A stretch of 34,020 nucleotides of DNA, taken from positions 1 to 34,020 of the forward strand of contig JAMPGV010000031.1 in assembly GCA_023663735.1 (NCBI GenBank), read 5' to 3'. The position numbers and the translations under genes were made by a program. The DNA comes from Muribaculum sp. (lineage in GTDB: Bacteria > Bacillota > Clostridia > Lachnospirales > Lachnospiraceae). Numbering within the stretch: the stretch's first letter is position 1; every line of letters begins with the position of its first letter. Positions 1 through 34,020 of this stretch are shown here, piece by piece. The notes under the pieces are model-generated. The model was not told the origin of the DNA and ran no database searches. It saw only the letters and a list, made by a program, of their open reading frames with translations.

Positions 1-87
1 TGTGAAAAAATGGCGATATGCCAGAAACTGTACGGGCAGGACGCCCAAGAATTTTATGAAGCCCTAAGGGCTGCTCTCATGCTGTGA
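1..87 (+). CDS. C-terminal fragment of an unidentified protein (truncated by window edge)
   Basis: An open frame runs from the first base to a TGA at 85-87 and gives 28 residues ending in FYEALRAALML. The gene starts outside the window. The fragment is too short and too generic (a helix-like charged tail) to identify. It is convergent with the foldase gene that follows. It is called a gene end because the frame is open from the edge and a stem-loop lies just after the stop. Confidence 0.45.
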   Translation, partial: CEKMAICQKLYGQDAQEFYEALRAALML

Positions 88-107
88 TATATAGATGATT
101 GGGGACG

Positions 108-140
108 GGGAGAGGCTACGACATGTCCGCATCCTCTCCC
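108..140. terminator. Weak stem-loop between convergent genes
   Basis: GGGAGAGG at 108-115 pairs perfectly with CCTCTCCC at 133-140, leaving a 17-base loop. The stem lies between the convergent partial gene and the foldase gene, where a shared terminator would be expected. There is no T-run on either side, so its function as an intrinsic terminator is doubtful. Confidence 0.3.
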
Positions 141-166
141 TGATCCCGCTCTGCCGATCCGTTTTC

Positions 167-1714
167 CTACTCGGCGGACGATTCCATGGAACCCTCCGTA
201 TCCGTGCCGCTCTCTCCATCCTCGGCATTTTCGACGTCTTCGGAATCCGTCTCCTCGCCGTTCTCTTCCTCCGCATCCTCTTCGGCCTGCACCTTCAGAT
301 AATTGAGCCTGCCCTTCGGGTCTTCCACCACAACGCTCTCTGCCAGCGCATCCATGTACTCATTTCTGGCGTCGTTCAACAAGGTACTTGCAATGCTGTT
401 TTTCCATTCCGGATCGCCCTGCCCCACATAATACATCACATACGTATAACCCTCTTCCGTGACGATAGAGGTGGTATCCCCGCTCTCACGTCCGTCGGCA
501 AAGATCCACTCCGCCAGCTCGGAGCTGACGCCGTCCTCGGTAACGCCTTCCATCAGACCGCCCTCGGTGATAAGGCCGTTGTCCGCACTGTACTTTTCAC
601 ACAGCTCTGCAAAACTGTCCTCGGTAGCCTCCCCGGCCGTCCACTCGTCCAGAATGGTCTGTCCGTCCGTCTCCTGCGTCATGATAACGCGCACATCCGC
701 GGTAGGCTCCTCGTCCAGATATCTGTTGACAAACTGTACCGCATAATAAATATTGTTGTCCTCGTCCGCAAGCACATTGGTATCGCCTTCTTCTCTGCCT
801 TCCTCAAACAGCCAGTCGGCAAGAATCGTCTCAATATCCGCTTCCTTGTCGCCGGTCATCAAGCTGCCCTCTTCCTCAAGGGTATCTACCGCCGCGTCCG
901 CCTGATCGCAGGCTTCGTTCATGGCGGCTTCGATCTCTTCCTCCGTCGGATCCTCAGATTCGATCTCCGCAGGGAACACCGCCAAATAATAATCTACGGA
1001 ATCATACTCCGAAGCATGTTCCTCATAATAAGCCTGAATCTCCTCGTCCGTGGCTTCCATATCTTCCGATATCATCTGATAATAAGCGTTGGTGCGGGCA
1101 GTCTCCGCCACATAACCGGCAATGCCGTTTAGCGTGGCGTGGGCGCCGTAAAGCTGCTTGACATATCTTTTGGTGCTGACGCCTGCAGTCTCCGCTCCCG
1201 CTTTGATATTATTTTTGAAGGTTTCCACATCGTCGGCGCTGTCATATTCATAGCCTGCGGCGTCCGCTTCGGCTTTCAGCCCCTTTACGCTCTTCATATT
1301 GTCCACGGCCATCTCTTCAAAGAAATCCTTCCAGCTCAAGGTGTCCGTATACATCTGCGTGGACAGATCCTGCGAAAGATCCAAGCCAAAATAGCTGAGA
1401 TAGCTGCCATACTGGCTGGTATAATTATTGATCGCCAGATTATAGTGATAGTCGAACTCTACCTTCGTGACTTTCTCGCCGTTGACGGTCAGATAAGTCT
1501 GATGGGTCGCCAGATAAGAGCGGATCGGGAACGACGCCATAAACGCTACCAGCGCTGCCAGCACCACCGCGCCTATCGTCAGATTGAGCTTCCTGCGCTT
1601 TTCCTCTTTCGCTTTCTCCTCCTGACGGCGCTGCATCTTCCGGTCATACCGCGTTACAATTTTCTCTTCCTGTACCTCTTTCTGTGACTTTTTATTCACT
1701 TCTTTATTGGACAT
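167..1714 (-). CDS. Membrane-anchored parvulin-type peptidyl-prolyl isomerase (PrsA/SurA-like foldase)
   Basis: The 515-aa product has a basic cytoplasmic N-terminus (about residues 1-43), one membrane segment (about 44-63), a SurA-N-like helical region (about 75-235), and then two PPIC-like segments (about 240-333 and 340-432). Each segment ends in a similar (D/E)W(L/I)F..GR..GDT..(V/I) stretch. Residues 477-515 are a very acidic tail. Such proteins help fold secreted proteins on the outer face of the membrane. Unlike classical PrsA it has no lipobox and is held by an uncleaved membrane segment. The start at 1714 is chosen because AGGAAGGAG lies 11 bases upstream; the longer frame to 1756 lacks a ribosome site. 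The parvulin fold is clear from overall pattern, but catalytic activity of either PPIC copy is not proven. Confidence 0.85.
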   Translation of the reverse strand: MSNKEVNKKSQKEVQEEKIVTRYDRKMQRRQEEKAKEEKRRKLNLTIGAVVLAALVAFMASFPIRSYLATHQTYLTVNGEKVTKVEFDYHYNLAINNYTSQYGSYLSYFGLDLSQDLSTQMYTDTLSWKDFFEEMAVDNMKSVKGLKAEADAAGYEYDSADDVETFKNNIKAGAETAGVSTKRYVKQLYGAHATLNGIAGYVAETARTNAYYQMISEDMEATDEEIQAYYEEHASEYDSVDYYLAVFPAEIESEDPTEEEIEAAMNEACDQADAAVDTLEEEGSLMTGDKEADIETILADWLFEEGREEGDTNVLADEDNNIYYAVQFVNRYLDEEPTADVRVIMTQETDGQTILDEWTAGEATEDSFAELCEKYSADNGLITEGGLMEGVTEDGVSSELAEWIFADGRESGDTTSIVTEEGYTYVMYYVGQGDPEWKNSIASTLLNDARNEYMDALAESVVVEDPKGRLNYLKVQAEEDAEEENGEETDSEDVENAEDGESGTDTEGSMESSAE

Positions 1715-1757
1715 TTTGAATACGGCTCCTTCCTGATATGATATGTCAAAACACAAT

Positions 1758-1785
1758 ATTCTATATTCTATCGCATTTTAGGCAA
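1758..1785 (-). promoter_or_regulatory. Candidate sigma-A promoter of the foldase gene
   Basis: On the minus strand a -35-like TTGCCT (1780-1785) is separated by 16 bases from a -10-like TAGAAT (1758-1763). This would start transcription about 35 bases before the foldase ATG at 1714. A second TAGAAT lies at 1765-1770. The match is fair, and no start-site data are available. Confidence 0.4.
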
Positions 1786-1830
1786 AAAGAAAAGATATTT
1801 CACAGATTTTTCGTCTTTTTATTTTTCCTT

Positions 1831-2328
1831 TCATCTTTCCTGCCGGGGAAGCCTCCGCATCACCGCTTCGGCGCATAATCCGGTAAAAACTCCCGCAATC
1901 CCTCCCGTGACCGTGAGAATCGGCAGATACGCCAGCACGCCCGCGTTTCCCGAGAGCCACAGCGCCGCCGCGATCTGTCCGACATTGTGCAGCATCGCCC
2001 CCAGCACGCTGCACACAGGAATAGGAACATGCCTGCCGATGCGGACCAATGCCAGCATTCCGCACAGACAGGCCGCCGCGCCGCAGACGCTGAATAGCAA
2101 TGCGGAAACGCTTCCCACAAAAAGAGCGCCCAGAAGCACCCGCACCGCTACCACAAGAACGGTCTCGGAAGGCTTGAGACGATACGCCGACACCACGGTG
2201 ATAATATTGGCCAGACCCAGCTTCATGCCGGGAATAGGTATGGGTCCCGGCAGACGCAGCTCAATGATATACAAGGCCAACGCCGCCGAAGCCAGTAATG
2301 ACATATGTGTCAGTTTCTTCGCAGACAA
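1831..2328 (-). CDS. Gx transporter family membrane protein (heptaprenyl diphosphate synthase component I family)
   Basis: The 165-aa product is strongly hydrophobic, with about five membrane segments. It carries the family pattern of an early (V/I)E.(L)P.P(I)P stretch followed by (M)KLGLANI. The family (PF07456, Hpre_diP_synt_I) is known as a small integral membrane protein often linked to ApbE and NusG-II genes and to quinone or flavin-related redox loci; the substrate is not established. The best start is an unusual TTG at 2326-2328: GGGAGG lies 6 bases before it, and the resulting N-terminus (SAKKLTHMSLLAS) matches the family's usual beginning. The upstream ATG at 2350-2352 has no ribosome site. 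The gene lies 37 bases after the NusG-II gene, in the ApbE operon. Confidence 0.8.
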   Translation of the reverse strand: MSAKKLTHMSLLASAALALYIIELRLPGPIPIPGMKLGLANIITVVSAYRLKPSETVLVVAVRVLLGALFVGSVSALLFSVCGAAACLCGMLALVRIGRHVPIPVCSVLGAMLHNVGQIAAALWLSGNAGVLAYLPILTVTGGIAGVFTGLCAEAVMRRLPRQER

Positions 2329-2365
2329 ATTTTTCCTCCCATGGGACTGCATACGATGGCATATT

Positions 2366-2707
2366 TTACTTCACGAACCGGATCATCAGATGATTCGGCA
2401 CGCATACAATCGGAAGGCTATCCGAGTAGAGTTTCCCCATTTTCACGCAGGTCTGGTCCGGACATTCCGCCTCGGACACACGAATCTCCCCATCCCGGAT
2501 CAGAATCGTATTACTGCTGTCCCGGTAATACAACACGATCTCCTGATCCTGCGCCTGATCCAGATCAAACGTATAAAGCACCTCGCCGTCCCGCACCACC
2601 TCCGCCAGACGGCTCTTGGCAGGTTTCAGAATCCATATGCTCACAATCAGACACAGCACAAAAATACCCGCAAGAACATAGATCAGCAGATTCCGTTTCT
2701 TTTTCAT
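2366..2707 (-). CDS. NusG domain II-containing exported/membrane-anchored protein
   Basis: The 113-aa product has an N-terminal membrane anchor (about residues 7-27) and then a beta-rich domain. It bears the family signature CPDQTCVKMG and, further on, a single VCVPN motif, typical of small NusG-II proteins (PF07009). Despite the name these are extracytoplasmic and are not transcription factors. In Clostridia they sit with ApbE and Gx-transporter genes, as here. The gene begins 4 bases after the ApbE stop, so the two are almost certainly co-transcribed. Its biochemical role is unknown; a part in extracytosolic flavin redox chemistry is inferred from context only. Confidence 0.85.
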   Translation of the reverse strand: MKKKRNLLIYVLAGIFVLCLIVSIWILKPAKSRLAEVVRDGEVLYTFDLDQAQDQEIVLYYRDSSNTILIRDGEIRVSEAECPDQTCVKMGKLYSDSLPIVCVPNHLMIRFVK

Positions 2708-2711
2708 ATAT

Positions 2712-3779
2712 CTATGTCCCTCCGCTGTCCATCTGTAGGATCTGCGCCGCCATCCGGCCTTCCCCGCAGGTAAAGCTCTGCTCCAGCCCCTCGGTCAGAT
2801 ACAGCTCGCCCTCCTTTGTCACAAGAAGCATCTCAAAATCCCCGTTCTGCCGCCAGAACTCCACCGCCCGATCCTTCCCCATAACAAAAAGCGCCGTGGA
2901 CAGCCCGTCACAGCGCACGCCGGAATCTCCCACCACCGTCACGGAAGCCAGCCCGTTGTCCGCAGGATATCCGTCCGCCGGATCCAGAATATGCCAGTAG
3001 AGCTTCCCGTCCTCTCCCTGAAAATACCGCTCATAACCGCCGGAAGTGATCACCGCCTTGTCCGCCACCTCCAGAACGCCCAACACAGAGTCCGTGTCAA
3101 ACGGATCCTTCACCGCAACCCGCCAAAGCGATCCGTCCGGCTTCGCCCCGAGAGTCTGGACATTGCCGCCCAGATCCAGCAGCGCGGAGCGAATTCCCCG
3201 TTCCCGCAGAATCGCCAGCAGACAATCCCCCGCATACCCTTTGGCCACCGCTCCCAGATCCAGTTCCATCTCTTCCGGGACGAAGACCGTCCCCGCGGCG
3301 GGATCCGTCTCCAACCGCGTGCCATCCACCCGTTCCAACAGCTCGTCCAACCGCGTTTTCTCGGGAATCCGATACGCTCCCGTGGTAAATCCCCATTCCC
3401 GCAGCACCGGATAAAGGGTAATGTCCAGCGCGCCCGCCGTCTCCTCCCCCATGGCCAGCGCCGTCTCGATCAGCGTGAGCGTGTCCCCGCTGACAGAGAT
3501 GCTCCTGTCGGTTCTGTCTTCGTTGATTCTCCCAATATCACTGTCCTTCTTGGTCACGGACAGCCGGTTTTCCAATTCTTCCACCCGCTTTGCGCACTGT
3601 TCCAGCGCCGTCTCCGCTTCCGGCCCATATGCGGTCATGGCAAAATAGGTGTCCATGGCAAACAAATCCCTTGTGTGAGCCGTCCGCTCCTCCTGCCGTC
3701 CCCGCCACACCGTCACACAGGCAATCCCCGCCAGCGCCACGGCCAGTGCGGAGACTGCCAACTTTCCTCTGCCCTGCAT
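2712..3779 (-). CDS. apbE: FAD:protein FMN transferase (ApbE family)
   Basis: The 355-aa product transfers FMN from FAD onto a Thr/Ser of extracytosolic flavoproteins. Visible family motifs include MDTYFAMTAYG near the start, GALDITLYPVLREWGF, ELDLGAVAKGYA, LLDLGGNVQTLG, and the C-terminal HILDPADGYP and CDGLSTALFVMG, which carries the metal-binding Asp/Thr. A hydrophobic N-terminal segment (about residues 7-23) directs export. It ends in GIAC, which is a poor lipobox because position -3 is Gly, so a membrane anchor is more likely than a lipid anchor. GGAGGA lies 10 bases before the ATG. The gene heads the ApbE/NusG-II/Gx cassette. No FMN_bind target protein is encoded in the window, so its substrate must lie elsewhere. 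Confidence 0.93.
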   Translation of the reverse strand: MQGRGKLAVSALAVALAGIACVTVWRGRQEERTAHTRDLFAMDTYFAMTAYGPEAETALEQCAKRVEELENRLSVTKKDSDIGRINEDRTDRSISVSGDTLTLIETALAMGEETAGALDITLYPVLREWGFTTGAYRIPEKTRLDELLERVDGTRLETDPAAGTVFVPEEMELDLGAVAKGYAGDCLLAILRERGIRSALLDLGGNVQTLGAKPDGSLWRVAVKDPFDTDSVLGVLEVADKAVITSGGYERYFQGEDGKLYWHILDPADGYPADNGLASVTVVGDSGVRCDGLSTALFVMGKDRAVEFWRQNGDFEMLLVTKEGELYLTEGLEQSFTCGEGRMAAQILQMDSGGT

Positions 3780-3811
3780 ATGACTCTCTTCCTCCGCAGA
3801 CCATCTGTCTC

Positions 3812-3844
3812 AAAAAAGGACTGCACCCTTCCGGAATGCAGTCC
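3812..3844 (-). terminator. Rho-independent terminator after the cytidylate-kinase-like gene
   Basis: Read on the minus strand, GGACTGCA (3837-3844) pairs perfectly with TGCAGTCC (3818-3825) and is followed directly by six T residues (3812-3817). It lies about 34 bases after the stop of the kinase-like gene and ends that transcript. It is only about 33 bases upstream of the apbE ATG, so apbE needs its own promoter within or before the hairpin, or partial read-through. Confidence 0.85.
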
Positions 3845-3877
3845 CACGGCTCTCATCAGGCACACATCCGGCCACGA

Positions 3878-4363
3878 TCAGATCAGTTCCACCCTCTCAA
3901 AATATTTCATCATAATATCCGCACAATTCTCTATCCCCAGCTTGGTCGTGTCCAGAATCATGTGATAATTGTTCACGTCCCCCCAGAGCTTTCCGGTGTG
4001 TTCGTTATAATAAGCCGCCCGCGCCCTGTCGTTCTGATCCAGCATCTCCTTGGCGTCCTCATAAGAGAGCGCTTCCTTTTGCATAATCCGCCGGATGCGG
4101 TCTTCCTTGTCCGCCACCACATACACATTGAACACATTGGGCTGGCCTTCCAGAATCTCCGAGGCGCAGCGCCCCAGAATGATGCAGGGAGCCTTGGCCA
4201 GATCCCGGATTACTTCCGTCTCCGTGGCAAACGTATTTTCCTGCAGCTCGTGTTCGATATAAGCTTTGTCATACACGGGAACATTCAACTTCTTAGATAA
4301 TTCCTCCGCAATAAGACTGGCTCCCGTTCCAAATCTGCGGCTTATGGTAATCACTAAATTCAT
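3878..4363 (-). CDS. Cytidylate kinase-like family protein
   Basis: The 161-aa product has the family's N-terminal P-loop region ITISRRFGTGAS, then (L/V)PVYDK, then CIILGRCAS and a lid-like R/K-rich stretch (KEDRIRRIMQKE). It ends with (Y)HMILDTTKLG. This matches the cytidylate-kinase-like family (PF13189), which is widespread in Clostridia and of unproven substrate. It is shorter than the usual ~200 residues because the middle helical segment is reduced. The P-loop reads GTGAS rather than the common GSGG. The start at 4363 has GGAGG 8 bases upstream; a longer frame begins at 4399 without such a site. It is the last gene of the MATE group and is followed by a strong terminator. Confidence 0.8.
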   Translation of the reverse strand: MNLVITISRRFGTGASLIAEELSKKLNVPVYDKAYIEHELQENTFATETEVIRDLAKAPCIILGRCASEILEGQPNVFNVYVVADKEDRIRRIMQKEALSYEDAKEMLDQNDRARAAYYNEHTGKLWGDVNNYHMILDTTKLGIENCADIMMKYFERVELI

Positions 4364-4442
4364 TCCCTGTTCCTCCGTCGTAGAATATGGACTTATCATG
4401 GCATGATGGCCATTCGGCCGCTTCCTGCCTTGAACAAAGCCA

Positions 4443-5840
4443 TTATACCATAGAATCCGCCGGGGTACAAGAATCCGCAGGAAACAATTTTTTCCTGTTC
4501 CCCGCGCCGATAACGGGAATCGTCAGCAGAACCGCCTTGCACACATTGTCCGCGATCATACAGTACCAGACCTCTCTAAGTCCCAGCCGGAACACGCGCA
4601 CACAGATATAAGTGAGGAAAATCCGCACTCCCCACATGCTGAAAGTCTCCACAAAGAAAGTGTACTTCGGCCTCCCCAGACCATAAAAAATGCCTTCCAT
4701 AACCACCATCAAGCCAAAACACGGCTCCGAGAAGGCCACCAGTTTCAGCATCTGCGAGCCGATCTGCGCCACCTGATCCGAGGGCGTGAACAGAGACATC
4801 AGCGGGTAGGCGGCAAAAAATAAGACAAATCCGCTCACAAGCATCATGCCCATGGTGAGCAGCACGCTGATCCCGCTGACGGTCTCGAATTTCTTCCGGT
4901 TTCCCTCCCCCAGAGAGATCCCCACCAGCGCGCTCGTCGCGGTCCGCAGTCCGTAACCCGGTATGTAAAACAGCGTCTCCGCCGTCACGGCGATGGAGTG
5001 CGCCGCAAAAATCGTGTTGCCCATTCCGGTCACCAGACTGGCAAACACCACATACCCGAAACAGGAAGCCACATTGGTACCCAGCACCGGAATGCTGAGT
5101 CTGGCACAATCCCGCAGAATCGCTCCGTCCGGCGACAGCTCGCGCCTTTCCCAGCGCAGCAGCCTATTTTTCCGATAGGCGGCAAACATACAGCAGCCCG
5201 ACAGCGCATAGGCGATTGCGGAAGCGATGGCCGCCCCGGTAACGCCCAGCCCAAGCGGATAGATCAACAGATAATTCAATCCCACGTTCAGCAGATTGGC
5301 GCCCAGATTGATCAACATCGGCGTTTTCGTATCCTTGGTGGCCCGGATGGACGCGCCCAGAATGGAATTGCACGCCCGAAACGGCATGGGCATACAGATA
5401 ATGAAGAAATAGAGGGACGCCTGTCTCCTGATGGACTCCTCCGCCCCCATCCACACGGGAATATAGGGACTTAGCAGCATGGCCGCAGCGCCCATGGCCA
5501 GACCGCATCCCAGCGCCAGAAGAAGCACCTGCCCGGACAGTCTCCGGATCCGGCTTTCGTCCCTGCTGCCCACCGCCTTTGCAATCAGCGACAGCGCCGC
5601 CACTGCCACGGCGGACGGCACACTGTTTATCAGCCATGTCACGGTTGTGGTCACGCTGACCGCCGCCGTGGCGTTCTCCCCCAGCTGTCCCACCATGGCC
5701 GTGTCCACATACTGAAGCAAAGTGGCCAGCATCTCCTCCAGAATCGTGGGAATCGAGAGAGTGATTAAGGCCTTTAACATTTCCCCGCGCAGACCGGATC
5801 CGATATCCGTATTCTGATTGATTTGTCTCTGCTCTACCAT
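4443..5840 (-). CDS. MATE family efflux transporter
   Basis: The 465-aa product fits the 12-helix MATE family of Na+ or H+ driven multidrug exporters. The diagnostic first helix is present (LSIPTILEEMLATLLQY, then VDTAMVGQLG), as is the matching second-half region (IPGYGLRTATSALVGISLGEG). The start overlaps the stop of the upstream 76-aa gene by 7 bases (ATGGTAG), indicating translational coupling. The substrate cannot be read from the sequence. A second MATE gene of similar length lies at 24982-26349. Confidence 0.92.
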   Translation of the reverse strand: MVEQRQINQNTDIGSGLRGEMLKALITLSIPTILEEMLATLLQYVDTAMVGQLGENATAAVSVTTTVTWLINSVPSAVAVAALSLIAKAVGSRDESRIRRLSGQVLLLALGCGLAMGAAAMLLSPYIPVWMGAEESIRRQASLYFFIICMPMPFRACNSILGASIRATKDTKTPMLINLGANLLNVGLNYLLIYPLGLGVTGAAIASAIAYALSGCCMFAAYRKNRLLRWERRELSPDGAILRDCARLSIPVLGTNVASCFGYVVFASLVTGMGNTIFAAHSIAVTAETLFYIPGYGLRTATSALVGISLGEGNRKKFETVSGISVLLTMGMMLVSGFVLFFAAYPLMSLFTPSDQVAQIGSQMLKLVAFSEPCFGLMVVMEGIFYGLGRPKYTFFVETFSMWGVRIFLTYICVRVFRLGLREVWYCMIADNVCKAVLLTIPVIGAGNRKKLFPADSCTPADSMV

Positions 5841-6064
5841 TCTTTTTTAATCTCCGCCTCGGAAAGACCGTATTTTTCCAGAAACGCCTCCATGTCTTTC
5901 TCACTTCGGATCAGCATGTCCTCCGTGAATTTTCCCGTGCGGATCTCCTTAAAGCCCGCCACCCGTTCTCCTGTGCAGATGCTCGCCCGGATCACAGGCT
6001 GAAACGCCTCGCGGTCAAAAGCTTCTGTTTTGGCGCGTTTTTTGATCTTCTTTTTTCCAAACAT
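5834..6064 (-). CDS. Small conserved Lachnospiraceae-type protein, function unknown
   Basis: The 76-aa product has a basic N-terminus (MFGKKKIKKR) and a conserved-looking core (VIRASICTGERVAGF, then K(E)IRTGKF and MLIRS). It ends in an acidic helix. I recognise this as a small protein common in Lachnospiraceae; database copies are sometimes labelled aspartate dehydrogenase, which is not credible at this size. GGGAG lies 7 bases before the ATG. It is the first gene of a unit with the MATE exporter (7-base overlap) and the kinase-like gene. Confidence 0.75.
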   Translation of the reverse strand: MFGKKKIKKRAKTEAFDREAFQPVIRASICTGERVAGFKEIRTGKFTEDMLIRSEKDMEAFLEKYGLSEAEIKKEW

Positions 6065-6260
6065 ACAAATACTCCCGTCGCAACATGTTGTCTATCATTG
6101 TAACATGCCGCGGCGGGAATTGCCACCCGTTTCATTTTATGGTTCCTAAATTATTTTGGAAATTTTTTCAATTTTTATTCCATCTCTATAATCTCATTTC
6201 ATTTAACATAAAATATTGTAGAATGCAATTTAGAAACTGTTAATTACAGGGGAGATTGCA

Positions 6261-6626
6261 ATGGATTTTGGACAAAGGGTCTCAAAGCTGCGGATGGAGA
6301 GAGGCATTTACCAAAAAGAACTGGCCAATTATCTACAGGTCTCCATCGGTACGGTATCAAATTATGAACACGGCATCCATCACCCCGACTACCGCACGCT
6401 CTGCAAGTTTGCGGATTTTTACGGCGTGTCCGTGGATTATCTGCTGGGACGCACCACTTTCCGCACCCATTTAGACGACCTGAACCGCCCGCTGACCGAC
6501 AATTATACCGTCTCCGACCTGCTCAATACCTCGTTACAGCTGGATCCTCCCAACGCCCGCGCGCTGGTGGAATACGTCAATCTGCTAAAGTTCAAACAAC
6601 AGCACGGCGGGAAGGAAGACTTATAA
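6261..6626 (+). CDS. XRE-family transcriptional regulator at the distal end of the eCIS locus
   Basis: The 121-aa product has an N-terminal helix-turn-helix (about residues 4-60: GQRVSKLRMERGIYQKELA, then V(S)IGTVSNYEHG, ending DYLLGRT) and a C-terminal helical segment (about 82-112) suited to dimerisation. GGGGAG lies 6 bases before the ATG, and the upstream region is AT-rich. The gene points against the eCIS operon and stops only 3 bases from the DUF4157 stop. It may control the eCIS genes or the divergent 76-aa/MATE unit, with which it shares the 6065-6260 intergenic region. The target is inference. Confidence 0.88.
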   Translation: MDFGQRVSKLRMERGIYQKELANYLQVSIGTVSNYEHGIHHPDYRTLCKFADFYGVSVDYLLGRTTFRTHLDDLNRPLTDNYTVSDLLNTSLQLDPPNARALVEYVNLLKFKQQHGGKEDL

Positions 6627-6629
6627 CTG

Positions 6630-7067
6630 CTACAAAAAGGTCTTCGCCTGTCTCTCCAGAGCGTCCGCCTCCCGCTCCAGCCCCTCGTCCAGATTGAGGG
6701 CCAACCCTTCCATGCTTGCGGTGGGACGCACCTGTCCCCGCTTCTGCTGAACCACGTGACCCAGCTCGTGACCCAGATGCCGCTCCTGCCCCGGCGCCAC
6801 ATAGATCTGATTCCCCTGCGTGTAAGCCAGCGCGTCCAGTCTCGCCGGTCTGCCGGAATTGTAATGCACACGCACGTCATCCATGGACAGCCCGGACATG
6901 GACTCATATTGTCTTTTCAAGAGGTCGGGCAGGCCGGTTCTGTTGACATGTGTGTCGTTTTTTGCAGATGTTCTGCCTCTGGACCGTGTTTTGGATTGTG
7001 GTGATTGTGATTGAAGCTGCCTTTCGGATGGTGCGTTTTGCAGGTTGGCATTTGACAATGCAGACAT
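6630..7067 (-). CDS. DUF4157 (eCIS core domain) metallopeptidase-like protein
   Basis: The 145-aa product has a polar, probably disordered N-terminus (about residues 1-42) and then the complete DUF4157 pattern: LPDLLKRQYESMSGLSM, DDVRVHYNS, APGQERHLGHELGHVVQQ, and EREAD. The zinc motif HELGH is at residues 100-104, with E131/E133 as possible third ligands. DUF4157 (PF13699) is a hallmark of eCIS loci, where it occurs alone or fused to toxin domains. It is the last gene of the operon and the only protein here that looks like cargo or a cargo carrier. AAAGGGGA precedes the ATG. Whether it cuts peptides, and which ones, is not visible. Confidence 0.92.
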   Translation of the reverse strand: MSALSNANLQNAPSERQLQSQSPQSKTRSRGRTSAKNDTHVNRTGLPDLLKRQYESMSGLSMDDVRVHYNSGRPARLDALAYTQGNQIYVAPGQERHLGHELGHVVQQKRGQVRPTASMEGLALNLDEGLEREADALERQAKTFL

Positions 7068-7102
7068 TTCGGATCCCCTTTTTGATTTCTGATGATTCCC
7101 GG

Positions 7103-7342
7103 TTATTTTTTATTATTTTGATTGTTCTGTTTGTTTTTCTTGTCCAGTCCCAGAAAATAGTCCGCAGATACTTTGTAGAATTCGCACAGCGATATCACCT
7201 TCTCTATGGGGAGCGCATTCCGTCCGGTCTCATAGCGGGAATACACCCTCTGATCGATATTCAGATAAGCCGCCACCTCTTTTTGCCCCAGATCATTGTC
7301 TTCCCGCAGCTCTCGCATGACAATCACATAGTCTTTCCTCAT
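7103..7342 (-). CDS. Small XRE-family regulator inside the eCIS operon
   Basis: The 79-aa product is almost entirely one helix-turn-helix domain (MRELREDNDLGQKEVAAYL, then IDQRVYSRYETG, then FYKVSADYFLGL). It has a short Lys/Asn-rich tail. It lies between the ATPase and DUF4157 genes on the same strand and is therefore probably part of the eCIS transcript, allowing feedback. The ribosome site is weak (GAGG about 12 bases upstream), suggesting low expression. The role in eCIS control is inferred from position. Confidence 0.88.
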   Translation of the reverse strand: MRKDYVIVMRELREDNDLGQKEVAAYLNIDQRVYSRYETGRNALPIEKVISLCEFYKVSADYFLGLDKKNKQNNQNNKK

Positions 7343-7402
7343 ATTTATCTTCTGCCTCTTGCGGCCGCATTCCCCGGGAACCAGGCGGGTCAGCCGTAAT
7401 CC

Positions 7403-9391
7403 CTAAAAACTTTTCACCGCCGTCTCATCCTTGCCTGCCTCCAGTTCCAAAGCCTTTTTGAGATGTTCTTTGGTAATCCTCCCGCTCTTCCCACAGTCTG
7501 CCAGCATCCCGGCTACTCGGGCAGCGGCACGGATTCTGGCCGGACTCAGCTCGGCGGCGCGCGCCAACTCCTGAAAGGACACGCTCTCCTCCACCTCCGG
7601 CTTCTCCGCCGTCAATGCCTTCTCCCACAAAAGCGCCCTGCCCTTCTCGTCCAGATTGCGGAATTTGATGACAAAACGAATCCGCCGCACGAACGCATCG
7701 TCAAAATGGTTTAACAGATTGGTGGCCATAATCAGCATCCCGTCATACTCCTCGATGCGCTGAAGCAGATAGGACGTGGAGACATTCGCATATTTGTCCC
7801 GGGCGTCCTGTATGCCGGTTCTTCGGGAAAACAAGGCGTCGGCCTCATCAAAAAACAGGAGATAACGGTTCTTCTGCGCAAGATGGAAAATCTCGTCCAT
7901 ATGCTTTTCCGTCTCTCCGATATATTTGTCGAAGATCCGGGACAAATCCACCTTAAAGAGCGGAAGGTGCAGCCGCCTCGCCAGAATGGAGGCCGCCATG
8001 GTCTTGCCCGTCCCGGAACTTCCGTGGAACAGCAGATGCAGTCCCTGCCTCCCCGTCCAGCCCGCGGCCAGCTCCGCCACCGTCTCCAACTGGCTCCTGC
8101 ATTCCTCGGACAACACAATCTCCTCCGACGCGTCGCTGTTCTCTATGATTCTCCCCAGACCGGACAAGACGGTTGTCTCCCGCAGTCCCGCCTCCCATGC
8201 AGCAGCGCTTCCCTCCGAAATATGTTTCGTCTCGGCCCAGATCCGGATTGCCTCCTGTTTCTCTCTAAATTCTCCGATATTCAGCCGATATCTCTCCAGC
8301 ATCCGCATCTGCCAGTCCCCGCGCTCTGCAGGTTCCAGCCAGAGATCCAGCGCCGCCTCCCGCTCCTTTGCAGTCAGCCACTCCGCAGGTTCCAGCCACA
8401 GGTTTGCAAACGGTTCCGCCACACGGGCGCAGGCCGCCGTCTCCGCCATCAAAACCACCGGCACATCCTGAAGGCTCTCTGTCAGCAGAAATTCCAGATC
8501 CGCCGCCTGTCTCTCCGCCCCTGAAGAAACGGAAAGCCATCCCTGCGTGAGTTCCAGCACCGCCACCGGCTCTATCAGTCTGCACAGCAGCCGCAGAATA
8601 TGCCCGATCTCCCGCAGGGAATCTTCCCCCTCAGACAATTGGTCCATTTTTACAAAAACCGTATTGGCCAAACAGCTTCGACATACACGGCATAACAGCG
8701 TGTGCTTCCCGACCCCGCGCCTTCCTTTTAGCAGAATCCGGACGGGTCTCTTATTTCCCAAATGATACCGCAGGACGGCGGCCTCCCGCTCGTGGAGGAG
8801 TAGAAGTTCCTCCTCCCCGGGCAGCTTAAGCTGCTCATTTTGCCCGTTCTGCCCTCCGGCCGCGCCGGGCAGAAACGCCCGATACCAAGGCGCCTCTAAC
8901 AAAGTCCCGGTCAGCAGAAAATAAAACGCCGTTCGATTCAGAACCAACGGCAGCAGAAGAAGACCGCCCCGCTCCGCCTCCTCCCGGGGGAGCCGCAGAA
9001 GATCCCCAAGACCTCCGTTCTCCTGATGGAGCAGCGCAATCTGCTCAAAATCCACGGGCAGGACGGCAGAGAGCAGATGCAGGGCATATTGCAGGTTGGG
9101 TCGAAGTTCATGGTACTTTTCCCGAAAATCCAGACACAGTCCTCCCTCCAGCTCACAGCAAAAGGCGAACATCACCAGAAAATAAGAAGTCTCCGTCAGC
9201 TCAAAGCAAGTCCTCAAATATCGGGCCGGGAGAAAGATCTCGCTGTTTTCCTCTTTCTCCGCAATCTGTCCCCAAAGCTCCTCAAACGCCCTGCCAAGAG
9301 CTTCCGGTTCCTCCTGCTGCCAGTGCTGCAGACATAGAAAAAGTCCGAAATAGTCTTGCGTCTGTTCCTCTATGGAATCGTATTTGTCCAT
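7403..9391 (-). CDS. AAA+ ATPase of the contractile injection system (Afp15/Pvc15-like)
   Basis: The 662-aa product carries a C-terminal AAA+ module with Walker A GSSGTGKT (residues 457-464), Walker B LLFFDEAD (511-518), sensor-1 Asn in ATNLL (558) and arginines in FVRRIRF (569-572). An upstream region (about 215-400) holds a second, degraded P-loop, GRRGVGKH (223-230), with no clear Walker B. The N-terminal ~170 residues are helical. This arrangement fits the large ATPase always found in eCIS loci (Afp15/Pvc15 type), thought to act in assembly or cargo handling in the cytoplasm. AGGGGA precedes the ATG. It lies between the tail protein and XRE genes. Confidence 0.92.
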   Translation of the reverse strand: MDKYDSIEEQTQDYFGLFLCLQHWQQEEPEALGRAFEELWGQIAEKEENSEIFLPARYLRTCFELTETSYFLVMFAFCCELEGGLCLDFREKYHELRPNLQYALHLLSAVLPVDFEQIALLHQENGGLGDLLRLPREEAERGGLLLLPLVLNRTAFYFLLTGTLLEAPWYRAFLPGAAGGQNGQNEQLKLPGEEELLLLHEREAAVLRYHLGNKRPVRILLKGRRGVGKHTLLCRVCRSCLANTVFVKMDQLSEGEDSLREIGHILRLLCRLIEPVAVLELTQGWLSVSSGAERQAADLEFLLTESLQDVPVVLMAETAACARVAEPFANLWLEPAEWLTAKEREAALDLWLEPAERGDWQMRMLERYRLNIGEFREKQEAIRIWAETKHISEGSAAAWEAGLRETTVLSGLGRIIENSDASEEIVLSEECRSQLETVAELAAGWTGRQGLHLLFHGSSGTGKTMAASILARRLHLPLFKVDLSRIFDKYIGETEKHMDEIFHLAQKNRYLLFFDEADALFSRRTGIQDARDKYANVSTSYLLQRIEEYDGMLIMATNLLNHFDDAFVRRIRFVIKFRNLDEKGRALLWEKALTAEKPEVEESVSFQELARAAELSPARIRAAARVAGMLADCGKSGRITKEHLKKALELEAGKDETAVKSF

Positions 9392-9479
9392 GCGTATGTC
9401 CCCTTTTCAAGCATGTCGCCATGCCGCGACAACAGTGATAGCTGTGATAGCTACAATAACCGCAGTAACCGCTATCCTG

Positions 9480-10505
9480 TCACTGCAGCCGTATATTGTC
9501 CACGCAAATACCCTCCGCCCGCAGTTCTGCCTCATAGGGGGACACGATTGCGGTCTTGTCCAGAAAATACTGTCTGTCCAGCCGGTCTGTCCGGTGCAGG
9601 AAAATAAAATCCATGCAGATCCCTATCGGCGCGGCTTTTTTCATCCATTCCAAATAGGGTTCCTGCCAAACCTCCCGGCAGCTTTCGACCAGTATTGTCA
9701 GCCGACGCCTGCCCGGATCTTCCACAGACACGGCTCTGCAGCCCAGCAGAATTTGCGCCAGTTCGGTATAATATCCGCAGGTTCCCTTCCGATCCGCCAA
9801 GTGAATCCCCGCCCGCAGAAGCTTTTGCAGAACCTTCCACCGGATACCCTTGTCCTCAGCCGCCAGCCGCGCCGGTTCTTCCCATCCCATCCACTGCGCC
9901 AGCCGCACGACCTGTTCCTTTCCGCAGCACTCAAAATCCAATTCCTCCGCCAGCGCATCAATTTTCTCCTCCAGCTCCAGATAGATGTTCTGGTAAACCG
10001 CCAAAAAACGATCCAACGGCAGATGATTCTGATAGATGACAGGCAGATAGGCCGCAAAACTCTCCTTGGGAAAAGAAAGATCGTAACCCCTAAAAACCGT
10101 GTTCCTCTTCTCGTCCTCCCTCATGATTTTTAGCGCCAACTTTGCATAACGACCCCTGCCGTTTATACCGCCGTACAAAAGCAAATCCCAGTAGATGGAA
10201 GAATACTGCGCCCGCTCTTTGACGTATGCGAAACACTGCTCCACACTTCCTGCGGCGTCCGCTTTCTCTCCCTCTTCCTTTTGGTCAAACAGCCAGACAT
10301 ATGCAGAAAATACGGCGCTTCTGGTGATCCACAGCGCTAGGCGGTTCCACTGGGTCTGCGCTTTCCCACTGTCGTAGGTTTTGCTGACAAATATTCCTTG
10401 GACGCCTTCCTCGGGCAAAATCAGGCTTCCGTCTTCGTCCGCCGTCAATCCCTCCTGCTGCCCGCAGCGTTTTAGCTGTGTGGCGGACAGACATCTTTTC
10501 TTCAT
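9480..10505 (-). CDS. gpI-like phage tail/baseplate protein
   Basis: The 341-aa product contains a central region typical of phage tail protein I (TIGR02242/P2 gpI class): YLPVIYQ, DRFLAVYQNIYLELEEKID, (L)AQWMGWE, RW(K)VLQKLLRAGIHLADRKGT and a late TILVE stretch. In contractile tails gpI links the wedge (gpJ) to fibres. The start overlaps the stop of the wedge gene in an ATGA, so the two are co-translated. The C-terminus has no collagen-like or knob domain, so any receptor-binding fibre must be another protein. An 88-base gap follows before the ATPase gene; it holds only short GATAGC and TAACCGC repeats. Confidence 0.8.
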   Translation of the reverse strand: MKKRCLSATQLKRCGQQEGLTADEDGSLILPEEGVQGIFVSKTYDSGKAQTQWNRLALWITRSAVFSAYVWLFDQKEEGEKADAAGSVEQCFAYVKERAQYSSIYWDLLLYGGINGRGRYAKLALKIMREDEKRNTVFRGYDLSFPKESFAAYLPVIYQNHLPLDRFLAVYQNIYLELEEKIDALAEELDFECCGKEQVVRLAQWMGWEEPARLAAEDKGIRWKVLQKLLRAGIHLADRKGTCGYYTELAQILLGCRAVSVEDPGRRRLTILVESCREVWQEPYLEWMKKAAPIGICMDFIFLHRTDRLDRQYFLDKTAIVSPYEAELRAEGICVDNIRLQ

Positions 10506-12244
10506 TTTGAATACCCCTCCTTGGAGACGGCCACCTCAATTCTCCCGGCCGCCATGCGGTATTGCTCCAGATGTTTGGCCGTCATGGATCGGTACTTTTC
10601 CAGACAATGCTTATCCTGAATAGATTCCTCGGGAAAGACCTTCACCTTTATGATTCCGTTTTGATACGCCACATCCACTTTTTTGATAATCAGACCCGGC
10701 GTCTTCTTGGCATGTCGCCAGATATCTTCTTTTGTCACAAGGCGGTTCTGCCATTTCAACAATTTCGCCGCCTCCGCAAATTGTTCCGACGGTTTGCCTC
10801 CGGTTTTGCCGCCGCTGCCCACCATCGGATTGTTAAGCTTGACTGTTCCGAATAATTTCGGATTTTCCCATTCCCGTATTTTACCGATGGCCACATTTCC
10901 CTTTCCGCCGTCGGAAAGCACCAGAGACGTCAGAAGCAGTCCGTCCTCCGCCTCCTGCGGAATGTCGCCGTGTCTGCCGTCCCCCAGCACAATCGTCTCC
11001 CCGCACCAATGCCATCCGTTATCCCGGCTCGTCTCCTCCGGCTCCTGCCGCCAATATTCCCGATACCGGCTCCCGCCCGTTTTCTGCCGCAGCATCAGCT
11101 CCAGCCGGCCGTGGAGGATCCCCTCCCAGGGAAGCTCAATCTGCTGGGACGTCACCCCCGTGATCAGACAGGGACGATACCGCGAATCCACGTCCGGCGC
11201 GCTGCATACAATTTGGCACTCGACCGCTTTTTCTCCGGCCAGACATTCCGCCTCTGGCCATACGAACCGATTCGGCATCTCGGAGGTGATGGGCGGATCA
11301 ATCCGGCAGCGCTGCGTGATATCCTCCCATTCATCCTGCCCCCGCCGCAGCAACACCCGCAGATTGCCCGTTTTCGCCAGATAGCTCTTCAGAACGGCGC
11401 AGGGATGCTTTGCCGAGAGTAACACATGCTCCGAATGGCACAGCGTTTCCTGCTGTACGGCCGCGCCGACGTTCAGACGGATTCTATACAACTCGGGCAG
11501 GATGTCATAGCTTCCCTCCTTGATTCGGCACCGTATGGCAAACCCGTCCCCGCCGTCCGCCATAAATCCCTCCACGCGCAAGCGGATGCGTCCGCTGTAC
11601 AAAAGTCCCTTTGTCTCATCCAAATCAACCTGCGCCTCCTGCCAGCCTTCCGCCGTTTGATACTCCCACGCAAGCCGAGCCATATAGAAATCTCCCTCCA
11701 CGGGATTACGTTTTTTCTGTTCGTTGAGCAGCACGAAAAACGTCAGCGTCTCCCCCGGCTCCACGGCATATTTTAATGTGACGGTAAAAAGCGGATCCTC
11801 CCCGCGCAGGGCAAACCGGTTTTTGCGGCGCATTTTCATAACTTCTATCCGGTTCCGGCCATCCCCCTGATAGAATCCAGTCAGAAAATTGGCAGTAAGT
11901 TCCATTTCTCCCTCCGTCTCATACACCATTTGATCCGCCAGAAGTTTCGTCCCCGGGGGAATTGTGCAGTCTTTGTCTACATTATCATAAAAAATCCATG
12001 CCCGGGCGCAGCTTCCCTCGTCCGCGGGAATGCCCAGCAATTTCAGATATTTGCGGTAATGGCTCTCCTGTATCTGATCCAGATAATAGCTCTGCATATC
12101 CGCCAAAAGCGCCCAAAGCTCCAGCAGCGTTACGCCCGGATCGGACACTTCCCGATGCGTCCACCAAGGCGCCTGACTGCGCAGACGCTCCATCGCTTTC
12201 TCCAGAATTTTCCGGTAGCTGCTGTCATCCAACGACTTCTCCAT
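10502..12244 (-). CDS. Baseplate J-like wedge protein (Afp12-like)
   Basis: The 580-aa product begins with the strong family block (W)WTHREVSDPGVTLLELWA then LLADMQ(S)YYLDQI, characteristic of putative baseplate assembly proteins related to P2 gpJ/T4 gp6. The C-terminal part has the expected NPLMVGSG-like VKLNNPMVGSGG and ...VTKEDIWRHAKKTPGLIIKKVDV. It would form the baseplate wedge with gp25 and the preceding protein. The start at 12244 is preferred because GGAGG lies 6 bases upstream; an in-frame GTG at 12265 would lie before that site. It overlaps the end of the preceding wedge gene by 20 bases and the next gene by 4. Confidence 0.88.
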   Translation of the reverse strand: MEKSLDDSSYRKILEKAMERLRSQAPWWTHREVSDPGVTLLELWALLADMQSYYLDQIQESHYRKYLKLLGIPADEGSCARAWIFYDNVDKDCTIPPGTKLLADQMVYETEGEMELTANFLTGFYQGDGRNRIEVMKMRRKNRFALRGEDPLFTVTLKYAVEPGETLTFFVLLNEQKKRNPVEGDFYMARLAWEYQTAEGWQEAQVDLDETKGLLYSGRIRLRVEGFMADGGDGFAIRCRIKEGSYDILPELYRIRLNVGAAVQQETLCHSEHVLLSAKHPCAVLKSYLAKTGNLRVLLRRGQDEWEDITQRCRIDPPITSEMPNRFVWPEAECLAGEKAVECQIVCSAPDVDSRYRPCLITGVTSQQIELPWEGILHGRLELMLRQKTGGSRYREYWRQEPEETSRDNGWHWCGETIVLGDGRHGDIPQEAEDGLLLTSLVLSDGGKGNVAIGKIREWENPKLFGTVKLNNPMVGSGGKTGGKPSEQFAEAAKLLKWQNRLVTKEDIWRHAKKTPGLIIKKVDVAYQNGIIKVKVFPEESIQDKHCLEKYRSMTAKHLEQYRMAAGRIEVAVSKEGYSK

Positions 12245-14579
12245 CCGCCGCCTCCTTTTCCCCACATTCCGCCACTTCTCTCTCCAGACAGCTCACGTGA
12301 CAGCCGCCCAGATGCAGCGGACCCATATGGTGGAGCATCTCCTCGAACCACTCCCCGATCTCCGGCAGAAGCGTCTGCAGCTGCACCGCCATGCCCTCTT
12401 CCTTCTCAGAATCCCCCTGTCGCTCCAAAATCACCGCAAGCTCCCGCGCTTCCTCCTTGTATTGGCAGTCATAGATACGGACGAAGGGATAGCTTTTTTG
12501 CAGCAAAATTTCCAGATCCATCACCGACATCACGCGTCCGAACACTGCGGGATAACTCTCCCGCCACTGTTCTTCCTCCCACAGAGCCGTTCCGCGGCCG
12601 CCATACCGTGCGTCACATACGGATATGGCGTCCAGAATCCCCGTCTTGGGGGTCTCCACATGAAACACCGTTCCTGCGGGAAGCCTTGAATCCAAGTCCC
12701 CCTCCCCCGTTTCCGGGAGACCTAAAATTTCCACATAATTGGGATAAAATACCGGAAATGCCATCGGATCTCCCGCTTCCAGCCGAACCCAGAAGGCCTC
12801 CCTTCCAAAGAGAACTTTCCTGCCGATCATCTGATCCGGAGTGAAATGAAAACTTTCCGATCCCGCATACCAACGGTTGTCACCGGTGACCTCACGGTCA
12901 AAACCAAGATAGTTTCCGGTCTGCCCCGCCGAGCGATCCGCAACGATCCGCTCCTTGGGCAAAACACGACGCTCCGCAGACGCAAACCGAAGCCCTTCCC
13001 AAACGGGGATCTTCTTGCGGTAATAGGCCGCGTAGGCGTTGTCTGCTTTCACCGCCCGGAGACGGATGTAAAAATGTTCTTCCCCCTCCACGCTGCAGGG
13101 ACGCATATCCTGCGGAAGCCGCCATCTGTAAATCCGCTCGCCCGCCTCGCTTTTCCCTTCCCCTGCTGCCTCTTTTTCTCCTGCCGTCTCTTGCTCTCCG
13201 ACCGTCTTCTCTTCTCCTGCCGTCTCTTGCTCTCCGACCGCTTCCCCTTCTCCTGCTGTCTCTTTTTCTCCTGCTGCCGCTTTCTCTCCGACCACTTTCC
13301 CTTCTCCCGCTGCTTTTTCCCCTGTCGTCTCTTGCTCTCTGACCGCCTCCCCTTCTCCTGCTGCCTCTTTCTCTCCGACCGCTTTCCCTTCCCCTGCTGC
13401 CGACGCTGCGTTCTCCGGCAGTTTTTTCCAGAAGTTTCCGTCAAAGTACTCCCAGCAGGTCTCCCGGACGCTCCATTCTTCCACGGCCTCCTGCGGCTTA
13501 AGCCACGGATATTTCCGGTACAATTTTGCATATTCCTTGGGCGTTTCCGGCGGGAGTCTTTCTTCTATATCGCAGCGCTCCGTAAACCGGAGCGAGACTT
13601 CCCCGCCCTCTCCGGCCAGAACGCCGTCACAGGCCAAATAGCAGCACATTCCCGCTTCCGGCGCATCCGTAAAGGGAAGCAGACGCTCCCCGCCGCACGC
13701 TCCCGCTGCCGTCAGGCATAACTGCGCTTCCCTGCACTCCCCCGCCTCCCGCAGGGAAAATTCCCGAGAGAGGATCTCCAGCCACACGGGATCCATCTCC
13801 TCCCCGGCGGGAATATCCAGACGAATCTCATACCGGACATCCCCCAGATACCCCGCAAAGGCGGGCGTGGAACCGGATAGTCTGCACTGTCCCTCTGACT
13901 GCTCCCACTCCAGCAAATAGGCGTCCGCACCGCCGCTGATCTGCCAGACGCCCGGCAGAATACGATCGTCCAAATCCGGAAGATCCTCTCCCGGCTCCCA
14001 CTCCAGAACATACGCCACACCGTCTTTCCCATTGCACAGATTCGGAAAATACCATCGAAAAACCGGATGGCAAAGCTCTTCGCCCACCGCTTGGGACAAA
14101 AGAATCGGGAAATCCTTAGAATCTTTGGCCGTCCCGCCGTCATAAGTCAGCCATGCACACAACCCTTTTTGATAAACCGCATACCGAAGTCTGGCGGCAG
14201 TAAGCCGCAGATCTTCTTGCAATGCAAAGCGCAGCAGGCTGCCTTGTTCGGGTATCATATAACATTCCGTTCCCCGGGCAAGGCACTCCCCGTCGCTTCC
14301 GCCGGACGCCCGCACGGACAGCGCCGTCTTTAACTTGCGCGCCTCTCTCTCCTGCGGAGGCATCACCGACAGAAATTTCTGCTTATGTCTCTCCCAGATC
14401 TCATCATACCGCTTCTGGTTCTCCTGCATCATGTCCAAAAATGAGTCTGTGAGAACGCTCCCGGCCTCCGGACTGCCCGGCATATATTCCCATCCGGTCT
14501 GGTAGGCGAGCGCAAGTTTTTTGACCCAGATCTCCCTCCACAATCTTCTTTTTTTGTCGTCTATTTCGGTGCTTTCCAT
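12225..14579 (-). CDS. Large baseplate wedge protein (Afp11-like) with a Gly/Glu repeat insert
   Basis: The 784-aa product sits in the Afp11 position directly before the gpJ-like gene. It shows the usual opening (FLDMMQENQKRYDEIWER, then HKQKFLSV) and baseplate-like strands such as WEYFDGNFWKKL and RWRLPQDMRP. Between those last two, residues about 394-482 are a low-complexity insert of repeating GEKEAAGEGEAVGEQE-like units, probably a disordered surface loop. AGAGGA lies just before the ATG. The three tandem repeat elements at 14605-15008 separate this gene from gp25, so its translation is not coupled to the upstream genes. Assignment to Afp11 rests on position and general pattern. Confidence 0.75.
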   Translation of the reverse strand: MESTEIDDKKRRLWREIWVKKLALAYQTGWEYMPGSPEAGSVLTDSFLDMMQENQKRYDEIWERHKQKFLSVMPPQEREARKLKTALSVRASGGSDGECLARGTECYMIPEQGSLLRFALQEDLRLTAARLRYAVYQKGLCAWLTYDGGTAKDSKDFPILLSQAVGEELCHPVFRWYFPNLCNGKDGVAYVLEWEPGEDLPDLDDRILPGVWQISGGADAYLLEWEQSEGQCRLSGSTPAFAGYLGDVRYEIRLDIPAGEEMDPVWLEILSREFSLREAGECREAQLCLTAAGACGGERLLPFTDAPEAGMCCYLACDGVLAGEGGEVSLRFTERCDIEERLPPETPKEYAKLYRKYPWLKPQEAVEEWSVRETCWEYFDGNFWKKLPENAASAAGEGKAVGEKEAAGEGEAVREQETTGEKAAGEGKVVGEKAAAGEKETAGEGEAVGEQETAGEEKTVGEQETAGEKEAAGEGKSEAGERIYRWRLPQDMRPCSVEGEEHFYIRLRAVKADNAYAAYYRKKIPVWEGLRFASAERRVLPKERIVADRSAGQTGNYLGFDREVTGDNRWYAGSESFHFTPDQMIGRKVLFGREAFWVRLEAGDPMAFPVFYPNYVEILGLPETGEGDLDSRLPAGTVFHVETPKTGILDAISVCDARYGGRGTALWEEEQWRESYPAVFGRVMSVMDLEILLQKSYPFVRIYDCQYKEEARELAVILERQGDSEKEEGMAVQLQTLLPEIGEWFEEMLHHMGPLHLGGCHVSCLEREVAECGEKEAADGEVVG
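13134..13400. repeat. Low-complexity tandem repeats within the wedge gene
   Basis: On the plus strand this stretch is an irregular array of 18-24-base units built from CTGC(C/T)(G/T)(T/C)CTC, TTTCTCTCCGACC and similar words. On the minus strand it encodes alternating GEKE, AAGEGE, AVGEQE and TAGE blocks (residues about 394-482). The unit length is a multiple of three throughout, so copy-number change would keep the frame. Confidence 0.85.
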
Positions 14580-14604
14580 ATTTCCTCTTATTTTCCTTAT
14601 TATC

Positions 14605-14690
14605 AGATGTTTGCGAAACTCTATTTTTCGGAATTAGAATTGTGCGAATTGCACAATGATTCTTTGCAAATTAGTGCGTTTCGCAAATGT
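14605..14690. repeat. Palindromic repeat element, copy A (arms only)
   Basis: An 86-base element opens with AGATGTTTGCGAAAC and closes with GTTTCGCAAATGT, which are inverted repeats. Inner arms ATTGTGC (14639-14645) and GCACAAT (14651-14657) flank 5 bases. Compared with copies B and D the central structured region is missing, so this is a deletion derivative. It is preceded by TCCTTATTAT and followed by the 18-base word CTATCCTTATTATTTATT. Confidence 0.85.
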
Positions 14691-14708
14691 CTATCCTTAT
14701 TATTTATT

Positions 14709-14911
14709 AGACGTTTGTAAACTCTATTTTTCGCAATCCGAATTGTGCAGATTGTATATTCATAAGCAGACCCTAGCGAACCGCCGGCACTTAGATGCTG
14801 TATTTTAGCATCTTATGTGCCGTTGCGGTGAGGTTGGAGCGAAAGCGTGTCTGCGTTGGAATATACAATTTGCACAATGACCCCTTACGAAACGTAGCGT
14901 TTCGCAAATGT
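14709..14911. repeat. Palindromic repeat element, copy B (full, flanked by 18-bp direct repeats)
   Basis: The 203-base element has ends AGACGTTTGTAAAC and GTTTCGCAAATGT. Its inner arms are TTGTGCAGATTGTATATTC and the reverse complement of GAATATACAATTTGCACAA. The whole element can fold into one long stem with a branched centre. The centre includes AGATGCT (14793-14799), loop GTATTTT, and AGCATCT (14807-14813). It is bounded on both sides by CTATCCTTATTATTTATT (14691-14708 and 14912-14929), as for a target duplication or a tandem duplication. There is no coding capacity. Confidence 0.9.
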
Positions 14912-14929
14912 CTATCCTTATTATTTATT

Positions 14930-15008
14930 AGGCGTTTGTGAAACTCTATTTTTCGGAATTAGAATTGTGCGAATTGTATATCCCATAAGCAGACCCTAAC
15001 GAACCGCC
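14930..15008. repeat. Palindromic repeat element, copy C (5' half, ends at the gp25 stop codon)
   Basis: Starting AGGCGTTTGTGAAAC, this matches the first ~79 bases of copies B and D through GCAGACCCTAACGAACCG. It then stops exactly where the gp25 stop codon (15009-15011) begins. It lacks the second arm. Together A, B and C fill the 429-base gap between gp25 and the large wedge gene; no gene or ncRNA family is otherwise recognised there. Confidence 0.85.
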
Positions 15009-15395
15009 CTACGGCTCCGTCCGGCCGCCCAGCCAGACCTCCGCCCGATCGCTCTCCCGGCGTCCCACAATCTCATAGGAGACGGTCACATGAAGCGCCC
15101 CCTCTCTGCGCGCGTCCGCATCCACCATTACATTCGCAATCCGCTTTTCCCACATGCCGAGGGAATGCCTGATCTCCCGTCGGATCATTTCCTGCGTCCG
15201 ATCGTCTATGTTTTCAAATAGAAACTGGTGCAACTTGGTGCCGAAATCCGGATGCAGAATCCGCTCCCCCGGTTCCGTCAGGAGAATAATCTTGACCGAC
15301 TCCCGGATATTGTCCCGCAGTTCGCTGACCTCCACCCGTCCGTGTTCGCCGGACACGGTAAACGGGAATTTGCATCCCCTTGATTCTGTTGACAT
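15009..15395 (-). CDS. gp25/GPW-like baseplate wedge protein (Afp9-like)
   Basis: The 128-aa product is a typical GPW/gp25 protein. It shows an FPF(T) opening, (L)RDNIRESVKIILLT, EPGERILHPDFGTKLHQFLFEN and IRREIRHSLGMWEKRI; the EPGER-P-FG core is the family hallmark, shared with lysozyme-like gp25 and TssE. It forms part of the wedge that triggers sheath contraction. GGAGGAGAGAG precedes the ATG. Its stop codon abuts repeat copy C, suggesting an insertion right at the 3' end of the gene. Confidence 0.93.
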   Translation of the reverse strand: MSTESRGCKFPFTVSGEHGRVEVSELRDNIRESVKIILLTEPGERILHPDFGTKLHQFLFENIDDRTQEMIRREIRHSLGMWEKRIANVMVDADARREGALHVTVSYEIVGRRESDRAEVWLGGRTEP

Positions 15396-15420
15396 CTCTC
15401 TCCTCCTGCAGCCTTGTTGT

Positions 15421-15464
15421 CCCTGTATTATTTGCCCCTGTATTGTTTGTCCTATATTGTTTGT
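15421..15464. repeat. Short tandem repeat (three ~15-base units) between gp25 and the spike gene
   Basis: Three near-identical units, CCCTGTATTATTTGC, CCCTGTATTGTTTGT and CCTATATTGTTTGT, fill most of the 79-base gap between the gpV-like stop and the gp25 ribosome site. They have no dyad symmetry. They look like a small slipped-strand expansion. Confidence 0.8.
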
Positions 15465-15474
15465 TTCTGCCGCC

Positions 15475-16272
15475 TTAATTCAAATGGATCATAGCGCCCG
15501 ACAGTTTCAGCGCAGCTTTGCTCTCCACTTTGATCTGCCCCTTGGCCGACATGGTCATTCCCGCGGCGCCCTCTATGGAGAGATCCTGCCCCTTGATCCG
15601 GATCTTGCGCTTCCCTTCGATCTGAACGGTGTCGGCCTGCAACGTCAGCTTCCCGCAGTTTAGAACCACCGTGCCGTCCTCCTTCAGTTCCAAACTGCTT
15701 TTGCCGCATTCCAGACGGATTTTTTTCTCCGCCGTCACCGTGGATTCTCCCTTTTCCTTGTTCACACAGATCTCGTTTTTATGTTCCTTGTCTCCGAATA
15801 CAATCTGCTGTTTCTCTTCCTCAAGCGCCCAGCACAGATGCTTCGGGCCGCTGATTTCTATCTTTTCTTTCTCTTCCTCCCCCGAGAACGCCACCAAGCT
15901 CTTATGTTTGGTCTTCCATCCTTTGGCCGGACCCTGCTGCCCGCACATCGTTTGCACGAAAACGCTGTCTGCGGGAAAGCGGCATCCCGTGACAGCGGGA
16001 TGGCAAAAATCCCCTCCCAGAAACGTCACCCGCACCACGTCCCCCTCCTCCGGCAGGGCGAAAAACCCGTAATCCGCACCGCCGTAGCAGGTCAGTACCG
16101 GCACATTGTCGAAAACATCCCGCTCACTCCGCATCGTCTTGACCTGCACCCGCACATTGCCCGTCCCGGTATCGTCCGAAGCTTTCATCACAACGCCCCA
16201 GACGTCATAAGTAGGCCATATGCCCGCCTCCCCGCAGCCGGATGCGCCGCACACCAAATCTTCGTAACTCAT
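15475..16272 (-). CDS. gpV-like baseplate spike protein (C-terminal half of a split VgrG/Afp8)
   Basis: The 265-aa product has an N-terminal OB-fold typical of gpV/VgrG (about residues 23-100: WGVVMKASDD then GNVRVQVK, PEEGDVVRVTFLGGDF, and a (P)AVTGC). Then follows a beta-helix of short periodic strands (about 150-265: CGKSSLELKEDGTVVLNCG, then (V)QIEGKRKIRIKGQDLSIEG). This is the membrane-piercing needle at the tail tip. It starts 9 bases after the gpD-like gene with AGGAGG upstream. Together the two replace the single fused VgrG-like protein seen in Afp/PVC loci. The PAAR-like protein encoded at 21885-22268 would cap its tip. Confidence 0.92.
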   Translation of the reverse strand: MSYEDLVCGASGCGEAGIWPTYDVWGVVMKASDDTGTGNVRVQVKTMRSERDVFDNVPVLTCYGGADYGFFALPEEGDVVRVTFLGGDFCHPAVTGCRFPADSVFVQTMCGQQGPAKGWKTKHKSLVAFSGEEEKEKIEISGPKHLCWALEEEKQQIVFGDKEHKNEICVNKEKGESTVTAEKKIRLECGKSSLELKEDGTVVLNCGKLTLQADTVQIEGKRKIRIKGQDLSIEGAAGMTMSAKGQIKVESKAALKLSGAMIHLN

Positions 16273-16281
16273 CTCCGCCTC

Positions 16282-17361
16282 CTATCTCCGGATACCCTTC
16301 GCCACGGTCCGATATCCGTTTTCATCCAGAAGATGCACCGTCTCGTCCACATAGAACTCCCCCGACAGATCGGAGGCGCTATCCGCTGCGACCGACACTT
16401 TTACCCCCGGCCGCAGTTCCGGTATCCCGATGTGTGTGATCTCCATGCGGGCGCATTTTCTCACCATCCGATCCATATACGCCTTGGCCAGACTGTCCGC
16501 CTGTTCCTTTGTCTCCAGCTCCATATCCCAATACGCCAGACGAAAATTCTTTAAGGACTTTTTCGTGGTCTTGCAGAAAGGATCCGGGACGCCGGGCCAC
16601 TCAGCCCTCCCGGATATAGTCTGATCCCTCCGGTTGTAAGCGTTTACCTCGATGATACCCGTCTGGCCGGCCAGCGTTGCGGATGTGCGGATGCTGTAAA
16701 GCCCGTACTCCCGCGTCAATTCATAGGTGTCCGCCGCTTCGCCCTGCAATTCCCCGAAGACCAGCTCTCCCCTGTCACAGTAAAACACATACCCCAACTT
16801 GTCCGCCAGACCGCAGAGCCAATCATAGTGCGTCTCTCCTCTTATGACACACTCCTGATTCAGGGACTCGGGCAGGGTGTCCACACGCTTTTTGTCCGTC
16901 AGCTCCCCGTAATCCTTTGCATCCAGAATTTCTGTCAGTATTTGCTGGAGCCTTCGGACGCCCGAAGCCTGAAAGGAACTATTCTTTTTCATCAGCCCCT
17001 TCACGTCCAGACAGATCAGCGTATATTCGCGGAATTTAGATCCGTTCTCACAGACCCAGATCTCGTGGAGATATCCCAGAAACACCCGGGTCAAAGTCTC
17101 CCTGTATCCGGCCTGTATCTCGATTTTCTCCCCCAGACGGATGTAGCGTTCCAAATCGCGGGCGTCCGCCTCGAACCAGATCCTGTACACCACGACGGCC
17201 ATGTCCGGCTCCCGCTCCATCGAGGAGGTGATCTCCACCTTTTCCAATGTGCATCCTTCCCCCGGCGTGATCTTTTGGCCTCCGACGGACACCTGCACCC
17301 GGGGATTCACAAAATCTCTATATTTTATGGCCAAATCTTTTCCGCTTATTTTGTCTGCCAT
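16282..17361 (-). CDS. gpD-like tail hub protein (N-terminal half of a split VgrG/Afp8)
   Basis: The 359-aa product fits the phage late control D/gp27-like hub family. It shows an immunoglobulin-like opening (VQVSVGGQK), (L)GEKIEIQAGY, (V)FLGYLHEI, (Y)TLICLDVKGLMKKN, an ETHYDWLCGLADKLGYVFYC block and late KEQADSLAKAYMDRMVRK. It forms the central hub ring joining tube and spike. The start at 17361 is chosen because AAGGAG lies 6 bases upstream and the family begins just after it; the frame remains open to 17694 but that extension is Arg-rich shadow of the next gene. Confidence 0.9.
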   Translation of the reverse strand: MADKISGKDLAIKYRDFVNPRVQVSVGGQKITPGEGCTLEKVEITSSMEREPDMAVVVYRIWFEADARDLERYIRLGEKIEIQAGYRETLTRVFLGYLHEIWVCENGSKFREYTLICLDVKGLMKKNSSFQASGVRRLQQILTEILDAKDYGELTDKKRVDTLPESLNQECVIRGETHYDWLCGLADKLGYVFYCDRGELVFGELQGEAADTYELTREYGLYSIRTSATLAGQTGIIEVNAYNRRDQTISGRAEWPGVPDPFCKTTKKSLKNFRLAYWDMELETKEQADSLAKAYMDRMVRKCARMEITHIGIPELRPGVKVSVAADSASDLSGEFYVDETVHLLDENGYRTVAKGIRR

Positions 17362-17408
17362 GCCCTCTCCTTTTCGTCCGCCGACAGTGCAGGGGCTGTC
17401 TGCGCGTC

Positions 17409-18077
17409 TTATTCCGCAGCGCTGTCGCCCATCCGCAGCCGTGGATTGGAAGCATCGGGGTTCGCCTCCCGCCATGCGCTCCATCCCGCTTCCGGCATAA
17501 GAACGCTCTCCCCGGAATCCGACTGCCCGACGTCTCCTTGATCTGCCGATGGCACATTCGGGATCTCGTCTCCGAAGTATTGCCCTTCGATGGAAAGTTC
17601 CACCTGCGCCCTCACGGGTTTGCCGTCTGGAGAAAACATGGTATAGCGGACATGCATCCGGGTCAAAATACCGCTCACCCCGATGGTTCCCCATTCAAAA
17701 TAGAGCTGTCTGGGCTTTTCGTTCAGGGCAAGATTCTTATTGTCGTAGTAATACAGCTTTTTGATCTCTTGGCGCACATCCTTATAAGAACTTTGGTACA
17801 GACTCGTCAGCGTATTAAAATGAAGCGTCATGGAGAGGATGATCCGGTCTTTCCTTCTATAGCGGCGGCTGTCTTCCACCGGATACTGCCGTCCGAATTT
17901 TATATTGTTTTGGATTTCCTTCCCGGCCCATTCCGGCTCTTCCTCTGCATCCGACAGTCCCACGGCCTCCTCAATGCTCAATTCGGCGGGATTAAACGGC
18001 ACATAAAACGCATTGCCGTGCGATCGGTTCGTGTGTGCGCCGTCAAAGGGACAAATAAACGCTTTCTGTAACGCCAT
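17409..18077 (-). CDS. CIS tube adaptor protein (Afp7-like) with a degenerate LysM tail
   Basis: The 222-aa product contains the contractile-injection tube-protein pattern: FYVPFNPAELSIEEA near residues 24-38, (D)RIILSMTLHFNT, an FEWGT stretch and (F)SPDGKPVRAQVELSIEGQ. Afp7-type proteins connect the last tube ring to the hub and often end in a LysM. Here the last residues, W(S)AWREANPDASNPRLRMG, resemble the middle of a LysM but stop before the final strand, so the domain is truncated or rudimentary. AGGAGAAGCG precedes the ATG. It lies between the small helical gene and the hub. Confidence 0.88.
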   Translation of the reverse strand: MALQKAFICPFDGAHTNRSHGNAFYVPFNPAELSIEEAVGLSDAEEEPEWAGKEIQNNIKFGRQYPVEDSRRYRRKDRIILSMTLHFNTLTSLYQSSYKDVRQEIKKLYYYDNKNLALNEKPRQLYFEWGTIGVSGILTRMHVRYTMFSPDGKPVRAQVELSIEGQYFGDEIPNVPSADQGDVGQSDSGESVLMPEAGWSAWREANPDASNPRLRMGDSAAE

Positions 18078-18098
18078 CGCTTCTCCTATCCTGATTTG

Positions 18099-18434
18099 TC
18101 ATCTGCCTTTCCGCACCGCATCCAGACGAAGACGTTCCTCCACTTTCTCATACACCCGGAGCGCAACTCCGGAGACGAGCGCACTCTCCGGGCGATCCGT
18201 CCCGAAAACCTGCTCCATATGTTTGGCCGCCAGCGAGGGGCGGGATTTGTAATATTCCCGCTCTTCTTTCAACTGCTTCCGCACAGTCTCCTTGATGAAA
18301 GGGAGCAGCGCCTCTTTCATCTTCTCCCGTTCTCTCGTCCGGTCAATCTCCTTCGCCCTGCCCGCGCCGCTCCCCGGATGCGCATATTCCAAACAAATAC
18401 CCTGCGTGTCATAGACAATCGGTTTGATCTTCAT
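18099..18434 (-). CDS. Small helical protein in the Afp6 position, function unknown
   Basis: The 111-aa product has a short beta-like opening (MKIKPIVYDTQGICLEY), a Gly-rich link and then a long, highly charged helical stretch (KEIDRTREREKMKEALLPF; KETVRKQLKEEREYY). In Afp/PVC loci a small gene of unknown role lies at the same place between the second tube gene and Afp7. I do not recognise a family. A role in tube or hub assembly is inference from position. The ribosome site is modest (GGAAAGG 12 bases upstream). Confidence 0.6.
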   Translation of the reverse strand: MKIKPIVYDTQGICLEYAHPGSGAGRAKEIDRTREREKMKEALLPFIKETVRKQLKEEREYYKSRPSLAAKHMEQVFGTDRPESALVSGVALRVYEKVEERLRLDAVRKGR

Positions 18435-18461
18435 CTTAAAACCATGCCTTTCCTTAATGTT

Positions 18462-18896
18462 TTATCTACCCATCTGAAAGTCCTCGTAGCTGATCTCAAA
18501 ATGATCCACCAGAATCCCGTTCTGATCCGCACTCATCTCCCCGACTTCCCAGCTTTTCACGATTAATTCCGTGAACAGATAGGTCTTTAAGGGCTTCCGC
18601 TGATTGTCCATGACCATCACGTTGAGAACTCCCGGAATCTTCTGTCCCACCAGACAGAGCGGATTCATCTGTCCGGCATAAATGCCTTTTTCCAGACGCA
18701 GAATCTGCTCCGCCCCGCAGGATTTGGGAAAAATATGTACTTTTGTGTTCAGGCCGCCTTCCTGAACAATCTCCGTCTCGATCTGGCTCCTCATCCCTGT
18801 GATCTTCTGAAATCCCATCAGGATGTTGTTCAGAGACACAATAAACCGATACCCCGGCAGGGGGTCTGCAAAAGAGGGGAATGACTTCTGTGGCAT
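18462..18896 (-). CDS. Second tube protein, gp19-like (Afp5-like)
   Basis: The 144-aa product is a phage T4 gp19-like inner-tube protein: a YRFIVSLNNILMGFQKITG opening, a Val/Glu loop, (K)GIYAGQMNPL and a C-terminal (N)ILVDHFEISYEDFQ. It diverges clearly from the main tube protein encoded at 19521-19952, as expected of an initiator ring at the tube base rather than the repeated shaft subunit. AAGGAG lies 8 bases before the ATG. Confidence 0.88.
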   Translation of the reverse strand: MPQKSFPSFADPLPGYRFIVSLNNILMGFQKITGMRSQIETEIVQEGGLNTKVHIFPKSCGAEQILRLEKGIYAGQMNPLCLVGQKIPGVLNVMVMDNQRKPLKTYLFTELIVKSWEVGEMSADQNGILVDHFEISYEDFQMGR

Positions 18897-18926
18897 AGGA
18901 CGCTCCTTTTCTTATGTATGGGCTGC

Positions 18927-19103
18927 TTAAAGGCGGAACATATTTTTCTCGCCGTTAATCTTTTTGTTGATGCGGTTGATCTCCTCACAGTACCTGCGTC
19001 TCTCCGGATGGGACATTTTCAGAATCTGCTCCTCCGGCCAGTGGAAATAATATCCGATAAAAGAGACCTCCCGGCACAATTCTTCCCTGTCTGTCAGCGT
19101 CAT
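18927..19103 (-). CDS. DUF6760-type small tail-associated protein
   Basis: The 58-aa product holds (F)HWPEEQILKMSHPERRRYCEEINRIN in overlapping form: the W-P-x-E-x-I and H-x-E-R-R-R marks are typical of DUF6760, a tiny protein found beside tube genes in eCIS and related prophage loci. The ATG at 19103 overlaps the preceding stop as ATGA, so it is translationally coupled. An in-frame upstream start at 19157 would lie inside the neighbouring gene and is less likely. By analogy with paired tail-assembly genes it may act as a chaperone; unproven. Confidence 0.78.
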   Translation of the reverse strand: MTLTDREELCREVSFIGYYFHWPEEQILKMSHPERRRYCEEINRINKKINGEKNMFRL

Positions 19104-19468
19104 TCCCCGATAGCAAAATTTAGCGTGTCGGTAAAGGTTTTGCCGCAGTGCGGACACTGTACCCGGATAATCGGATCTTCCGCTTTGTTCACCGTCTCGT
19201 ACATATTCTGCAGATAGGCAAAATCCGGCGTGAACAGACCTCCGATCAATTCCGGCGTGATCTCGCCGATTCCTCCCAGATTCATCACAACCCGGGACAG
19301 CAGGATCACGGACTGGTACTCCGGATTGCTTTTGGCGCCGGGATTTCTCGCGGCTTCAATCTCGTCTAACGCCGTGGCCAGACGCATCCGTCCCTGACGG
19401 TGCAGCGTTCCCTGTTCGTCCACATACCCTTTGGGCAGCGTAAATTCATATTCCGTCTGAATTAACAT
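19100..19468 (-). CDS. Phage-tail-assembly-like protein with a CxxC knuckle
   Basis: The 122-aa product begins (T)EYEFTLPKGYVDEQGTLHRQ in part, a pattern of small tail-assembly proteins in eCIS loci. It continues with (M)RLATALDEIEA, SVILLSRVVMNLGG and a C-terminal CPHC at 105-108 followed by GKTF. Only one CxxC pair is present, so a metal site would need a second subunit or other ligands. It lies between the main tube gene and the DUF6760 gene with GGGAGG upstream. The role is probably tube assembly; this is inference. Confidence 0.72.
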   Translation of the reverse strand: MLIQTEYEFTLPKGYVDEQGTLHRQGRMRLATALDEIEAARNPGAKSNPEYQSVILLSRVVMNLGGIGEITPELIGGLFTPDFAYLQNMYETVNKAEDPIIRVQCPHCGKTFTDTLNFAIGE

Positions 19469-19520
19469 GTCTCCTCCCGTTCCGCCGCATATGCGGCGTT
19501 GTCATCTCCGGCGCGCGGTT

Positions 19521-19952
19521 TTATTTGTCTCTCGTCACACCCTCATGCGCCAGCTCCAGCGTCTCCACCGCCACCTCGTTCCCGGTGGCATTGAAATCCG
19601 GCGCGGTATATTTGGTGGGCCATGCGGAGATGACCGTCCATTTGGCGATCTCGGCCTGCTTGTCGTCGTGAAGGCTGATGACCACCGTCTTGCGGGTGAT
19701 TGTGCCGCCCTCCACTTCTTTCATCCAGTTGTACAGATCCATGGATTTGGTCATGCCCCACTTGAGGGTGATATTGCCGTACTTGATGATACCCGGCTGC
19801 TTGCCCACTGTATTGACCGCAAAATTGCCCTCCCGGTATTCGATCGGATCCGACGAAATATCCGGCGCGCTCACCTCGGAAAACCCGCCCACCACATTAC
19901 CGTCGATCGTAACTTCATAATTATATTTTTTAAAGGGATATACCATTGCCAT
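19521..19952 (-). CDS. Main inner tube protein, gp19-like (Afp1-like)
   Basis: The 143-aa product is a textbook contractile-tail tube subunit: (Y)NYEVTIDGNVVGGFSEVSA, EYREGN, a GNITLKWGMTKSMDLYNWM block and C-terminal (A)VETLELAHEGV. Hexamers would stack to form the ejected tube. It follows the sheath gene after 13 bases, with GGAGG 8 bases before the ATG, so the two main shaft proteins are co-expressed. Confidence 0.95.
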   Translation of the reverse strand: MAMVYPFKKYNYEVTIDGNVVGGFSEVSAPDISSDPIEYREGNFAVNTVGKQPGIIKYGNITLKWGMTKSMDLYNWMKEVEGGTITRKTVVISLHDDKQAEIAKWTVISAWPTKYTAPDFNATGNEVAVETLELAHEGVTRDK

Positions 19953-19965
19953 CTATCATTCCTCC

Positions 19966-21762
19966 TCACTGTGCGTTTTCCATTTTCTGGGTGATGCGGA
20001 AGATCACAAATTCCGCGGGCCGTACCGGCGCCACGCCGATGACGCAGATCAGTCTTCCGTTCAGAATGTCGTCCTCTGTCATGGTACTTTTCCCGATATT
20101 GATAAAAAATGCTTCGTCCGCCGTAGCGCCGGCCAGCGCGCCGTTTCTCCACTGGGTAGTCAGAAATACCCGGATGGTTCCCTCCACTCTGGACCAGAGA
20201 ATCTCATCGTTGGGTTCAAATACCGCCCAGTTGGTGTTGGCTCGGATGGACTCCTCGATAAAGATGAAGAGCCTTCTCACATTCACATATTTCCAGTTGC
20301 CGTCGCTGGAACAGGTTCTTGCACCCCACACCCGGATGCCCTGTCCGGGAAGCTGGCGGATTAAATTGACGCCTTTGGGGTTGAGTTTCCCCTGTTCCGC
20401 CTCGTTGTATTTGACGGAAAGCCCGGTGCAGTTTCTGACGATCTCGTTGGCGGGAGCCTTATGTACGCCTCTGGTATTGTCCGTGCGCCCGTAGATGCCG
20501 GCTACGGAACCGGAGGGCGGCATATAGACGTTCCGGTTTGCCAGAGGATCGTAGCACTGCAGCCAGGGATGATACATGGCGGCGTAGCTGGAATCGATAT
20601 TTTCCTTAAACTGCTGTAACTCCGACACTTCCTTGTCCTCCACAGGCATATCCAGTATGGCAAAGCGGCTTCCCATGCTCTCGCAATGGCTGACCAGCGC
20701 GCTCTGCACAGCGCTGTCGGTAATGCCCGGGATCGCCATGATACTCACGTCGGAGAGCGTCTTAAACGCCGCAAGCCCGGTTCTCTTGTCCGGGGATCCG
20801 TCCTGCCCCTTATAGAGCTTCACATTGTTCGCCTGTACCTGATCAATCTTGCCGTCGCTTCCCTCCTCAAACCGAATCAAGAACGACAGCTCCCCGGCGT
20901 CTCCAAACAGCTCCTTGATCTTGAGATTCTTTAATTCGTCCACCGACTCCACCGTAACCAGCTGGGATTTTTCCATAGCCTGTCCTATATAATTGCTGCG
21001 GGCGGAATTGAAAGAGATTTCCTCATACTGTTCCATGGCCGTGTCGTCCTCCACCATCAGATTCCACTCCACCAGATATAAGAAAAATTTTGCTGTTTCT
21101 TCTACTGCAGACAAAGCTTCCGTAAAGATAATGCTGCTGCCCTCCACTTTGTCGATCAAGGCATAAGTCAGGCTGGCCGTTTTCGTCCCGTCGGTCTCCT
21201 TGACACATTGAATGCAGATGAGATCTCCGCTCTGATAGCTTCCCGCATTCTCCACGGCCGCCTGTCCGGCTTGCATTTCCGCAACCGCCATCCGGTTCTT
21301 GAATGCAGACACAAGCTTCACCTTCAGACTGTTCCCCCAGACGCCGGGGTTGGACGCGCGCAGTTTCAGAAACTCTACATCCGCCATCTTTTCCCCCTTT
21401 TGCGTAACAAATACCCCCGTGGCACGCACCGCGCCGCCGTTGTCCTGATCTTCCTTGTCCGGACCCGATTCACTTTTCTCCTTGCACACCCGCATCACAT
21501 AGCAGGCGGAACCGCCGTTGTTAAAAAACTGCTCCACCGCATAGGGCAGGAAGCGCAAGTTCCCGTAAGTACACTCCGGCAGGTATCCGCCGAAACGTCT
21601 CTGATAATCCGCCATGCTGGTGATCAGCACCGGCAGTCCCTGAATCGGCCCTTTCTGCGCCATGCCGATAAACCCGGCGGTACTGGTACCCACCCCTTCC
21701 ATTGCCTTGATTCCGGAGTCGAACTCCTCCACATATACGCCCGGTGATAAATACTCTGCCAT
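19966..21762 (-). CDS. Contractile tail sheath protein
   Basis: The 598-aa product begins with the sheath signature MAEYLSPGVYVEEFDSG, continues with FIGMAQKGP, and ends with the conserved sheath handshake domain (DDILNGRLICVIGVAPVRPA, EFVIFRI). The C-terminal (S)GSVAGIYGRTDN...GVHKAPAN and (G)VNLIRQLPGQGIRVWGART patterns are classic sheath features. AAAGGAG lies 4 bases before the ATG at 21762. Only one sheath gene is present, unlike Afp/PVC, which have two or three, so this single long subunit must build the whole sheath. Confidence 0.95.
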   Translation of the reverse strand: MAEYLSPGVYVEEFDSGIKAMEGVGTSTAGFIGMAQKGPIQGLPVLITSMADYQRRFGGYLPECTYGNLRFLPYAVEQFFNNGGSACYVMRVCKEKSESGPDKEDQDNGGAVRATGVFVTQKGEKMADVEFLKLRASNPGVWGNSLKVKLVSAFKNRMAVAEMQAGQAAVENAGSYQSGDLICIQCVKETDGTKTASLTYALIDKVEGSSIIFTEALSAVEETAKFFLYLVEWNLMVEDDTAMEQYEEISFNSARSNYIGQAMEKSQLVTVESVDELKNLKIKELFGDAGELSFLIRFEEGSDGKIDQVQANNVKLYKGQDGSPDKRTGLAAFKTLSDVSIMAIPGITDSAVQSALVSHCESMGSRFAILDMPVEDKEVSELQQFKENIDSSYAAMYHPWLQCYDPLANRNVYMPPSGSVAGIYGRTDNTRGVHKAPANEIVRNCTGLSVKYNEAEQGKLNPKGVNLIRQLPGQGIRVWGARTCSSDGNWKYVNVRRLFIFIEESIRANTNWAVFEPNDEILWSRVEGTIRVFLTTQWRNGALAGATADEAFFINIGKSTMTEDDILNGRLICVIGVAPVRPAEFVIFRITQKMENAQ

Positions 21763-21884
21763 ATTACTCCTTTCCGCCGCCTCCGCGGCACACAACTCTT
21801 TGATTCCCGCATCAACTCAAACCGCGGAAACCGTATTTTGCCATTACTATTTTGCAATTATTTGGATGAGATCCTAATCGCCCG

Positions 21885-22268
21885 TCAAAAAAGTACGGTG
21901 GGACAAATCGGCGCTGCCGCCTGTATATTTCCTCCGTAGACGCATTGCAATTTGGAATCCATGGTGACCGCCTCCGTTCCATGTGCTTTCACCTTTTTAC
22001 AAGGTTTCGTCCAGTCCTGCAATGTGCAGGGTATGCAGGGCATGGGCGTGAGTACCCCCAACGCTGCTGCCGTGGCGGCGATCACCATGGGGTTGGCGGG
22101 ATTGGAACACATGCCGAACGGCAAAATGTGTACAAACGGAATGTGATCCGTCTTCACCGCCACGGGGGTCATAGCATTGACTTTCTTGTCCGGCAGCACC
22201 ATAAGGGGCGTAGGCAAATTTCCAAAACTACATTTTAACAAGCATCCCTGCGTCAACACTGGCTTCAT
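21885..22268 (-). CDS. DUF4280 PAAR-like spike-tip protein
   Basis: The 127-aa product shows the DUF4280 (PF14107) pattern: TQGCLLKCSFG at the start, a TDHIPFVHILPFGMC(S)NPANP run in parts, (M)PCIPC, DWTKPCKKV and a final (S)KLQCVYGG(N)I. The many Cys and Pro residues suit a small metal-stabilised cone like PAAR proteins. It would sharpen the gpV-like needle. AGAGGAG precedes the ATG. Its position before the sheath gene rather than after gp25 differs from Afp/PVC order. Confidence 0.88.
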   Translation of the reverse strand: MKPVLTQGCLLKCSFGNLPTPLMVLPDKKVNAMTPVAVKTDHIPFVHILPFGMCSNPANPMVIAATAAALGVLTPMPCIPCTLQDWTKPCKKVKAHGTEAVTMDSKLQCVYGGNIQAAAPICPTVLF

Positions 22269-22300
22269 CTTTTACTCCTCTCAATGTAACCAAACCCTTC

Positions 22301-22864
22301 CTACCGTCTCTCCACACCGTAATCCCTCTGCTCCACAGGATTGACAGACTGCATTCTCCGGGAGGCGATCAGAACCGGCGCGGCTTTCACATACACGGCG
22401 GGCCAGAGCGCCTGATGAAAACTCCCCCACAGCCGGATTTTAAACTCCACATCCTCCCGCAGGAAAAAGAGTTCCACCGGCTCCCCGTCCTCTCTCTCCA
22501 GCACAGGGTTATCGTACACGGCGCGGACGATCTCGTTTAAGATCCTGTGGAGCTGTCCTTTCTGCAGTCCGCCGAAGCGGTGGTTCTGATTGCAGAAGAT
22601 CAAATACGAAAGCTCCGCCGCCTTGGGCGGAAATCTCCTTTTCCGCTCGTCGATATAGACGCCCGGTGCGGATACGGGAGAATAATCCTGTATGTCATAC
22701 AGATAAATTCCCACCCGGTAATCTTCCTCATCCCACGGCGCCGTGAGGGCGACGGCGTCCTCGTCCCGCACATATTCGGGACAGAGGGATTTTTTCAAAA
22801 GCTCCAAAATGCTCTTGCCCGTCTGTAGAATTTCACTGTCTAAACCGTCCTGTACGCAATCCAT
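22301..22864 (-). CDS. Pvc16-N/DUF4255 tail terminator (cap) protein
   Basis: The 187-aa product shows (L)DSEILQTGKSILELLKKSL, (V)GIYLYDIQDYSPV, the run PPKAAELSYLIFCNQ and a late (P)VELFFLREDVEFKIRLW. This is the DUF4255/Pvc16-N family that caps the end of eCIS sheaths and tubes and stabilises them. The start at 22864 has GGGAGG about 10 bases upstream and overlaps the preceding gene by 25 bases; the longer frame to 23014 is a shadow. As second gene of the operon it would be made early. Confidence 0.85.
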   Translation of the reverse strand: MDCVQDGLDSEILQTGKSILELLKKSLCPEYVRDEDAVALTAPWDEEDYRVGIYLYDIQDYSPVSAPGVYIDERKRRFPPKAAELSYLIFCNQNHRFGGLQKGQLHRILNEIVRAVYDNPVLEREDGEPVELFFLREDVEFKIRLWGSFHQALWPAVYVKAAPVLIASRRMQSVNPVEQRDYGVERR

Positions 22865-24642
22865 GAAATCGTGACCTCCCTGCCCCGGCTCCGCCGAAAC
22901 CCCCGCGATAACGTGACCGCGATCTGAAACGTTCCCTTCTCCACGTTCTGCCGAAGCGCCTGTTCCCTGACGTCCCGGTTGCCGTTCCACCTGCTCTCCC
23001 ATCCGGCTTCCCATCTGTCTGCGAAAAGCTTCTGCTCCCCATAGACAATCGAATGGGGTGGTCTTCCACCGTTCCCGTACTCATATAGAAAATGGCAGCC
23101 TTCATACAGCACGCCCCACCGGATCAACGCCTCCTCCCCCGGGAATCCATAGGAAATTTCCTCCGAATACAGGATCCGGCCTTTCCGATAACGGTTCGGA
23201 ACAGGAATCACCGCCACACCGCGTCGGATTTCTTCCCGCCGGTTTTCCCGCAGCCATTCCTTCAACTGCTCCGGCGCAGCGTCCGGTTTCGGAAATGCAG
23301 GCGGCGGAAGTTCCGGCGAAGGCTCCGGCAGCGGCGGTTTTGTCCAAAAGGGATTCCGTTTTCCCCCCAAACGTTTCAGGAGACCGCGCCACGGAATCTC
23401 CACAATTCCGTCCTCCTCCTCAACGCGCTCCAAAAGCGCCTCCCCGCCGGGATGAACCACGTAAACCCGCGGCCGGAAGTCCTGTTGTAGGACAAAACGG
23501 TATTCGTCCTCTTCCCCTGTCTTCTCCACTCTCAAATGCCCCAGCGGAACCCAGTCCGCCGGCCGGCTCTCTCCCACAGATTCCCGCAGGCAGCTTTGCA
23601 CCGCCCGATTCTCTCCTGCGGATTCCCACAGCCAGCCCTGCACCGGCTGGCTCTCTCTTGCGGACTCCCGCAGACCGTCCCGCACCGGCTGACTCTCTCT
23701 TGTGGACTCCCGCAGACCGTCCCGCACCGGCTGGCTCTCTCTCTCGGATCCCCGCAGACAGCTTTGCACTGTTCGGCGGTATTCCGATACCGTCTCTATG
23801 GACAGCCGGGAAGAGGCCGACTCCACCGTCTCTGTTTTACCAAAGATTTCCACCGCAATTTCCATGCGGTTCAGCTCCAACTCCACGGGGAGTCTCCTGT
23901 TCTCCTCCGTACAGATCTCCCACTCCTGCGACAGCTCTCCCGTGAATCCCGTCCATTCTTTCTCCAAAATTTCAAAAGATTTGCCCGTCTCGGCAAAAAA
24001 AGCGCCCTGCATCTTCACCGCGCCCCGCCAGCGGATCTTGGCGCTCGCCCCGTCCCGCGCCCGCATCTGTAAACGCATCCGGAACATACTGTCCTCGGGG
24101 ATCAGTCTGGGAATCTTAAGAATCAGCTTAACCGCCTCGCCGTCATACAGCACCCGCTCCTGCGTGAACATGCGCTCCTTCACATGGGTCTGCGCCCACA
24201 GACGCCGCCACTCTTCCTCGGAATACGCTCCCAGCGAAAAGGTCTCCCGAATCCGCGCCACCTGACATACCGTCTTGTCTCCCTCCAGAATCGCCTGTTC
24301 GCTCTCCGCGGGTTGTTCGTCATATCGGATTCCCAATATAAAATCCGGTTCCTTCTCCGGGTTCAGCCCTTTGATTCCCTTGACGTCCCATTCGGTATCC
24401 TGCGGCGCAATAATAATCCGCCCCGCCGGGTCTAGGGCGCTTCCCGCCGTCAGCTTCAAACCGCCCTCCTGCCCGGTTTTCAACTCCAAACCTTCGATAA
24501 TCCCACAGCCCTGAAATTTGCGGTTCAAAAACTCCAGCTTGCGGCTGCCGTATTCCTGCTCGTTGATAAAGTCGGCGGCATGGAGCAGCTTGCCGGGATA
24601 ATATCGGGTTTTGATCAATGCCTGATCTATTTTACTTTCCAT
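22840..24642 (-). CDS. Large first gene of the eCIS operon, baseplate/fibre candidate
   Basis: The 600-aa product opens with (K)TRYYPGKLLHAADFINEQEY and (F)QGCGIIEGLEL, a pattern I know from uncharacterised proteins of phage-tail-like loci. A beta-rich region follows (about 60-290). Residues 294-363 are five 14-residue tandem repeats of the type DGLRESTRESQPVR. After a Pro-rich linker (about 435-460) comes a C-terminal beta-rich domain. There is no signal peptide. GGGGAG lies 8 bases before the ATG. It is the best candidate in the locus for a peripheral baseplate or receptor-contacting protein, but no fibre domain is recognised, so this is inference. Confidence 0.7.
   Translation of the reverse strand: MESKIDQALIKTRYYPGKLLHAADFINEQEYGSRKLEFLNRKFQGCGIIEGLELKTGQEGGLKLTAGSALDPAGRIIIAPQDTEWDVKGIKGLNPEKEPDFILGIRYDEQPAESEQAILEGDKTVCQVARIRETFSLGAYSEEEWRRLWAQTHVKERMFTQERVLYDGEAVKLILKIPRLIPEDSMFRMRLQMRARDGASAKIRWRGAVKMQGAFFAETGKSFEILEKEWTGFTGELSQEWEICTEENRRLPVELELNRMEIAVEIFGKTETVESASSRLSIETVSEYRRTVQSCLRGSERESQPVRDGLRESTRESQPVRDGLRESARESQPVQGWLWESAGENRAVQSCLRESVGESRPADWVPLGHLRVEKTGEEDEYRFVLQQDFRPRVYVVHPGGEALLERVEEEDGIVEIPWRGLLKRLGGKRNPFWTKPPLPEPSPELPPPAFPKPDAAPEQLKEWLRENRREEIRRGVAVIPVPNRYRKGRILYSEEISYGFPGEEALIRWGVLYEGCHFLYEYGNGGRPPHSIVYGEQKLFADRWEAGWESRWNGNRDVREQALRQNVEKGTFQIAVTLSRGFRRSRGREVTISWIAYRTV
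23554..23763. repeat. Five 42-bp tandem repeats within the first eCIS gene
   Basis: On the minus strand five in-frame 42-base units encode SCLRGSERESQPVR, DGLRESTRESQPVR, DGLRESARESQPVQ, GWLWESAGENRAVQ and SCLRESVGESRPAD (residues 294-363). Units 2 and 3 are nearly identical at DNA level. Flanking protein on both sides is non-repetitive. The unit keeps the frame, so copy number may vary between strains. Confidence 0.92.
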
Positions 24643-24780
24643 CTTGCCGTCTCCCCTTCCCGCTCGTTGTGTCCTTGTTACGCATAATAGATTCCGAAAT
24701 GCAAAAATTCAGTATTCAGCGTCAAAAAATGCATCTTATCTTTCATTTTTTCCATCATATCACAGGATTCGGGAATATCT

Positions 24781-24810
24781 TTATTTTACTACCGATATGT
24801 AGTAAAATAA
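24781..24810. promoter_or_regulatory. Perfect 12-bp inverted repeat, candidate operator
   Basis: TTATTTTACTAC (24781-24792) and GTAGTAAAATAA (24799-24810) are exact inverted repeats around CGATAT. The TACTAC/GTAGTA core recalls BlaI/MecI/CopY-type operators, though the 6-base centre is wider than usual for those. It lies about 140 bases before the eCIS operon and 170 before the MATE gene. Neither strand has a T-run long enough to call it a terminator, so a repressor site is the better reading. Confidence 0.55.
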
Positions 24811-24852
24811 TGCGTCATTTAGATATTTTAGAAATCGTGAAGTCAAAACAAC

Positions 24853-24965
24853 GGATGTCAGGCTCCGCCAGACATCCTTATGTTAAACAAAAATCCGGCT
24901 TGACAGCCGGAAATCCATGCAGTACTATTAGACCGCCGGAAACAAATTTTCAAATCCGGCGGATA
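24853..24965 (+). promoter_or_regulatory. Three-hairpin leader of the MATE gene
   Basis: Hairpin 1 pairs GGATGTC (24853-24859) with GACATCC (24871-24877). Hairpin 2 pairs TCCGGCT (24894-24900) with AGCCGGA (24905-24911) over a TGAC loop. Hairpin 3 pairs CCGCCGGA (24933-24940) with TCCGGCGG (24955-24962) and ends at the edge of the AGGATGG ribosome site. Arms of hairpins 2 and 3 share TCCGGC/GCCGGA, so alternative pairing is possible. It matches no riboswitch class I can name. Confidence 0.45.
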
Positions 24966-24981
24966 GGATGGAAAAACGATC

Positions 24982-26349
24982 ATGGCGGAAAAGACGACGA
25001 AAGACATGACTCAGGGGAGTCCCCTGAAGCTGATTCTGGGCTTTGCCCTGCCCATGCTTCTGGGGCTTTTGTTTCAACAATTTTACAGCATGGTAGACAC
25101 GATTATCGTGGGGAAATGGCTGGGCGTGGATTCTCTGGCGGCTGTAGGCTCCACCGGTTCCATCAATTTCATGATTATCGGTTTCTGCATGGGCGTCTGC
25201 AGCGGATTCGCCATACCCGTTGCCCAGCGGTTCGGGTCAAAAGATTATGTTTCTCTGCGGAAATTCGTGGCGAACAGCGTCTGGGTCTCCGCTGTTTTGG
25301 CCGTCGTCATGACAACTGTCGTGTGTATGCTCTGTATGCCGATCCTTCGGCTTATGAAGACGCCCGATAACATTATCGGCGAGGCCTATGATTATATTTT
25401 TGTGATTTTTCTGGGGATCCCCGTGACTTATTTATACAATCTGCTGTCCGGCATTATCCGTTCTCTGGGCGACAGCAAAACCCCGGTCTATTTCCTGATT
25501 CTCTCTTCGGTCATCAATATCATCCTCGATATCGTATCCATCCGATGGCTGCGCATGGGCGTATCGGGACCGGCCGCCGCCACCGTCATCTCGCAGGGCG
25601 TCTCCGGCGTTCTGTGTCTGCTCTACATGTACCGCAAATTCGAGATTCTGCACATTGCCAAGGACGAATGGCGCATTGACTGGCCGCACATCCGGACGCT
25701 CCTCTATATGGGTCTGCCCATGGGACTGCAATATTCCATCACCGCCATCGGCAGCGTCATCCTTCAGACCGCGGTAAACGGTCTCGGCTCCGCCGCCGTG
25801 GCTGCGGTTACGGCGGGCGGCAAGATGAGCATGTTCTTCTGCTGTCCCTTCGACGCGCTGGGCGGAACCATCGCGACATATGCGGGTCAGAACGTGGGCG
25901 CAAGACAGCCGGAGCGGATCGACCGCGGTATCAAGTCCGCAGTCCTCATCGGCTTTCTCTACTCCCTTGCGGCTTGCGCCGTTCTGGTTTTCTTCGGAGA
26001 CGCCATCGCTCTGCTGTTTCTGGATGCGGACGAGACGGCCATCCTGTCGCAGGTACATCGCTTTGTGATCGCCAACAGCACCTTTTACATGGCTCTCACG
26101 TTGGTGAATGTAGTGCGGTTCTGCATACAAGGCATGGGATTCAGCGCCTTTGCCATTCTTGCGGGCGTCTGCGAAATGATTGCCCGCGCCATCATGGGTT
26201 TCGGACTGGTACCCATGCTTGGCTTCAACGCCGTATGTTTTGCCAATCCTCTGGCGTGGGTTCTGGCGGACGCCTTTTTGATCCCCGCCTACTTGATCTG
26301 CAGGAGCAGACTAAAAAGGATGTTCGGGCGTCAGCCCCAAAATGCATAA
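24982..26349 (+). CDS. MATE family efflux transporter (second copy)
   Basis: The 455-aa product has 12 predicted membrane helices. Its MATE-type first half carries (F)ALPMLLGLLFQQFYSMVDT then IIVGKWLGVDSLAAVGS, and the second half carries the repeat (F)FCCPFDALGGTIATYAGQN and VG. It would export cationic compounds using an ion gradient. AGGATGG lies before the ATG. It is transcribed away from the eCIS operon behind a structured leader, and ends 19 bases from the convergent WG-repeat gene. Similarity to the MATE protein encoded at 4443-5840 is at family level only. Confidence 0.92.
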   Translation: MAEKTTKDMTQGSPLKLILGFALPMLLGLLFQQFYSMVDTIIVGKWLGVDSLAAVGSTGSINFMIIGFCMGVCSGFAIPVAQRFGSKDYVSLRKFVANSVWVSAVLAVVMTTVVCMLCMPILRLMKTPDNIIGEAYDYIFVIFLGIPVTYLYNLLSGIIRSLGDSKTPVYFLILSSVINIILDIVSIRWLRMGVSGPAAATVISQGVSGVLCLLYMYRKFEILHIAKDEWRIDWPHIRTLLYMGLPMGLQYSITAIGSVILQTAVNGLGSAAVAAVTAGGKMSMFFCCPFDALGGTIATYAGQNVGARQPERIDRGIKSAVLIGFLYSLAACAVLVFFGDAIALLFLDADETAILSQVHRFVIANSTFYMALTLVNVVRFCIQGMGFSAFAILAGVCEMIARAIMGFGLVPMLGFNAVCFANPLAWVLADAFLIPAYLICRSRLKRMFGRQPQNA

Positions 26350-26365
26350 CGCTTTCATCAGCGTT
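26348..26365. terminator. Short stem-loop between convergent MATE and WG-repeat genes
   Basis: AACGCT (26348-26353) pairs with AGCGTT (26360-26365) over six bases. It overlaps the MATE stop codon and lies just before the end of the convergent gene. Without a strong T-run it is at best a weak two-way terminator. Confidence 0.35.
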
Positions 26366-26368
26366 TCC

Positions 26369-28720
26369 CTAACTGACCGAATAGTCAATCCAAAGATCAA
26401 ACGGAGAGAGATACCGGTATCGGTTACATATTTTCTCATATTGTTCCCAAGCCGTCCGCGCTCCGTCCACCGTATATTCCGTCACGGAGGAAGTCTCCGC
26501 AATGGACTGCGCGGTGTGGGGTTGATTTTGCTGATCATAAAATTCCCCCGCATGATCCCGGAGTTCTTCCGGGTCGTAATTGGAAACCGTCTGGCTGATA
26601 CAGTAAAAAGAAGCGGCGTCCACAGCCTCCCCGTTTTGAATCTCATAAATATCCCCGCCGTAGGAAAATCCGCCGAAACCGCCGTAGACACCTTCCTCCC
26701 CCGGGAGTACCCGCGCCTGTTCCTCATCGTACCAGAGACAGGCCAAATCCCCTCTCATGGAACCGCCACATTCATATCCCCGGATCAGCTCTGTTGCTTC
26801 ACCGTCTTGAATCATGGCAAACCCACTGTAAGATAACGGAAATCCGGTCCGTTGATAAGGCGACGCATAGACATACAACAGCACCTCCCCGTCTTCTTCC
26901 AGACGGAACAATTTACACACTTTCTGATATCCGCGGACTTCCGACGCAAACCACTCGTCCTGCTCTTTATCTTCCGCCCCGAACGTCCCCGTCTGCACCC
27001 ACCTAAAATACGCGGCGGCATATGCGGCGGCGCGGGGCGTTATATGGTTCTGCAGAAGCGCTTTCTTCATATCTGCCTCCGCCTCCTCCCCTGTCCTCAC
27101 CAGCACGATTTTGCTGTTTCCTCCGCTATACCGTTCCATGCAGTAAATATGTTCTGCGCCATATACATCATAAGCGTTGCCGTAATGATACTCGGGGAGC
27201 AGCGCTGTCTCGCCTTTGCCGTTTAGAAAACCATACTTTTGATTTTTGACAATTTTATAACAGTCGCCGACTTTTGTAATCTGTTCCCACATGCCGACGG
27301 CAATTTTCTTCCCATTACAGTCATACAATTCTGTCAGCGCGTCTGTCTTAAAGGCCATGGAACCGTCCTCAAAAAGCTGCGCCTCGTCATATTGGATAGG
27401 ATATTCCAAAGTACCGTCCTCCCGGATGATTCCATATTTTTTATTCTGTTTTACCACCGCCCGGCTCCCCACAAAAGATAGCCAGTCATAAATCGGCGGT
27501 ATAACTTCCGACAGATCTTCCACGCTTAAGTATCCATACTTCGCGGTTGACGAAGCATTTTCCCCGTCCTGCGGATCGGCTGCGACACATACTGTCAAAC
27601 CGCCTCCCATCGTTCCCTCTTCATAGTTGATCCATTCGTAGACAATAGGAAGCTTTACGTTCCCTTGATAATCCAGCACGCCATACTTCCCGTTTTCACG
27701 CACGATTACCAGCTCTTTTCCGGGAACCGGAGACAGTCTCTCATATTGCGGCTCCCACAGGAAATGCCCGCTTCCGTCGAACAGCCCGCACTTTCCGTCC
27801 CGTTTCACACAAAACAGGCCTCCGCTGTAATCGATCTGCTCCCATCCCTCGCTCAAATACAGTCTTCCCGCCCTGTCAAAGCAGTACCAGAGACCATCCC
27901 GCTTAACCTGAAAATAATTTTCGTCCGCTCGGATTTCTTCATATTCTGTCGGCAGAATCTCCCTGCCGTCTTCTCCGATCAAACCCAGTCCGCCGTCTTT
28001 CATGACCGGCGCCGCCCCATCACGAAAATAGCCCACATTATCATAAACCGGCTCCGCTATGATCCTGCCGCTCTTGTCCAGATAACCGTATTTGCCGTCC
28101 ACACTAAAATAAGCGTATCCCTCCCGGAAAGAACTGACGCTGTCACAGTCCGGCTGCAGAACCGCATTGCCCTCCCGATCCATAAAACCGTACTCTTCCC
28201 CTCTGCAATAATAGGCCAGTCCCTCCGAGAAGGGCGCGGCCTGATCGTAGACAAAGGGCAGAACGGTTTCTCCGTCCTTTCCGATATATCCGTATTTGCC
28301 GTCAAGACACACACAGGCCAGTCCCTCCGAGAAAGGCGACGCATCTTCGTAGACATAGGGGGCAATCTCCTCTCCGTCTTCCGTGACAAACCCATAATAG
28401 GCGCCATTATAAATGCAGTAAGAGCCTTCCGAATAGAGAATCGTGTCCATCCACTTGCCCTCCGGAGACTCTGCGATTCTAGGATATTGGGAATCCGTAT
28501 CCGGCTGCGCGTCTGCGGATATCGTTGACTGCGCCTCCGATGGGATTTCGGACGCTGCTGCAGATGGGATTTCCGGCTGTGTTTCGTCTAATGCTCCGCT
28601 TTCCGGTTCGAGGAGATCCGTCCTGCCGCAGCCGGACAATGCCAGTATGCAGATCATGACGGCGGCATATAGCGTGATCCGTTTTCTTGATTTTGCGTTG
28701 TTTTTCTTTTTCCTTTGCAT
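26369..28720 (-). CDS. WG-repeat lipoprotein
   Basis: The 783-aa product has a lipoprotein signal (LALSGC, lipid-modified Cys31) and a Ser/Glu-rich linker (about 32-85). About twelve WG-type beta repeats follow (about 95-530), each with a (K)YGY(I/L)..(D/E)G core followed by a P..Y(D/E) turn; GKYGYIGKDGETVLPFVYDQ is a clear example. The last ~220 residues form a separate domain of no known family. WG repeats fold as extended beta scaffolds that bind ligands or proteins. The protein should be exposed on the outer face of the membrane. GAGG lies 5 bases before the ATG. Its partner is unknown. Confidence 0.85.
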   Translation of the reverse strand: MQRKKKNNAKSRKRITLYAAVMICILALSGCGRTDLLEPESGALDETQPEIPSAAASEIPSEAQSTISADAQPDTDSQYPRIAESPEGKWMDTILYSEGSYCIYNGAYYGFVTEDGEEIAPYVYEDASPFSEGLACVCLDGKYGYIGKDGETVLPFVYDQAAPFSEGLAYYCRGEEYGFMDREGNAVLQPDCDSVSSFREGYAYFSVDGKYGYLDKSGRIIAEPVYDNVGYFRDGAAPVMKDGGLGLIGEDGREILPTEYEEIRADENYFQVKRDGLWYCFDRAGRLYLSEGWEQIDYSGGLFCVKRDGKCGLFDGSGHFLWEPQYERLSPVPGKELVIVRENGKYGVLDYQGNVKLPIVYEWINYEEGTMGGGLTVCVAADPQDGENASSTAKYGYLSVEDLSEVIPPIYDWLSFVGSRAVVKQNKKYGIIREDGTLEYPIQYDEAQLFEDGSMAFKTDALTELYDCNGKKIAVGMWEQITKVGDCYKIVKNQKYGFLNGKGETALLPEYHYGNAYDVYGAEHIYCMERYSGGNSKIVLVRTGEEAEADMKKALLQNHITPRAAAYAAAYFRWVQTGTFGAEDKEQDEWFASEVRGYQKVCKLFRLEEDGEVLLYVYASPYQRTGFPLSYSGFAMIQDGEATELIRGYECGGSMRGDLACLWYDEEQARVLPGEEGVYGGFGGFSYGGDIYEIQNGEAVDAASFYCISQTVSNYDPEELRDHAGEFYDQQNQPHTAQSIAETSSVTEYTVDGARTAWEQYEKICNRYRYLSPFDLWIDYSVS

Positions 28721-28906
28721 AGAATCCTCGTTTTCTATTTTTTATCAGATGATTGCAAAACACGCCAATTTGTAAAGAGTCATTGATATACCGGCACATG
28801 ACACAATTAGACAACGATTCGGCGGGTGGGTGCCATTGTGGTATTTTTTATACTACCATGTACATACATCAAAGTTGCATCCCAACCGCCTGAGCGTCCT
28901 CATTAC

Positions 28907-29458
28907 TCAATAGAGCAATTTATTCCCCTTTTCACAGATCTCATAAATCTCGTCATACTTCGCCTCGATCAGCGGCGCAAGCTTTTTTGTCCGCCTCTCC
29001 AAAACTTTTCTATAAAGAAAATAAGGCAGCGCCCATCCGAGAAATCCCGGCACCGCCAAGACGATACACAAAATAATCTGCGGCGGCTGTGCCGTCACCG
29101 CAAAAGTGGAAGCTGCCATAAATGCAGTCCCGAAAATTCCCAGAACAAGCGCATAAACCGTAGCTGTGGAAGTTTTACTCCTCTCTAACGCCTCTATTTC
29201 CGCAACACAGGCCTCAAAATTCCTCTGTAATCTGGTAAGTTCCATTTTATTGAGGATTTTGCGGTCCCGCCTCAAACGAATCACCTTCCGGCGGCCGCCG
29301 GTTCTCTCTTCCGGACCGCTCTCCGGGAGACTGTCGTTGATCTCCCACCCGAAATTTTCATATCCGTCCAGAAGAAGCGCCGTAAAGCGGCTGTCCGCGG
29401 TGATTTCCCTATACTCGTAGCCCACGTAATTGCGTTGCTTTACTCCCATATTATCCAT
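28907..29458 (-). CDS. Two-helix membrane protein co-transcribed with the histidine kinase
   Basis: The 183-aa product starts (V)KQRNYVGYEYREI, a pattern I associate with an uncharacterised Clostridia membrane-protein family. It has a soluble charged part (about 45-95), two membrane helices (about 99-121 and 127-148) and a cytoplasmic C-terminal helix (KKLAPLIEAKYDEIYE). It starts 5 bases after the kinase stop, so it is the third gene of the two-component operon. Start choice between residues 1 and 4 is uncertain. A decayed copy of its C-terminal end lies at 33878-33931. Confidence 0.72.
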   Translation of the reverse strand: MDNMGVKQRNYVGYEYREITADSRFTALLLDGYENFGWEINDSLPESGPEERTGGRRKVIRLRRDRKILNKMELTRLQRNFEACVAEIEALERSKTSTATVYALVLGIFGTAFMAASTFAVTAQPPQIILCIVLAVPGFLGWALPYFLYRKVLERRTKKLAPLIEAKYDEIYEICEKGNKLLY

Positions 29459-29463
29459 TATTA

Positions 29464-30567
29464 TTACCCATTCCTTCCACTTCTCTCAGCCACAAAACAA
29501 TTTGAAAATTTTTCCGCCGCCCCTGTTTGGGCCGCGGGCAAGATCACCGTAAAAGTACTTCCCTCCCCCACTTCGCTGCGGATCTGGATTTCCCCGTCCA
29601 TCAATTCCAACACCCGTTTTACCAGCGCAAGGCCAAGACCGTTTCCCTCCATGGAATGGGAAGTGTCTCCTTGATAAAATTTATCAAAAATACGGTTGAT
29701 GCTCTCTCTCGCTATACCGCATCCTGTATCCGACACCGATATCCGGACAAATTTTTCATCCGACGTCTGGCGGAGTGCAATGCTTCCGCCCCGGTTTGTA
29801 AATTTCACCGCATTGGAGAGCAGATTGTTCCACACCAGCTCCATCAGGCTCGCATCCGCTTCGATCATCGCCCGGTCTTCCAGATCCGCCTTCAGATCAA
29901 TCTCCTTTTCCTCCAGTGCATCCTCAAACAAAAAAACGCTCTCACACAGCTGTCTACAGACATCATAAGTTTCCGTATCCGGCGTAATCCGTTGATGTTC
30001 CAGTTTATTCAATTTCAAAATATTGCTGATCAGGGAGGAAAGCTTTGCCGCCGCGTCTTCGATTCCTCTTGTATATTCCTCCCGCCGCTCCTCGGAAATC
30101 TGTCCCGTCCGCAGAAGCTGCGCATAATTTTTGATAACGGCAATCGGCGTTTTCATCTCATGAGACACATTAGAGACAAAATCCGTTTTCAGGGTCTCGA
30201 TACTTCCCAGTTCCTCCACCATCTTGTTAAAATTCAGAATCATAACGTCCAGATAATCCAGTTTATCCGCCGTATGCAGCGTGGGGACATATACGGAAAA
30301 ATCCCCTTCCGACACTTTTTTCATCGCCTCCGCCATCCTGTGCAGAGGCTCTTCATAGGTACTTTTCATTTTCTGCCTTGTAAACAGGGTGAGTCCCACA
30401 GCCACCATCCCCCAATAGACGATGGGGACCATCGTCTGTGCCAACTCCCCCAAATGAAGGGTGTTCATCAATACGATCAGGCCGGTGTGGATGCCGGACA
30501 TTAGGAGCAAAACCCCTAAGTAGATGGCAAACAGAGACGGCGGAAAAAGATTCTCCTTGATTTTCAT
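29464..30567 (-). CDS. Sensor histidine kinase
   Basis: The 367-aa product has two N-terminal membrane helices (about 12-34 and 45-63) with only a very short outside loop, a HAMP-like linker (about 64-120), the H-box FVSNVSHEMKTP with the phosphorylated His136, an N-box WNNLLSNAVKF, G1 VSDTGCGIA and G2 GNGLGLALV. The small outside loop suggests it senses within the membrane or through a partner. Its ATG overlaps the regulator stop in ATGA, so the pair is co-translated. The downstream two-helix protein may be that partner. Confidence 0.93.
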   Translation of the reverse strand: MKIKENLFPPSLFAIYLGVLLLMSGIHTGLIVLMNTLHLGELAQTMVPIVYWGMVAVGLTLFTRQKMKSTYEEPLHRMAEAMKKVSEGDFSVYVPTLHTADKLDYLDVMILNFNKMVEELGSIETLKTDFVSNVSHEMKTPIAVIKNYAQLLRTGQISEERREEYTRGIEDAAAKLSSLISNILKLNKLEHQRITPDTETYDVCRQLCESVFLFEDALEEKEIDLKADLEDRAMIEADASLMELVWNNLLSNAVKFTNRGGSIALRQTSDEKFVRISVSDTGCGIARESINRIFDKFYQGDTSHSMEGNGLGLALVKRVLELMDGEIQIRSEVGEGSTFTVILPAAQTGAAEKFSNCFVAERSGRNG

Positions 30568-31235
30568 AGCAGCACCGCCTTATATCCCAATCCTCTCACA
30601 GTCACGATCTGAAACCCGTCGCAAGCCGAGAGTTTGTCCCGAAGCTTTGTCACATACACGTCTACCGCCCGCAGATTGGTATCGCTGTCCACGCCCCAGA
30701 ATTCGTCCATGAGCTGCGCTCTGGAAAAAGTCTTTTTCGGATAGGATAACAGCTTATAAATAATGTGAAACTCTCTTGTGGTAAGGCTGATCTCCTCTCC
30801 GTCGATCTCCGCGCTCATACCGTCTGCATCCAACACCAGATTTCCCACGATGATTTTTCTCTCTGTCTCAATATTTGCCCGGCGCAGCAATGCTTTGACC
30901 CGAAGCAGCAGTTCGTCCAGCTCAATGGGTTTTACCATATAATCGTCGATTCCCAGCCGGAATCCCTTCTGCTTGGAAGGCAGGTCGTCCTTTGCCGACA
31001 TGAACAGTATGGGAATCGTCTGATTAACCTGCCGGATTGTCCGTGCAAACTCGAATCCGTCGATTTCCGGCATCATGATATCGGAAATGATCAGCTCGTA
31101 AAGATTGCGGTACATCTCGTCATACGCTTCCATAGCATTTAGGCATCCCTTTGCATGAAATCCGCTGTCATTCAAATAAGTACAGACAATCCTGTTCAAT
31201 TTCACATCGTCTTCCACTACCAATATCGGAATCAT
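30564..31235 (-). CDS. OmpR-family response regulator
   Basis: The 223-aa product has a receiver domain (acidic ED(D) near residues 8-10, phosphorylated Asp52 in IISDIMMPEIDG, Ser80, Lys102 in DDYMVKPIEL) and a winged-helix DNA-binding domain (about 128-223, with LTTREFHIIYKLLSYP and AVDVYVTKLRDKL). AGGGGA precedes the ATG. The gene is separated from the upstream membrane-protein gene by repeat copy D, which leaves only ~32 bases of native sequence before the ATG. Targets are not visible; the neighbouring small membrane proteins are candidates. Confidence 0.94.
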   Translation of the reverse strand: MIPILVVEDDVKLNRIVCTYLNDSGFHAKGCLNAMEAYDEMYRNLYELIISDIMMPEIDGFEFARTIRQVNQTIPILFMSAKDDLPSKQKGFRLGIDDYMVKPIELDELLLRVKALLRRANIETERKIIVGNLVLDADGMSAEIDGEEISLTTREFHIIYKLLSYPKKTFSRAQLMDEFWGVDSDTNLRAVDVYVTKLRDKLSACDGFQIVTVRGLGYKAVLL

Positions 31236-31267
31236 AGACCATATCCCCTCTTTCTAATGAAATTGTT

Positions 31268-31528
31268 AGACGATTGCGAAACGATATTTTTCGGAATCCG
31301 AATTGTGCAGATTGTATATTCATAAGCAGACCCTAGCGAACCGTTGGCACTTAGGCGCTGTATTTTAGCGCCTTGAGGTGAGATTTAGCACTTCTTGGCG
31401 AAGCACCCTATGGTGCAAGCCTTAGAAGTGCTTCTCACCTTGACAGCTTACGGTGAAGGTGGGACGTCTGCGTTGAATGTGCAATTTGCACAATGACCCT
31501 ATAACGAAATGTAGTGTTTCGCAAACGC
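31268..31528. repeat. Palindromic repeat element, copy D (full, flanked by 14-bp direct repeats)
   Basis: The 261-base element begins AGACGATTGCGAAAC and ends GTTTCGCAAACGC. Inner arms and the GCAGACCCTAGCGAACCG block match copies B and C. Its centre holds AGGCGCT (31353-31359), loop GTATTTT, AGCGCCT (31367-31373). A second nested hairpin includes GCACTTCT with AGAAGTGC and GCACC with GGTGC. CTAATGAAATTGTT lies on both sides (31254-31267 and 31529-31542), the right copy containing the stop codon of the neighbouring gene. Confidence 0.92.
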
Positions 31529-32428
31529 CTAATGAAATTGTTTTAGGCATTGTGTCGCATGGATAATCATATAAACTGCCATGCCCAGCACAATGACGCA
31601 TACGGCCGCCCCCGTATAAGCGGTCATAATTTTTCTAAAGTTTGCGTCGTCCGCCGCTCCAAACTGCGTCAGCATAGCCGTTTCCAGCGAGAGCATAGAC
31701 ACCAAAGCCGCCGTCAGATTGATCGCTTTTGCCGCCGACAAAACGGGACTTCCGTATTTTTTGAATTTTATCACATTCCGAATAGCCATAATCACCGCAT
31801 AAAACGCATACATCGCCATAACATAAATGAGCATTCCGGGATATTCAAATCCGCTGTTTTGGCGTACCACAAGAACCACAATTCCCGACAATGCAAAATT
31901 CATAAATAATAAAATCATTCCGCATAACCGATACCTTTTCCATTCGGAAACTTTGTCTTTCCCCGGTTTCCTCACATGATGAAGCAGGGAAAACCGCATG
32001 ACCGCCAACAGGATATAATAAACTGCCAGCGTTGCAAACCACACGGAATGATATCGGACGCCCGAGAACATTTTGACAGCCGCATAGAGCAGATTGATCA
32101 AAAATCCTTGATACAATGCCGCTTCCGCTCGGAATCTGTCCTCTTTCAGATACCTGTCCACCAGAGGAATCCCCAACATTTTCCTCACAAACGGATGCTT
32201 CCCTGCGTTCTTTCGGAAAAAGCCCACAACGCTTGTCATTCCTGTGATGGTAATGACAAGCGCGTAGGCAGACGCCACATACGAAATATAGGAAATGACC
32301 GAATCCACGTTTTCCGCTGTGAGCGCATAAATCACAAGCCCATAGGCTGGAACAGCAATGAAAAGAGTTGGAAGCGGCGGCAGAAAAAATAGAGTCTTTA
32401 ACAGCTTTTTCATGTTTTGTATTTTCAT
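31529..32428 (-). CDS. Polytopic membrane protein, function unknown
   Basis: The ~299-aa product has about eight hydrophobic helices, including FFLPPLPTLFIAVPAYGLV near the start, and a central basic loop (VRKPGKDKVSEWKRYR). No transporter or enzyme motif is recognised. The start at 32428 (MKIQNMKK) is chosen as the first ATG close to the first helix; a GTG at 32491 and an ATG at 32413 are alternatives, and none has a strong ribosome site. Its TAG stop lies inside the 14-base direct repeat bordering repeat element D. It follows two small genes on the same strand. Confidence 0.7.
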   Translation of the reverse strand: MKIQNMKKLLKTLFFLPPLPTLFIAVPAYGLVIYALTAENVDSVISYISYVASAYALVITITGMTSVVGFFRKNAGKHPFVRKMLGIPLVDRYLKEDRFRAEAALYQGFLINLLYAAVKMFSGVRYHSVWFATLAVYYILLAVMRFSLLHHVRKPGKDKVSEWKRYRLCGMILLFMNFALSGIVVLVVRQNSGFEYPGMLIYVMAMYAFYAVIMAIRNVIKFKKYGSPVLSAAKAINLTAALVSMLSLETAMLTQFGAADDANFRKIMTAYTGAAVCVIVLGMAVYMIIHATQCLKQFH

Positions 32429-32506
32429 AAGATGATTATACCGCCGTTTTGTTTGTATTTTGTTTTTAATTTGTGTCCAAAGTGTGAACACAGCAAAACA
32501 TGCAGT

Positions 32507-32875
32507 TTACTTTAAGCCCTTGATAAACGGAATCAGACAGAGCAGAAGCACAATACCCGCAAGCCCGATGATAATTCCAGCCACCATATGACTCCACACC
32601 ATCGTCAGGCACATGCCCACACCGAACAGTAAAGCCCCGGCAATTCCGATGAACATTGCGCCGATCGTCTTTCCCGACAACTTAATCGGAGCTTTGTTCT
32701 CCATCTTCCGCCATATCAGCACCATAATCAGCAGCACCGCCGCTCCAGCCACACCCATAACGACACCCGGACGGAACGCGTTCCATTCGGGAATCAGCGT
32801 CATGCACATGCCCAGCGCAAACAGGATTCCTCCGACCGTCCCCAGAATCATTGCCACAAACGTACTCTTTTTCAT
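32507..32875 (-). CDS. Small four-helix membrane protein with internal duplication
   Basis: The 122-aa product consists of two similar halves. GGILFALGMCMTLIPEW in the first matches GALLFGVGMCLTMVWSH in the second, and both continue into a G(V/L)AG...LL helix ending in Lys. Four membrane helices are predicted. Its ATG overlaps the stop of the preceding 81-aa gene (TAATG), so the two are co-translated. The function is unknown; the pairing with an amphipathic repeat protein suggests a membrane-associated pair. Confidence 0.78.
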   Translation of the reverse strand: MKKSTFVAMILGTVGGILFALGMCMTLIPEWNAFRPGVVMGVAGAAVLLIMVLIWRKMENKAPIKLSGKTIGAMFIGIAGALLFGVGMCLTMVWSHMVAGIIIGLAGIVLLLCLIPFIKGLK

Positions 32876-33120
32876 TATAAAAGTCTCCCTTCCCGGTTCT
32901 TTTGTTCTGCGGCCAGCCGCTCTTTTGCCTCTTCCACGGACTCCCCTTCTCTCGCCAAAAAATTGTCCACAAACTTGTCGGCAATTTTCTGGAATCCGCC
33001 CACGGTTCCTTCCTCAATCTTCTTGTAACCGCCGACTGCTCCCTCCTCGATTTTCTTGTAACCCTTTACTACTTCTTCTGCGATTTTCTGATTCGCATTT
33101 ACCAGTTTTGACTTTGCCAT
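32875..33120 (-). CDS. Small amphipathic protein with three 11-residue repeats
   Basis: The 81-aa product contains VVKGYKKIEEG, AVGGYKKIEEG and TVGGFQKIADK in tandem (residues 17-49), then a helix (KFVDNFLAREGESVEEAKER). Eleven-residue repeats with Lys at the edges of a hydrophobic face are a known way to make helices that lie on membranes. There is no signal peptide or membrane helix. The start at 33120 (MAKSKL) is preferred because GGAG lies 9 bases upstream; a longer frame runs to 33162. It is coupled to the four-helix protein gene. Confidence 0.75.
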   Translation of the reverse strand: MAKSKLVNANQKIAEEVVKGYKKIEEGAVGGYKKIEEGTVGGFQKIADKFVDNFLAREGESVEEAKERLAAEQKNREGRLL

Positions 33121-33317
33121 ATCTTTCTTCTCCATTCTGTCAGATTTTGTTTTGTGTTTCACCTAACAGTAAGAGAATAACACCTGAATATTTGCATTGT
33201 GTTTGGTTTTTGTTTGAGAAATATTAAAAAGAAAACAGAAAGTACCAATAAATATGATTTAGAAAAGCAAAAGCATTGAAAATCCATGAATTGGATTCCT
33301 TGATATGATAAAGCTTC

Positions 33318-33827
33318 TCACAGAAATTTGGACATTCCAAACAATACGACAGGTATCATGGAAAGAAAGAGAATTACAGCTATAACAAACACAGTAACTA
33401 TCCAATAAAACGCTTTGATTTCTTCACCTGTCTGTGATTTCATCTGTCTGTCTGCCAAATGGTTTGTCCGCTGATTTATTGGATAAGGAATTTGTCCGGA
33501 TATCGAGTTCCGATGAAGCATTGCGATGGGATCGGTCTGATTCATAATTCGATTGTAAAAATCTCGGATCCAATTAATATCGTTTTGTGTACAACTTTTC
33601 TCTTTAAAGGCACCTTCTGTATGAGCTAAATTATTTCTGATATGACGAAAGCGAATCAGATGCTCCAGATCAGTTTGCCAATTTGGAATAGAATGATACT
33701 CCTTCCTTGTTATATGTTTCATATGATCAATATAACAAGTTACGCCTGCCGGATCGTTATACAGTTCTCCACACAATTTATTCAAACGTTTGTATTCTTC
33801 AAAAAAAACATAATTCAAATGTTCCAT
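33318..33827 (-). CDS. HEPN-like protein with a C-terminal membrane anchor (DUF6548-like)
   Basis: The ~169-aa product has a helical N-terminal domain with RFRHIRNNLAHTEG; R64-N-N-L-A-H69 matches the R-x4-6-H motif of HEPN folds. It also has (E)YKRLNKLCGELY near the start, a pattern I link, with moderate certainty, to the DUF6548 family. A single membrane helix lies at about 140-163. HEPN domains can be RNases or scaffolds; the lack of an adjacent nucleotidyltransferase gene argues against a standard toxin pair. The start at 33827 is chosen over 33839 because GGTGG lies just before it. The region is more AT-rich than the rest. Confidence 0.68.
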   Translation of the reverse strand: MEHLNYVFFEEYKRLNKLCGELYNDPAGVTCYIDHMKHITRKEYHSIPNWQTDLEHLIRFRHIRNNLAHTEGAFKEKSCTQNDINWIRDFYNRIMNQTDPIAMLHRNSISGQIPYPINQRTNHLADRQMKSQTGEEIKAFYWIVTVFVIAVILFLSMIPVVLFGMSKFL

Positions 33828-33877
33828 TGTACCACCCATCTATCAAACCGCTTGTTGAAATCATTCAACATAACAAT

Positions 33878-33931
33878 TTATTCTTTTTCACCAATCTCAT
33901 GATATTTCGCCTCGATCAGTGGCGCAAGCTT
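33878..33931 (-). pseudogene. Remnant of a second copy of the two-helix membrane protein gene (C-terminal end)
   Basis: Read on the minus strand this encodes KLAPLIEAKYHEIGEKE and a TAA. It nearly matches residues 159-176 of the protein encoded at 28907-29458 (KLAPLIEAKYDEIYE). The DNA is also close (CGCCTCGATCAG and GGCGCAAGCTTTT shared). Just before it, 33932-33934 is an in-frame stop and the sequence no longer resembles the family. It is therefore an isolated remnant. Bases 33935-34020 show nothing else recognisable. Confidence 0.75.
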
Positions 33932-34020
33932 TTATCTTATGAGACCCAAAAATTTATTGCTTAGCAATCAGATCCATTATCCGCAAAACCGAATTGCACA
34001 CATCATCAAAGGAAATATCC

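Follow-up and report, generated by a model that had tools for sequence, protein, structure and literature searches.

A predicted clostridial contractile injection system of the extracellular type with a candidate repressor and operator of its own

Introduction

Does a run of co-directional genes on a clostridial contig encode a contractile injection system (CIS) of the extracellular type (eCIS) or the tail of a prophage, and what might control and load such a particle? CIS in Clostridia are little described in the literature that we searched. In the available text of one recent survey, human-gut CIS are found predominantly in Bacteroidota (PMC12210884). Top-ranked CC-licensed PMC papers retrieved for CIS with Acetatifactor, Clostridiales or Blautia made no mention of CIS, one paper was found for CIS with Lachnospiraceae, and a search of CC-licensed PMC for 'phage tail-like' with Clostridia and eCIS found none, which is no proof of absence. 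We analyzed the whole 34,020-nucleotide stretch, hereafter the window; its ends are the contig ends, and gene content was read across these 34 kb. Homology identifies the minus-strand locus as a CIS of eCIS type. Our overall reading, to which we assign a probability of about two-thirds, is an eCIS-type CIS that would be controlled by its own small repressor.

Gene content of the locus

All 19 genes listed in a preliminary description are present as open reading frames on the minus strand, from 24642 to 6630 (Table 1), a count that includes a 58-aa DUF6760 gene and a 79-aa XRE gene. Profile searches of each product, recommended there as a check, matched most of the 19 proteins to CIS or eCIS families and left g08 and g13 without a library match. 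The matches comprise Pvc16_N, DUF4280, Phage_sheath_1 and its C-terminal domain, two gp19 proteins, DUF6760, CIS_tube, gpV needle, gp25, AAA, XRE HTH and eCIS_core, with a gpD-like hub (Pfam), TIGR02243, TIGR02242/CIS12 and CIS13 scoring under their family cut-offs. By homology, then, the operon encodes one sheath, two tubes, an initiator, a hub, a needle, a PAAR-like tip, gp25, wedge-type proteins, a gpI-like adaptor, a cap and an ATPase, in an order common to a monophyletic clostridial group. The combination by which an eCIS is recognized, sheath, tube, hub/spike and gp25 baseplate, lies in one cluster (the hub under cut-off), together with three eCIS-specific genes: the Pvc16/Afp16 cap (PF14065), the AAA+ ATPase (PF00004) and the DUF4157 marker (PF13699). 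Nowhere in the window did an Rfam family attain its gathering score.

Table 1. Predicted genes of the operon, in operon order, and the promoter dyad.
Feature	Position	Strand	Evidence and remarks
g01, CIS13-like, 600 aa, first operon gene	22840..24642	-	NF053767 N-terminal match 1.2e-14, below cut-off
g02, cap/terminator Pvc16_N	22301..22864	-	PF14065 2.7e-15; ORF opens 23014, likely start 22864
g03, PAAR-like tip (DUF4280)	21885..22268	-	PF14107 3.3e-23
g04, sheath, 598 aa from likely ATG	19966..21762	-	PF04984 7.4e-22, PF17482 3.8e-17; ORF opens 21795
g05, inner tube (gp19)	19521..19952	-	PF06841 8.6e-44
g06, 122 aa, tail-assembly-chaperone-like, CxxC/H end	19100..19468	-	phrog_508 7.5e-12
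g06b, DUF6760, 58 aa	18927..19103	-	PF20546 1.9e-15
g07, second tube protein (gp19-like)	18462..18896	-	PF06841 9.2e-14
g08, 111-aa class A protein	18099..18434	-	slot and C-terminal motif; no library match
g09, CIS_tube (tube initiator/adaptor)	17409..18077	-	PF19266 5.2e-22
g10, hub (gpD/VgrG-like), likely start 17361	16282..17361	-	PF05954 1.1e-5, below cut-off; phrog_52 1e-11
g11, needle/spike (gpV OB domain)	15475..16272	-	PF04717 3.2e-12
g12, gp25 wedge	15009..15395	-	PF04965 7.9e-22
g13, first wedge-type protein, 784 aa	12225..14579	-	role by position and conservation; no library match
g14, baseplate wedge (J-like)	10502..12265	-	TIGR02243 4.4e-33, below cut-off; PDB 9gtp chain 1K 2.4e-16
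g15, gpI/Tail_P2_I-like adaptor (TIGR02242/CIS12)	9480..10505	-	NF053768 4.9e-9, TIGR02242 3.6e-7, both below cut-off
g16, AAA+ ATPase	7403..9391	-	PF00004 7.4e-27
g17, XRE-type regulator, 79 aa	7103..7342	-	PF01381 1.3e-12
g18, core-only eCIS_core/DUF4157, 145 aa, zincin-like	6630..7067	-	PF13699
Promoter dyad (proposed g17 operator)	24781..24810		perfect 12-bp arms TTATTTTACTAC / GTAGTAAAATAA, 6-bp spacer

The locus had been called complete-looking, a description that does not extend to a tail fibre, a full-length tape measure or a toxin moiety on the DUF4157 protein. None of the 19 proteins has a fibre-type (Afp13-like) library match, and no Afp14-like tape measure was matched in the operon, where the clade to which the window belongs (class A, below) has nothing but g08 in the slot before g09. 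A fibre is not universal, afp13 being absent from several toxin-bearing eCIS in the available text of one study (PMC8213781). Likewise, of the two wedge proteins proposed, g14 matches a wedge family under its cut-off, while g13 matches no known wedge family and is assigned by position and conservation; its class A orthologues are 40–58% identical.

Relationship to phage tails

Homologues of the sheath, tube and baseplate genes occur in phage tails, as would be expected of a prophage remnant or an R-type tailocin, and by tblastn the sheath has matches in 2296 phage records, every one below 60% identity. One P2-like phage row, on a very long branch, adjoins ungrouped Streptomyces and Treponema rows in the sheath tree. 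The class A sheaths nevertheless lie apart from the phage rows in that tree, a phylogeny suggested at the outset, in which both class A and class B separate from the five sampled phage sheaths. The closest solved structure is 9ezm (408 bits, E 4.9e-121), followed by 8bky and 8bl4 (343–352 bits) and by Afp, PVC and other rows (119–187 bits), with pyocin at 56 bits and all others at 51 or less. Moreover, the locus carries an AAA+ ATPase, a Pvc16 cap, DUF4280, DUF6760 and DUF4157, and no capsid, terminase, holin or fibre gene was found among the 34 window proteins scanned. The reported lack of capsid, terminase, lysis and integrase genes is confirmed by Pfam for all 34 proteins of the 34-kb contig. 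No capsid or packaging gene was detected there (34 proteins against Pfam, 20 against PHROGs), nor any lysis cassette or fibre with chaperone, as a tailocin or prophage would have, in the Pfam scan of window proteins. With chromosomal housekeeping-type flanking genes (by Pfam), a sheath nearer to CIS structures and its separation from the sampled phage sheaths, the original view that this is an eCIS and not a prophage or R-tailocin is upheld, and a phage origin of that kind is very improbable. An empty insertion site was not recovered: in two eCIS-negative genomes (G037, G059) the genes that flank the locus to its left and right are on separate contigs, and stretches L157–L159 match the window over at least 100 bp at flank genes only.

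A clostridial sub-lineage with its own gene order

In the sheath tree the window falls within class A, a clade of 12 clostridial loci, most of them from records named Lachnospiraceae or a genus in that family, in which the cap and tip genes come first and the ATPase last. Because 11 of the 80 loci fetched by sheath repeat this operon order, we do not attribute it to chance. Class A also forms one clade in the ATPase phylogeny, likewise suggested earlier, although the placement of L014/L017 differs between the two trees. The gene order, which had been suggested as a possible mark of a less-studied Firmicute lineage, does define a coherent clostridial sub-lineage by order comparison and by both trees. 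Among the class A proteins compared, g05 is the most conserved (91–97% identity). In 50 of the 69 non-class-A loci the ATPase is upstream of the sheath, the other 19 having no ATPase within the stretch examined, and neither the g08 nor the g17 profile matches any of the 69. Class B loci (e.g., L041 from Petralouisia muris and L074 from [Clostridium] polysaccharolyticum), with sheaths about 48–52% identical to the window's, share the tube-g06-DUF6760-tube2 block and, in several cases, a short DUF4157 gene adjoining the ATPase. They differ in that the ATPase comes first, that most have a long ORF where class A has g08 and that, L021 excepted, no g01/cap/tip block lies upstream of the sheath.

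Among named systems, Afp and PVC have three sheaths, a fibre and a tape measure. Homologues of their cap, ATPase, gp25, hub and sheath are present here, but their sheaths are more distant from the window's than those of the best solved matches. The best match, 9ezm, belongs to a haloarchaeal CIS/T6SS of Halogeometricum borinquense, in which the plug cis6 and a tape measure are reported to be absent (PMC11566945). Haloarchaeal gene order, taken from a Haloferax larsenii plasmid, likewise places a g01-like gene directly before the sheath and a DUF4157 gene beside the ATPase; it differs in its two subclusters, its separate PAAR gene, a cap and ATPase on the other strand and, in one haloarchaeal group, a 6-TM membrane gene. 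In the sheath tree Haloferax falls outside class A, together with Paenibacillus and Rhizobium. The second-best solved sheath, 8bky, comes from a cytoplasmic Streptomyces CIS that, in the excerpts available, resembles our locus in lacking a conventional fibre or tape measure (PMC10066040, PMC12237407), and g14 matches the J-like chain of entry 9gtp, which also contains the 8bky sheath. Those same excerpts describe a CisA adaptor and TM effectors, and gene order and cargo differ.

In the slot before g09, 31 of 41 other loci have a 371–1800-aa ORF and class A has a g08 of 111–198 aa; the g08 profile (at 1e-3) finds all 11 class A relatives and none of the 69 other loci. A C-terminal motif common to g08 and the long slot ORFs makes it possible that g08 is a tape-measure stub, a kinship that consists of position and this short motif (best single profile E 0.017, weak). 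None of the eight long slot ORFs scanned matched a tape-measure family. In most non-class-A clostridial loci, the large ORF that immediately precedes the baseplate genes recalls the Streptomyces davawensis CIS, whose DUF4157 effector Tme is tape-measure-related in the portion of that paper available (PMC11126660); class A differs from it in its short slot protein and in having its DUF4157 gene elsewhere. With a slot ORF that ranges from about 110 to 1800 aa among sister lineages, these loci would amount to a natural experiment in the setting of tube length.

A candidate repressor and operator

The small XRE regulator gene g17, placed after the ATPase, occurs in 9 of 12 class A genomes (in G153, as sought within its 40-kb stretch), with 82–90% identity in 8 of the 11 relatives. 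A palindrome upstream of g01 common to 8 of the 12 genomes drew attention to the promoter dyad, the window's only inverted repeat with perfect arms of at least 12 and a spacer of 0–20. The pattern TTACTA-N8-TAGTAA with up to two mismatches has one site in 34 kb, the dyad itself, versus 0.22 expected, and the exact form TTACTAC-N7-TAGTAA has no other place in its own genome. With at most one mismatch, the dyad stands upstream of g01 in all nine class A genomes with g17 and in none of the three without (Fisher 0.0045), an association that may amount to one or two events because the 12 genomes are related. Exact dyads across 13 genomes number one each in seven, two in G156 and none in five, against one in the control; G147, which has g17, has no exact dyad but a promoter site that departs from it at one position. 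The second G156 dyad lies on another contig, 196 bp before the plausible ATG of an eCIS_core (DUF4157) gene, the only one of four unlinked eCIS_core genes to have the dyad. Elsewhere than at the promoter, one-mismatch sites mean little, since genome-wide hits do not exceed the control.

Together these observations suggest that g17 and the dyad form a repressor/operator regulon. Alternatively, the locus could be an ordinary eCIS in which g17 is an unrelated passenger and another conserved regulator binds the dyad: XRE genes are common (matches at 1e-12 in 34 of 146 relatives), and the association spans few, related genomes. We think this unlikely. Copies of g17 with at least 84% identity occupy four places in the 146 relatives, all on a contig with a class A sheath, and the best match elsewhere drops to 67%; exact dyads are nearly unique per genome, promoter dyads follow g17 exactly, and XRE proteins reportedly often autoregulate and bind palindromes as dimers, in the available part of one account (PMC12565409). 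The fuller proposal is more tentative, a little short of even odds: class A would be a true regulon, in which a dedicated 73–87-aa g17 repressor recognizes dyads of the type TTACTAC-N6-GTAGTAA both at the promoter of the operon and at payload genes not linked to it, and the DUF4157 zincin encoded on its own next to the ATPase would be a conserved factor that loads such payloads in trans. If the repressor/operator pair is real, deletion of one small gene would directly switch on a silent locus and the dyad would be a sequence tag for unlinked payload genes; a true regulon would let the dyad be used to find remote ones. Judged by titles and the beginnings of abstracts, top-ranked CC-licensed PMC papers on XRE/operator control held no account of the g17 regulator. 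A two-component system (c31, c32), near the operon in the window and the nearest relative, was set aside as a candidate regulator, being absent from the other class A stretches.

The DUF4157 core and the integrity of the locus

The last gene, g18, encodes a predicted zincin-like DUF4157 core without a toxin part. All 23 core rows contain HExxH, followed in 21 of them by ExxA[D/E] 26–27 residues further on (by a profile built from HExxH-bearing proteins), and L100, outside the 23-row table, lacks the second motif. The gluzincin (thermolysin-like) pattern of HExxH and a downstream Glu on the following helix is present in g18, as judged from sequence and predicted helices (95–109 and 128–143). 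In VgrG2b, a T6SS spike-borne toxin with a DUF4157 effector domain (PDB 6h56, PMC6899460), the third ligand E983 lies 44 positions after H939, compared with 27–28 positions in g18-type cores, and g18 is core-only. In relatives the core is fused to variable C-terminal parts. Since short cores beside the ATPase recur in other loci though the nearest relative has a fusion, g18 could either help in loading or be what is left of a cargo protein. Such stand-alone cores bear on the role of DUF4157, left open in the available text of PMC8213781 and PMC11297309.

The locus may no longer be competent: synteny breaks off at g18, which has no C-terminal part, and a repeat divides the operon. The g18 orthologue of the nearest relative extends to 1236 aa, and DNA similarity to that relative stops 14 nt from the g18 end, with 13.7 kb there versus 651 bp here. 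Between g12 and g13 (14580–15008) lie two copies of an interspersed repeat with at least 53 places in the genome, at least 42 having an E of 2.1e-53 or lower (40 of 139 candidates scored); such copies being genome-wide, this stretch was rejected as an eCIS-specific regulatory element. In-frame repeats enlarge both g01, where the repeat is not seen in 11 class A orthologues, and g13, which contains a coding minisatellite at 13158–13399 (TRF). Against decay into a non-functional locus, none of the 19 ORFs is interrupted, the two 12-bp arms of the proposed operator match perfectly, six of the recurring core-only proteins end 3–4 residues past an LExEA[D/E] motif, and the final predicted helix of g18 ends two residues before its C-terminus. 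We consider decay improbable.

For g01, orthologues occur in class A and similar proteins in Haloferax and Cellulosilyticum. Conservation of both its N- and C-terminal parts across class A led us to reject a hypervariable receptor-binding fibre. No CIS protein in the PDB matched g01 by sequence or profile. AF2 gave a poor model of g01, with a mean pLDDT of 58; most of its Foldseek matches were Ig-like folds, and two were phage baseplate proteins with low TM-scores.

Mode of action

In the mechanism that we propose for the eCIS-type CIS, g17 would dimerize on the promoter dyad and silence the operon, its own gene included, until a signal lifts repression; in at least one relative it would do likewise for an unlinked DUF4157 gene. 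Assembly of the particle would take place in the cytoplasm, where g08 would serve as an anchor of shortened tape-measure type; the ATPase would load the payload, aided by the DUF4157 core, here stand-alone; and contraction would push tube and payload into the target.

That the particle is extracellular, as first described, is not supported: no fibre or lysis gene was recognized, no gene of the locus is recognizable as an exit route or receptor, and the nearest solved relatives are a membrane-bound archaeal T6SS (PMC11566945) or, in the excerpt available, intracellular (PMC10066040). A Streptomyces-like system whose particles remain cytoplasmic and either kill the producing cell or make it differentiate would fit the unrecognized fibre, typical tape measure and lysis gene, features shared, in that excerpt, with the S. 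coelicolor and S. venezuelae clusters (PMC10066040), and the rank of the S. coelicolor sheath among solved relatives. It is nonetheless rather doubtful: no locus protein is clearly transmembrane by a hydropathy scan, in which g03 scores 1.86, g16 and g04 barely attain 1.6 and all others stay below it, and the varied C-termini on the DUF4157 core fit antagonism of other cells. Because these C-termini vary as in polymorphic toxin systems, we favor antagonism, a predicted role with slightly better than even chances, over self-directed firing, which by analogy with Streptomyces would be conceivable and is less probable. Flanking membrane genes have no constant place; an ABC-transporter-like gene (c10) and a MATE gene (c22) each occur in 5 of 13 stretches, in varying positions.

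Gene content of the locus

The window corresponds to the complete contig C24 of a 2.65 Mb assembly (73 contigs, rated 87% complete) and carries 19 open genes, all on one strand, for a contractile injection system (CIS). Profile searches identified a Pvc16-type cap, DUF4280 tip, sheath, two gp19 tubes, DUF6760 and CIS_tube proteins, hub, gpV needle, gp25, TIGR02243 wedge, TIGR02242/CIS12-like adaptor, AAA+ ATPase, XRE regulator and eCIS_core (DUF4157) protein; the matches for hub, TIGR02243, TIGR02242, CIS12 and CIS13 fall under the curated cut-off. The sixth gene, g06, matches the tail-assembly-chaperone family phrog_508 of PHROGs, and g08 and g13 drew no match from the libraries. A Pfam scan of 34 window proteins found no capsid, packaging, lysis or integrase protein and assigns ordinary chromosomal functions to the flanks: two MATE transporters, a cytidylate-kinase-like protein, ApbE, NusG_II, a heptaprenyl synthase component, a two-component system and a WG-repeat protein.

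Between g12 and g13, the operon is interrupted by two copies of an interspersed repeat, about 200 bp long and partly palindromic. This repeat occupies at least 53 places in its own genome, 42 with an E-value of 2.1e-53 or lower (40 of 139 candidates scored), and matches no Rfam family. Coding minisatellites enlarge g01 and g13, the former absent from the 11 g01 orthologues of class A (defined below).

Coordinates of features in the window and in related stretches
Stretch	Position	Strand	Feature
Window	24642–6630	minus	19 CIS genes
Window	24781–24810		Dyad upstream of g01
Window	23559–23769		Minisatellite in g01, 42-bp unit
Window	14590–15000		Two repeat copies between g12 and g13
Window	13158–13399		Minisatellite in g13, 18–51-bp units
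Window	6261–6626	plus	Second XRE-type gene, 121 aa, ending 3 bp from the g18 stop
Window	26369–28720		783-aa WG-repeat, lipoprotein-like gene
L155 (nearest relative)	6391–7242 and 9026–10090		Tyrosine recombinase directly after a 1236-aa DUF4157 gene, and a two-domain Amidase_2 and Phage_lysozyme gene further on
L013 (class A)	7877–9079		g01 without about 200 central residues
L171 (genome G147)	1501–1520		Second dyad, near-palindromic, one mismatch, just before the contig end

An established machine in an under-described lineage

The locus encodes a machine of an established kind, found here in a lineage that is under-described. Its best solved sheath relatives are 9ezm (408 bits), 8bky (352) and 8bl4 (343), the first two described as the CIS of Halogeometricum borinquense and S. 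coelicolor, respectively (PMC11566945); Afp, PVC and other rows follow at 119–187 bits, pyocin at 56 and the remainder at 51 or less. From a scan of genome contigs, 80 of 135 confirmed loci were kept. The window's gene order (g01 to g15, then the ATPase) is common to 11 of these (L012–L020, L022 and L025), which with the window constitute class A, and a Cellulosilyticum locus (L021) is a partial relative. Among the other 69 loci, the ATPase lies upstream of the sheath in 50, and none was found within the available stretch in 19.

A sheath tree of 48 rows, including five phage rows and 20 chosen rows of class B (sister clostridial loci with the ATPase upstream of the sheath), places class A in a single clade (100/100), Cellulosilyticum next, and class B in a single clade (99/96), with all five phage rows outside these three. 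The P2-like phage row has a very long branch and neighbours ungrouped rows of Streptomyces and Treponema. Quick trees without phage rows, one of the ATPase with 62 rows and one of g14 with 24, likewise recover class A as one clade. At 1e-60 the sheath is present in 21 of 146 relatives (own genome counted), six of them class A by an identity of 69% or more.

Individual loci show further variation. One class A ATPase (L113, genome G152) is just 438 aa, its middle portion seemingly missing, and another class A locus has a shortened g01 (Table). A Treponema succinifaciens plasmid (L128) bears a CIS-like cluster that includes several genes of the M23 peptidase and SH3 types, in an order unlike that of class A.

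A promoter dyad and its candidate regulator

A scan for shared palindromes in the 300 bases upstream of g01 found TTACTA-N8-TAGTAA in 8 of 12 class A genomes; the window's copy has perfect 12-bp arms and is the sole such inverted repeat (spacer 0–20) in 34 kb. When stretches of 34–42 kb were rescanned, sites with at most one mismatch lay only upstream of g01, in exactly the nine genomes (window among them) that bear g17, a 79-aa XRE regulator, and in none of the three class A genomes without it; one of these, G153, in which g17 was sought within the 40-kb stretch only, has a two-mismatch site. This co-occurrence gives p = 0.0045 by Fisher's exact test, in related genomes that represent perhaps one or two independent events. 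Genome-wide, the exact TTACTAC-N7-TAGTAA occurs once in each of seven g17-bearing genomes, twice in G156, and nowhere in G147, G148, G151, G153 or G155; G147 carries g17, and its promoter dyad has a mismatch. The reversed control pattern matched once across 13 genomes, and with one mismatch allowed the genome-wide matches are no more numerous than the control.

In 8 of 11 class A relatives, g17 comes after the ATPase (82–90% identity), and its mean identity of 84% ranks behind only that of the tube (93%) in a protein comparison that excludes g06b and g09. Across the 146 relatives, all four places with at least 84% identity to g17 share a contig with a class A sheath, and the best identity off such contigs is 67%. 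Dyad and g17 form a candidate repressor-operator regulon, one simple to test.

The second exact dyad in G156 lies on a different contig and precedes an eCIS_core gene encoding more than 600 aa; the distance is 97 bases to the start of the longest frame and 196 to a plausible ATG, and a TATACT was discerned by eye in between. No dyad with up to two mismatches occurs in the fetched flanks of the remaining three unlinked eCIS_core genes (L094, L100 and L101). In G147, the second dyad (Table) precedes an open frame cut short by the contig end, leaving the gene unreadable.

The proposed tape-measure slot

In class A, the slot between g07 (second tube) and g09 (tube initiator) holds g08 alone, at 111–198 aa as called. 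We compared this slot with that of 41 other loci showing both neighbours. The gap exceeds 600 bases in 33 of them, and eight have little room; an ORF of 371–1800 aa fills 31 of the 33 wide gaps (that of L044 spanning a masked stretch), and L026 and L031 have one of 183 aa. An LRxExLRRG-like motif ends the slot ORF in 28 of the 33, and a similar C-terminal end, under a slightly looser pattern, is found in 11 of 12 g08 proteins. A profile of the last 45 residues of the long ORFs, searched against 3172 class A ORFs, gave 16 matches at E up to 10, of which nine are g08, the best four included, with a best single E of just 0.017; in reverse, a g08 profile finds one long ORF (E 0.00027, database of 33). 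Eight long slot ORFs scanned against PHROGs and Pfam gave no match to a tape-measure family. The largest CIS ORF of S. davawensis occupies a comparable slot and is described as a tape-measure-related DUF4157 effector (PMC11126660). With moderate confidence, we interpret g08 as a shortened form of the long slot protein that retains the end facing the tube initiator.

Mode of action

Taking gene content, gene order, clade, dyad and the co-occurrence of dyad and g17 as established, we propose that g17 would repress the operon, g08 would serve as an anchor, the ATPase and g18 (the eCIS_core protein) may act in loading, and the particle would fire into a target. The preliminary description called the system extracellular. 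Because no tail fibre was recognised at the locus (as likewise reported for the Streptomyces CIS; PMC10066040), no membrane gene has a constant place beside it, and a haloarchaeal relative is reported to be membrane-attached and to act as a contact-dependent weapon, having DUF4157 toxins and lacking a tape measure gene (PMC11566945), we keep that word as a family name rather than a result.

Flanks compared with the nearest relative

The tyrosine recombinase of the nearest relative (Table) and, further on, its two-domain Amidase_2 and Phage_lysozyme gene are both missing from the window. The second XRE-type gene of the window occupies the interval where similarity to this relative breaks. On the other side, a shared 183-aa gene is followed by g01 in the nearest relative, and in the window only, the WG-repeat gene and a MATE gene separate it from the operon.
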